Assembly (NCBI GenBank): GCA_030062745.1
Contig: CP099842.1
Span: 558,001-622,000 of the forward strand
Reading direction: 5' to 3'
DNA: 64,000 bases
Source: Capitulum mitella
Lineage: Eukaryota; Arthropoda; Thecostraca; Pollicipedomorpha; Pollicipedidae
The position numbers and the translations under genes were made by a program. Under the pieces are notes generated by a model. That model was given only the letters and a program-made list of their open reading frames with translations, did not search any database and had not been told where the DNA came from. Of this stretch, positions 1 to 64,000 are shown piece after piece (the first letter of the stretch is position 1; every line of letters begins with the position of its first letter).

Positions 1-722
1 CTCCGGAGAAAGAAGCCAAAACGCATCTTAGATCTAAAAATGACTTGCAAGGTCTCATGAACAACGTCAGAACTCTAATAATATAATTGGCTATCATGTA
101 CTAAAACTTATTCTTTCGTACGTATTTTTATTTTTATTTCTTGAAGAGATGCGAAAAGGACGTTTAATCAGCCCTAGCAAGCTCCAGGTTCTTGACGTGG
201 TCCGTTTGCCGGCAGTGTCAGAAAAACTTCAAGGGAGTGGTAACCACCCTCTGCCCCCCTCCCGCTCGAGGACAGAAAGGAGAATCAAAGCCGACCACTG
301 AAGCATGTAAAACTATTGGGGAAGGGCCATGATGCTCGTGTCTGCCCACAGCTATCCCTCATTTTCGAACATTAAATGCGACCGCAGAGATAGACTTGAA
401 TCCATGCACCTGAGACACCTTGGAGGTAACGCTTGTACAAAAGAATCTTGCGATTACTGCATCAAAAGGCTGAGGTTAGTTACGGATATCACCACGCTGT
501 CGATGGCAATGAAGACGTGGCCGGTGGCGGTCAGCGTTATGCATTTTATGGAGAGTTGAGGACGGAAACCGTGATGGATGGGCGACGGGAGCCGGTTATC
601 ATGACAGAAGCTGTCTCTGCACAACCTTCAGCCACTTTGGAGATAACTGTAATATTGAGGATTGACCGTAATTCAAAAGGATCGGATGGTTCCCCGGTAT
701 TACGAATAGGAGGGATAATTAA

Positions 723-1934
723 CCCTATTCCCGGCAGGGGGGGCGGAATCCGCCCCCCCTTCGGGTTTTTTGCTTGCCAATTCCAGGCTTTTTGACGCAG
801 CTTCACGAAACTTGGTGACTTTTCCTAGCTATTCCTTCTACGCGCCGTGACAAAATTTCGAAATTCTATTTTGCTCAGGGGCGGAGCCAGGCAACGTTTT
901 TGGGAGGCACCTCAGGTCATTTTTGGCCATGTTGAGGGTAAAAGGAAAATGTCTGCCAAAAACAGAGTTTTTAAGATAGAACTTAAAACTTTATATGAAT
1001 TTATAGCTAAATAGTTGGGCAATGTGCATATATAATTTTGTTTATCTGAGGTAACTTTACAAGGTCAGGTCAAGGTCAAAAGTCGAAATTTGGTTTTTCG
1101 CAATAATTTCGGCATCGCTTTTTCAAATGCCAAACCCGGAATATATATGACGTAGAAAGATGCCCTCTACTTGTGTACCAAGTTTCAGCTTGATATCAGG
1201 TCAGGTCACGGAGCTATGACCTAAAATGTCAGTGCACGTACCCTATATCGCAAAAGCCAAAAAATGAATTTTTTGGAATAGAGTGAATTTAATCGATTAA
1301 AAACGTTTACAGATAATATTGAATGCACACGACATCATTCCAGGTGACCCCAAGGTCACTGGAGGTCATTTAAGGTCAAAGGTCACAAGTTGATCTGAGA
1401 AACGTGTGACCATGACAGTTCCCCCTTTTTTATGTCCCTGGCACCGCCTATGTTAACATTATACAAACATTGTAATGCGATTTGTACTTCTTTAGTATAA
1501 CATGACTAGCAGAAGCTAAAAAAGTGTTTTGGTCTCTTTTGTTCATTCCGTTATTGGAAAACTAATCCCCCTATTTTTGAAACCCTGTGAACGCCCATGA
1601 ATTTTCTCAAAATTTCAAATTTGCATACCCATGGTAAAAGCCCTATCCATAATCTCTCGATTGATGCCAGTTTCATCGAAATCGGTCCATAAACAACGGA
1701 GTTATAAGAAGTCAAAAAGTACCCCCCATTTTGACATTTTTGCCCCCCTGTATCCACAAATTTCAAAATTTTGAAAATTTCTTTTGATAAAAATGTAGGT
1801 CACGTCACGGCAAATCGATTGCCGTTTGTTGCGATGAAATCGGATAAGTAGTTCTCGAGATCTCAGGGGGGGGGGGCCGAATCCGCCCCCCCTGCCGGGA
1901 ATCGGCCATACCGTCTAGCCCTCCGGGAATAGGG
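723..1934 (+). mobile_element. TTAA-bordered MITE, family A, copy 1
   Basis: A complete non-autonomous element of 1212 bp is flanked by TTAA at 719-722 and 1935-1938. It starts CCCTATTCCCGG and ends CCGGGAATAGGG, a perfect 12-bp inverted repeat. A G-run/C-run hairpin lies about 20 bp inside the left end and a second inside the right end. Unit C has one uninterrupted TTAA at 24609-24612 at the homologous position, so insertion was precise and followed the duplication. TTAA targets and CCC-starting termini are typical of piggyBac-type elements; no transposase is encoded. It closely resembles the copy at 44733-45942. Confidence 0.9.
1353..1385 (+). promoter_or_regulatory. AGGTCA array (DR4-DR4-DR1) in MITE copy 1
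   Basis: Four exact AGGTCA half-sites start at 1353, 1363, 1373 and 1380, giving spacers of 4, 4 and 1 bases. AGGTCA is the consensus half-site of many nuclear receptors; DR1 is the usual spacing for RXR/HNF4/COUP-TF-type dimers and DR4 for TR/LXR-type dimers. A second cluster of three overlapping or abutting half-sites lies at 1062-1078. The pattern is visible directly; actual receptor binding is inference. Confidence 0.6.
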
Positions 1935-1938
1935 TTAA

Positions 1939-3200
1939 GTGTCTTCATCGGTCGGAAACGGTAGAACGGCTCAGATATTAAACCGACAGCGCCTGGCTTG
2001 TTTTCATACCCGCGACAGCCTGCGGGTGTCGAAAAAGGTACTCCATGCTCTCTCGGGATCTAACCGTCGGATCTGAACCGGTCCTCCAACAATCGATAGC
2101 CTTGAGTATTGCGATTCAGAAAGTTATGTTAGTACTATGTTAGTACTATGCTAGCCCTGTTCACGTGACTGGCGTCGTCACAGGTCACATAAAACGCATA
2201 ACACGACGTCGGAAAAACTGACAACGTTTGGTATATCATATCATCGGCAATGCTGGTCTTAGAGCCCTCAAATGGGTATCAAACGAAAGGTAGGATCTTC
2301 TGCATCAGAAGCATGCCAGAATGTAAAAAATATGGGGTCAAGGTCAACCTGGGCCAGGTGAAATACTGGTTTCATTTTATATGCTAAAGACCGATACTTA
2401 CTCGCAGCCGTGTTGATCCACGAGACAAAATGACCGAAGTGGTCCTTCTTATGATCAGTTTTGAATTACCTGCTTTTCATTCAGTCAAGGCCTAGGTCAG
2501 GTCAGATAAGGTCACATTACTCTTCCTGCCAAAGAGCAATAGTTATTCGCGGGATTCCCAACTGCGAGTAGTACTAAACTAAAATGACATCTCGTGATAA
2601 TTAAATCTGCTCTGTCGGCTGCTATTGTCTGCTTCTAAAGGAAAACACAGATTCCAGAGTGTTCACTGTAACCGAAAACTGCGTCTGTGTTTCAGTGTAT
2701 AACGGGGTATAATTTAACCTACGGTGATCTGGTCACGTTTTCGTCAAAAGGTGGCGGTGTTCGGGTAAAGGTACTGGAAATTTTGGGCTCATGGCGTTTT
2801 TTGTTTGGATGTTGGGCCACGCAGAAACAATGGGAAGGGGGAATTGCACTTACCCAAGTAAATTGCGGGTTAGTCTTCGTACTGACTGGTGTTTTTAGGA
2901 ACCGCCTCTTTTTATCATTAACATTACGTCCTTTCCATTACTGCTACTTGAGACACCTGACGTTGACCTCCGTATCAATTTTGAAAGCAATGACATATGC
3001 CAGTGCTAATTTATATCACTCATTACAAAATTTTACACACAACAAGTGCATCCAAAACATTGTGTGAGTGCTGCTGATGGTTATTCATGACGGATCTTAG
3101 GAATCGGAGTTGTCCCGTTTAGTCGAGACAGAAGCTCGCTGTGCGCTGTTTTCTGTACACTACTTGCCACGTGCCATACATCCTTAGATTATCTAGTCTT
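1939..3200. other. Unit A DNA without a recognised gene
   Basis: This stretch lies between MITE copy 1 and the 3' end of the glycine-rich gene and matches unit C 24613-25880. It contains scattered AGGTCA motifs, for example around 2337-2365 and 2490-2515. The part near 2340-2640 is also similar to the inside of the TTAA element at 41368-42681, so it may be an older part of such an element. No coding region could be supported. Confidence 0.5.
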
Positions 3201-3216
3201 GATCACATGTATTTTC

Positions 3217-3222
3217 TTTATT
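3217..3222 (-). other. Poly(A) signal of glycine-rich gene A
   Basis: TTTATT on the plus strand reads AATAAA on the minus strand, about 160 bases downstream of the stop codon of gene A. The same signal is found at equivalent positions in units B and C. Confidence 0.6.
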
Positions 3223-3383
3223 GTCTTTGTTCGTCTTAACAACACACATACATCACTAAAACTTGAGACTAAATCAGTAGTCATCATTGCCCACCTGCAT
3301 GTAAAAGCCTCTTTGAAAGCATTACACCAGGCATTTTAATAGTGGTAAGGGTATCCATGTCCAAAATCATACCCATGTCCATG

Positions 3384-3976
3384 TTACCCTTTGTAGCCAC
3401 CGTATCCATATCTGCGTCCGCCATAATAGTGACCGTATCCGCCATAATAGCGGCCGTATCCATGTCCATATCCACCGTAGTAGCCCCCGAATCCACCTCC
3501 AATGCCACGGAATCCTCCGCCGAATCTTCCGAGTCCGCCGCCAAATCTACCGAACCCTCCGCCGAATCTACCGAATCCTCTGCCGAATCCGCCGAGTCCG
3601 CCGCCGATTCCGTATCCTCCGTATCCGCCAAGATAGCCGGCAGTAGCGACAGCAACCAGGCAGAACAAAACGACCAGCTGAAAAAGTAACATCGTGTCAG
3701 GCGCTTCATGATAGACACTGGGACTACTTTACACGCTCGTTTTCGACGAGCGGTTGAATCGTGCTTTGTATCGATTGGGGGTCGCGACAGTCCCCATGTG
3801 TAGTGGAAGGTGGCCAAATGGCGAATACTGGTGAATGTCAAAAATGTTCGTCACATTATAAATATTTTTAAAGACCTAAGCAACGTAGCAACTACGTTTG
3901 TATGCAGTGGGGACTGTGCCACGACTGCGCTTGACACCCAGCTAATGTGGGGTTTGGGAACTGTGCTTACCTTCAT
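3384..3976 (-). CDS. Secreted glycine/tyrosine-rich protein, copy A
   Basis: This is a two-exon minus-strand gene, join(3384..3677, 3971..3976). Exon 1 codes only ATG-AAG in the context GCCGCC-ATGAAG and is followed by donor GTAAGC. Exon 2 follows a polypyrimidine-AG acceptor (TTACTTTTTCAG) and continues in frame, giving a 99-residue protein that starts MKLVVLFCLVAVATAG. This is a clear signal peptide with likely cleavage after ATA. The mature part is short GGFGRF/GGGLG-type repeats, then a Gly/Tyr/His tail (GGYGHGYGRYYGG) ending GGYKG. A start at 3692 (MLLFQ) would only translate the intron acceptor. Such low-complexity proteins can be cuticle, shell, cement or silk components or antimicrobial peptides; function is not determined. 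The gene is intact, and copies lie at 15566-16100 and 26064-27312. Confidence 0.85.
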
Positions 3977-4043
3977 GGCGGCGGACATGTTGTCAGGACA
4001 CGTGTTCTGCTGTGAATGCTGTGCCGATCATACACATCGTGCG

Positions 4044-4051
4044 ATTTTATA
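4044..4051 (-). promoter_or_regulatory. TATA box of glycine-rich gene A
   Basis: The minus strand reads TATAAAAT about 70 bases upstream of the ATG. Transcription would then start near 4015-4020, with a 5' untranslated leader of about 40 bases. The element is identical in units B and C. Confidence 0.7.
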
Positions 4052-4589
4052 CCAAACTACAACATTTCCTATTTCGCAAAGTCCGTATTTGTGCACGATG
4101 CAAAAAAGCCAACCACCACACCCATTCTGCACCAGAAAGGAGTAACTGGAAATGCAAGAAATTTGCAGACACATGACCACGTCCTGATGAAATTGTGCTC
4201 TCTCGACCGCCTGCAAACACCTAACATTAGCAAGGCTGCGTTTATTGTTCGTGATTTTTAACTTCAACAGGCTGCACCCGGTTAACGCACAGGCAATTTT
4301 GTGCGACTCATAATTGTTGCTCTGATATGTTCCGAACTGACATCTTGGTTTATTAACTCGCGCCCAACCTTGGGGAAGACATTTCCACGCCTCTCAAGAA
4401 CTTTTGGTGGTAACAAAAAAAAAAAACAGCATGCGCAGCACCCTGAAATTTTCACTGTCTTTTCTCATATGCTTTGCGCATATCCTATAGAATGTTCAAC
4501 TCCCGGTAGAGCCAGGTCACTGGCCTGGATCGCGTAAAAGAGGTCAACCTCCAGTTTTTTTAAAAAGTATTTTACAAACCACGCTGTGT

Positions 4590-5181
4590 GACTAATCGAC
4601 CTCAAACTTCTGGAGATAGTAGTCGAGGATATTCTCGAAAATTGCGTTATCTCGAATCTGCAATCAAGGCCAAGAGACCCAAGCGTGCCTCAAATCAGGT
4701 CATGTTCCTATGTCAGGTCAGGTTATATGGTCTACGTTATAAAGCGCCCTACTGATCACGTTTGTGGGATCCAAGGAGCTTTAATCCAAAGGTGCTCCTT
4801 GCCATTCGATTTTCATTGTTATCGATCCTCCGCAGAACACGAATTAAAGCAAAGAAAACGGCTGAATGTAGCTCAGGTCACACTGTTCACAGGGTCATAA
4901 GAGGTCACGTCTGGTCATTGGTTTTCTGGTCTGCCCGTATTTAAAAAATGTTCGTACAGATCCTTTCTACCGTTTGTCAAGAATACAAGGACATCTCGTC
5001 AGCACGGTGAAAACCTCACAAATATCGCGAAACTCGTTTTTTGGAGCCTTCACATGAGCGCACCCAAAAATTATATTTAATGATGTGAATATGGTCTTCC
5101 TAGTTCCCGGACGTTTTGCATGATTGTTTACATGAAAAATATTTTTATTCCTGGAGAAGACTGCTTTCACATGTAAAAGAT
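4590..5181 (+). repeat. Local direct repeat in unit A, first copy
   Basis: This ~590-bp segment (from the GATCGACCTC-like start through the AAAAGATATAT motif) is repeated at about 6268-6870. Units B (about 16705-17305) and C (about 27915-28515) have it once. Unit A has therefore gained a second copy, with a foreign ~1.1 kb stretch between the copies. Confidence 0.75.
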
Positions 5182-6267
5182 ATATGGGCCATTCCATGCC
5201 AACTCAACCAGTGATGTACACGGCACCCCCTCAGATTTTTAGGAAATGAAGTCTTGTGGGGTTCTTCATAGCCCAGATCCCGAATATCGGGTCGAAATCG
5301 CCCTCTAGCAAATAGTTTGGCTGCTACGGTGACGTCAATTTATGACGTCACACAGTGTTAAGCAATTTTTGAAGCGGTGTATCTCCGAAAGTTGATGAGA
5401 TATTTTAAATCGGTCAACGGCATTTCAGAGACAAATGTCTGACGTTTTATTTGTGTATTTGTTTGATTTTTTGACGTTTTAAAAATATATTATATTATCG
5501 AACAAAAATGTAAAGTTAAATTCCAACACTTATGTGGTTTTCGATTTTCTTGAAAATGGGATATATAAAATCTGCATGTTTTCTTACCCTGGAACCGTCG
5601 AGAAAACAATGGGTATCGCACAACATCATATCCTAACGTATCGCGTTCTCCTTGGGCATCCCGCCAGACACGCGCCGGAGCGCCGCGCCGATAGTGGCAT
5701 CCAGGTGGCGCTCGGCGCGGCCGAGACGGCTGAGTCGGAACGGAGCCTGGTGGGGGGAGGGGAGAGGAAGAGGAGGAGGAGGCGGCAGATCACCTGCGTG
5801 ATCTGCGTCTGACAATGAACCGAAGGTGTCTTGTTGGAGACAATGCTCAAGTGTAGGTCTACCATCTGAAGCGACGATGTCTCCCATTACGCATGCAGTT
5901 GTAGAACACCGACAGTCGTGTGCAGTGTGGCTCAGGCGACGGACCTCTGTGTTTCATTCGCGAGAGTGCATTGGTGTGAAATGAAGTCCAGTTACAGAGA
6001 AAAGCAAAAACTCTGTTCAAATCCTTTCGGCTTGCCCCATAGCAAAAAATTTTATAGCCCTGTTAGACCGGTGTCGGCATCATTCATCAGAGCTCACAAG
6101 TCTTTACAAAACCTTCTAACACCTGGCGATAAAGTGTGCGTGAAATGCAGGAAACTAATTCCTAAAAGAGACTTTCAAGCCCGTGGACGTGACGAACCAC
6201 AGCCAGGTCCATCTGGCCAGCCAGCAACAAGAGTGTGATTGATTGTGATTGAACAAGACAAGAGCTG
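5182..6267. mobile_element. Insert between the two local repeats of unit A, possible captured gene fragment
   Basis: The insert is absent from units B and C. It begins GGGCCATTCCATGCC, has an AT-rich first half with a CRE-like TGACGTCA at 5342-5349, then a CpG-rich block (about 5640-5800), then a coding-like stretch at 5918-6238. No transposon ends or target duplication could be assigned. It could be a gene-capturing transposon or DNA brought in by a duplication event. Confidence 0.4.
5918..6238 (+). pseudogene. Fragment resembling a Cys-Asn-Pro-Phe / CxxC zinc-binding N-terminal domain
   Basis: The open frame encodes CSNPFGLPHSK, then about 30 residues later GDKVCVKCRKLIPKRDF, then a Pro/Gly tail (EPQPGPSGQ). 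A C-x-NPF motif followed by a CxxC about 40 residues on is the pattern I associate with the N-terminus of uncharacterised invertebrate zinc-binding proteins often found near transposons; this is from memory. The frame runs into the second local repeat and stops, so if real it is a truncated exon. The CpG-rich sequence just upstream could be its 5' region. Function unknown. Confidence 0.35.
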
Positions 6268-6870
6268 TGTGTGATTGATCGACCTCAGGCTTTCAGAGAT
6301 AGTAGTCGAGGATATTTCTAAGAATTGCGCTGTCTCGAATCTGCTGACAATCTGCCAAGCGTGCTTCATATCAGGTCATGATCCTACGTCAGGTCAAGCC
6401 ATATGATCTACGTTACATAGCGCCCTACTGATCACGTTTGTGGGACCCAAGGAGCTTTAATCCAAAGGTGCTCTTTGCCATTCGATTTTCATTGTTATCG
6501 ATCCTCCGCAGAACACGAATTAAAGCAAAGAAAACGGCTGAATGTATCTCAGGTCACACTGGTCACAAGGTCATAACAGATCACATCGGGTCATTGGTTT
6601 TCTGGTCAGCCCGTATTTAAAAAAATGTTCGTGCAAATCCTTTCTACCATTTGTCGAATATACATGGATATCTCGTCAGCACGGTGAAAACTTCACAAAT
6701 ATAGCAGAACTCCTTTTTTGGGGCCGTCACATGAGCTCACCTTAAAATTATATTTAATGAAGTAAACATGGTTTTCCTACTTCCCGGACATTTTGCATGA
6801 CTGTTTACGTGAACAGTCTTTTTATGCCTGGAGAAGCCTGCTCTCACGCGTAAAAGACATACATTAAACC
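6268..6870 (+). repeat. Local direct repeat in unit A, second copy
   Basis: This is the second copy of the segment at 4590-5181. It continues without a break into the rest of the unit, so this is the copy in its original context on the right side. Confidence 0.75.
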
Positions 6871-8768
6871 TCGCCCACACATGGGGGATGCCACTCCCCA
6901 AGTGGTTTTCTTTGATGCACTCCATGCGATTAAAAACAAAAGTCCGACTTTTTCGGTAGCTGCTTTTTTGTCCTTTCTGCAGATTTTCTGAAAATTTCAG
7001 GTATTGCCGACCTTTGGTTTGTTAGATATGACCTTGATCTCGAGGGCATGTCACCCCAAAGCGCGGTGTACTGTAAAATGTGTGAGAAAGGCGTCAAGTG
7101 CACCGCAGATGTCGTATCTGCTGATTGTTTTGCAAACTGCATTCCACATGCGTCCGAAATATTTACTTAGACCTACGAAAGATCAATGTCAGAGTCAATG
7201 TTAGATTGGGCCACGAATAATATCACATTTTGCAAACATCTAATGCATTTCGAGGAAGCTGATCTGCTAGACATCTAGAACATGTCTTTTTGAAACACAT
7301 AGCAAACAAACAAACACGCACGCACACATGCAGAATCACAAATACCAAGCAATATATTCCTATCATCCTGGACTTTTTCTGAGTCCTCCCAGGAGTAACC
7401 ATTGAGAATTATCTTTCGAAATGTTATATTACCTATCTTGATATTAGATCATAACCTAATGACATCTCATCAGGTCATGTTAGGTTGTGACCTGACTTTC
7501 CACAGTGTGTTTCGACGCTGGAAACGCAGTGCGACACCATTTGTTTTTTAGGGGAGGGGATTTTGCAGTGAATATCCAATTCGTGCTGTTCTGAGCGTAT
7601 GAGGTATTTGGTCTCAGATGACTTCATTTCGCTTGCTGTTATATTCCTCGTCTGCACATGCATCAGGTTCGACAAATCACTTCAGACTGTTTGGATTTAC
7701 GAATACGCATCGATACGTGACAAATTGCCTTCAACGTAGCGTCGGAAGCGGATTCTGTCGAAAAGAGCGTATGCTGGCCTTACCTGAAGTGTGACCAACT
7801 GACTCAGACAGTAAAACTGTACGTCAGAAGAACGACCAGAAGCTTCTCTATCTGACTTAGGATCACCGATGGTTGTGCCTTTGCTAAATGGGGAATAATG
7901 CTCGAGGTATTCCGTTTGCAGCCCGAAAAGTAAAGTCTTAGTCTGACATGACTTAGAAGGTCAAGATTAGTCCTAAGAAGATGAAATCGGATACCGTTAG
8001 ATTCATTATGTGTCAAGCAATCTGCTGGTTTTTGTCGCGAGACTCTATCTCAGTTACGAGGTGAATGGCTTGGAGGTGGCAACCCTCCAGGTGCGTTCTA
8101 GGATGGCGGAGTGGCAAGTGCGGGTGAGAATTAACTTATGACTGAACTTTTTTGGCTCCAGGCCATGTTCAGGATTAATCATTTAACAATTGGGGGCAAG
8201 CCAGTCGAAGGCCGGGGCTCCCGCTAATTTAATTACAGAATTCAAAAAGCTGAGGGACGCAGCATTCAGCTACCCAACCTCAGAGCTGCAGACACCAGCA
8301 TGAACTACAAGATGTAAAAACGCATAATTTACATCAATGCGAATCGACACAACGTGAAGTTTTTCATACATTTTGACTTTCTATAATTAACATATGCAAT
8401 GCTTGATTGGAGGGGGAGGGCCAGCAATTGCCTGCCCATCCTTTATCTTTGTTTTTAATAATTTTCACAGTAATAATGGATCGCTGACATTTTATCTATC
8501 TCCTTCTGTCTCCTAAGAACATCTTTTGCCGTGCCGAGGTCAGATGGTCTCCAAAATGATTGTACTTACTCCGCAGCACAGATGGTATGGATGAGAGTAA
8601 TTGAGGTCAACCAAGGTCATGTAGCTTAGGTGAAAATGAGAAATTGTGCAAATGGGAAATACGGGATTTATAGGACTTTGGCATTGCATGATGAATACAG
8701 GTGCTCCATAGCATAGGCAAGTTAGATCATATCAATTTAAATCATCAAAAGTAAGGTAGTAAAGATAT
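6871..8768. other. Unit A DNA without a recognised gene
   Basis: Collinear with 17290-19250 in unit B and 28500-30360 in unit C. It contains an AC/AAAC-rich microsatellite-like stretch near 7300-7335 and scattered AGGTCA motifs (about 7460-7490 and 8605-8620). Short open frames here differ between the three copies and show no conserved protein, so none is called. Confidence 0.5.
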
Positions 8769-8789
8769 ATACCACACTTTCTCTTTCCT

Positions 8790-9010
8790 CTTTTGCCTTC
8801 AACAGGGCTAAGAATGGCCTGAGATGCCTCCCAGAAACGTTGCCTGGTTCCGCTCCTGAGCAAAATACAACTACGAAATTTTGGTGCAGTACGTAAAAAG
8901 AACAGGTAGGAAAGCCGATCAACCTTTGTGAAGCTATGTCAAAAATCCTGGAATTGGTAAGCAAAAAACCCGAGGGGCCGAATTCAGCTCTCCCTATCGG
9001 GAACATGGTC
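8790..9010 (-). mobile_element. Eroded 5' end of a family A TTAA MITE
   Basis: Read on the minus strand, this matches the first ~220 bases of family A, including the stretch reading TTTTGCTCAGGNGCGGANCCAGGCAACG with mismatches. The terminal CCCTATTCCCGG is degraded and no TTAA flank survives. It lies exactly where unit A loses about 5.2 kb relative to unit C. Confidence 0.65.
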
Positions 9011-9109
9011 AAAGTTCGCACTTTGAAATCAAAGGCACATTGCATTTTGAAATAATGGAATCATGCGCATCATCAGAATACATAAAAAGGGTAATATTTG
9101 GCAAATGTT

Positions 9110-9460
9110 AAGCTCTTCGTCATACATTCTAAATCTGGTGTGTCAAGAAAACATTTCCATTTCTGTTATAGCCATATTATGTACACATTGCAAGTGCTTA
9201 TAGACAGATCCAGGTAACAGAAAAAGAGAGGTCCAGAAATGCATGGTGAAATCTGTGTTTTATTTCGTGAATCAAGTCATAATTTGTCAGGAATGAGAAC
9301 GAATAGAACACCTCATTTTACATTACCTTGCGGCCGCCTCTGATTTTTATTTTGACTGAAATATATGGTATTTGGTCGTAATACATGTGGAGCTAACAAA
9401 GCGAAAGAGATCCAGATGCTTGTTAGGCCCACTGAACATGTTACTGAATTCCAATAATTT
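9110..9460. repeat. Segmental duplication unit A, right end
   Basis: The sequence from about 9110 to 9460 matches unit C 35600-35960, including GTGGAGCTAACAAA followed by AGGCCCACT. Unit A therefore resumes after an internal loss of the material found at 30360-35590 in unit C. Similarity ends near 9460. Confidence 0.65.
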
Positions 9461-11201
9461 TCGTGTTCTGTACTGCATGTCGGCCGAGAAGCCAATGGAA
9501 TGGAATGAATGAGCAAATGGACTAACCGGGACCGTGCCGAATCGGATCCCAATCAGACTCCGAAGATCATGGCATCGTAATCGCCGGTACACTTCTCTGG
9601 CTTAGCTGTGGATAAGGTTGGTAGAGAGGGATGGAGCCCGATCGGATTCAGACGATTACGACATAGTAATCGTCGGTACAGTCCTCTGGCTATACTCCGT
9701 ACAAGCTGGTCCCAGCTCTCGCTCAACTCTGGCATCGTCACCTGCTCGGGCTAAGGACAGGTTAGCTCCATTGGGACAAGGTCGGGCACTGCTACGGAAA
9801 TGGTTGGGATTCTTGTGTCAACTCCCAGTGGAAATCCGACCATTGTTGCTGCTGCTACCATGTATAAGTATGCTCCAGGCATACGTGTGGGGGGGGGGGG
9901 GAGGTCGCTGTAAAGATGGCTAAGGCTGTGAAGAAACTTTGACTAGACGGGACCGCACATGGACGGTACCACATATCACCTGACTTGTTGAGCGTTCGGG
10001 CACCGCCCTGTTATTGAGTTCTCCTGTCATGTGATTCCTGGAGATCGCTGACCGTGACGTATAATAAAAAAGTCACGAAATACCCGTATTTCCCCGTACA
10101 TGCCCATTTAGGATTACAAAATATGACCGCATGGAACGCCATGCAAGTAAATGCCATGACGGATAAATGTGTCCGCACATTGAAGCTGCAGACTACACCA
10201 TCACCCTGAAGAGCAAGCGCAGAGCGCAGTTACACCACAGCTACGCGCAGGATTTTCAGCAGTGTGCGTGCGTTACAGAGACGATGAAGGTCTTAGTATT
10301 TCATTACAAGGTTCAGGAAAAGGTTTGCTGAAGGGAAACTAGTGCAAGGGAGTCTCTTGTAATAACACTGCACTCACAAGGTTGTCCGTTGTATGCCACA
10401 AACGAGTCCGAAGAAAAGGGAGGCATCATATAGGGCTCAATAAAAGTTATCGATGGTCGCCGACCGGATACAAGTTTTGGAAGCAAGTTTTGTAAACTGG
10501 TCGTCAACCGGAGGAGAGAGAGGGACTCTTGTTATTTTTAAAGGACATGACTGTGCCAAATGTAGCACCCAAGGAAACAAAACCCCTTCAGAGTTTGAGT
10601 AATCTTATACACATATTTAGTTGTTGAAGATGTTTTTCCTGGGGGGGGGGCACAACAAATGAGAAGCTTAGCAGAGATGTATGCCTGCGCCTATGACTGT
10701 GACTGACATAAATCTCCAGATTAACCTACTACTAACTCCATTTCATGTTCCATGGATGAGACACTGCATTAACGTTTGCTGCAAGAAAAGAAGTACTGGC
10801 ATATGAAATATCTGAGTTGAAAAGTCAGATTTAGTTAATCAACACTCATTTTCCACAGCTCTAGGAAAAGCAGGGTCTTATCATAGTAGTTATGAGAATG
10901 CATTATTGCAGTTGCACAAAAACCAGGAATAAATTGAAATATATGCTCCAAGACCATTGCCATGTTTCGATTATTTAAGGCTCAAGCTTAGGTAGTACAT
11001 ACACGCAAGACATAGCTTTGTCAGGAAAGTGAGCATCACGAGACAATATCATTATTTATCTTGGATGCACAAACAGAAGTTATCGAAAATGTGCATAACG
11101 GTCATTGTTTTTATTTAATGTCAATAACTGAAAGACAGTTTCCACAGCGAAAAACAAAAATAAAGAACACCAGAAAAATCATATTTCCATCAACTGGGTA
11201 G
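9461..11201. other. No gene recognised
   Basis: This is apparently single-copy within the window. It has two imperfect copies of a ~30-bp motif containing GTAATCGNCGGTACA (about 9571-9601 and 9666-9696), G-runs near 9888-9901 and 10640-10650, and AT-rich sequence. No open frame here shows a recognisable domain. Confidence 0.5.
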
Positions 11202-11429
11202 GTACTGGGTAGGGATGCACCGGATCGGGATTTTTGTGATCCGGCCGGATACCGGATATGCCGGATCGGGGTGCCGGATATCCGGCCGAATATCCGGCCG
11301 GATACCGGATATTATGTTTACATGTTTTTATTTACCATTTTTATTGAAATAATGAAACCGAAAAGACTGAATAGAAAAGAAAAACATGGGAAACTGAACA
11401 AAATTGGTAAAAAATGCCCACAGCTTGTG

Positions 11430-12592
11430 AGTTGATATCTTCAAGGCCAAATGGGGTGGAAAAGGTCAACTTTGGACACTTTATCGGCCTGTACATGCCA
11501 TTCCGTACAACTTTTCGAACGAAACGGGGTGTTTGTTGGGCCGTTAAAACGTGGAATACGATAACTTCCATTCATTTGGCGTCTTGACTGGGAATTTTGG
11601 GTCGAGGTCATGTCAGGTCAATGACCTGTGACGTCATTTTTATAATCTTTTACAGATCAGATTTCGAACAACACGGGACAGTTTGAGCGTAAATGAGGGC
11701 GCGACATGTATCTTTTGGCGTATTTTTAGTGAAGATAGCCAACATCAGTACATCTGGTCATTTCCAGCGTTTGTATTTCTGTATGTATGTATAGCTATGT
11801 ATGTATATCAATGTCAGTATCAATATGCCAAACGTGTTTTAGAAGGGTCTTTGAATGCGTATTTCACACAAATCGATGTATTGCAAAACAAATCTGGACC
11901 AGGTCACAAAAACCTGCCCTTGACCTTTGATGACCTTGGCCTGAAATGACTCTGGCATATACATATGCGTCTGCATGTGCGCACACGTGTCTTTATTAAG
12001 GTCTTTGAATGCATATTTCATACAAATCGATATGTCGCAGAACAAATCTGAGCAAGGTTACAAGATATTTGACCTTGGCCTTTAACGACCTTGACCTTCA
12101 CTGACCTTGGAATATGTAAGCGTATCAGTGTGCGCACACGTGTTTTTATTAGGGCCTTCGAATGCATATTTCATACAAACTGACATCTTGCAAAGCAAAT
12201 CTGGATCAGGTCACAAACCTTGACCTTTGATGCCCTTAACCCTTATTGACCTTGGCTGTGGCCTTGGTACGTCCATCGCTAATGCCCGAATGACATCGCC
12301 TGACTGTGTTCAAACAGCAGTCTTAAGAAGAACGCCAGTTCTTTCACAAAGTTCCCATTTGTCGGCGACAACCGTCGTTTTCGTGATGTTTGCCTGACTT
12401 CAAATGCTTGAAACTTCAAAATTTCCGGCCGATTTCCAATTTTTCTACGCCATTCGACGAGTTATTCAATTGCCATAAATGCCACAAAGTAACAGCAACC
12501 AGCTCAGATGCGTTCTCGAGATATTCAAGAAGAGCAGGTGGGGGGCACAAAAAGACCTCCATTCCAGTGCGCTTGTTAAAAGACAGCTACAG
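11430..12592 (-). repeat. R2 repeat (AGGTCA-rich), reversed, inside the hAT-ended element
   Basis: Read on the minus strand, this matches 42686-43845 along most of its length and 23181-23520 at its start. On the minus strand it begins right after a TTAA with a motif like CAAGCGCACTGGAATGGAGG. The TTAA-bordered start and nearby G/C-rich inverted segment resemble the MITE families here. The other terminus could not be defined. The middle is a three-monomer tandem array. Confidence 0.7.
11840..12290. repeat. Three tandem ~154-bp monomers inside R2
   Basis: The anchor AATCTG starts at 11891, 12045 and 12198, giving periods of 154 and 153 bases. Each monomer also carries a GAATGCNTATTTCA-like motif, one or more TGACCTT (AGGTCA) motifs and a GCGCACACGTGT-like motif. 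The second R2 copy has the same three-monomer layout. Confidence 0.85.
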
Positions 12593-12654
12593 CTGATTCG
12601 AGCTGTAAAAACAACGGGTGTCATAACGCGTTCCGGCTGGAAGGTTTGGAATCT

Positions 12655-13410
12655 CCAGAATGTACGTGACAAAAAAATATTGGTGGCAAACAAGGTTCGG
12701 TACCGAAAGAGCAAGAGGTCACCCCAGGCCACCCAAAAACAAGAGGTCGCCCAAAAGACCCGCATCCGGAAACTGTCCCGCGGATCACATGAAATCGGAA
12801 AGAACGGGGCATTGCCATGGACGACGAAAGCTACTTCACCTACCACGAGAGGTATATGTCAGGAAACCTTGGGTACTCTGTTGGAGCACGTCCAGCAGAA
12901 GTCCAGCAAAAGTACAACTGAGGCCAGAGAGCAAGTTTCCCCGCAATCTTTTCGTGTGGCCCGCCATCTATCTCAGGGGTGTGACAAAGCCGGCTATCAT
13001 GCCAGGTATGGGTAATGTTGATGGTAACATGTACCGTGAGAAGTGCGTAGGAGATGTGCTCATCCCATATTTGGATGAGTACTGTTTCGAGGGGGACATC
13101 TTGATCTGGCCAGACTTGGCCAGCGCTCATTATGCGAAGAAAACGTTCAAGTTGCTGGAAGAGGCCAGAGTGCCGTATGTAGTGCGTGACAGCAGTCCCC
13201 CTGTGTGAACCAGGTGTGTCCTACTGAGGACATCTGGGCATCATTAAGCAGAGGATGTATCAAGGAGACTGGTACGTAACATCCAAAGTCGCCCTAAAGC
13301 GCTGGATGAGCCAGGTGATCGCTGCTCTGGACCAAGAGATACCGCGTTAAATGCTGGTGCGCGTACCCAGGCGCGTGCGTCTTGCCGACAGATGAGAGGC
13401 GATGGAGATG
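12655..13410 (+). pseudogene. Tc1/mariner (IS630-type) transposase relic
   Basis: Pieces of a DDE transposase are spread over all three plus-strand frames. They include the first-Asp motif MDDESYFTYHERYMSG near 12818, the segment NMYREKCVGDVLIPYLDEY near 13027, the second-Asp motif WPDLASAHYAKKTFKLL near 13106, and PTEDIW near 13220, which corresponds to the final acidic motif PIEDFW of this family. A C-terminal Leu/Arg-rich remnant follows to about 13400. Internal stops and frameshifts make it non-functional. Its own inverted repeats were not found. Confidence 0.75.
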
Positions 13411-13969
13411 ACCCATTAGGCAAGAACTGACCGCAACGGTTATGACTACATTTCTGCAAAGTTTAATGTTCATACAGTAATAAATGTGCTTACGGTATGA
13501 CTTTAAATACTGCCTCATTTTCCAGTGCCCACAATTTGTACTTTTCCTTAATGCATTTGTGTCAGAATTTCAGAAAGATAAGAAATATTTCGAAAAAAGG
13601 AAATCATAAGATGGGCTGCTGACCGCATGCTGGCTATTGTTTCACAGTTTTGAACCTGAGTCCCATTCTTGCAAGATATGTCCGAACCCTCCCGGACCAA
13701 TACAGAAAAGAATTGGTTCCATGGTCTCCAGACCGACTTGGAACTGCCAGTTACATCGACAATCTAACACAACAAGCCACGTTTCCCCTGAAACGGTTTT
13801 GGGCGCAGACATTAGAGCAACGTCTTGATTGTAAACCGGGAGGTTAAATATCCGGCAGTATCCGGCCGGATCACAAAAATATCCGGCCGGATACCGGATA
13901 CCGGATAATCTCTAATATCCGGCCGGATATCCGGCCGGACCGGATATCCGGTGCATCCCTAGTACTGGG

Positions 13970-14821
13970 TACATACCTTCATGTCTTATCTAGCTTGACC
14001 AGCGTCCTCCGCGAGCAAACTGGTTTTCTGGAAATATCTTCATTGGCTCATGTCCCTCATGCTTATCCTTTGTATATTTATGTATGCCTTGCTCGTTACC
14101 TGACCATGAACATCCTTCGTGGCCATGTACACGCTTTCTCCTCACCCTCCTTGTTGCCATTTACCCTCACATCGACCACAGTTTTCTCCTCTGTGTTCTC
14201 TGTGTTTTGTCCTTTTCTTGGTGTTCATCCTCACACCGCCACACTTTGCAGTTCAAGCAGTGCAGTTCCGAAATAGTTCGACTGCCCACACACACACTGG
14301 AATTTGAAATCTACACCATGGACGACCCGCGTATTCTACCAAGACTCCGAAGACTTACAACTAGCTTTTTGGGCGTCGACCACGACGAGTGTGGGACGAC
14401 GGGCCCAGTAGAAAAAGTGGTAGGTACGAGTGGCAACAGAGCTCGTCGTACTATCGGAATAGTCCTAGTACATTTCTGAAGTAACTAAATCACTGTACCT
14501 AAACTCAAGCTTATTCAGGAATGGTATTATCTAAGTACATATATATTGATCGGCATGACCGAATTTTACAGCGCGCTTATGTCTGGTTGTGGTAGCCAAT
14601 TTAGCAAACACTTGGCCGCTGACGCCATTCCCAGGACACCGTCTTTTCTAATACTGGATCGTAAGCCAAAGCTCGTAATCCCTACTAATAGCAACCTAGC
14701 TGCTTCACGAATAGCTTTTCTATTGGACTAGCCGCTGGTTGGTATCGTGACACGGTGAATCTTCAGTGAATTGGAATCAAACCTGTTAATCATTCCTTGA
14801 CTGGTAGATTTGGTTTACAGT
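13970..14821. other. No gene recognised between the composite element and unit B
   Basis: The interval contains pyrimidine-rich sequence and short unremarkable open frames. Nothing here matches the duplicated units or the named repeat families. Confidence 0.45.
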
Positions 14822-15398
14822 GTAGATTCCAGAATGCTCACTGTAACCGAAAACTGCGTCTATGCTTCAACGTATGACGCCGTATAATTTAACCTATTGC
14901 TATCTGGTGAATTTTTCGTCAAAAGGTGGTGGCGTTGTTTGGGTAAAGATACTGGAAATTTGGGGCGGCTGGCGTTTGTCGTTCGGATGTTGGGTCGCGC
15001 AGAAACAAGTGGGGGGGGGGGGGAATCATCCCTACCCAAGTAAATTGCGGGTTAGTCCTCGTATTGATTAGTGTTTTTAGGAACCGCCATTTTTGAGTAT
15101 TAACATTACGTCCTTTCTATTAATGCTATTTAACACATCTGATGCTGACCTCCGTATCAATTTTGAAAGCTGTGACATATTCCAGTGCTAACTTATATTA
15201 CTCGAAACACCATTATGCACACAGCAAATGTATCGGGAACATTGTGTGAGTGCTACTGATGGCCATCCATGACGGATCGTAGAAGTCCGAGTTGTCCCGT
15301 GTAGTTGAGACAAAAGCTCACTGTGCACTGTTTTCTGTACACTATTCGCCATGTGCCATACATCCTTAGATTATTTAATCCTCATCACATGTATTCTC

Positions 15399-15404
15399 TT
15401 TATT
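15399..15404 (-). other. Poly(A) signal of glycine-rich gene B
   Basis: AATAAA on the minus strand, about 160 bases downstream of the stop codon of gene B. Confidence 0.6.
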
Positions 15405-15565
15405 GTCTTTGTTCGTCTTAACAACACAGATACATCACTAATACTTGAGACTAAATCAGTAGTCATCATTGCCCGCCTGCATGAAAAGGCGTCTTTGAAA
15501 GCATTACACCAGGCATTTTTATAGTGGTAAAGGTATCCATGTCCATGACCATATCCATGCCCACG

Positions 15566-16100
15566 TTACCCTTTATAACCGCCGTATCCATATCCGTGTC
15601 CATAATAATGACCGTATCTGTGTCCATATCCGCCATAATAGCGACCGTATCCATGTCCGTGTCCACCGTAGTAGCCCCCAAGTCCACCTCCAATGCCACG
15701 GAATCCGCCGCCGAATCTTCCGAGTCCGCCGCCAAATCCGCCGAATCCTCCGCCGAATCTACCGAATCCTCCGCCGAATCCGCCGAGTCCGCCGCCGATT
15801 CCGTATCCTCCGTATCCGCCAAGGTAGCCGGCAGTAGCGACAGCAACCAGGCAGAACAAAACGACCAGCTGAAAAAGTAACATCGTGTCAGGCGCTTCAT
15901 GATGGACACTTGGGCTCGTTTACACGCTCCTTTTCGACGAGCGGCTGAATCGTGCTTTGTGTCGATTGGGGGTCGCAATAGTCCCCATGTGTAGTGGAAG
16001 GTGGCCAAATGGCGAGTGCTGGTGAGTGTTGTGGGGACTGTGCCACGACTGAGCTTGACGCCCAGCTAATGTGGAGTTTGGAAGCTGTGCTTACCTTCAT
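15566..16100 (-). CDS. Secreted glycine/tyrosine-rich protein, copy B
   Basis: Two-exon gene, join(15566..15868, 16095..16100), with a 226-bp intron bounded by GTAAGC and TTTTTCAG. Exon 1 codes Met-Lys only. The spliced product is 102 residues. The signal peptide is identical to that of copy A (MKLVVLFCLVAVATAG); the Gly-Phe repeat region has fewer Arg residues, and the tail has an extra His/Tyr segment (GHRYGHYYGHGYG). It ends GGYKG like the other two copies. The indels between copies keep the glycine-rich frame open, suggesting the protein is or was under selection. Role unknown: secreted structural or antimicrobial are both possible. Confidence 0.85.
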
Positions 16101-16167
16101 GGCGGCGGACATGTTTTCAGGAGACGTGTTCTGCTGTGAATGCTGTGCCGATCATGCACATCGTGCG

Positions 16168-16175
16168 ATTTTATA
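16168..16175 (-). promoter_or_regulatory. TATA box of glycine-rich gene B
   Basis: TATAAAAT on the minus strand, about 70 bases upstream of the ATG, in the same context as copy A. Confidence 0.7.
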
Positions 16176-19100
16176 CCAGACCGCAACATTTCCTATTTCG
16201 CAAAGTCCGTATCTGTGCACCATGCAAAAAAAGCCCACCACCACACCCATTCTGCACCAGAAAGGAGTAACTGGAAATGCAAGAAATTTGCAGACACATG
16301 ACCAAGTCTTGATTAAATTGCGTTTTCTCAAGCGCAAGCAAATACCTAACATTAGCAAGGCTGCGTTTATTGTTCGTTATTTGGTCTTCATTAGGCTGCA
16401 TACGATTAACGCACAGGTGATTTTGTACAACTCATAATTGATGCTCTGATATGTTCCGAACTGACAGCTTGGTTTATTACCTCGCGCCCAGCCCTGGGGA
16501 GAGGACGTTTCCACGCCTCCCAAGAACTTTGGTGGTAACAAAAAATGGCTTGCGCAGCGCACTGAAATTTTCACTATCTTTTCTCATATGCTTTCCGCAT
16601 ATCCTGTGGAATGTTCAACCCCCGGTGGTGCCAGGTCACTGGCCTGGATCACGTAAAAGATATCAACCCCCATTTTTTTAAAACTATTTTACAAACCACG
16701 GTGTGTGATTGATCGACCCAAAATTTCGGATATAGTAGTCGAGGATATTTCTAAGAACTACGCTATCTCGACTCTGCTGCCAAAGCCAAGAGACCCAAGC
16801 GTGCTTCATATCAGGTCATGTTCCTACGTCAGGTCAGGTCACATGATCTACGTTGTATAGCGCCCTACTGATCACGTTTGTGGGACCCAAGGAGCTTTAA
16901 TCCAAAGGTACTCTTTGCCATTCGGTTTGCATTGTTGCCGATCCTCGACAGAACACAAATGAAAGCAAAGAAAACGGCTAAATGTAGCTCATGTCGCACT
17001 GGTCACAGGGTCATAAGAGGTCACGTCGGGGCATTGGTTGTCTGGTCTGCCTGTATTTAAAAAATGTTCGTACAAATCCTTTCTACCGTTTGTCAAGAAT
17101 ACATGGACATCTCGTCAGCACGGTGAAAACCTCACAAATATCGCGGAAACTCCTTTTTGGGGCCTTCCCATGAGCGCACCCAAAAATTATGTTTAATGAA
17201 GTGAATATGATCTTTCCTGGTTCCCGGACTTTTTGCATGATTGTTTACATGAAAAATATTTTTATTCCTGGAGAAGATTGCTTTCATATGTAAAAGATAT
17301 ATATTAACCCTCGCCCACACATGGGGGGATGCCACTCCCCAAGTGGTTTTCCTTTGATGCACTCCAAGCTATTGAGGGCAGAATTGTGACTTTTTCGGTA
17401 ACTGCTTTTTTGTCCTTGCTGCAGATTTTCTGAAAATTTCAGGTATTGCCGACCTTTGGTTTGTTAGATATGACCCTGATCTCGAGGGCATGTCCTCATC
17501 CAAAGCGCGGTGCACTGTAAAATGTGTGAGCAAGGCGTCAAGTGCACCGCACATGTCATATCTGCTGATTGTTTTGCAAGCTGCATCCCACATGCGTCCG
17601 AAATGTGTACTTAGACCTACGAAAGATCAATGTCAGGGTCAATGTCAGATTGGGCCAAGAATAATATTACATTTTGTGAAACATCTAATGCATTTCGAGG
17701 AAGCTGATCTGGTAGACATCTAGAACATGTGTTTTTGAAACACATAACAAAAAAACAAACAAAAAAGAACACGCACGCACGCACGCAAGCCCGCACACGT
17801 ACACAAACAGAATTACAAATACGAAGCAATATATTTCTTCCATCCTGGATTTTTTTTCTGAATCCTTCCAGGTGTAGCCAATCAGAATTGTCTTTCGAAA
17901 TGTTATATTGCCTACCTTGATATTAGACCATAACCTAATGGCATGTCATCAGGTCCTCTTAGGTCGTGACCTGAGTTTCCACAATGTGTTTCGACGCTAG
18001 AAACGCAGCGCGACGTCATTTTTTAGGGTAGGGGACTTTGCAGTGAATATCCATTTCGTGCTGTTCTGGGCCAAATGAGGTATTTGGTCTCGGATGACTT
18101 CATTTGACTTTCTGTTGTTTTTCTGCTCTGCACATGCATCTGGTTCAATAAATCACTTCAAGCTATCTGGATTCACAAACAAACATCGATACGTAACAAA
18201 TTGCCTTCAAAGTAGCGTCGGAAGCGGATTCTGCTGAAAAGGGCGTATGCTGACCTTACGTGAAATGCGACCAACTGACTCAGACAGTAAAACTGTATGT
18301 CAAAAAACGACCAGAAGCTTCACTATCTGATTTAGGACCACCAATAGTTGTGCCTTTGCTAGATGGGGACTAATGCGCGAGGTATTTCGTTTGTAGCGCA
18401 AAAAGTAAAGTCTTTGTTTGACATGACTTTGAAGGTCAGGATTAGTCGTAAGAAAATCAAATCGGACACCGTTAGATTCAACATGTGCAATTTGCTGCAT
18501 GAAGCGATTTGCTGGTCTTTGTCGCAAGGCTCTATCTCAATTAGGAGGTGAATGGCTTGGGGGTGGCAACCGCCAAGGTGCGCTTTAGGATGGCAAAATG
18601 GCAAGTGCGGGCGAGGATTAGTATATGACTGAACGTTTTGGCTGTAGGCCATGTTCAGGAGTGACCATTTAGCAAGTGGGGGCAAGCCAGTCGAAGGCCG
18701 GGGCTCCCGTTAATTTAATTATACAATTCAAAAAGCCGAGGGAAGCGGCATTCAGCTACCCAGCCTCAGAGCTGCAGACACCAACATGAACTGCAAGATG
18801 CAAAAGCGTATAATTTATATCAATACGAATCGACATAACGTGAAATTTTTCATACATTTTGACTTTCCATAATTAACATATGCAGTGCTTGATGGGAGGG
18901 GAGGGCCAGCAATTACCTGTCCATCCTTTATCTTTGTTTTTAAAAACTTCCACAGTAATAATGGATCGCTGAAGTTTTATCTATCTCCTTCTGTCTCCTA
19001 AGAACATCTTTTGCCGTGCCGAGGTCAGATGGTCTCCAAAATGATTGTACTTACTCCGCAGCACAGATGGTATGGATGAGAGTAATTGAGGTCAACCAAG

Positions 19101-21455
19101 GTCATGTAGCTTAGGTGAAAATGAGAAATTGTGCAGATGGAAAATACGGGAATTTATGGGGACTTTGGCAATGCATGATGAATACAGGTGCCCCATAGCA
19201 TAGGCAAACTAGATCCTATCAATTTAAATCATCAGAAGTGAGATAGTGAAGATATACAGCACTCCTCTTTCATCAAACCCCCTCCTAGCAATAACACGGC
19301 ATTGAATGAAATGAACAAAAATGAAGACAATGTGATTCGACTTTGTCTTTAAAAATGTCTTCATTTTCTTTCAAATTAATTCGGTTTCGACGACGAACAA
19401 CTAAGGAACAAATCTGACCTCAGCTTTATTTAAACATCTACGAGTATGAGACTGGTAGAAACATGTGTCAAAACGAAACATAGTCCTTGATGTCCTTGAA
19501 TGCCGGGACAATGTCAATGGGTACATTTGAACGTAATGCTGACATGTGGGTGGCATGTCCGAAAGTGTTCTCCCGCGGGGTGTGTTCCTTGCTTTGTTTT
19601 TTGCCTTCCTCAGACGCTCAAATGTTGAAATACTCATTGCGCTCCCTAATTTCCGCCAGTCTTGCCCAGCATACCTGACCACACAAGGAACAGGCAAACC
19701 AAAGGTAATTTTGTAAACAATGTTCTTTAGACGGCATCGTCCACCCCTCATCAAAATGCCCCCCAACAACAATGTCATTGCTGTGAGGTGGATTGTACCT
19801 TAGTCTTTTCGCGCATGACAGAATTGCAACAGCAATGCTCAGTTTGACCCTACATTGTATTACAAGTTTTGTCCTGTCATTGGACATGGTAAGGAATTCG
19901 CTAAAGCGAAGACTTAGAAATGCAGAATGGTAATGCATGGTGAAATTCAATCATGAGAGGTGTGTTTTCGTAACGATGGCATATTACATAGTCGGCACTA
20001 CATTACGGGCATGCAAATCATCAAGAGTAAAACAATGACCAGAGAAATAGCCCGATCTGTGACCTAGGCCCCAGTCGGGTACACGCAAACAGTTGTAGTG
20101 TTTCCCGTGTATGAAACTTGCGATTAATCATTGGGCCCATTCACCAGATGCACACGCCTTCCGGTAACCGAAGATGCCGTTTTTTTTCTTTATCCTCGAT
20201 AATATTTTGATGCCTGAGGTCATTGTGACGTGGTAGTGGTTCGTGGCAGAATATTTGAGAATGTGGAAGTTTGGCACCATTTTGCAGGTGCCTAGTTAAC
20301 CATGCCATGCATTTCGCGTAGTGGTGACACTACGGCTGTGTGATAAACACAGCCGTGTGATAAACACAGCCGCCATTTCGAAGGAGTGTGCATGGTCTCA
20401 TTGACTGTATTTGTGAAGAGGGTCAAGTTGGTCCGTGCGAATAGGCCGGCGACATGCTGTTCCGTAAGGCACATGGCGCTGTGTTGAGGCTCTTCTAATA
20501 TTTGACAAATTTCAGCTTTCCTAATAGCTCAGTCTCTTCAGAGGTACGTTTTGCAATGTTGCGCAATGCCTTTCGGTGTGTTTGGGATCCAGAGGACAGC
20601 ATGCTTTTGTAACTGATCCCGCGCATTTGGGCTGAAGACTCTGTATTGTTGACTGGAGATGAACAGTATTGGCCTTGTTGATCGCATCAACACGGTATGC
20701 TGGGCTAAACAGTATATCGCAAAAAGAGCAGTCACCTCATTTCAAGATTTTTACCTACGATAAGCACCCAGGTGCTGATGCCAATGACCCTGTGGGCGGC
20801 GCCCCCACATAAGATTGAGGCCTAACGTTGCAAAATGCTTACAACGTTTGTTTTACGACGAAGACGTACTGACGACGAAGACGAAGTCACCGTATTGATA
20901 TATCTCCAACCATGGGATGCTATTGAACAAGAGGTTAAACACCAGCGATCTTTCAGTGCACTGACCTGACAATTTTTCAGAAAGTACATAGAAAGGTCTG
21001 ACAGTTAATAGTTTAGAAAGTTCAGACCAACCGGAGTAATCGTTGGCCGTCAACTTGCGACGAATTTTAGCGACTTGCACCAGTCCCCTCCCCCCCGCAG
21101 GTGCTGGCGATTGTGCTACGAATGTGAAATGGCAGCTTTGATAAACAATGAAAGAAACATCATCTTACTTTAATTTCGCGTGGATGTGCATTTGTAGCAA
21201 CATAGTTGCATGGAGCAGTGACTTGTGAGGTCTCTGCATATGCAAAGAATACTACGTAAGATTCGTCTGGTCTAAATGGTGATATACAGTGTACACCGGC
21301 ACCTGTTCATCACGCACAATATCTATGGAACTGGACCGATCGGAAAATTCCAGTCCAAACGTTGGAACTAGGTGACCAGTTCTTACAGTGAGGACGCAGG
21401 GTAAGAGAATGTATTTCCGGACCGAGAGCAAAAGCAGATCGACCAGAAGCTTTCT
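16176..21455. other. Unit B DNA upstream of gene B, no further gene recognised
   Basis: Collinear with unit C 27388-32415. It contains an AC/AAAAC-rich stretch near 17740-17815, scattered AGGTCA motifs, and a duplicated 17-bp hairpin motif at about 20334-20371 (GTGTGATAAACACAGCC twice) that appears once and altered in unit C. Short open frames are not conserved between copies. Confidence 0.5.
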
Positions 21456-21459
21456 TTAA
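21456..21459. other. Empty TTAA site matching the MITE pair of unit C
   Basis: Unit B reads CTTTAAATATCTTGTTATCG here with one TTAA. Unit C has TTAA, two complete family A elements, then TTAA and the same following sequence. This is the pre-insertion state. Confidence 0.85.
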
Positions 21460-21817
21460 ATATCTTGTTATCGATGTACTCGGACAGGAAATGTAAAAGG
21501 CCAAAATAGATCGAGGGCAAAGTCACGTTGGTAACAAAGATAATGCGCCAAACTGACAATTGCTATATGAATGAAATTTCGTAGAGATGATAACTAAGGG
21601 GGCGAATAAAGATGGGAGAATGATGATTAATCAAAGCAAAAGAAAAAATAAACAATATTTGTTGGCTGACGCCCCACTACGTCGGGAACGACGCTACAAA
21701 ACATTAGCGTTCATCTCAGGAAATCCAGCTACACGACGGAGCGCGCGTATCGCTAGCCGCTGCAAGCCACTTGTATTTCTTACTTTGGGCGTGTGTAAGT
21801 CTATTTCAATCGCTTAA

Positions 21818-21968
21818 CCCTATTCCGTGATCCTGCCCGTTGCATACGACTGCGATGGGTGTGGGGGGGGGGGGGCAGATCCTACCGCCCTCGTGCGATC
21901 TCCAAAATTATTCGTCCGATTTCCTAGAGGAAAACGGCGTTCGATAGGCTGTGCGAAGATCTACATTT
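21818..21968 (-). mobile_element. Fragment of a TTAA element, also in unit C
   Basis: TTAA at 21814-21817 is followed by CCCTATTCCGTGATCC, a G-run, and a version of the subterminal box seen in the other families (ATCTCCAAAATTATTCGTCCGATTT, with mismatches, then AAACGGCGTTCGAT). The orientation is that of a family A right end read on the minus strand. The same fragment is at 35218-35370 in unit C, so it predates the duplication. It is cut by the element that follows. Confidence 0.6.
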
Positions 21969-21972
21969 TTAA

Positions 21973-23176
21973 CCCGCGCACGACCGTCGGTCCGTTTCGA
22001 ACATGGGCGGCTGGGGGGGGGCAGTTGGCCGCCCCCCTCTAACTCACGAACGGTTGGTCGCACGATAAAAATAAGCATACCGTCGGAAAGCTTGTGACGA
22101 GAAGAACTCGAAACTGGTCTCATTTCTTAGTTTTAGATAATATGTAAACAATTTACGCCCTATATATGTTTCCTCATAGCCGACTGCATGAGACCGAGAA
22201 ATGGCCTGAATCTCAAGGACTGTGACTAAAAACGCATAGGTAAAGGTACCAGCGCACGGGCAAAGATCCGCAGATGCCGATACACGTCTAATTTCCCAGA
22301 TTTTTCAATATATACGCCGAAACGTTGAGTTAAATACACCGCATTTCTCGCGGTAGCTCTAGGCGTGCGCTGTTGCCGTATGCGGTAACAAATTGACGGG
22401 AAGCAATTTTAGCGTTCCTTTATTTTTGCAAAAAAAGACGATCTATGTATATTTTATTGATCTTTGTGGTTCTTGTGATGGTTTCTCATGCTTAAATTTT
22501 GGAAAAATTCATTTATTACCAATTTACACAATTGGCGGAGCTTTATTCGCAAGAGCCTGTTTATTTCCAAAATATGCTACTTTTTCAAACTTTTTGAGAT
22601 TCCTGGTATTACGTACGTCTGTGCAAGCCAATTTCGCCATTTTCTACCCATTCTGAATATTTCATCGCTGATTTTGACGGTGGTACATTTTGGCTGACTA
22701 CAGCTATTCGTGTCCTGACCTCAGGTCAATGGCTGGAAGTCATTAATGACGGTAACTAGATGTCTGCTTTACTCCACACTAAAAATGTTATGAAATATTC
22801 CGTCAATTTCCGAAAAAAACGACGACATGTCTTAAAAATGGGCTTGACCTTAGGTTAATGACCCGGAAAATTCCGAAAAATCTGAGAAAGCAGATTTGTT
22901 GTATCTATCCCGTTTACTAATCCCTGAAAGTATTATTAAGATATCTTGTTTTGCGAAAAAGTTAGAGGGCGCTAAACTTTTTTTGACATTGGTCTGTTTG
23001 ACCTGACCTAGGTCAGGAACCTGACACGACCTGAGGTCAAAATTTTGACACGAGATGTAAAGTTGATGAAGCAAAAGGTACATAAAGTTTCGTAACTCTG
23101 TGTTTGTTGGTTTTCTCGCAATCCCAGAAAAACCTCAGGGGGGGCAGTCAACTGCTCCCCCACAGTCGGGGACGGG
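21973..23176 (-). mobile_element. TTAA-bordered MITE, family B, copy 1
   Basis: A 1204-bp element flanked by TTAA at 21969-21972 and 23177-23180. On the minus strand it begins CCCGTCCCCGACTGTGG; the plus-strand left end begins CCCGCGCACGACCGTCGG, an imperfect inverted repeat. G-run/C-run hairpins lie near both ends. Over its first ~370 bases it matches 41368-41740, including AAAAGTTTAGCGCCCT. It carries several AGGTCA/TGACCT motifs. No coding sequence. Confidence 0.75.
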
Positions 23177-23180
23177 TTAA

Positions 23181-23520
23181 TATCCATCCTGGGAAGGGCC
23201 TTTTTGTGTCCCGCACCTGTTTTTCTTGAAAATCTCGAGTACGTATCGAAGCTGGTTGCTGCTACTTTATGGCATTTATGGCAACTGAATAACTCGTCGA
23301 TTGACGAAGAAAAATCGAAAATCGGTCTGAAACCTTTGAAGTTCCAAACATTTGAAGTCAAACAAACATAACGAAAATAACCGTTGTCGCTGACAAATGG
23401 GAACTTTCTAGAAGGACTAGCATCCTACCTAAGATTACCATTTGAACACAATCAAGCGACGTCATTCGGGGTAAGTGATAGATGTACCAAGACCAAAGCC
23501 AAAGCCAAAGCCAAGGGGCT
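23181..23520 (+). repeat. R2 repeat, truncated copy
   Basis: It starts directly after the TTAA that ends the preceding MITE and matches the first ~300 bases of the R2 copy at 42686. It passes into a short (CCAAAG)n-like run near 23490-23515, so the tandem monomers are missing. Confidence 0.65.
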
Positions 23521-24608
23521 GCAAGCCACGCTTTCGCAGTGACTTGGTATTAAAACTGATCAAACCTTCTATTCAGTGATGGTTTTTGTTTCTTCAGGTC
23601 AAGATCAGGCTGGCGAGAGGTCAAATTTCATTACTATCTTTTGCGACGAGGTCAGCGTCAAAATCTATGCTTTGCTACCAGAGAATAGTGTTCTGATCAT
23701 CGACCAGCGCCAGAAACTACCCTATCTACGGTTCAAATGCATTTTGAGGACAAATAAGATCAGTGGCCTCACTTAGCGTTGGAACGGTCATTGATCTGTT
23801 AAATCCAGGCGTCAAGCGTCTGCTGAAACAGTCATGAATCAAAAAGTGACTCTGAAGCTCCAAACTCCGGAGAAAGAAGCCAAAACGTATCTCAGATCTA
23901 AAAATGACTTGCAAGGTCTCATGAACAACGTCAGAACTCTAATAATATTATTGGCTATGATGTACTAAAACTTAATTTTTTGTACGTATTTTTATTTTTA
24001 TTTCTTGAAGAGATGCGGAAAGGACGTTTAATCAGCCATAGCAGGCTCCAGGTTCTTGACGTGGTCCGTTCGCTGGCAGTTTCAGAAAAAAACTTCAAGG
24101 GAGTGGTAACCACCCTCTGCCCTCCTCCCGCTCGAGGACAGAAAGGAAAATGAAAGCCGACCACTGAAACATGTAAAACTATTGGGAAAGGGCTATAATG
24201 CTCGTGTCTGCCCACAGCCATCCCTCATTTTCGAACATTAAATGCGACCGCAGAGATAGACTTGAATCCATGTACCTGAGACACCTTGGAGGTAACGCTT
24301 GCGCAAAAGAATCTTGCGATTACTGCATCAAAAGGCTGAGGTTGTCGTGGTGTGGAAAGGTCAACGTGGTGAGGATATCACCACGCTGTCGATGACAGTG
24401 AAGACGTGGCCAGTGGCGGTCAACGTTATACATTATATCGAGAGGCGAGGACGGAAAACATGATGGATGGGCGACGGGAACCGGTTATCATGAGAGAAGC
24501 TGTCTCTGCACTAACATTCAGCCACTTTGGAGATAACTGTAATGTTGAGGATTGACCGTAATTCAGAAAGATCGGAGGGTTCCCCGGTATTACGAATAGG
24601 AGGGACAA

Positions 24609-24612
24609 TTAA
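24609..24612. other. Empty TTAA site matching MITE copy 1 of unit A
   Basis: Unit C reads GGGACAATTAAGTGTCTTCAT here. Unit A has the same flanks split by TTAA, a 1212-bp element and TTAA. Confidence 0.9.
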
Positions 24613-25896
24613 GTGTCTTCATCAGTCGGAAAAGTTAGAATGGCTCAGACAGATATTAAACCAACAGCGCCTCGCTTGTTTTCATACCCGCGACCGCCTG
24701 GGGGTGTCAAAAAAGGTACTCCATGCTATCTCAGAATCTATCTGTCGGATCTGAACCGGTCCTCCACTAATCCATAGCCTTGAGTATTGCGATTCAGAAA
24801 GTTATGTTAGTACTATGTTAGTACTATGTTAGCCCTGTTCACGTGACCGGCGTAGTCACAAGTCACATAAAACGCATAACACAACGTCAGAAAAACTGAC
24901 AACGTCTGGTATATCATATCATCGGCAATGCTGGTCTGAGAGCCCTCAACTGGGTATCAAACGAAAGGTCAGGATCTTCTGCATCAGAAGCATGCCAGAA
25001 TGTAAAAAAATGTGTGGGTCAAGGTCAACCTGGGCCAGGTGAAATACTGGTTTCATTTTACATGCCAAAAACCGATACTTACTCGCAGCCGTGTTGATCC
25101 ACGAGACAAAAGGACTAAAGTGATCCTTCTGATGATCAGTTTTGAATTACCTGCTTTTCATTCAGTCAAGGCCTAGGTCAGGTCAGATAAGGTCCACATT
25201 ATTCTTCCTGCCACACAGCAATAATTATTCGCGGGATTCTTAACTGCGAGAGTACCAAAATGAAATGACATCTCCTGATTATTAAATCTGCTCTGTCTGC
25301 TGCTATTGCCTGCTTGTAAAGGAAAACACAGATTCCAGAATGTTCACTGTAACTGAAAACTGCGTCTGTGTTTCAGCGTATAACGGTGTATAATTTAACC
25401 TACGGTGATCTGGTCACGTTTTCGTCAAAAGGTGGCGGTGTTCGGGTAAAGGTACTGGAAATTTGGGGCTCATGGCGTTTTTGTTTGGATGTTGGGCCAC
25501 GCCTAAACAATGGGGAGGGGAATTGCACTTACCCAAGTAAATTGCGGGTTAGTCCTCGTATTGATTGGCGTTTTTAGGTACCGCCTCTCTTTATCATTAA
25601 CATTACGTCCTTTCTATTACTGCTACTTAAGACACCTGACGTTGACCTCCGTATCAATTTTGAAAGCGATGACATATGCCAGTGCTAATTTATATTACTC
25701 ATTACAAAATTTTACACACAACAAATGTATCGAAAACATTGTGTGAGTGCTGCTGATGGTTATTCATGACGGATCGTAGGAATACGAGTTGTCCCGTTTA
25801 GTCGAGACAGAAGCTTGCTGTGCACTGTTTTCTGTACAGTAATCGCCATGTGCCATACATCCTTAGATTATCTGGTCCTCATCACATGTATTCTCC

Positions 25897-25902
25897 TTTA
25901 TT
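25897..25902 (-). other. Poly(A) signal of glycine-rich gene C
   Basis: AATAAA on the minus strand, about 160 bases downstream of the stop codon of gene C. Confidence 0.6.
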
Positions 25903-26063
25903 GTCTTTGTTCGTCTGAACAGCACACATACATCACTAAAACTTGAGACTAAATCAGTAGTCATCATTGCCCACCTGCATGAAAAAGCGTGTTTGGAAGC
26001 ATTACACCAGGCATTTTAATAGTGGTAAGGGTATCCATGTCCAAAATCATATCCATGTCCATG

Positions 26064-27312
26064 TTACCCTTTGTAGCCACCGTATCCATATCCGTGTCCG
26101 CCATAATAGTGACCGTATCCGCCATAATAGCGGCCATATCCATGTCCGTATCCACCGTAGTAGCCCCCGAATCCACCTCCAATGCCACCGAATCCTCCGC
26201 CGAATCTTCCGAGTCCGCCGCCAAATCTACCGAATCCTCCGCCGAATCTACCGAATCCTCCGCCGAATCCACCGAATCCTCCGCCGAATCTACCGAGTCC
26301 GCCGCCGAATCCGTATCCGCCAAGGTAGCCGGCAGTAGCGACAGCAACCAGACAGAACAAAACGACCAGCTGAAAAAGTAACATCGTGTCAGGCGCTTCA
26401 TGATAGACACTGGGGCTCGTTTATACGCTCCTCTTCGACGAGGGGTTGTAAATAAGGCGGATGTAATAAGATTGAAAGAAACAGCGGCACGGAGGCAATA
26501 ATGCGGAGGCAATATTGCAGTCCTACAATCCAGGGCAATCCTAAACTAGTAAATAATTACATATATATATATATATAAAAAAAATATAAATAATAAAAAA
26601 GAATTAAGGTCATTGCTAATGATTTTCTGCAGTGCATCGTTAGAAGCGTTGGATGACGGTCTTTGTGGTGGAATGTCGTTAAGAAACAGTGAAAGGACAG
26701 TTCTTTAGCATTTCTCGGATCTTCATATAGCGTTCTTGCATCGGACAGTACATGATAATGATGCGCACTCCACCACCAATTTAAAACAGCGGAAAGTTTG
26801 AAATTTTACTAGAAGTTTGGCACGTCGCTAGCAACTCACAAGCCCGTGGAAACTGTTTGAGAAAGCCTTTGGCGTGCTTCGTATCGATTTATTTATTGTA
26901 TATGTGTGTATGTATGTGTTAAGCATATATGAACATTTTTTTTATATTTATGTATTATGATATGGATATTTATTACTTTAAGAGGTGGCCTTTAGGTCAT
27001 TACTTAAAAGGTCTACGCCGGGTAACATCGTATCGCTACAGAGCCAAGCTATATGTCCGTTGTTATTTCATTGCTTTATATCGTCAGGTTTTGAAATGGT
27101 TGGGGGTCGCAACAGCTCCCATGTGTAGTGGAAGGTGGCCAAATGGCGAATACTGGTGAATGTCAAAAATGTTTATCACATTGTAAATATTTTTAAGGAC
27201 CTAAGCAACGTAGCAACTACATTTGTAAGCAGAGGGGACTTTGTCACGACTGTGCCACGACTGCGCTTGACAGCCAGGTAATGTGGAGTTTGGGAACTGT
27301 GCTTACCTTCAT
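26064..27312 (-). CDS. Secreted glycine/tyrosine-rich protein, copy C
   Basis: Two-exon gene, join(26064..26369, 27307..27312), with a 937-bp intron. Exon 1 codes Met-Lys with donor GTAAGC; exon 2 follows TTTTTCAG. The spliced product is 103 residues, with the same signal peptide as copies A and B. The repeat region has one more GGFGRFGG-type unit and a shorter first segment (GYLGGYGFGGGLG). The tail ends GYGGYKG. The intron is long because foreign AT-rich DNA entered it. Splice sites, TATA box and poly(A) signal are intact, so the gene is probably still expressible. Function unknown, as for its paralogues. Confidence 0.85.
26455..27095. other. AT-rich insertion in the intron of gene C
   Basis: Compared with genes A and B, the intron has about 640 extra bases in two blocks around a short conserved motif (CGTATCGATT at about 26880-26890). 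The first block has a (TA)n run at about 26560-26577 and A-rich sequence. The second is rich in TGTATG. No transposon ends were identified. Confidence 0.7.
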
Positions 27313-27379
27313 GGCGGCGGACATGTTGTCAGGAGACGTGTTCTGCTGTGAATGCTATGCCGATTATGTATTCCTTGCG

Positions 27380-27387
27380 ATTTTATA
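27380..27387 (-). promoter_or_regulatory. TATA box of glycine-rich gene C
   Basis: TATAAAAT on the minus strand, about 70 bases upstream of the ATG, conserved with copies A and B. Confidence 0.7.
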
Positions 27388-30300
27388 CTAGATCGCACCA
27401 TTTTCTGTTTTGCAAAGTCCGTATCTGTGCACGATGCAAAAAAGCAAAACACCACGCCCTTTCTGCACCAGAAAGGAGTAACTGGAAGTGCAAGAAATTT
27501 GCAGACACATGACCAGGTCTTGATTAAACTGTGGTCTCTCGAGCGCCTGCAAACACCTAACATTAGGAAGGCTGCGTTTATTGTTCGTTACTTTTATCTT
27601 CAACAGGCTGCACCCGATTAACGCACAGGTAATTTTGTACAACCCATAATTGCTGCTCTGATTTGTTCCGAACTGACATCTTGGTTTATTAACCCGCGCC
27701 CAGTCTTGGGGGAGGACGTTTCCACGCCTCCCAAGAACTTTTGGCGGTAACAAATAAATGGCTTGAGCAGCGCACTGAAATTTTCAGTATCTTTTGTCAT
27801 ATGCTTTGCGCATACCCTATAGAATGTTCAACTCCCGGTGGTGCCAGGTCACTGGCCTGGATCGCGTAAAAGAGGTCAACCTACAGTTTTTTAAATAGTA
27901 TTTTACAAACCACGCTGTGTGACTAATCGACCTCGAAGTTTCGGAGATACTAGTTGAGGATATTCCGAAAAATTGCGTTATTTCGAATCTGCTGCCAAGG
28001 CCGAGAGACCCAAGCGTGTCTCAAATCAGGTTATGTTCCTACGTCAGGTCAGGTCATATGATCTGCGTTATAAAGCGCCCTACTGATCACTTTTGTGGGA
28101 GTCAAGGAGCTTGAATCCAAAGGTATTCTTTGATAGTTGGTTTTCATTGTTATCGATCCTGGACTGAACACGAATTAAAGCAAAGAAAACGGCTTAATGT
28201 AGCTGTTACACTGGTCACAGGGTCATAAGAGGTCACGTCGGGTCATTGGTTTTCTGGTCTGCCCGTATTTAAAAAATGTTCGTACAAATCCTTTCTACCG
28301 TTTGTGAAGTATACATGGACATCTCGTCAACACGGTGAAAACCTCACAAAGTATGGCAAAACTCCTTTTTGGGGCCTTCACATGAGCGCATCTAAAAATT
28401 ATATTTAATGGAGTGAATATGGTCTTTCCTAGTTCCCGGACCTTTTGCATGATTGTTTATATGAACAACATTTTTGTGCATGGAGAAGCCTGCTTTCACA
28501 TCTAAAAGACATATATTAACTCTTCACCCACACATGGGGATGCCACTCCTCAAGCGGTTTTTCTTTGATGCACTCCATGCTATTTAGGGCAGAAGAGTGA
28601 CTTTTTCGGTAGCTGCTTTTTTGTCCTTTCTACAGATTCTCTGAAAATGTTTACTCAGAATGTATGTAATGTTTACTTAGAATTTACTTACTTAGATGTA
28701 AATGTCCGGAATGTTTGCTTAGACCTACGAAAGATCAATGTCAGCGTCAATGTCAGATTGGGCCACGAATAATATTACATTTTGTGAAACATCTAACGGG
28801 TTTCGAGGAAGCTGATCTGTTAGACATCTAGAACATGTGTTTTTGAAACAAATAACAAACAAACAAACAAAAAAACGCGCACGCACGCACGCAAGCTCGC
28901 ACACGCACACATACAAATTACCAATACGAAGCAATATATTTCTTCCATCCTGGAATTTTGCTGAATCATTCCAGGAGTAGCCAGTCAGAATCGTCTTTCG
29001 AAATGTTATATTACCCACCTTGATATTAGATCATAACCTAATGACCTGCCATCAGGTCATGTTAGGTCGTGACCTGAGTTTCCATAATGTGTTTCGACGC
29101 TAGAAACGCAGCGCGACATCATTTCTTTTTTTAGGTTAGGGGACTTTGCAGTGAATATTCATTTCGTGCTGTTCTGGGCGGAATGAGGTATTTGGTCTCG
29201 GATGACTTCATTTGACTTTCTGTTATTTTTTCTGCTCTGCACATGCATGTGGTTCGATAAATCACTTCAGGCTATTTGGATTCACAAATAAATCGATACG
29301 TAATCGTATCGAATCGATACGTAACAAACTGCCTTCAAAGTAGCGTCGGAAGCGGATTCTGCTGAAAAGGGCGTATGCTGACATTACGAGAAATGGGACC
29401 AACTGACTCAGGCAGTAAAACTGTATTTCAAAAGAACGACCAGTAGCTTCTCTATCTGATTTAGGACCACCAATGGTTGTGCCTTTGCTAGATGGGGACT
29501 AATGCGCGAGGTATTCCGTTTGTAGCGCAAAAAATAAAGTATTTGTTTGGCATGACTCGGAAGGTCAGGATTAGTCCTAAGAAGATCAAATCGGATACCG
29601 TTAGATTTAGCATGTGCCAAGCAATTTGCTGGTCTTTGTCGCGAGGCTCTATCTCAATTAGGAGGTGAATGGCTTGGGGGTGGCAACCGCCCAGGTGCGC
29701 TCTAGGATGGCGAAATGGCAAGTGCGGGTGAGGATTAATATATGGCTGAACGTTTTGGCTGTAGGCCATGTTCAGGAGTGACCATTTAGCAAATGGAGGC
29801 AAGCCAGTCGAAGGCCGGGGCTCCCGCTAATTTAATTATAAAACTCAAAAAGCTGAGGGACGCGGCATTCAGCTACCCAGCCTCAGAGCTCCAGACACCA
29901 ACATGAACTACAGGATGCAAAAACGCATAATCCACATAAATGCGAATCGACATAACATGAAATTTTTCGCACATTTTGAAGTTTCATTAATTAACATATG
30001 CAATGCTTGATGGGAGGGGAGGGCCAACAATTAACTGTCCATCCTTTATTTTTGTTTTTAAAAACTTTCATAGTAATAATGGATCGCCGAAATTTTATCT
30101 GTCTCCTTCTGTCTCCTAAGAACATCTTTCGCCATGCCGAGGTCAGATGGTCTCCAGAATGACTGTACTTACTTCGCAGCACAGATGGGATGGATGAGAG
30201 TAATTGAGGTCAACCAAGGTCATGTAGCTTAGGTGAAAATGAGAAATTGTGCAAATAGGAAATACGGGAATTTATAGGACTTTGGCATTGCATGCTGAAT

Positions 30301-32415
30301 ACAGGCGTTCCGTAGCATAGGCAAGCTAAATCAGATCATTTTAAATCATCAAAAGTAAGGTAGTGTGAATATACAGCACTCTTCATTTTCCATCAAATCC
30401 CCCTCCCAGCAATAACACGGCATTGAATGAAATGAACGAAAATCAAGACAATGTGATTTGAATAATTTGTCCTTAAAACGTCTTCATTTTCTTTCAGATT
30501 GATTCGGCTTGGAGGACCAACTACTAACGAGCAAATTTAACCTCAACTTTGTTTAAACATCTACGAGTATTTGACTGCTAAAAACATGTGTCAGGAGGAA
30601 ATATTATTATTGTTTAAGATAGGTCTGACATTAAGAATTTCAGTCGATTCAGCAATTTTAACTCTGCAATGTCCTTGAATGCCAGGACAATGTCAATGGA
30701 TAAATTTAAACGTAATGTTGACATGTGGGTGGCATGTCCAAAAGTGCCCCCCACCCGCGGGGGTGGGTTCCTTGCTTTGTTTTTTGCGTTCCTCAGATGC
30801 TCAAATGTTGAAATACCCATTGTGCTCCCTAATTTCTGCCCGTCTTGCCCAGCATACCTGACCAGACAAGGAGCAGGCAAACCAAAGGTAATTTTGTAAA
30901 CAGTGTTCTTCACGCGGCATCGTCCACCCCCATCAAACATGGTGACAACAGTGTCATTGCGGTGAGGTGGATGTACCTTAGTCCTTTCGCACATGACAGA
31001 ATTGCAACAGCAATGTTCAGTTCGACCCTACATTGTATTACAAGTTTTGTCCTATCTTTGGACATCGTTTGGAATTGGCTAAAGCAAACACTTAGGAATA
31101 CAGAATGGTAAGGCATGGTAAAATTCAGGCATGAGAAGTGTGTTTTCGTAACGATGACATGTTACATAGCCGACACTACATTACGAACATGAAAAGCAAG
31201 AGTAAAACAATGACCAGAGAAATAGCACGATCTGTAACGTAACCATGCCATGCATTTCGCGTAGTGGTCGCGTGATTAACACAACCGCCGTTTCGAAGAA
31301 GTGCGCATAGTCTCATTGCGTGTATTTGCGAAAGAGAGTCAAGTTGGTCCGTGTGAATAGGTCGGCGACATGCTGTTCCGTAAGGTACTGTGTTGGCTGT
31401 GTGTGGCGCTGTGATGAGGCTCTTCTAATTCATGACAAACTTCAGCTTTCCTAATAGCTCAGTCTCTTCAGAGGTACGCTTTGCAATGTTGCGCAATGCC
31501 TTTCGGTGTGTTTGGTATCCAGAAGACAGCATGCTTTTGTAACAGATCCCGCGAATCTGGGCTGAAGACTCTGTGTTGTTGACTGGAGATGAGCAGTACT
31601 GGCCTTGATGATCGCATCAACACGGTATGATGAGCTAAACAGTATATTCCAAAAAAAGCAGTAACCTCATTTCACGATTTTTACCGAAGATGACCTTGAC
31701 TCAAAAAGCACCCAAGTGCTGATGCCAATGGCCCTGTGGGCGGCGCCCCCACACAAAATTGAGGTCTAACGTTGCAAAATGCTTACGTTTGGTATGAGAC
31801 GAAGACGTATTGACGACGAAGACTAAGTCACCGTATTGAGATATCTCCAATCATGGGATGCTATTGAACAAGATGTTATACACCAGCGATCTTTCAGTGC
31901 ACTGACCTGACAATTCTTTCAGAAAGTCAATAGAAAGGTTTGACAGTTCGTGATTTATAAATTTCAGACCAACCGGAGTAATCGTTGGCTGTCAACTTGC
32001 GATGAATTTTAGTGACTTGCACCAGCCCCCTCCCCCCTCCCGGCTCTGGCGATTGTGCTACGACTGTGAAATGGCAACTTTGGTAAATACTGAACTTTGG
32101 TAAATACTGAAAGTAATATCACCTTACTTTAATTTCGCGTGGATGTGCATTTGTAACAACATAGTCGCATGGAGCAGTTAACTTGTCAGGTCTCTGCATA
32201 TGCAAAGAATACTACGTAAGATCCCTCTGGTCTGAATGGTGGTGTACAGTGTACACCGGCACCAGTCCATTACGCGCAATATCTACGGAACCGGACCAGT
32301 CGGAAAATTCCAGTCCAAACGGTGGAGGTAGGTGGCCAGTTCTTAGAGTAAGGACGCAGGGTAAGAGGGTGTATTTCCGGACCAAGACAAAATGTAAATC
32401 GACCAGAAGCTTTTC
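27388..32415. other. Unit C DNA upstream of gene C, no further gene recognised
   Basis: Collinear with unit B 16176-21455 and, in its first part, with unit A to 8768. It contains an AAAC/AC-rich stretch near 28855-28915 and a local duplication of a TCGATACGTAA motif near 29292-29325. Open frames are short and not conserved between copies. Confidence 0.5.
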
Positions 32416-32419
32416 TTAA

Positions 32420-33637
32420 CCCTATTACCGGCAGGAGGGGGGGGGGGGCGAATTCCGCCCCCCTCGGGTTTTTTGCTTGCCAATTCCAGGCTTTTTGATG
32501 CAGCTTCACGAAACTTGGTGAATTTTCCTAGCTATTCTTGCTACGTGCTGTGACAAAATTTCAAAATTCTATTTTGCTCAGGGGCAGAGCCAGGCAACGT
32601 TATTGGGAAGCACCTCATGCCATTTTTGGCCATGTTGAGGGTAAAATGAAAATGTCTGCCAAAAAATAGAGTTTTTAAGATAGAACTTAAAACTTTATAT
32701 GAATGTATAGCTAAATAGTTGGGCAATGTGCAGATGTAATTTTGCTTATCTGACGTCATTTTAGAAGGTCAGGTCAAGGTCAAAAGTCAAAATTTGTTTT
32801 TTCGCTGTAATTTTGACACCGTTTTTTCAAATGCCAAACCCGGAATATATATGACGTAAAAGGGTACCTTCTACTCGTGTACCAAATTTCAGCTCGATAT
32901 GAGATCGGGTCACGGAGCTATGACCTAAAATGTCAGTGGCCGTATCCTATATTGCAATAGTCATAACATAAAATTTTTGAAATAGAGTGAATTCAAATGA
33001 TTGAAAACGTTTACACATAATATCAAATGCACACGAGATCATTCCAAGTGACCCCCAAAGTCACTGGAGGTCATTTAAGGTCAAAGGTCACAAGTTGATC
33101 TGAGAAACGTGTGACCATGACAGTTCCCCTTTTTCATGTCCCTGGCACCGCCTATGCTAACATTATACAAACATTGTAATGCGATTTATACTTCTTTAGT
33201 ATAAAATGACTAGCGGAAGCCAAAAAAGGGTGTTTGCCTCTTTTGTTCATTCAGTTGTTAGAAAACTAATCCTGCTGTTTTTGAAACCCTGTAAAGGCCC
33301 ATGAATTTTCTCAAAATTTCAGATTTGCGGACCTATGGTAAAAGCTCTATTCATATTCTATCGATTCATGCCAGTTTCATCGAAATCGGTCGATAAATAA
33401 CGGAGTTATAAGAAGTCCAAAAGTACCCCCCATTTTGAAATTTTTGCCCTCCTGTATCCACAAATTTCAAGATTTTCGAAATTTCTTTTTATAAAAATGT
33501 AGTTCACGTCACGGCAAATCGATTGCCGTTTGTTGCGATGAAATCGGATATGTAGTTCTTGAGATCTCAGGGGAGGGGCCGAATCCGCTCCCCCCTGCCG
33601 GGAATCGACCATACCGTCTAGCCCTCCGAGAATAGGG
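32420..33637 (+). mobile_element. TTAA-bordered MITE, family A, copy 2
   Basis: A 1218-bp element with TTAA at 32416-32419 and 33638-33641. It starts CCCTATTACCGG and ends GAGAATAGGG, so each terminus has one change from the family A consensus. It shares diagnostic bases with copy 3 (for example GACGTAAAAGGGTACC) that copies 1 and 4 lack, defining a subfamily. It carries the AGGTCA array at 33058-33090, where the first half-site has decayed to AAGTCA. Confidence 0.9.
33058..33090 (+). promoter_or_regulatory. AGGTCA array in MITE copy 2
   Basis: One decayed half-site (AAGTCA, 33058-33063) and exact AGGTCA at 33068, 33078 and 33085. The spacing is the same DR4-DR4-DR1 as in the other family A copies. 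Confidence 0.6.
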
Positions 33638-33641
33638 TTAA

Positions 33642-34845
33642 CCCTATTCCCGGCAGAGGGGACTGAATCCGCCCCCCCTCGGGTTTTTTGCCTGCCAATT
33701 GCAGGCTTTTTAACGCAGCTTCACGAAACTTGGTCACTTTTCTTAGCGATTGTTGCTACGTGCTGCGACAAAATTTAAAAGTTCTATTTTGCTCAGGGGC
33801 GGAGCCAGGCAATGTTTTTGGGAGGCACCTCAGGCCATTTTTGGCTATGTTGAGGGTAAAAGGAGAATGCCTGCCAAAAAGAGAGTTTTTAAGATGGAGC
33901 TTAAAACTTTATATGGATGTATAGCTAAATAGTTGGGCAATGTGCAGATATAATTTTGCTTATCTGACGTCATTTTAGAAGGTCAGGTCAAGTTCAAAAG
34001 TCAAAATTTGTTTTTTCGCTATAATTTCGGTGCCGTTTTTTCAAATGCCAAACCCGGAATATATATGACGTAAAAGGGTACCTTCTACTCGTGTACCAAG
34101 TTTCAGCTCGATATGAGATCGGGTCACGGAGCTATGACCTAAAATGTCAGTGCGCGTACCTTATATCGCAATAGCCATAAAATGAAATTTTTGAAATAGA
34201 ATGAATTGAAATGATTGAAAACGTTTAAAGATAATACTAAATGCACATGAGGTCATTCCAAGTGACCCCAAGGTCACTGTAGGTCATTTAAGGTCAAAGG
34301 TCACAAATTGGTCTGAGAAACGTGTGACCATGACAATTCCCCTTTTTTTATATCCCTGGCACCGCCTATGCTAACATTATACAAACATTGTAATGCGATT
34401 TGTACTTCTTTAGCATAACATGATTAGGAGAAGCCAAAAAAGTGTGTTTGCCTCTTTTGCTCATTCAGTTGTTAGAAAACTAATCCTGCTATTTTTGAAA
34501 CCCTGTGAACGCCCATGAATTTTCTCAACATTTCACATTTGTGTATCCATGGTAAAAGCTTTATCCATGATCTCTCGATTCGTGCCAGTGTCATTGAAAT
34601 CGGTCCATAAACAACGGAGTTATAAGAAGTCCAAAAATACCCCTGATTTTGACATTTTTGCCCCCTGTATCCACACATTTCAAAATTTTCAAAATTTCTT
34701 TTCATAAAAATGTAGTTCACGTCATGGCAAATCGATTGCCGTTTGTTGCGATGAAATTGGATATGTAGTTCTCGAGATCTCAGAGGGGTCGAATCCGCCC
34801 CCCTGCCGGGAATCGACCATACCGTTTAGCCCTCTGGGAATAGGG
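33642..34845 (+). mobile_element. TTAA-bordered MITE, family A, copy 3
   Basis: A 1204-bp element starting directly after the TTAA that ends copy 2, with TTAA at 34846-34849 on its right. It starts CCCTATTCCCGG and ends TGGGAATAGGG. The right G-run is reduced compared with copies 1 and 4. The shared central TTAA shows either insertion of one element into the target duplication of the other, or tandem duplication. Confidence 0.9.
34271..34303 (+). promoter_or_regulatory. AGGTCA array in MITE copy 3
   Basis: Exact AGGTCA at 34271, 34281, 34291 and 34298, spacers 4, 4 and 1. Confidence 0.6.
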
Positions 34846-35217
34846 TTAAGTATCTTGTTATCGATGTTATCTGATCTTAGATGTAAATGGCCAAAACAGA
34901 GCGAAGGCAGAGTGGCGTTGGAAACAAAGATAATGCGCCAAATTGACAATTGCTCTATGAATTAAATTTCGTAGAGAAGATAGCTAATGGGGCAAGTAAG
35001 AACGGAAAAATGATGATTAATCAACGCAAAAGAAAAAAAGCAATTAGGCACTGCTATTTGTTGGCTGACGCACCATCACGTCCGGAACGACACTACAAAA
35101 CATTAGCGGACATCTCAGGAAATTCAGCTACGCGATGGAGCGCGCGTGTCGCTAACCATGGCAACCCACATGTATTTCTTACCTTGGCCGTGTGTGAGTC
35201 TGCTTAAATCGCTTAAG

Positions 35218-35370
35218 CATATTCCGCGCTCCTGACCGTTTCACATCATTTCGAGCAAGGAGGGGGGCGTGGGCAGGTTCCACTGCCCCTGCGATCTCGA
35301 AAACTATTGGTCCGATTTCGTAGCCGGAAACGGCGTTCGATAGCCTACAGCAAGATCTACATTTCTTAAG
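35218..35370 (-). mobile_element. Fragment of a TTAA element (unit C counterpart of 21818-21968)
   Basis: It has the same flank and the same subterminal box, with GATCTCGAAAACTATTGG, TCCGATTT and AAACGGCGTTCGATAG, but the terminus is decayed (GCATATTCCGCG). It continues into unit sequence without the family B insertion seen in unit B. Confidence 0.55.
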
Positions 35371-35960
35371 AAAAATGGGAAATGTTTCGGGGGACGGGAG
35401 TAAGGGACCGAAATGACGGCATACATATGGCTTTACTTTTGGGGGCTTTCTGACGATATTTCAAAGCCCATTTTGTTCTACTTCATGTCATTCGACCGAT
35501 AATTGATATGTTTATCACCCATCTTAAGTAGAGGTCTGTTCAGAAGAGGTCGATTTTCAAAATTCATAGACGTATCCAAGACACATAAAAATGAGTGCAC
35601 GTTTTTGCAGAAATATTAATTCATTTTAGAAGATGTTTTAAATCTGGTGAGCTTACTTGTGCTCGCAAACTTTTCCGGGTGTGTCACATGCCATATTATA
35701 CCGATATGATGAATGCTGAGGAGGATCTAGGTATCAGAAAAGAGGGGTCAACTACTACAATGTGATAACTGTGTTTTACTCGGTAAATGGAGTCATGATA
35801 GTTTAGAAATAAAAATAAATAAAATACCCCTTTAGATTACCTTAGAGCCGACAATGGTTATTTTAACTAAGATGTATCGCATCTGGTCGTCGTATCTGTG
35901 GAGCTAACAAAACCAGTCACATTAATCCATATCTCTGTAAGGCCCACTAAATATTAGGGT

Positions 35961-37639
35961 GTATCGTCATGATCACTTTTTCGCGGGTGTAAAATGGAGA
36001 GCGACAGAAAGTGGCACTCATGTCTAAATCAGAATAAAATGGCGAAATGGGGAAGAAAAATAACGTTTTATGGTGCCGCCGGGCCAAAGAAGAGGTTTCT
36101 GATCGCAATTCCCGGCGCTGAAGTCTCCATGCGCCGCGCAGCGGCGGCCCGGTGAGCTAACACCAGGCTGCTGGCGGCGGCCGGGCGGAGGTGGCTAAAC
36201 ATAGGCAAGTAATGCCTGCGAACATTTTATTTAGTCTTTGTACATGAGACTAGCGCAGTCTGAGGTGTAGACTGCACGTGGGTACTTTTTACAGGGTTGG
36301 TCTGAACCCATCAGAAGCTACGGCGCCAAGAACGTTCGACACAGCATTGGGTAAATGGGAAAAAACTTGGGAAACGAAAACGGTCACGGTGGTCTCAACT
36401 AAACTGTTTTCCAACAATCCCCGGAATGCTGCATTGTGGAATTTAGGGGCTGAACTCCCTCAATAGCGTTGATAATGATTTCCAGGTGTTGCAGATAGTA
36501 TATTAGTCATTGGACTTTAGACAAAGCACGTACATTTTTAACGGATGAGACGACTGTCCTCCTTGTTACAGAACAACGGCATAGCTTTACGATGCTGAAG
36601 GTGGGCGTAGATAAAACCTGACAGTTATTTGTCCGACGACGGCTGCTGAGGCTTCAGTGATGCGAGGCTCGTTGTGAGTCTAACTGACTAGTAATCTGAG
36701 CTCGTGAAGCAACCGCATCTGCTGGAAAACGTCTCTCTCCGATGGTGTTCCAGGCCTATCTGGTGCATACGCAGGCAGTGGAGCGAACGATGCATGTGGT
36801 CACTGAAGCTTCAGCAGCCGTCGTGGGCTGAAAATCGCCATTGTTTCAGCTGCGCCCGCTCTCAGCATCGCAAAGCTATACCGTCATTCTGTAACAAGAA
36901 GGATTTTCGTCTAAAGGTCAGGTCATCTGTTGAAAATGCACGTGCTTTGTATAAAATCAAATTTAAGTGATCGTCTGAAAGTTTCCAATTTACCGTACCA
37001 TGGCCGTTCTTGATTTCCAATTTTTCTTCGTATTTACCTGACGCCTTAGTCTCAAAAATTTGTGGCGCCGTAGCTTTTGATGGAAATTAAACGAACTCCC
37101 TTAAAAGTACACAAATGCAATATCGACTCCAGACTACCCTAGTGACGTGCAGAATGACTAAATAAAACACTCACAAGTACTACTTGCCTATGCACAGCCA
37201 CATCCGTCTGGCCGTCGGCCAAACGTGGCCAAACGCGCCAGTTTTTATCAGTCTCGCCAATAAAATTTTGTCTTATGATACACCCTACTGAATATGTAAT
37301 TTGACGAACTATGCACCATAAAACCGATGCCTGGAGATGCCCCTGGTAGTACATGTAGGTGATCATGTCATATAAAATTTTGACGTATCATACCAACATA
37401 TCATACAAAATTAGAACACGTATGTCTATATCACGATCCAGCTTTGTTTTGTTCGTATAATTATTACTTAAACGTTTGGAAGTTACACAGATATTCCCAT
37501 CATCCGTACTGCCCGCGACATTATAAAGCACATCAAAATAACACATGATCAAGTCAAGGTGCGCGATCTCCAGAAAACGCAGTATTCATCAAACGCGGCT
37601 TAAAAAAGCGTGTCCTCGAACTGCCTCTGGAAGAAACGA
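35961..37639. other. No gene recognised; one long-spaced inverted repeat
   Basis: Beyond unit C there is G+C-rich sequence near 36070-36190 and a 24-bp inverted repeat, 36637-36660 with 36800-36823 (23 of 24 positions pair). Open frames are short and unremarkable. Confidence 0.5.
36637..36823. repeat. 24-bp inverted repeat with 139-bp spacer
   Basis: The left arm CGACGGCTGCTGAGGCTTCA (plus GTGA) pairs with the right arm starting TCACTGAAGCTTCAGCAGCC, with a single mismatch. It could be a small foldback element or a structured RNA; flanking target duplications were not seen. Confidence 0.6.
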
Positions 37640-37788
37640 ATTGCTAAAATTTCGTCGCAGCATGTCTAAAACATATTTGGGAAAAGTCACCAAGATTCGC
37701 AGAGCAGCTCCCAAAAGTCCGGGAATGACGAGCAGAAAACCGGAGCAGGCGGAATCTGTCTCCCTCCCTTCCGCAGCACGGAATAGGG
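37640..37788 (-). mobile_element. Truncated 5' end of a family A-like TTAA element
   Basis: Read on the minus strand from TTAA (37789-37792), it begins CCCTATTCCG, has a degraded G-run/C-run stretch, then the family A segment reading CTTGGTGACTTTTCC and the run to TGCNNCGACGAAATTTT. It stops after about 150 bases. Confidence 0.6.
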
Positions 37789-37792
37789 TTAA

Positions 37793-39380
37793 ACACGGGC
37801 ACTGGTGAACCTCTGATGGACGGCGAAATTGTTGTGGCTTTGTATTTTGACTCCCTTTGTGGCCAGATTTGTTCAGCCGATTTGTGGGAAGACAGCCTGT
37901 ATAATAAACTTGTAAGCCCCAGAAACTGAATGACCTATGTTACGTCCATCAAGGAAAAAGGAGGCCAGACCACATAACACCCTTTCTTTTCTTCAAATTT
38001 ATTGAACCGATTAAAACCAAATTTTATGAAATCTCGGCCCGTATCATGAATTCAGATATCACAAAGCCAGGCTGACCTAGGTCAAGTCAGTCGAGATAAC
38101 CCGTTCAATATTTGAAAGTGCTTTATTTTGTCAAAATGTAACGTAGCACAAGTTGCTGGGCCCTTAGTGCGAGAGACACTCGCATACATTTACAGGCCAA
38201 ATGACGTGCTAAGTTTATCTGAGGTCGTCCGGGGTCAAGCGAGGTCAACCAAATGCTAAATGTAATTGCTGTCATTTGAACATGAACATGAAGAACACAA
38301 AATAATGGTACGTCTTCGATACTTTTCCATGTGTGACCTCAGTCGCCCTGGCCTAACTTGTCTATGCTTTGGGACATCTGTTTCCATCATGCAGACGACG
38401 TCCCCACCGGATTCACGAAATGCTGAATTCTCAGTATTCGGCCTCGGTTTAACTCGATTGACCAACCACAAAAAATTTATGTTTCGGCGTAAATGCATTC
38501 ATCTTGTACAATAACTTCCTACAACCTTTCATTGAAATCCGGGGAATCTATCTGTAGGTAAAGACAGAATGCTTCAGATTCATAGTCTGATTCCAGTTGA
38601 CCTCGATTGACCTGACCCAGGCTACCTGTGCCATTAGACTGTAAACTTATCTAGCAGGGTTACATCCCACAATGTTTTGTAGCTGGCTGTCAGGCAGCAG
38701 TTGTTCCAGGCACAGCATGGTGCCTGAGTTAACACGAATGTTAATGCGATTGGATAATGCCATGGTTTTCTGTCTGACCATGCCTGGGGCAGTATAAACG
38801 TTGATAATCGATAAAACAAACGCTTCAAATTGATTCTTTTCTGACAAGAAAATTGCATCAGCCGGCATTCGATATTCTGACCGTCATTTTTGCATAATAT
38901 CTGGCTATACACTGATTTATTTTCAGGCGTTATTTCGCAAGTTCCATGTTCATGAAAAACATGTCATGGTTACCGTGCCTTTGCATCCTTCGGTCTATGC
39001 TACATTAACCCCTATTTACGTTCTGCTGCATTTTCATTTTTTTCAATTGAAAATTAGAAAAAAAACAATAAATATAACTAAAGAGAACACTGCTGGAGTG
39101 GCCTAAATGACATTATTATGCTGAAATCACTATGGTAGAAATTAGTGCGCGTGGATCAAAGTCTGAGCTTCTCAAATTTCTTTATCTGGCTCTACCGTTG
39201 ATCCTGTACCCTTTATGTTTCCCGTAGAACACATGTCCTTCGTACTCGTGTCATGGCAAATAACATATTTATGAAGTTTTGAGCCTTGTTTTCAGCGCGC
39301 AGAACTTATTCGCACTTGGCGTTGTATTGTTCTTATCGTGTCCCCTGCATCCACCCTTGGCAGTTCCCGGATATTTCATT

Positions 39381-39444
<64 letters not shown>

Positions 39445-40639
39445 TCCGTCAAGCATCATAAATATCACGGTCTAACATCATAGTAGTTCCATACTTTACA
39501 GCATCGATGTGTGAAAAGGCGAGCATTCATCCGAAACGCCCGCAGAATGTGACATGTCTCACAGAAACGTATCCTGAAGCCTTGGTATTCAACAGAGGAC
39601 GTTCAGTGTTGGTGTCATGCGTGAGAAGAATATGCACAAAAGTCGTCAAATTTCAGCACGATAGCGCAAAAGATTTGGCTTTGGCTTCGACAAAATCACT
39701 GTGCTGGGAACGGGGGGAATCGTCTTGAGGCATGGAAATGAGGCTCAGCACAATGCACCATACGAATTCGGATGGTGGGCGCTTCACAACGCCTCACCGG
39801 TGTTGTTAACAACACCAGTGAGTCCCTTGTTTATGTTTTGAAGTTTCATCGTTGTTTGTGCAAGACCATGAGAACTCGTTGTTGTGTCACGTACAACTGC
39901 ACTGTAACAGTCCAATACTGGCGAGCATGCTTCCAGCGCGGTTAATCATAGCTCTGATATTTCGTTTACACTGGAATCTTATGCATTATTATTAATACAT
40001 TACAGTTACAACGATTGCATCATTACCAAACACAAACACTTGAACATACACACAAACAGAAGAACTGTGAAAAAAATGGCTGCACGTAATGAAACTGTTT
40101 CATACAAATATTACTCAAGAAGAAACATGTTCAAAACATACAAAACATTCCGCTCCTACGTGCGTATTTGCACCAATCATTGCGTGTGCGACTTCATACG
40201 TAAGTGCATGTTCAGCTTAAAACCATGTTTGTGGCACATTCAGGCATTCGCGCGCTTTTAAAATGATCGTTTTCCGATTCCAAAATTATCGAATCGAAAC
40301 ACCTTTGAATGTTTCATTTGTTTGTTTCTTAGTAGTCAATAAACATCATCATTTTCAATAAACATCATCATTATATGGGTCTAGAAATGCGGCTAGGTAA
40401 TTACTAAAGCATGTAGCTTTCCCAGCCCTTTCACACTGAAATATATATATATGAGCCTTTGATGTTTTCAGTGCGTATTTTTGGCCGCTGGTTACATGCA
40501 CAAGGCAATCAGGGCAAAATGCGAATAAAAAGACTACAATCTAGCCCGTCGTATTTGTATTACAACGTTCATCTTTGCTTAGGTACTCTGGAACCATGCA
40601 AAGTCCCGAGGTAGCAGATTTTGTGGTCAAGTTCTTTGT
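37793..40639. other. No gene recognised; (TA)n microsatellite
   Basis: The interval contains AGGTCA motifs around 38070-38250 that may be old element sequence, a short hairpin-like GGTGTTGTTAACAACACC at 39797-39816, and a perfect (TA)n run at about 39384-39441. Open frames show no family signature. Confidence 0.5.
39384..39441. repeat. (TA)n microsatellite
   Basis: About 29 TA dinucleotides without interruption. Confidence 0.9.
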
Positions 40640-41365
40640 AGTCATGTGAATTCACCATTCACGATTAGATCTGATGGCGAAGCTCGATTCCGTTCTGTAA
40701 CGCATGCAGGCTGCTGGCCTAGCGCTGAACCTTTTCAAGTGTTATTGGTTCCCGGCCATCGTAATTTTCTAGGTCACCTCATGGCGCAGGAGGGGATTCG
40801 TGTCGATCCAGTGAAAGTCGACAAGGTGCAGCAATGGTCTGTCTCCAGGTTCTTTGAAGGGTCGCGCCAGCTGTCGGGGATTAGCTTCATACTTTAATCG
40901 CTGCGTCACGAGCTCTGATGTTAAGACCGGTCTACGTTTTCCGTTTCACGAATAAAGATGTCCCTTTCTGTTGGACCCCGGAAGCCGATCGTGCTTTCAC
41001 TGATCTGAAGAATGCTTTCAGCCACGGGTGTGACCACATCCTAGAAATTGGGGAAGGGACAAGTCTGAATTTGGGGGGAGGAAATTAGACCCAGGACCTT
41101 ATTTTCGGTAGGAAATTGCGAAACGACATTCAGGTTCCACCGAAAATTGGGGGTTTGGAAAAAACATTTTGTCAAATTTTGAGGAAGCATGTCCTGCCAG
41201 CCCCCCCCCCCGTGGTTACACCCATACTCTTCGCATCTCCCCACTGCTGACGTTGCCACGTTTTGAAGTAGCCGCGGAAAGTTTGTTATAGAGACAGACG
41301 CTTCAGGCCCTAGTCTTGGCGCCGTTTTGCGTCAGAAGCAGAACTGTAAGGAGAGACTTATCTTT
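40640..41365 (+). pseudogene. Ty3/gypsy reverse transcriptase/RNase H relic
   Basis: Broken frames encode motifs of a Ty3/gypsy pol: FLGHLMAQEGIRVDPVKVDK near 40765 (end of the RT domain), FTNKDVPFCWTPEADRAF near 40946 and DLKNAF just after, and TDASGPSLGAVLRQKQN near 41295 (start of the RNase H domain). Frameshifts and a 198-bp insertion at 41026-41223 disrupt it. No LTRs were found, and the relic is cut at 41367 by a TTAA element. Confidence 0.75.
41026..41223. mobile_element. Short MITE-like insertion in the gypsy relic
   Basis: It starts GGGTGTGACCAC and ends GTGGTTACACCC, a 12-bp inverted repeat with one mismatch, 198 bp in total. It interrupts the pol relic between the DLKNAF and TDASG motifs. 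A C-run lies just inside the right end. No clear target duplication was identified. Confidence 0.65.
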
Positions 41366-41367
41366 AA

Positions 41368-42681
41368 CCCGTCCCCGACTGAGGGGGGTGGTTGGGGTTA
41401 TTCCAAGATTGCGAGAGGATGAACAGAGGCAACGCCACAAAACTTGCACCTTTTCCTTGATCATTATTACATCTTTTGTCAAAGTTTTGACCTCAGGTCA
41501 AGCCAAGTGTCAGGCCTATGTGAGGTCAAGTGGCCTATGTTCAGAAAAGTTTAGCGCCCTGGAACTTTTTCAGAAAACATGATATCACAATGAAACTCTC
41601 AGGGATTAGAAATCTTGATGGATGCAGCAAATCTGCAATCTCATTTGTTTCGGAATTTTTTGGGTCATTGACCTATAGGCAACCCTATTTTCAGAACATA
41701 TCGTCATTTCCTCGGAATCTAAAGGATTTTTTTATAATATTTTTAGTGTCGGGTCAAGGTCAACATAGGTCAGGTGGAATATTGGTCTTACCTTACATGC
41801 CAAAGACCTATAATTAGTCGCAACCGCAACCGCAACTGCATCCACGTGACAAAAGAAAAGATGGAAATGAAACCTTCTCATGATCATTTTGGATTACCTG
41901 CTTTCATGCAGTCAACGTCATTCTAAGTCATGTTAGATGAGACTGCATTACTTTTCCTGACAAAGGGCAAGAATTACCCGCTGGGATTGTTAAATGCGTG
42001 AAGTAAAACTGAAATGATATCTCTTGATAATGAAATCTGCTCTGTCTGCTCCTTACCGGGTCAAGGTCAAACCAGGTCAGGACAATCATTTCCCTTTTCT
42101 GATTAGAAACAATAATTACTCTCTGTTGCTCCAGAATGATCTTCCACAGACAATGTCGTATTTCATTTCGTTTTGACACCTACGCATGTCGTAGCTTGAC
42201 ATGACCTCGCGATGCATGTGGTGAAGCTTGCTAAAAGGCGCATATGGATTTGCTTGTCTAGCTTGAACGATGGGGAAGGTCAGCGGCAACCATTTCTACC
42301 ACCCACAATGCAAATCAAGTTCAAGAATTATCATCTGACCTAGCATGAGCTCTGATGTTGACGTGACACAGCTGTATATCCTTTACGGGAATGTGTCCCA
42401 TAGAAGTAAAAATAATCCATGCACAAATTTGCGAATATTATCAAAAAGCAAAGCATGTTTACACTACCGCCCGAAGAGGGGAAAACATGCATGCAAGGTT
42501 CACTTATGACATTATTCCTCCATGATCTGACCTAGAATGGAAATAGTTTTGATGTCGGAATATATAAAATCGATTGATGGACAGCTACTGAAAGTTTGGT
42601 TGGGCGGGCTCCAACGATTCAGAAGTTATTCACTAAAAAGAGAGGGTGCGCCCTATCTGACACCCCTAAGGCGGTGCCGGT
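41368..42681 (+). mobile_element. TTAA-bordered MITE, family B, copy 2
   Basis: TTAA lies at 41364-41367 and 42682-42685. The left end CCCGTCCCCGACTGAGG matches the end of the element at 21973-23176. The right end, read inward on the minus strand, is ACCGGCACCGCC, a poor inverted match, so the right boundary is less sure. The part 41740-42050 matches non-gene sequence of units A and C (2340-2640, 25020-25320), so those may contain old family B DNA. AGGTCA motifs are frequent. Confidence 0.6.
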
Positions 42682-42685
42682 TTAA

Positions 42686-43845
42686 CACTTGCACTGGAAG
42701 GGGGTCTTTTTGTGCCCCCTCCCCCACTTTCCTTCCCTGTTTTTCTTGAAAATGTCGAGAACGGACCGGAACTGGTTACTGCTACTTTGTGACATTTATG
42801 ACAATTAAATAGCTCGTCGATTGACGCAGAAAAACGAAAATCGGCCGAAAATTTTCAAGTGTCAAGCATTTAAAGCCAAGCAAACATAACGAAAATAGCA
42901 GTTGTGGCTGACAAATGAGAACTATGTAAAAGGACTAGCGCTCTGCCTAAGATTAACGCTTGAGCGCAATCAGGCGACGTTATTCGGGCATCACTGACGG
43001 ATATACCAAGAAAAAGCCAGGGTCAATAGGGGTCAGGGGCCATCAAAGGTCAAGGTAAACCAACTTGTGACCTGATCCAGATTTGCTTTGCAACATGTCG
43101 ATTTGTATGTAATGTGTTTTCAGAGACCCTAGTAAAAACGCGTGTACGCACACTGATACGCTTACGTATACAAGGGTCAGTGAAAGTCACGGTCATCAAA
43201 AGTCAAGGTCAAATATCTTGTGAACTGGTTCGGATTTGTTTTGCGAGATGCCGATTTGCATGAAATATGCATTCGAGGACCCTAATAAAAACATGTGAGC
43301 GCACATGGATACGCTTATATATACCATGGTCAATGCAGATCAAGGTCATCAAAGGTCAAGGGCAACTATTCTGTGACCTGGCCCAGATTTGCTTTGCAAT
43401 ATGTCGATCTGTGTGAAATATGCACTTTAAGACTCTACTAAAAACACGTTTTGCACACTGATACACATATGTATATACATATGTACATATACATACATAC
43501 GTTAGTCTAAAAACTGGAAATGATCAAATGTACCGATGTTGGCTGCCTTCACTGAAAATACGCCAAAAGATGCGTGTAGCGCCCTCATTTACGCCGAAGC
43601 TATCCCGTTTTACTTGAAATCTGATCTGCGAAAGATGAAAAAATGACGGCATAGGTCAATGACCTGACATGACCTCGGCCCGAAATCCTCAGTTAAGACG
43701 TCAGATGAATGGAAGTTGACCTGTTTCACGTTTTAACGCTCAACCAAACATCCTTTTCCCGTTTCGTTCGAAAAGTTGTACGGAATGGCCAGTCCGTGCC
43801 GAGAAAGTGTCCAAACTTGACCTCTTTGACCCCATTTGTCTAACG
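42686..43845 (+). repeat. R2 repeat, most complete copy
   Basis: It begins after TTAA with CACTTGCACTGGAAGGGGG and an adjacent C-run (GTGCCCCCTCCCCC), matches the minus strand of 11430-12592, and includes three ~153-bp monomers. A motif near its start (GTCGAGAACGGACCGGAACTGG, with differences) resembles the subterminal box of the TTAA elements. The 3' terminus is uncertain, near 43845. Confidence 0.7.
43030..43490. repeat. Three tandem 153-bp monomers inside R2
   Basis: The anchor GATTT starts at 43080, 43233 and 43386, a period of exactly 153 bases. Each monomer has AAGGTCA-type motifs, a TTTGCATGAAATATGCA-like palindrome and a GCGCACA-type motif. Confidence 0.85.
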
Positions 43846-43975
43846 ACTGCCTGAAGACTCCCTCGGTTGGCCTGTATGTTTTATGGACACTAGAGGTCCT
43901 CGACACTTAAACGGGCCACGCTCGGCTCAGGAGAAAAGTAAGAGGAATAGGTGGGAAAATTCAGGGAAGCAGGTG

Positions 43976-44160
43976 CAGAATGCTACAATTCATCAGCATG
44001 AAAGGAATTTCAAGATGGTATACGGCCCTAACTGAGAATGCTACAATTCAGCAGCATAATAGGAAACCATCCAATTCAAGATGGCATACGGGTCCTAACC
44101 GAGAATGCTACAATTCAGCAGCATGAAAGGAAGAACCAGCAAATTCAAACTGGTATAGGT
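43976..44160 (+). repeat. Minisatellite, about three ~60-bp units
   Basis: The motif GAATGCTACAATTCANCAGC recurs at about 43979, 44036 and 44103, each time followed by AAGATGG or AAACTGG and a TATACGG/CATACGG-type end. Open frames through it are products of the repeat. Confidence 0.75.
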
Positions 44161-44524
44161 GAGACAGGAGCTCCGATTCAAGAGCACAAGGAACGCCCCA
44201 ATTCAGGCGCACTGGGATAGGAATGAACTAATTTCCAGAGTGGCAATTCAGCCAGCAAGCAGACCTCCCATTCAAGAGGCCAAGGAGAGGGCAAAAGGAA
44301 ACTCCCAAGCCTCGTGGATTATCATTTTTCTGCTATACCTCACTTCACATCACTGCACTGCCGCACACCATCACTGACAACGAAGTTCTGTATCGAGACG
44401 TCCGAGCAGTTTGAGCGCCAGACAGGAAGAGGCCGAGGGCGTGTTTATGCCAAGCTTGTATAAGGAGGTCACGATATATCTATGTAAGAAAAAGGCCACG
44501 AGATAGGCGAGACGAGCGAGACCG

Positions 44525-44700
44525 GCGAGACGCGCGAGACCGCCGGCGCAGGGCGGCCGGCCGGCCGGCCGGGGCGTCGCGGCCCCACGCGGAACAAAGG
44601 CGGCGTAAACACAGATCGCCGGCCGGGTCTGGCGAGACGTGCCGGACCGCCGGCGCAGGACCGGCCGGCCGGGGCTTCGCCGCCCCACGGACAGGGTGCT
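44525..44700. repeat. G+C-rich duplicated block with CCGG runs
   Basis: Two related ~55-60-bp segments (about 44535-44590 and 44645-44695) share GACCGCCGGCGCAGG, a (CCGG)n run and GGGGCNTCGCNGCCCCAC, with a partly shared spacer. It is far richer in CpG than its surroundings. No gene was identified. Confidence 0.7.
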
Positions 44701-44732
44701 ACACGACCGACGGCAACACCATTTGACCTTAA

Positions 44733-45942
44733 CCCTATTCCCGGCAGGGGGGGGGGGCGGAATCCCCCCCTCGGGTTTTTTGCTTGCCAATTCCAGGCTT
44801 TTTGACGCAGCTTCACGAAACTTGGTGACTTTTCCTAGCTATTCCTTCTACGCGCCGTGACAAAATTTCGAAATTCTATTTTGCTCAGGGGCGGAGCCAG
44901 GCAACGTTTTTGGGAGGCACCTCAGGTCATTTTTGGCCATGTTGAGGGTAAAAGGAAAATGTCTGCCAAAAACAGAGTTTTTAAGATAGAACTTAAAACT
45001 TTATATGAATATATAGCTAAATAGTTGGGCAATGTGCATATGTAATTTTGTTTATTTGAGGTCACTTTACAAGGTCAGGTCAAGGTCAAAAGTCAAAATT
45101 TGTTTTTTCGCAATAATTTCGGCGCCGTTTTTTCAAATGCCAAATCCGGAATATATATGACGTAGAAAGATGCCCTCTACTTGTGTACCAAGTTTCAGCT
45201 TGATATCAGGTCGGGTCACGAAGCTATGACCTAAAATGTCAGTGCACGTGCCCTATATCGCAAAAGCCAAAAAATGAATTTTTTGGAATAGAGTGAATTT
45301 AATCGATTAAAAACGTTTACAGATAATATTGAATGCACACGACATCATTCCAAGTGACCCCAAGGTCACTGGAGGTCATTTAAGGTCAAAGGTCACAATT
45401 TGATCTGAGAAACGTGTGACCATGACAGTTCCCCCTTTTTTATGTCCCTGGCACCGCCTATGCTAACATTATACAAACATTGTAATGCGATTTGCACTTC
45501 TTTAGCATAACATGACTAGCAGAAGCTAAAAAAGTGTTTTGGCCTTTTTTGTTCATTCCGTTATTGGAAAACTAATCTCCCTATTTTTGAAACCCTGTGA
45601 ACGCCCATGAATTTTCTCAAAATTTCAAATTTGCATACCCATGGTAAAAGCCCTATCCATAATCTCTCGATTGATGCCAGTTTCATCGAAATCGGTCCAT
45701 AAACAACGGAGTTATAAGAAGTCAAAAAGTACCCCCCATTTTAACATTTTTGCCCCCCTGTATCCACAAATTTCAAAATTTTGAAAATTTCTTTTTATCA
45801 AAATGTAGTTCACGTCACGGCAAATCGATTGCCGTTTGTTGCGATGAAATCGGATAAGTAGTTCTCGAGATCTCAGGGGGGGGGGCCGAATCCGCCCCCC
45901 TGCCGGGAATCGGCCATACCGTCTAGCCCTCCGGGAATAGGG
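44733..45942 (+). mobile_element. TTAA-bordered MITE, family A, copy 4
   Basis: A 1210-bp element with TTAA at 44729-44732 and 45943-45946 and perfect CCCTATTCCCGG/CCGGGAATAGGG ends. Over long stretches it is nearly identical to copy 1 at 723-1934, suggesting recent movement from a common source. It has the same hairpins, AGGTCA arrays and right subterminal box. Confidence 0.9.
45363..45395 (+). promoter_or_regulatory. AGGTCA array in MITE copy 4
   Basis: Exact AGGTCA at 45363, 45373, 45383 and 45390, spacers 4, 4 and 1. Confidence 0.6.
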
Positions 45943-45946
45943 TTAA

Positions 45947-46116
45947 ATATATTTACCTAGGATTATGAAAATTGCACACAATATAAATCGTTATGGCCCT
46001 ATCCTGTCCACAAAATTTCATGTCTCTAGCTTCTCCCGTTTCCGAAATCGTAAGGGGGTCCTTTTGGACTCCCCTTCCAGTTCGCGTTAGCTCGAAACCT
46101 CCTTCCACTTCGCGGG
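45947..46116 (+). mobile_element. Possible right end of another TTAA element
   Basis: Just before TTAA at 46117-46120 there is a G-run/C-run hairpin (AAGGGGGTCC ... GGACTCCCCTT) followed by two copies of a CTTCCASTTCGCG motif. This is the same terminal layout as family A (hairpin, inner copy of the terminus, outer terminus). The left part is missing or displaced by MITE copy 4. Confidence 0.35.
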
Positions 46117-46120
46117 TTAA

Positions 46121-47129
46121 AATACGACTGATTCCAAATAATTATACCGCACATATCATTTTGAGAAGAAAACCGCGAAGAGTATCAAATTGCTTCTATA
46201 TTTGGGTTTATTTTCGTCTTCATTTCCACTTCCAAGTATTTCTGATGGTGATGCCATCCGGACGAGACTAAAATCCAGCGTACGTGAAATTTTTGCGGAA
46301 ATGTTTCCGTTTCCATGTATTTTCCAAGTATTTCCCATGTCACCTGCGCGAGACTGAATGTGTCGTACCAGTTATCCATCAATTCTGCCCAGCCAAAATG
46401 CGGCATTTTTATGAAAGGGAGCTCCTTCTTATTTTGATTTGACTTACTTCTTCTGCAGCATGTATGCTCTTAACGAACTTTTATACCACTTAAAGCACAA
46501 TCGTTTGCCAGAGCAGCATTGTCTCCATATCCTGTTTGACCAGCGTTCACATCCGCTTCTTTTTCTTTCAGGCATGTGGTCAGGAAAATCGAGATTTAAA
46601 GCCGGACGGAATTATTTTGGATTTCAGTTAACACGTGTCCCAGATGCGGGCAATCGAAAAATAAGTGCATAGCTGCTGGACAGTACCAAATTCAGAAACG
46701 GCAACTGTTATTTTCGGCTGTGCCATACATATCATGTATCTTTTGGGTGTGAAAATTTATGGAAAACCCAAGCTGCGACATAGCCTTGGCTTCGGCCATT
46801 TCGAAGATTTCAAGATTTAAATGTGATCTGAAGATGTGAAGCGTTTAATTACGAGAGGATGTAAAATGAGATAACTATCCATGCTGCTTATATTACCGCC
46901 GGATCTAATGCCCTTCGTCCAGAGTTTCCTACGTCATGTTCTAGCTGACTTTCAATCTAGCTGACTTTTGACTTTTGACGCAATAACGTTATCATACAAC
47001 TCATGCTGGGTTTAATTCTGATGATACCAATATTTGACGGCAGATGCAGTCCCTTTATAACACAGCTCTGTCGGTACCACGGTAACAGCAACATCAGCAG
47101 CCCCCGTCAACAGGCAACATGTAGTCCGG
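46121..47129. other. No gene recognised
   Basis: This AT-rich interval contains a pair of related motifs (AAGTATTTCTGATGG and AAGTATTTCCCATGT) near 46235 and 46325. No protein family was recognised. Confidence 0.45.
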
Positions 47130-47137
47130 TATAAAAG
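47130..47137 (+). promoter_or_regulatory. Candidate TATA box, gene not identified
   Basis: TATAAAAG is followed by G+C-rich sequence with GCCGGC and CGCTCAGCGGCCGAGC palindromic motifs, which is plausible around a start site near 47160. The first ATG downstream (47237) meets a stop after three codons, so a coding start would need splicing. Confidence 0.35.
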
Positions 47138-47812
47138 TGCGTGCCGGCACGCCGCTCAGCGGCCGAGCAGACATACTGAAGTTGCATTTCCCAGGCTCAA
47201 CTGAGCAAACCACTTCGGAAAATCGTGGGCCACGGGATGGATTTCTAGAGGTAGTGAGGCCTGGTTGTGTTCCATGTTGTATTCCAATGTGTCCGCTCCT
47301 CCCTGTCAGGTCCTAAAATTCGAAGAAGTTGAGTGAGCCGCAACCACTAAAAGCAGGATCTATGGCCGTTATGAATTGGGAGCGCTTTTGATTTTAACTT
47401 GTCACCACCTCAGCTGACTGAAGGGACGTAGCCAAGCAAGGGGGCATGGGGGCCACGCCTTCCCCGAGCCAAGCGGTCTAGACTAGATATATAGTGATTT
47501 CGCAGGAATACGTAATGGTGATCACACATATGTCGCAAAAGCAAACATTATGTTTTCCTGTGCGTTAAACATGAGTCAAATTATATAAAACTGCTGCCTT
47601 CTCCTATAAAAACTTGACATTTATTCCTTCTCCGAGGAAAACCCTGGCTACGTGACTGGCTGGCTACATGATGACAGTTCTTTGCAACCGCCACGCATGT
47701 AGGCAATAATTAATTAAAAGTAGGCAACGCGATTAAAAGCAAGAAAGACGTAGCGGGCCTCGTTCGTTTGCATGAGCCACACAGGACGTCGCAACTATCG
47801 TAAGCGGTGACA

Positions 47813-48004
47813 GGTCTGCTGTTCGCGGCTCTGATCAGCGCGATAGCCACCGTCGCCGCTCGAAGCTACAGGTCTGGTGCTGGCGCTGACGCGGACTGGA
47901 CGCTGGAAACAGCGGATACTACGGCAGCGGATTCGCCCGGGCGCTTGTGGTCAAAATGCGCACGGCTAAATGTTTGGGGGCCATTATCATATCGTCTATC
48001 ATGA
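47813..48004 (+). CDS. Hypothetical: exon-like frame with a signal-peptide-like start
   Basis: After a possible acceptor (GTGACAG), the frame reads LLFAALISAIATVAARSYRSG, a hydrophobic stretch ending in Ala-Ala like a signal peptide, then an acidic/Ser-Ala segment, and stops at 48004. There is no ATG in this frame, so it would need an upstream exon, possibly from the promoter at 47130. No family was recognised. It could be chance. Confidence 0.2.
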   Translation, partial: GLLFAALISAIATVAARSYRSGAGADADWTLETADTTAADSPGRLWSKCARLNVWGPLSYRLS

Positions 48005-48639
48005 AGCTCTCGCCACAAACTGGCCGTCCTAGTACGTGCGCGCGTGACACAAGTTGCATCTGTGACGCCAATGCCGAGCGGTTGTTTTACACGGTGAATA
48101 ATTATTTATGTACCAAGAACTGGAACCGCATTAAATAATGATCCTGGCCGCCTAGCATAATTGCGTCCACTTCTACCTCCCCCTCCCCGAAAAAAACAGT
48201 GACAGGGGAATCCATCTCGTGTGTCTTGGTACGTAAACCATCCAAAGCGCTTCATATGTTTATCTCGATGAAAATTACGTAAAATCCAGTTCACATGGAA
48301 TATCCACGAGGAGGCTTGGATACGAGATTAAATAATATTATGTCCAACCACCACGCATTTGTACACTTTGGCGAAAGCTTAATGTCGCGTGGACGGTAAA
48401 CAGTTTCAAAGTACAGCGCTCTGCTGACGGGTTCACCGGTAGTGCCATTCCACATGGAATCTGTTACGAATTCTGATTCGTTTTAACACGTCGCCAAACC
48501 TTCAGACAAATTTCCTGTCTCTGTACACTGCCCAGCTTACCACAATGAAACAGCTACTGCAAGCTCCTTTCTCCCGTACCTGATTAACCCGGTCTCTGGG
48601 CTCAGGCACATGTAGTACGCACCGCAAGGAAAAAATCGC

Positions 48640-48920
48640 AGTCGAATCCATGGCGGCTGCTGAACCCAACGGTGGCGAAACGAGAGTGACGCATGCCCCA
48701 CGCGGCCCGACAGCGCGTGGGAACGGACGTTTCAGTGCCGTCGTGCCAAGGCTGGGAAAGTGGGCGACATCGCGGCGCGCGCGGGGGCCGGAGATTGCAG
48801 CAGGCCGCGGTGGGTCACAGCCTCTGAAAAAAGACAGGCTTGGGCCGGTAGCGTACGTGTGGTCGGAAACGTGTGCCGTTTTCCGCCTCGCGGTTTTTGG
48901 CCTGCGGACGTGAATCACAG
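48640..48920 (+). other. CpG-rich block with an ATGGCGGCTGC start, possible first exon
   Basis: The block is CpG-dense and has an ATG in good context at 48650 (ATCCATGGCGG), opening an Ala/Arg/Gly-rich frame of 87 codons. The composition could produce such a frame by chance, and the minus strand is open as well. It might be a promoter-proximal exon of an unseen gene. Confidence 0.2.
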
Positions 48921-49828
48921 AGCGATTTCGGCGGCCCCACGAGCTCCGTCTTGGCAGCGAAAGGTTCGTTGACTTCTAGACAACCACGCAGACGTTTCTG
49001 TGTCAGCGTTAAATGACGCATTCGGTCGGCATCTTTATCGAGTGACAAGTCAGAGGGTTTCAGGGACTGCAATCGGGAAAGTTACCTTTACCGAACTGCT
49101 TTGGAATCCCTCACATTCTCAGACAATGCGATAGTCAAAGCATGCGAAATGGCCGCAGTAGCCGAGGTGCTGTATAAAACCCAATCGAAAGGAAAAGCAT
49201 GATACAGAACAGATCGAAATGAAACGCATGTGAAAGTGAACGAGATGAAGATGTCTCCTGCATTGTTCTCTGCTCGCCTTGTGAAGTTTTGTGCTATTCT
49301 GTTGTACTCTTCCAAGCCTGGCAGGCATTTCTGTAAGCGGCATCCCACGAAGTTTTCCACAAGCTCGGTGTCTGGCCTGAAAAGTCTCACGAAGTCGGGG
49401 TAACATCACCCTACTCTGCCTTTACCATATTTCGGGACTCGTGCATCTTGTCTACATTCGGCCGGAAATCTTCCGTCTCTTACTAGTAAAGGCACGCATG
49501 GCAAGAAACAGACGCCGTGAGAGACGTTTGCGACACGTGCGACAATACCTAGCCATTTTGCAGTCATGTAATACAGTGAACCATGGGCGGAGGAACGGGA
49601 TGGGGACAGGGGGCCATGGCCCCTTCTCATTGAGAAATTGAACACGAGTCCCATGGGAAAAAAACGTCTTTGCCCTCGCCACCCCCGCCCCTTATTTTGA
49701 ATGCCCTTATGTTCCTGTGCTATTGTGAAATGAAATATGGTTAGCATGCAGCAAAAATATGAATTGGGAATATCGTGATATCACTCCATAAGCACCTGAC
49801 GCCATAAATCAAACGGACGGCGAGAGAA

Positions 49829-49944
49829 AGAAAGAGTGAGACGGAGAGACAGACAGACAGAGAGAGACAGAGACAGAGAGATAGAGACAGGGACAGAGAC
49901 AGAGACAGAGACAAACAGAGAGAGAGAGAGGGACAGAGACAGAA

Positions 49945-49981
<37 letters not shown>

Positions 49982-50045
49982 GACAGAGAGATAGTGACAG
50001 GGACAGAGACAGAGACGGAGACAAACAGGCAGAGAGATAGAGAGG
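49829..50045. repeat. Purine-rich (GA)n/(GACA)n microsatellite
   Basis: About 215 bases made of GAGAGA, GACAGA and GAGACAGG units with occasional T. The long Ser/Leu-rich frames on the minus strand are products of this repeat. Confidence 0.9.
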
Positions 50046-50072
50046 GGAAGGGGGGACTGTTAAATAAATACA

Positions 50073-51165
50073 CCCTATTCTCGTATGGGGGCTCAGAAGC
50101 CCCCTCTGGTTTTAACAACTTCACGACGTTTTGTTACTTTCCTTTCTATTGTTTCTACGTATATTGACAAATCTTCATGATTTCATTTCACCCATGGGCG
50201 GAGGGAGGAAAAACTATTGGGAGGCATCTCAAGCCATTTTTGGCACTGTGGAAAGTAAAACAAAAATGGCTGCCAAAAATGCTTTTTTAAGATAGAAATT
50301 ACAAACGTTTGATGAATGTGTAGGTAAATAACAGGGAAAACATAAAAAAATATTTTTGTTGACATGAGATCATGCCCCTAGGTTAGGTCAAGTTCAAAAC
50401 GCAAAATTTGTTTTATAGAGATATTTTTGACACTATTTCTGAAAACGAAAATTTTTGGACACATGTGACTGAGCACAGTGTCCTCTACTTGTGTTGTAAG
50501 GTTGCTGTCGACATAAGGCCGGGCCACGGAGCTATGGCCTAAGCACACCCTATCTCACGACGGCCATAAACAGGACTTTCAGAAACATAGCCCTCTGAAA
50601 TAATTGGAAACGCCCACAAGCACAATGAAATGAAGTCAGGGCTGTGTCAGGTCTATGTAATTCCGAGGTCATTTGAAGTCATTTAAAGTGGAAACTGGTA
50701 AGTTGACCTGCTGAGCTGGACATGACCATGACAGCTCCCCTTTTTTGGGATGCCCTGATGCCGCCTATGCCAACAGTATATAAGCAATGTAATGCTGTTT
50801 GTGCTTGTTAAATGTAATATGACTACTAAAGGTCGCAAATGGGCTTATTACTTGCAAGTTAATCAAGTTCTGAACGAAATATTTGTACATTTTGGAATCG
50901 CTGTGCATAGCTCTGAATTTTCTATACAAAAAAATCCGAACGTTGGGGCCAAAATAAAAGTCCGGCCGATTAGCCCCGTCTCCTGCATGCATTGTTTGCA
51001 AGATTTCAAAACTTCGTTTCAGAAAAATGCAATTTGCGATTTCGCGAACTGATTGCGGTTTACGGTGGACCACATCGGACGGCTAGTTCTCCGAGGTCTC
51101 AGGGGGCCAAAAAAGCCCGCTCCCCATACCGGACTGCGTCCTACAGTTATGGGCACGGGATAGGG
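50073..51165 (+). mobile_element. Diverged family A TTAA element
   Basis: It starts CCCTATTCTCG and ends GGGATAGGG. The flanks no longer read TTAA on the left (TACA) and read CTAA on the right. The inside follows the family A order: hairpin, TTTTGTTACTTTCCTTTCTATTG, GGGCGGAGG, GGCCATGAC-type motifs, the TGACATAAGGCCGGGCCACGG region with differences, and the right subterminal box at about 51049-51100. The AGGTCA array has decayed but keeps its 10-base step near 50666-50697. This is an old copy. Confidence 0.75.
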
Positions 51166-52184
51166 CTAAAGGGAGTGAAGCATCTCCAGATACTGAGGTA
51201 ATCGATTGCACTTTCAAACAGTTGAATGAGTCTATTGATTGCGGAGTTCCTGAGTGCTGGCGAAAATACATTACGAACCGCCTTTTTTCGGAAAATCTAT
51301 TTTGCAGACTAGGGGCAGTCCACGCACACGAAACGAATCTAATTGGCCCTGTGTCATGTTATGGCAAATGGATAAAGAGATAAAGATAGATAAAAATGAA
51401 CGGTAAAAACGAAACAGTAGCAGTGAAAGAACGGTAGAAATGAAGCTTAGAAGAATACGCGGTAAGCACACCGACAAAACCACGCTCATACATACGTACA
51501 TTTCAAAGGACTCATCGACAGACTTGCGTTACCCATCATTTTACCAGCGTGTCTGTCCCGAGCCACGTTACCACGATGCCAGCATCTAGTGGTTTGAAAT
51601 GTTGGTTGGCAACGTGCTGTACATGGTGGGGGCCCTGAAGCGAAACTGGCGCTGACCCGGCCGACCTGGCCTGGGGCTGAATCACTAAGCGTTAGCTGCA
51701 ACGGCGGCGCTTTGAAGATGACGTCATAACAGCCAACCGCGCAGCAGAACCACAAAGAGCTGCTTGTGACTTGACCTTGTTCCGCAACCTTAGAAAACCT
51801 AATGGGAGAAGTAGCGCATTCGCATGAGAGTAGCAGCGTATCGGAGTAGTAGTTCATAGTGCCAGACAGAAGGGGGTGGGAGTCTTCGTTATCTGTAAAC
51901 ATTCGGCTTATTTTTCTCGTCGTTTGGCCTGGCTGACTTGGCTATTTTTAGTAGCCAAATGCGAAACAATGGAGGACATATAGTGGAAATTTTAATGAGG
52001 CCCTAGGAAACAGAAACAGGATACTATCACAGTGCCTTGGAAGTGTCGGTGATGTAGTGAGAAAAAGAAGGCCATCGTTATTGTTTCTTTGTTTCTATTC
52101 CTTTTGTTTGCTGACAATCACAGGCCAATTCATTTGTAAACATTTGTATATACATATCTCAATAATCATCTTTATCACCTTGAA
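51166..52184. other. No gene recognised
   Basis: A minus-strand frame of 138 codons at 51486-51902 has no recognisable domain and ordinary composition. No splice or promoter evidence supports it. Confidence 0.4.
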
Positions 52185-52315
52185 ATTAGGGATGTATAAA
52201 GTATAACCATCAGAACTGAAGGAAGAAGGGGCGAGTGTTTCGCAAAGTTTTCGGCAGGCACTCGGCTCCATCCTTGATCCTTACTTTTGTTCCTTCAGCA
52301 AATTACATCCCTAAT
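52185..52315. mobile_element. Small foldback element (131 bp)
   Basis: Perfect 12-bp terminal inverted repeats, ATTAGGGATGTA and TACATCCCTAAT. Inside are a second pair, CTGAAGGAA (52216-52224) with TTCCTTCAG (52290-52298), and a third, CGAGTG with CACTCG. TAGGGATGTA-type ends recall hAT MITEs. No target duplication was recognised. Confidence 0.65.
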
Positions 52316-55300
52316 CTGTCATCCCTGTTTTCACAGAAAATGTGCAGTCTCATACAGACACTGTCTTGTACGTAGTAAAATTTAGAAGCTGTCTGATAGA
52401 TGAACGCAGATGGTAATGTCATATGTGATTGTTGTAAGAAAAATAAGAATATTCAGGGGAGACGCCGCTTTTTTATTTGCACGACGGGGATCAAACGACT
52501 GGAATATGACGTAAGGGATATTGGTTGCAGTGACTTGAATATACTAAATTGTTCGTAGGCTCAATGGTTCCGTCGCCTCTTCCTGCTGACAGCGCAACAC
52601 CGCCATTCGCGTGCGCTTGTAATCTTGCCAAATGCCATGCATGATACAGCCAAATGCTATCGACATTAAGTCTCCGAACCGCCATAAAAATGCAAATGTA
52701 TGCATGCATAAACGTATGCTTCAGCATTCCTGAGTCTGCACCGCAACATTTCTATTGGCAGGGAAATGCTCTCAAGCATTTTGTTCTCAGTAACACCAAA
52801 ATTCTTGAAATGAGTCCCACAAAGAGCGTGCAACTTTTGCTCGCGGAAAGGAAGGCGCACCTCAGAGCCGCATGTGCTCTATCCCTTTTCTTCGTGGTGT
52901 TACTAAATATTGACTTACAACAACGACCATAACTAAAGAAGCAGAAATGCATCTGAAACTACCAAAAAATGGTTTGACATGCCTTCAAGAAACGTCCCCA
53001 CAGTGTGCCAATGTCGCTCACTGCGAGCATAATTTTAAATGAAGTAGTTTTTAAAACCCTTCCGGGTCGTATAGATGTTATCTCCTCGCTGTTACCTTTA
53101 TGTTTTGGTAAGAATATGGGTGTGGTAGCGATCTTCGTAAGGGGCATATATGACATACATCTGTTCAGCCGTGAGGTAGATAATTCTGCGTCCTTCGAGG
53201 GATTTGTAAAAAGGAGAACTCTGCTGGATTGTGACTGCTGGAACTTGGCGCTACATACTTAACTTTTAATCCAGTCAAGAATCAAGTATTATGAACACAA
53301 CTATTGGAATTTACATACTACCTACCATATACCTGTGGCTACTATATGAGAATGGGCTGTCATCTTTAGCAGCAGTGGTCTGACTTTGTTGCATTTTTTT
53401 CATGTTAAGTTCGGAGGGCCTGCTAGACTCATTGCTGAGTCATTGCTCTCGAATGCTGCCGTCAGTGTGGTAGTGAAAGTGTTTTCACTTTCATGGAGGA
53501 TACATGACGTCAGAAGTGTGCACTGTGATTGCCGGAAGACAATGCCAAGTACAAAACTGCCTTTTTCCTGTGCGCAGCGTGGGTATCTACGTTACAAACC
53601 TACAAGATAGCCTTCAGTGCCACGCCCGCTCCTTCAAGGAAACGACCGCGACAAATTGCAGCGGATTTCGTAAGCGTATTTCGCACGTTGCCGTGCTCGT
53701 GCGTTGTTCAAATGGCGCCGTTCCTTTTTGCGTTGCACACGAACGATATGTTCTCTTTCACATTACAGACGCGGTATGCTGTTTCGCAAACCACATTTGG
53801 AATGTGACACTTGTCACTTCGACGGCATAGTCGGATTACGCAAGTTCAAGCACCTCCGATTCACGCGGGTAACCTTTGGTACATGCTATGGGTAGTTGAT
53901 ATATGTACATGTCCAGTTCATACATGTCCAGACATCTCGCAACGAGTCTGTGCTAGAGGTTCGCTCCTCGAAGCTTTGCGCTCAAGATGTCAACGCTGAG
54001 ACGAGACGTGTACATTGTTTTTTTTTCCAAGCCCCACACCAACCGTCGAGGTGTTCTAGAGCATCAAACGGCCTTTCCTAACTCCCTCTCGTGTTCAATG
54101 CCGGACGTGGGCCAAGTCAAGCGCATTCTGTGGCGAAGTAACACAGGGCTTGGCTTCTAAACCACAGGGGAGTTTTACTTGTTGAGGTTCCCAAACGACG
54201 TTACGCTTGTTCGTTACCTTTATCAGTCGGAGGTCCCGTAAGACATCCAGGCCCCGTCAAATTTCTGGAGTTGTTCGCGTTTCTGCGCCCTGGTAAGATG
54301 GGCCTTTGACGATTGACCTTGTAACGCACTGGGACGCCTCACATTTTTAGTCAGCGATGCACTAGATGACTCTCGCTATCGCGCTGCCCAGACATCGGGA
54401 CGTCACATTCTGGGGCCTCTGCATGGCGAGGTCTTCGAAACGTACCAGACTGTTTTCGGACTTCACCTGCTTCGGGTCTTTTCAGGTGTCAAGGTCTTTG
54501 CGCCACCGTAGACATGATACAACTGCATTCGAGGCCCCTAAGGGCCAGGAGTTTCCATGGCGCTTCAGCGGCGACCTTAGGCTGATGGCTGACTCGGCAC
54601 GGGTTGATAACGTCAAGGATCTCTGACGTCACGGGATCTGACGCCAACAGCAGCATTATCTGCCGCCCGCCATGGTTTGTATATATTATGCGCGCATGAA
54701 GATACAAGCAGGCTCTGCTGTGTAGACACAAAGCCATGGTGGAGTCAGGCAGACATGAGCCGGGATCCCGGTAGAATGCAGGTTATCCTCGTTTTGCGTC
54801 CGATTCTAAACCGAACAGGGTAAGTGCTGCGTCACCGGGGCGCCGCTTTGCTCCAGAGGGACACGAACCTTCCGAAATGACGCAATGACCAGCCCAGGTC
54901 AACGAGGGACTGCATACAACATGAGGATATTCTGCATTCCATCGGGATTCAGGCGCCTGTCTAGAGTCAGGCATCAAGCTGGCCATCCATGCGCATTTCT
55001 TTCGTTATTTTCTCATCTGGGCATTGGTGGCCAAACGATTTGCACGCATGAGACATTTGGTTAACCTCTTGACACGGACAACAAAGCTCTGGCTACGACG
55101 GTGATCCCCTATAACGGGTGCTTTGTGCCATATCATTCCGTTGGCCCTCGTGTTGATTTATATGTTGCTTAGTTTTTGTTGAGCACTCCTAGAGATTACC
55201 CAAACGGGAAGTAATTTAGATGGAGTGAGGAAACGAATATAGCGAGCTCCAGCGAGGAGAACGAGCTAGTATACTATACGTAATCATACATGTGGTGGTA

Positions 55301-56299
55301 GTTTGGATTTCTGAATGCTTGTTTGCCTGTTTGTTTGCTAGGATATTTTGTTTGCTATCGATATTTTTCATGAATTGATACGAGAAGCTGCAGAAATTTG
55401 GTAACAAATCTTAAATTAGTAAATTCTTTATAGCCCAATAAGATATGTTTGTCCTGAATATTTGCAAATTATATATGACAGAGAAGCACATCAGTAAAAA
55501 GTACTTGCACAAACATCTTTGTCGGTTTTGCTTTTGAATGCCTGGACGAAACTGATCAACAGAAGCATGGTGGTGGATATCAAAAATGCTAAGCAAAATG
55601 AACTCGCTCAAAGATGACATCGGCACAGTGTTGATGACCGCTATAGGCGCTCTGTGGAAACTGACTGTAATGCCAGGTGAGAACCAGCAAGAGAGCAGGT
55701 CCACGATGACTTGATGGAATCAGTTTTCAGTGATTGTAACACCTGGGATCTGAGTAACATGGTCCACGTAACAGATGAAGGCTGAAGTGCTGATTTCCGC
55801 CATACGCCTGCGACATAATCATGGGCGTCCAAAAAAACCTTGCGGACGTTTTATGAAGATAGATTGAGTTTGAAGTCGAGTTGCGTTTTTGCGATTTGCG
55901 ACCCTGGCGTTGCGTTTCTGCCATGAATGCTCGCAGCAGACTATTGACGGGTCGCAATACCCAACCCGAATGTCCATCTTCTTACTGCCGAGACAGCCAT
56001 GCATCGCTGCCTTGAAATGTGTGGACGCGAGTACGCGTTGCAGCTCTAGCTTCAGGAGCCACGCCTAGCTGCGCAGGTTCTGAAATGTGAAACCTGAATG
56101 TCTTGCTTGAAGCTTCGTGGTTGGTGTTTAAACAAGCATTAAACATGGATTCCAAGCGTTTCGATTGCCGACTTTATTGCTGCTCCCATTACTTACATTT
56201 CCAAAACGAGCCCTTTGCCTGCTCGTGTCGCACATTTATCGAATCATGCGGTCCACCAGTTGTCTATCAGAAAGCATGATTGACATCCACCTGCTGCAC
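52316..56299. other. No gene supported
   Basis: The interval contains several short open frames on both strands with no recognised domains. It has a TGACGTCA palindrome at about 53505-53512 and a perfect short hairpin at 53474-53493. If exons of a spliced gene lie here, I could not identify them. Confidence 0.4.
53474..53493. other. Perfect 8-bp stem with TTTT loop
   Basis: TGAAAGTG, TTTT, CACTTTCA. It does not match the histone 3' stem-loop or another element I know. Confidence 0.5.
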
Positions 56300-56850
56300 G
56301 CGTTCATGATCGCGACCTGTCTGTCCTGCCTTGGTTAGAAGTCTTTCCCCACAGCCATGATCTGGCACTGCGCCATACAGGCCCTCCACGCGTCCATCCC
56401 GTCGAACCTGGGAATGTTCTCGCTGTGTCTGGGTGGCCCTTAGGCCATCGTCCACGGCGAACGTGACGGCTACAGCTTGCGCCTGGCCTGAATGAACGGA
56501 CGCACACTGTCGGACAGCTGACGAGCCTCGTCATGGTGTTACCGGGCAGTTTTAGACCGTCCATGGCCATCCGGTGCATTTCTGATGTGCCCTCTTCCGT
56601 TTCCTGTTTGAAACAAGTGAATTCTTAACCCAGGCGACTGATGACATTGTCGACTCGGCTCAGCTTAATTTTCATTTTCGTTCAGACGGCATCCAGCATT
56701 TCTGTGATTAGGTCTATCGTTGCCGCTTACTAATCGAGGTTGTCGACCTGCTGATCCAGATTCTGCTGTAACACAATGGCTCGCTGGCTCGGGGGGTATG
56801 GTTGCAGTCATGTACAAAGTCACGACTGACGGGGGAGTAACGGGCAAGCA
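56300..56850 (-). pseudogene. Possible retrotransposon gag relic
   Basis: Broken minus-strand frames include FDGMDAWRACMAQCQIM near 56400-56350, similar to the FDG-x-x-x-W-x-x-(Y/F)...QF motif of Ty3/gypsy gag proteins, preceded by a QQNLDQQVDNLD coiled-coil-like piece near 56750. Several stops interrupt it. Recognition is from memory and weak. Confidence 0.3.
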
Positions 56851-57266
56851 GTTAGCTTTTTCACAGGCAGACCTACTGGAAAAATGAAAATTGGGGACTC
56901 AGACAAAAACTAATGTTTTTAAAAAGAAATAATTTGCTGTAATCAAGCAAATTTAGTGGCATTCGCCCTGTGCCTGATGATAATAAATTCCCATCTACTC
57001 TAGTAATACACTTACAATAACAGAACACTTAATATAAGTCTGTTTTCTCAAAGACAACAGAGCTGCCATTTTTCAGTGCAGAGTCCTGCACGGTTAAGCC
57101 TTTGCCTGCTGGCCCATGGGCTTTGGTGGACTGAAATGTGTTGCACGGTCCAGAACGTTTTTCTGCGGAAATAAAAAATGGCGGCAAGACCTACAGAACA
57201 CATAGCACAAATGTATACCATTCGCATCATCTGGCCACAGGGTATGACGTTCAGGACACTGCTTTG

Positions 57267-58433
57267 CCCTATTCCATAACGCTAATACGCATTCCGGTAT
57301 GAGGGGAAGCGCACTCGCCCCCTCCCCCCCAGACCTCGAGAACTACCGGTCCGACTTGTTCGCAAGAAACGGCAATCTATTTGCCATGGTTCTTGTGGAT
57401 ACGGGGGGGGGCAAGCAAGCAAAAGGGGAATATTTTTCACTTGTTAAAACTCCGATGTTTATCAATCGATCTTGATGAAATTGGCATGAATCGAGAGGCA
57501 ATCAATCGGACGTTCCCTTTAGCCCATATGCTAAGATTTTTTAGAAAATTCATATACGTTCACGGGGCTTGAAAAATGGAAGGAATATTCTTTGAAAACT
57601 GAATTAACGGAAAACTTGCACATGTTTTTTAGGCTTTTGGTAGCCATTCTATGCTTCAAGAGAGCAAATTGCATTGCACTGTTTTTATAACATTAGCATA
57701 AGCGGCGCCACGGGCATGAAAAAGGGAAACTGTCATGGACGCATGTTCATCGCGTCAAATAATGGTCTGTGACCTGAAATGATTTTAGGTCACATCAAAG
57801 CCACATAAAATGACTTCGGGTTTGCTTCATTGTGTTTGAAAATGTTTCCAGTCACTTGAATCTACGATATTTCTAAAACTTCTGTTTATAGCTGTCGTTA
57901 TATATAGGGTAGACGCGCGGGCATTGTAAGCTGTAGTTCCTTGACCCGACTTGATAGCAGCCTGAAACTTGTAACGTGTGTAGAGAATACTGTGTTAACA
58001 TTTATGTATTCAGATTTTTTTGTTTAAAAAAAAACGCCAAAATCTTTACATACAACCAAATTTTGAACTTTACCTTGACCTGACTTTGTGAAGTGACCTC
58101 AGGTCAAAACTATGTCTTCTGTTTGTCCACTTACTTACCTATGCACTCATTTTAGTTTTTAAGATCCTGTCTGTAAAAAAATATTTCCGGTAACCATTTT
58201 TCTGTTACCTTTAACGGTGCCAAAACCAGCCCAGGGTGCCTTCCATAAACGTGGTCTGGATCCGCCCCTAGGCGACATAAATTATGCAGATTGAACGTTA
58301 TACTTACAAAGGGTAGACAGGAAAAGCGATCCGTTTTGTGAAGCTATTTGAAAAATCCTACAAATGGCGAGCGAAAAACTAGAGGCTTCATTATCAAATC
58401 AAGGGGCTTCTGGAGCCCCATACTGAAGTGGGA
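57267..58433 (-). mobile_element. Diverged family A TTAA element, reversed
   Basis: The right flank is TTAA at 58434-58437; the left end starts CCCTATTCC at 57267 after TTTG. Read on the minus strand it has a GGGGCTCCAGAAGCCCC hairpin near its start, family A-like internal sequence with TGACCT/AGGTCA motifs (about 58078-58105), and the subterminal box at about 57331-57385 (CTCGAGAACTACCGGTCCGA, AAACGGCAATC). Its length, 1167 bp, fits the family. Old copy. Confidence 0.7.
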
Positions 58434-58740
58434 TTAAAAGGAAATACATCAGTCCCTATTTATTGCCTAACAGAGTTCGTGAAGCAGGAATGAATAATTC
58501 TCATAAAACATACCAACACGTGATCAGATTCACAACACAATTCAGCATATCACTTCTTTAGTAGCAATGCTCGAATGACGTTAAGTGACCTGTCAAGTTT
58601 CGGTAAATTTCTTCAGTAGTCCTGAATGTCCGCCGCATCCGGTTTCTTTGCGCAATGGGCGTGACTCTAGAGCTTATCTCTGAGGAACATAGCACGGACG
58701 TCCAACTACAGTGCAAAGGAAAAGCGTCCTCCATCGTGCA

Positions 58741-58746
58741 TATAAA
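58741..58746 (+). promoter_or_regulatory. TATA box of glycine-rich gene D
   Basis: TATAAA about 65 bases upstream of the ATG of gene D. The distance is like that in genes A-C. Confidence 0.7.
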
Positions 58747-58807
58747 GACAGGGGCTGCACAGTCATCTCAGCAGTCACAGACCGCAGCCGCCAGCGACTT
58801 ATCCACA

Positions 58808-59756
58808 ATGAAGGTATGTAACGATTTCACACCGGCATTGACTAGGAGAACTCGGGAGCCGAGATTCAGCTCAATGACGCTGTTTCTGGCAAGCTTTATG
58901 CATTCCGGATGTTTGCTTCGACGATTTTTGTATAACAGAATACAAAACCAATTCACTGACCTACCATAAACAAAGGACGAAAACCAACAAAAGAACAACG
59001 AGACAAATGCTGACAAAGACAGGGAATACTGCTTCCAAAGATCGGTTCGTGTCCACCTAGCGTCAAGCGTTTTTTTTAACATGTAATATGTAAAGCACAG
59101 TGATTAAGTTCAATGGCGATTTTATTGTAGAAGCAATTACCAACAATTATGCCAATGTTATGGCCGTCAGCCATATATATATATATATATAGCCATATAT
59201 ATATATATATATCTGGCCACGACAACATGGCCCTGCCAGACATGAAAAAACATTAAGCTTTGTTAGTGAACATTTCTGTTCTTTACGGCCCGCGTTTTTG
59301 CAGCTGGTTACGGGTAGTGACCAATCACTGCCAATGCTTTGCCTGGTAATTAAGGGAAACATCGTCTCCGTTTTCCAGTTGGTCATCCTTCTGTGCCTGG
59401 TGGCTGTCGCCACGGCTGGTTTCCGTAGAGGCTACGGCGGTCGTGGCATCTACGGAGGCGGTCTCTATGGAGGCGGTGGAATCTACGGCAGCGGGCTCTA
59501 TGGCGGCCGTGGCATCTACGGAGGTGGCCTCTACGGTGGCCGTGGCATCTACGGCGGCCGTGGAATCTACGGAGGCGGTCTTTATGGCGGTCGCGGCATC
59601 TACGGCGGTGGTGGAAGCTATGGAGGACGCTACGGCCGCCTCGGCTACGGTAGCAACTTTGGTAGATTCAGCGGTGGATTTGGCAGTTCCTACGGGGGTA
59701 GCTATGGCCATTCCTATGGCAAGAACTATGGCTACGGTAATAGCTATGGCAAATAG
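58808..59756 (+). CDS. Secreted glycine/tyrosine-rich protein, paralogue D
   Basis: Two-exon gene, join(58808..58813, 59379..59756). Exon 1 is ATG-AAG followed by donor GTATGT; the 565-bp intron ends TTTTCCAG. The product is 127 residues and starts MKLVILLCLVAVATAG, nearly the same signal peptide as genes A-C. The body differs: GGRGIYGGGLYGG-type repeats, then a Gly/Ser/Tyr tail (YGGSYGHSYGKNYG) ending NSYGK. The identical exon plan and signal peptide show it is an older paralogue on the opposite strand, about 31 kb from unit C's gene. An ATG at 59298 would read through intron sequence and is not the start. A possible AATAAA is at 60164-60169. Role unknown. Confidence 0.85.
59172..59216. repeat. 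Paired (TA)n runs in the intron of gene D
   Basis: Two (TA) runs of about 9 units each, each preceded by GCCA, with GTCAGCC to the left and CTGGCC to the right; the whole can fold into a hairpin. Confidence 0.7.
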
Positions 59757-62686
59757 AAAAATAGCTGTCCACCCATATGAAAGCCTCGAGAAATATCTGT
59801 AAGTCAGTGAACCATGTTATGTTCATCCCTCCATCTTGACATATAGATATGTGTTGTACATAAGGTAATGCCAAGCATGATAATACAAATATGACAGTGA
59901 AGTTTGTTGTGATGGCTCAACTGATAGGAATGTCGAACTGACAGAAAGGATAGAATTGCATAGCTGAAAGGATCAAATGGGCATCAAAATTCGGAAACTC
60001 ATTAAGAAAAGAGAGAAACACAACCGATGACTGTAAAACACCGATGACGGCTGTAATTCTAAGACTTTTGTTAGACATTGAAGTGCTTTGCAATTCTTCA
60101 TGCGACAAATACGACAAAAGCGTTAAAAGTATAATGGGATGCCAAACCCTTAATCAGCAGCTAAATAAAAATACCAGTAGTTATTAATATGCTGAATTGC
60201 CGTATTATATGGAAGAGTACCAGCTGATTTTGTTGCTGCTACGCCACTACTAACAAAACTCACTTCCTGACGAAGTAGTTTACGAATGGAAGTTCGATGA
60301 AGGGCATGTAATGACTTATTATGAACACTTGGCCATTTATCTTCAAACTTGACATACCTTGCGTTTGTCTGTTACATCATGTGCGCCTTTCAGGTGAAAC
60401 AAACACGAGATTTCACAGCGTTTCGGGCATTTCGTTGTCATTACGGGTGTGCATACCACAGTTTCCATACACGCAGAAATCGCTCCAAGGTATACTGTTG
60501 AGTACGTCACGCGTTCATCTGGTCGAGACGAAACTGGGTCGGGCAAACGAGATTCCGAGAAGACCATGCCAGCCGACTGCCTCTGAAGCGCGTCACATGA
60601 AGATTACGCCGTACAGAGCTGGGTGAAAGAAAACCATGAGCAGATCAACAAGGCAGAGACGAATTTTCCCAGCTCACTAAAGGTCCACCTCGTCCTGGGA
60701 CATGCTCACCGTCATCACCCTTCACTGATCACTTGCTTCGGTAACGTCGGTCCCTCTAATTATCGCCGAGGTACGTCACCTTTCTTTCCATGTCGTCTTC
60801 AGCACTGTACGCCCTCACAAACTGGTGAGACAATCAGAGTAATCCTGGCAGCTGCTGTCGCCAGACATCTCAGGTCACACGGACAGCGTCCGCTCCTGAC
60901 TCGGTACATCATCTTGCCGGCGAGGATTGACTCTACTCGTCAATGCCAAGGTATCGTACTAAACGATACTTTGACATAAAATGTTTTAGAAATTATTGTA
61001 TGGGTAAGGTGGAATCTCAGTCAGCTGTGATTTCTGTGTTGAAGAATAGGAAAATTGCTGGAAATGATAGTGTTGTCACTGATTTTAATTGATGTTTGGT
61101 TAATCGACGTGATCAGTCATTGAAAGGACTCACTCTCACCTGGTTACAGTAGTCCTAAACGGGCCATAGGTACTTTTGGCATTCGCCAGGAAAAGAGATT
61201 ATCGCCCTCCCCACCCTCTGCTGCCTACGGAACGAACGGTGATAGAGGAAGTAGGAAAACTGAACAGTGCTGACTAGCTGTCGCCATGCTACTCAGCATG
61301 AAGGCCAGCCGAGTTCCATTTATCTGAACATTGCGAAAACAACTTCTTAACATTGTCGACATGATTGTTTGTCTTGGTATTCTGCGCTCCATGCCTTCAG
61401 AAATGTTTTGGACTGAATATTTCTTCCTCACGGTGCGGCCAAGCCTTTTCACAGCACAAGCTTGAGCCCACACCACCGATCGCCTCGACCTTCTGAATCT
61501 CGATCTTCTGAACCTCGACCTTCTGATGCATCACTACTCAGCTTTCGTTTGAATACTCTGCACGACGGCAGAATAGCTCACTGCCAAAGATACTGTGTCG
61601 CTCCTGGTCCGAACTGTCTGGGTGCCGTCAAGGGCCGCCCTAGAGGCCCCTGGGCTGTGCTGCTTGTTTGACGCTGAAGGCGGCGATCAGTCAAGACTCG
61701 GCTTGAAGCCGTGCGTGGATATACATGTCTGCTTTCCGCACTTCATTGTTTTGCATGTGATGGCGATTCTGGCTGTACTTTTGTAAGTACCGCATTGGGC
61801 TTGGAAATCTATATAACTGAGTAACTTGAAATAACGGGCAAAAAAGGGAAACAACGAACGTTTTCAAGTTTCGCCAATAGTGTAGGTATGAGGCGTACCT
61901 GGGGAGAATCTTGCAGCGCCTTGGATTATCTCGAATGAGGTATGCAGCATTAGTTTCAGGATAGTGTCAGGCGCTCAGAATGCCATCAAAATTTGAATAA
62001 GAGAAAGTCTTAGAGATATTACAAACCATTACATTACTTTCCGGATTGTCTGAGATGACCTGCACCGGCTCCTGCAGTGTCATCTTTAAGCTGAGACAAC
62101 CATGTGCTCTCAAAGACTCTGCAGAGAACATCGAATAGAAATCTCTTATCATTTAACCATGTCATTTGTCTCTGAGACAACATGATACTGTATATATATG
62201 TTTTTTTTTTTTGTCAGCAGGATGGGTGATCTTTTAATCGAATGGTTGGTCTAAGATGTTTTTCATTATACAGACCAATTCAGCAATAAGGAATACGCTG
62301 TCAGAGAATCAAAACTCGATTTTGCCACAAAGTCCCATCTAAATCAGGCATTCACGAATTCAAGTTGAAAAATTAAAACCATTTATAACAGTCTCTAATG
62401 CTCCCTTTTCTTGTAAATGATCAGCGATGCATGAATAAAGTAAGTCCAGAATTTTGTACAAAGTAAACAATGCAACATGCTACTGGGCGTAAACTTAAGC
62501 ATTGCTGTGGCCGACTATCCATAAATATAAATATCCACAAATAATAGTCCAGACTCACATAATCCAGATAAGGCATTTGGGACGTTTTGGACCCGTGATC
62601 GTTATTGACTATGATCTTCTTTAGACTATAAGACGTCTCACGGGTCTATTTAAGGTCTGTAGTGGAAAATATCTCACGCCTCCACC
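59757..62686. other. No gene recognised downstream of gene D
   Basis: A plus-strand frame of 118 codons at 60623-60979 has no recognised domain. A 15-bp unit (CCTCGACCTTCTGAA and variants) is repeated three times at about 61486-61530. A T-run lies at about 62200-62211. Confidence 0.45.
61486..61530. repeat. Three 15-bp tandem units
   Basis: CCTCGACCTTCTGAA, TCTCGATCTTCTGAA, CCTCGACCTTCTGAT in direct succession. Confidence 0.85.
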
Positions 62687-62690
62687 TTAA

Positions 62691-63909
62691 CCCACTATTG
62701 ACTGGGAGGGGGATGTTTGACGACCACCCCTAGCTAATTTTTTAGACATCTCCCAAACGAATAAACCCAAAGTCCTGAAAGTTTCGGCACATTTTTTCAT
62801 CAGTGCTGCACATAATGATAAAAATTTGGAAACGACATCATTTTAGGTCACGACCTAATGACGTCATAAAGACGGCCATGTTTTGCGACTTGATTTTCAC
62901 GGCCTTACTGTCGGTGTTTTACAACGTATGGTGACTGTGGCTTACACTGCATATCACCATGGCCTTAAAGTTCAGTATGGAGCTCCTCTCACCTCATCCT
63001 ACGTCATCCTAAATCAAATGTGTATTTTTCGTCCCCCGGGTCCAGACCGAGTACATTTTGGAAAAGGAAGTGAATAAACCGATTTTTGGGTACGGCCAGA
63101 TTATCAATTTTCCTTGCCACTGGACGCACAACTTGCGTGCGAAGCAATTCCTTGCAACATTGCAATACTTTTTCGTTGTTTGACCTCGGTTGGTTATACG
63201 TACGTTTCTGTTTGGTGAGTACACTGATGGCGTCTGACGCTGTGGATGACCGGCGTGGAGATATCGGCTTTTGAAATGCTGTGCAACACTCCCTGTAGAT
63301 GTGAAACACGGGGAAACTGACTTGTGTAATGTCATCAAGAAATTTCTTGATGACACATATGGAGGCCACTAGCATGCTCATAAGACTCCGAATTTAAAAC
63401 TTCAGACTGCCGCAGTGTTGCATGTGCACGATAATTTGGACAGTCTCAGGGCATTTTTTGTGCCTAAAGCTCTTTGAAAGTGTCTTTTTTTAGTCTCCGC
63501 GTCAAATGGGCCAAAAAATGTATTGCATGATATTTTTTGGCGGAGGCCAAATTTGACCCGGCCTGTGGCCTTGACATTGTATGGCCTTGGGGCACGTGGC
63601 CCTTAGAACATGAGATTGATCTGCCCGGAACATATTAACACGCAAAATTCTACCACTTTTCTACTACTTTTCGTTGTAATCAGGCGACTCTGGGACAAAT
63701 GGCCACTTTTTCGTGTTTGACCTGGCCTGTGACGTCATCAGTAACCCAAAAGTAAGGAATGTATATGTCAAAGGACCGCAAGTTTCGGCATTATCGATTG
63801 CCGTTTGAATCAGCTGAATCGGGCCATCGGTTCTCGAGACAGACAGGCGGGGGCGTTAATCGCTCCCCCCGTCAATGGATGGTGGCGAAATACCCCAGCC
63901 AATGTCGAG
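62691..63909 (+). mobile_element. TTAA-bordered MITE, family D
   Basis: A 1219-bp element with TTAA at 62687-62690 and 63910-63913. The left end CCCACTATTGACTGGG and the right end read inward, CTCGACATTGGCTGGG, match at 11 of 16 positions. A G/C hairpin is near the right end (GGCGGGGGCG ... CGCTCCCCCCGTC). Most of the inside differs from family A, but the right subterminal box (ATCGATTGCCGTTTG ... GAATCGG ... GTTCTCGAGA, 63793-63839) is shared. Few AGGTCA motifs. Confidence 0.75.
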
Positions 63910-63913
63910 TTAA

Positions 63914-64000
63914 CAGGAGCAAAAAAGAAAAAATGATGCGTGTGTAATCCTTTAGCCTGTAACATTGTTTCTAGGGACCTGGATAAATTACGTATGTATA
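63914..64000. other. Short right-hand flank
   Basis: 87 bases with no recognised feature. Confidence 0.5.

Follow-up and report, generated by a model that had tools for sequence, protein, structure and literature searches.

The AGGTCA arrays carried by four transposon copies in the stretch of DNA analysed here (the window, 64,000 nucleotides) are probably ordinary consensus sequence of a high-copy, piggyBac-type non-autonomous family, family A, multiplied along with the element and then decaying like the rest of it. All four complete elements hold AGGTCA half-sites at the same place with spacers of 4, 4 and 1 (DR4-DR4-DR1), at coordinates that we confirm from a first-pass annotation of the window. 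Half-sites at receptor spacings are indeed present in family A, and 15 of the 16 array half-sites are exact, the sole exception being AAGTCA at 33058. A second cluster, described in that annotation as also kept, is exact in A1, A2 and A4 but has one changed site (AGTTCA) in A3, leaving 11 of 12 half-sites.

719..1938, + strand: complete element A1, 1,220 bp, with TIR and with TTAA at left and right ends
1062..1078, + strand: second cluster of A1, AGGTCAGGTCAAGGTCA, half-sites overlapping and abutting
1353..1385, + strand: A1 array, DR4-DR4-DR1, 4/4 half-sites exact
32416..33641, + strand: complete element A2, right TTAA in common with A3
33058..33090, + strand: A2 array, 3/4 half-sites exact, the first being AAGTCA
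33638..34849, + strand: complete element A3, in tandem with A2
34271..34303, + strand: A3 array, 4/4 half-sites exact
44729..45946, + strand: complete element A4, differing from A1 at 34 of 1,218 positions
45363..45395, + strand: A4 array, 4/4 half-sites exact
8790..9012, - strand: family A left-end fragment
21456..21459, unstranded: empty TTAA site in a paralogous unit, matching the A2+A3 double insertion
24609..24612, unstranded: empty TTAA site paralogous to the A1 insertion

In the genome (477 Mb, 16 contigs), a neutral anchor matches 9,449 times and the exact DR4-DR4-DR1 array occurs 4,427 times. The array is more than chance, because the reversed-pattern control gave none. The proposal that MITEs multiply receptor-like arrays therefore stands insofar as consensus AGGTCA arrays have spread to thousands of sites; its other half, preferential conservation of the half-sites, does not.

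Ends, insertion sites and class of family A

With TTAA ends, TIR and two empty sites, family A looks like a set of piggyBac-type non-autonomous elements. The TTAA target site flanks both ends in all four complete window copies; of 30 genome copies sampled neutrally, 24 have it at both ends, and L034, L037, L043, L045, L046 and L054 do not. The left TIR, TTAACCCTATTCCCGG, whose CCC start adjoins TTAA, is exact in A1, A3 and A4 and has one change in A2; the right TIR is its inverse in A1 and A4, with one change each in A2 and A3. Segmental duplication as the origin of A1, A2 and A3 can be rejected because the paralogous unit lacks an element at each of their positions, the two empty sites within the window corresponding to A1 and to A2+A3. 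MITEs are usually shorter than 1.2 kb, which is about the length of family A.

The same genome holds 118 matches to PF13843, the piggyBac transposase. Of these, 20 loci were examined: 17 have TTAACCC at one or both ends (all except L013, L014 and L027), and they show TIRs of types TTAACCCATTAACGCCC, TTAACCCTTTAGTGCCC and TTAACCCATTAGTGCCC or no visible TIR. None of these 20 of the 118 is an autonomous element sharing the TIR of family A, and no stop-to-stop frame is contained in A1-A4 among those listed, which are at least 130 aa long. A Pfam search of eight open frames gave no families, an Rfam scan at gathering scores no matches and a tRNA scan none; viral contigs scanned for the AGGTCA array likewise gave no matches. 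Family A would have inserted at TTAA sites, with a transposase presumably supplied in trans. The AGGTCA arrays would belong to the ordinary family consensus and have been amplified together with the element, each copy's array decaying after insertion much as the remainder does. The four window copies would share the array because of recent common descent from a consensus, not because of selection on each array.

Decay of the arrays

The first-pass annotation had the half-sites persisting although other parts of the elements differ. Within the window a one-sided Fisher test finds this contrast not significant (p = 0.11), with variable columns numbering one among the 24 of the half-sites and 150 among the remaining 1,014. 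The comparison of substitution in half-sites and adjacent bases that it called for was run on 89 copies located independently of the array; these all come from contig C1 and carry an exact match to a 28-bp anchor, which biases the sample to young copies. Half-sites are no more conserved than their neighbours, with 54 of 2,128 cells changed (2.5%) versus 18 of 801 (2.2%) in their own spacers (p = 0.79). All four sites are intact in 52 of the 89 copies. The mean half-site variation of 2.5% lies below a local background mean of 6.4%, while median variation is 0.0225 for both half-sites and background (Mann-Whitney p = 0.12). As a block, the array ranks low in the local range of variation, with 9 of 208 sliding placements no more variable than it is. 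Its 6-mers survive unchanged in 86% of copies, the background mean being 65% (quartiles 45-85%).

Across whole elements, sampled in 29 copies, half-sites vary at 0.029 and background at 0.048 (p = 0.49), and 203 of 936 placements are as low as the array. All four sites are present in 15 of the 29, compared with 8.1 (s.d. 5.1) for random 24-position sets, of which a fraction of 0.12 score as high. Four diverged copies together show 27 changes in 96 half-site bases, with a per-copy background of 0.21-0.31. One further relative (L145, 65%), detected via its DR4, keeps three of four half-sites exact and in register with spacers changed. Two old relatives lie in the window:

50116..50923, + strand: family A relative, ~65% identical, array decayed, 8/24 half-site bases changed
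57393..58385, - strand: family A relative, ~66%, array decayed, 6/24 half-site bases changed

Conservation specific to the half-sites can be rejected, as they decay at the rate of the spacers and, in the four diverged copies, at that of the rest of the element. These sequence comparisons leave room for a weak constraint on the whole 33-bp array block.

They bear directly on the reading in which the arrays are functional response elements, bound in vivo by a nuclear receptor (for example EcR-USP, a TR/RXR-type receptor or HNF4/SVP) and controlling nearby genes, the glycine-rich genes included. That AGGTCA direct repeats can serve as receptor sites holds up: in the accessible part of one report, DR1 and DR4 can act as insect EcR-USP response elements in yeast reporters (PMC5494300). 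There, Drosophila EcR-USP activates reporters through DR1, DR4 and DR5, among other repeats; with the EcR-USP of another insect, DR4 works best (PMC5494300). Exact consensus half-sites, known spacings, the sheer number of exact arrays and the comparatively low variability of the block within its surroundings also speak for such a role. Against it, half-sites are kept no better than spacers, arrays decay in diverged copies and the A1 and A2+A3 sites have element-free paralogues. Regulation of this kind is possible, and we think it improbable as a general account, even if the arrays are good consensus sites and a nuclear receptor may bind some of them. Should some be bound, a single transposon family would have placed thousands of consensus receptor sites, as Alu has for RAR in primates; should nothing bind, family A would be a warning against taking consensus motifs in young repeats for conserved regulation. 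The local duplicated units, with the element in one paralogue and not in the other, provide a natural comparison.

AGGTCA direct repeats beyond family A

AGGTCA enrichment is not special to family A. The hexamer is about twofold over-represented in genome samples; base composition predicts 19.3 occurrences in the non-redundant window, where it has 82, ranking second of all hexamers (after ATATAT) and first of the 640 with equal GC. Exact AGGTCA direct repeats peak genome-wide at spacing 4 (DR4 32,896; DR3 949; DR5 8,361; DR1 8,878). The DR5 and DR1 totals are largely family A, and the spelling AGGTCAGGTCAAGGTCA accounts for 66 of 100 listed DR5 matches. With family A removed, 163 kb of non-redundant sequence still holds eight DR4s, from about six families, versus 0-2 at each of DR0-DR3 and DR5-DR12. 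Family A would in this respect be part of a wider AGGTCA DR4 excess to which several unrelated repeat families contribute, two of them in the window:

2012..2620, unstranded: unrelated repeat family F, AGGTCA DR4 at 2499; provisional bounds; related stretches at 24690-25301 and 41749-42193
11210..13320, unstranded: unrelated repeat family D, AGGTCA DR4s at 11605 and 11921; provisional bounds

We sorted 100 listed DR4s by spacer alone, counting as A-like those within one change of CTGG or TTTA: 41 are A-like, 12 have GGTC and 47 are other, unlike family A or (AGGTC)n. The sorting errs at least once each way. TCGG at C1:1909576, beside TTTA, is probably family A, and the A-like ATGG at C1:725536 (L141) is by context not. 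A figure of ~15,500 such other DR4s genome-wide is an extrapolation of the 47 in 100, drawn from the first 3 Mb of C1 with reverse-strand rows to 0.70 Mb. The DR4 contexts examined beyond family A make up nine or ten groups, none of them related to it.

Such breadth would be explained if the arrays benefited the transposons themselves, aiding the element during amplification through open chromatin or germ-line transcription, such that DR4-carrying families multiplied and single copies were then free to decay. The number of groups, the genome-wide excess of DR4 over DR3 and the eight DR4s left without family A all favour this. The counts of families are small, however, and a few high-copy founders could make up most of the total. 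The excess is, moreover, specific to exact AGGTCA: AGTTCA, likewise a receptor half-site, shows little at DR4 (595 versus 195 in the reversed control), and many of those are (AGTTC)n. We regard a benefit to the transposon as a tentative possibility. Its stronger form, in which unrelated families independently acquired exact AGGTCA DR4 arrays favoured by a germ-line host DR4-binding receptor, their tens of thousands of sites now soaking up receptor or making up a regulatory network ready for use, strikes us as unlikely. The DR4 peak across unrelated repeats does make testable whether transposons converged on host receptor sites or a lucky motif sat in a few founders.

Slippage is harder still to credit. 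Here DR4 and the overlapping half-sites would be a worn (AGGTC)n pentanucleotide repeat, with periods of 5, 10 and 15. True (AGGTC)n tracts do exist (L132), GGTC is the spacer of the 12 DR4s just mentioned, and overlapping half-sites (period 5, n=4) rank second among spacings in the non-redundant set; in the window, period 15 is elevated too when the partner half-site is relaxed. Exact period 15 is nonetheless seen once in the non-redundant set, and the 47 other spacers match the successive bases of GGTC in 12, 10, 13 and 12 cases, the chance level, which largely refutes the idea that DR4 stems mainly from decayed (AGGTC)n. Subterminal sites recognised by the element-moving transposase, suggested by several copies of one short motif per element, are rejected as highly improbable: the main array lies far inside, starting 634 bp from the left end and finishing 553 bp from the right; AGGTCA is no denser in the 20 transposase-bearing piggyBac loci (76 in 81.8 kb, with ~40 by even base use) than in genome samples; and the same DR4 is found in families unlike family A.

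Receptor-like sites in other repeats

Amplified as consensus sequence, family A is one more case of a known phenomenon, repeat-borne receptor-like sites; the larger result is the genome-wide DR4 peak beyond it. Among the matches listed, judged by titles and the starts of abstracts, there is no literature on AGGTCA-rich invertebrate repeats. Alu, a SINE, is a primate parallel in kind: an interspersed repeat multiplying consensus nuclear-receptor direct repeats genome-wide. In the accessible text of one study, 90% of 108,582 human DR2s and half of consensus DR4s lie in Alu (PMC1785376). The Alu DR2s arose largely via CpG deamination and several recruit RAR by ChIP (PMC1785376), whereas family A is a piggyBac-type DNA element with DR4-DR4-DR1 already in its consensus. 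HNF4alpha sites in Alu, from what is available of their description, are likewise repeat-borne nuclear-receptor sites but in another repeat class (PMC3252374).

Also comparable are the CERP2/CELE2 MITEs of Caenorhabditis, which similarly distribute sequences usable as regulatory DNA. In the portion of the report at hand, they are germline promoters regulated by HIM-17, a THAP-domain protein, and the co-opted promoters are conserved between species (PMC9757741); family A differs in lacking a half-site conservation signal. Coral piggyBac-related MITEs, compared by description only and from part of the source, have the terms MITE, piggyBac and TTAA (PMC2872659) in common with family A, which is set apart by its internal AGGTCA arrays and 1.2-kb length.

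Arrays and element class of family A

The first-pass annotation described four similar elements, which it read as MITEs, in which AGGTCA recurs at spacings of 4, 4 and 1, and this observation was right. The arrays (DR4-DR4-DR1, where DRn is a direct repeat with an n-bp spacer) lie where it had placed them, with 15 of 16 half-sites exact and a sole departure, AAGTCA at 33058, among the four. The second cluster, of overlapping and abutting half-sites (1062-1078 in A1, and equivalents), remains exact in three copies; in A3 a single site is altered. Exact DR4-DR4-DR1 occurs 4,427 times genome-wide (2,189 forward, 2,238 reverse) as compared with zero for the reversed-pattern control, so the arrangement is not due to chance.

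The element class of family A can now be identified. Its complete copies are bounded as follows.

Complete family A copies, each with TTAA at both ends
A1, 719-1938
A2, 32416-33641
A3, 33638-34849
A4, 44729-45946

A1, A3 and A4 all have TTAACCCTATTCCCGG as their left terminal repeat, from which A2 differs by one change; on the right, A1 and A4 have the inverse of this repeat, and A2 and A3 each differ from that inverse by one change. A2 and A3 form a tandem double insertion, a single TTAA at 33638-33641 being common to both. At the paralogue of the A1 site there is an empty TTAA (24609-24612), and the paralogue of the A2-A3 site is likewise empty (21456-21459), consistent with insertion later than the local duplication. 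The window carries ~11-kb units in three repeats (1935-8790, 14824-21968 and 24609-32419), each with a minus-strand glycine-rich open frame.

Glycine-rich open frames in the window
3387-3728, minus strand
15569-15919, minus strand
26067-26420, minus strand
59193-59753, plus strand, the fourth such frame

Genome-wide, a 28-bp anchor outside the array identifies 9,449 family A copies at up to three mismatches, and 24 of the 30 fetched with it are flanked by TTAA on both sides. The genome gives 118 matches to the piggyBac transposase family PF13843, several with long open frames; among the 20 of these loci that were read, 17 show TTAACCC ends, which fall into at least two kinds, and their inner TIR sequence differs from that of family A; none of the 20 is an autonomous partner for it. 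Taken together, the TTAA and TIR ends, the empty sites, the copy number and the TTAACCC piggyBac loci support classifying family A as a non-autonomous family of piggyBac type. One copy, L045, has CTAG rather than TTAA on both flanks, possibly a non-canonical target.

Half-site conservation

The further claim, that these elements hold a conserved nuclear-receptor array, fails against the array's own spacers. The larger of our samples comprised 89 of 90 copies, aligned over region 1232-1580, anchored on an exact 28-mer and all on one contig. Here half-sites differ in 54 of 2,128 cells and spacers in 18 of 801 (Mann-Whitney p = 0.79), set against 1,563 of 24,294 for the non-CpG background (half-sites versus background, p = 0.12) and 478 of 8,339 for non-CpG flank within ~50 bp. 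Per-position medians are 0.0225 for half-sites, 0.0112 for spacers, 0.0225 for background and 0.0283 for flank; the background mean is raised by a minority of highly variable columns, probably subfamily markers. Four exact half-sites are kept in 52 of 89 copies, array 6-mers are intact in 86% (background 6-mers average 65%, quartiles 45 to 85%), and 9 of 208 sliding placements are as low as the array half-sites.

Among the window copies, variation affects 1 of the 24 half-site columns of the array versus 150 of 1,014 columns elsewhere (p = 0.11). In a full-length sample (29 of the 30 anchor-found copies), mean mismatch is 0.029 for half-sites, 0.015 for array spacers and 0.048 for non-CpG background, and a value as low as that of the half-sites is reached at 203 of 936 sliding placements. 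All four sites are exact in 15 of these 29 copies; random sets of 24 background positions give 8.1 (s.d. 5.1) fully exact copies, with 12% of sets reaching 15. Diverged relatives, five alignment rows representing four distinct copies (L006 and L033 are one locus), carry changes at 8, 6, 6 and 7 of the 24 half-site bases, 27 of 96 in all; background in the individual copies ranges from 0.21 to 0.31. On these figures the half-sites are kept no better than their spacers; weak constraint on the 33-bp block as a whole is possible. L145, a relative ~65% alike family A that was fetched for its DR4, has its first three half-sites exact and in register, with both intervening spacers changed.

The genome-wide excess of DR4

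The part worth following is a genome-wide DR4 peak in unrelated repeats. AGGTCA itself is overrepresented: with redundant sequence masked, the window has 82 in 41.0 kb where base composition predicts 19.3, which places the word first among 640 equal-GC hexamers and second of all behind ATATAT. Other non-redundant loci (79.7 kb) have 86 versus 38.5 expected, which ranks 32nd of all hexamers, with A-rich and GC-rich words ahead of it. Ten 5-kb stretches, taken arbitrarily from ten contigs, have 50 versus 24.3, first of 640 and rank 70 of 2,080.

Exact AGGTCA direct repeats genome-wide (reversed-word control in brackets)
DR1, 8,878 (208)
DR3, 949 (153)
DR4, 32,896 (499)
DR5, 8,361 (148)

Much of the DR1 and DR5 total comes from family A. 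At least 4,427 DR1s sit in exact arrays, and 24 of 100 matches listed, counted by eye, have a spacer other than A; of 100 DR5 matches listed, 66 are the second cluster, 11 are one change away and 23 remain. Among 100 DR4 matches listed, 41 spacers are family A-like, 12 are GGTC and 47 are other (36 different spacers). Extrapolation from the contig C1 matches listed would give ~15,500 DR4s with spacers unlike family A or GGTC, versus ~1,900 such DR5s and no more than 949 DR3s. Once family A is taken out, 163 kb of non-redundant sequence contains eight DR4, four overlapping (DR-1), two DR0 and two DR5 pairs, with 0 or 1 at other spacings to 12; none of seven other words exceeds 2 at any spacing in the same test.

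The DR4 excess is specific to the exact word AGGTCA. For AGTTCA, a receptor half-site under the RGKTCA consensus published in PMC1785376, there are 595 DR4s versus 195 for its control, many being (AGTTC)n, and the transition variant AGGCCA gives 1,087 versus 1,292. This specificity is mild evidence against selection by a tolerant receptor and in favour of exact founders having been copied. Candidate DR4-binding receptors would be available if the host is an arthropod, since Drosophila EcR-USP drives yeast reporters from several elements including DR4, the EcR-USP of another insect works most efficiently through DR4 (both PMC5494300), and a TR orthologue is reported in Daphnia (PMC2045677).

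Twenty loci were taken from the DR4 matches listed, in positional order, family A rows omitted.

Context of twenty DR4 loci
L129, L133, L134, L137, L138, L144 (six of twenty): family D, window 11210-13320
L130, L147 (two of twenty): family F, window 2012-2620
L136, L142: third pair
L145: family A relative
L148: 59% match to left end of family A
L132 (G000:C1:111063-111993): (AGGTC)n tract, units AGGTC, AGGCC and variants; weak likeness to L143
L139, L140: 56 bp common to both
L141: resembles window 38588-38708
L131, L135, L146: alone or nearly alone

When 21 DR4 contexts (eight drawn from the non-redundant set and 13 from the 20 loci) are leniently linked together with the family A consensus, 11 components result. 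One of these includes family A; the remaining ten reduce to nine if L139 and L140 are treated as one. That most of the 47 other DR4s are worn pentamer repeats was rejected, because their four spacer bases match GGTC in 12, 10, 13 and 12 of 47, the level of chance.

Family D has 153-bp tandem repeats with AGGTCA sites (window 11817-12217 and 43041-43449). Its open frames at 12479-13208 are reminiscent of a transposase but have no match among Pfam families. In L129, L133, L134 and L137 a DR4 with spacer CCCC, CTCT or CTCC lies at the place of family D's window open frame; at the window equivalent, 12716, the second half-site is changed.
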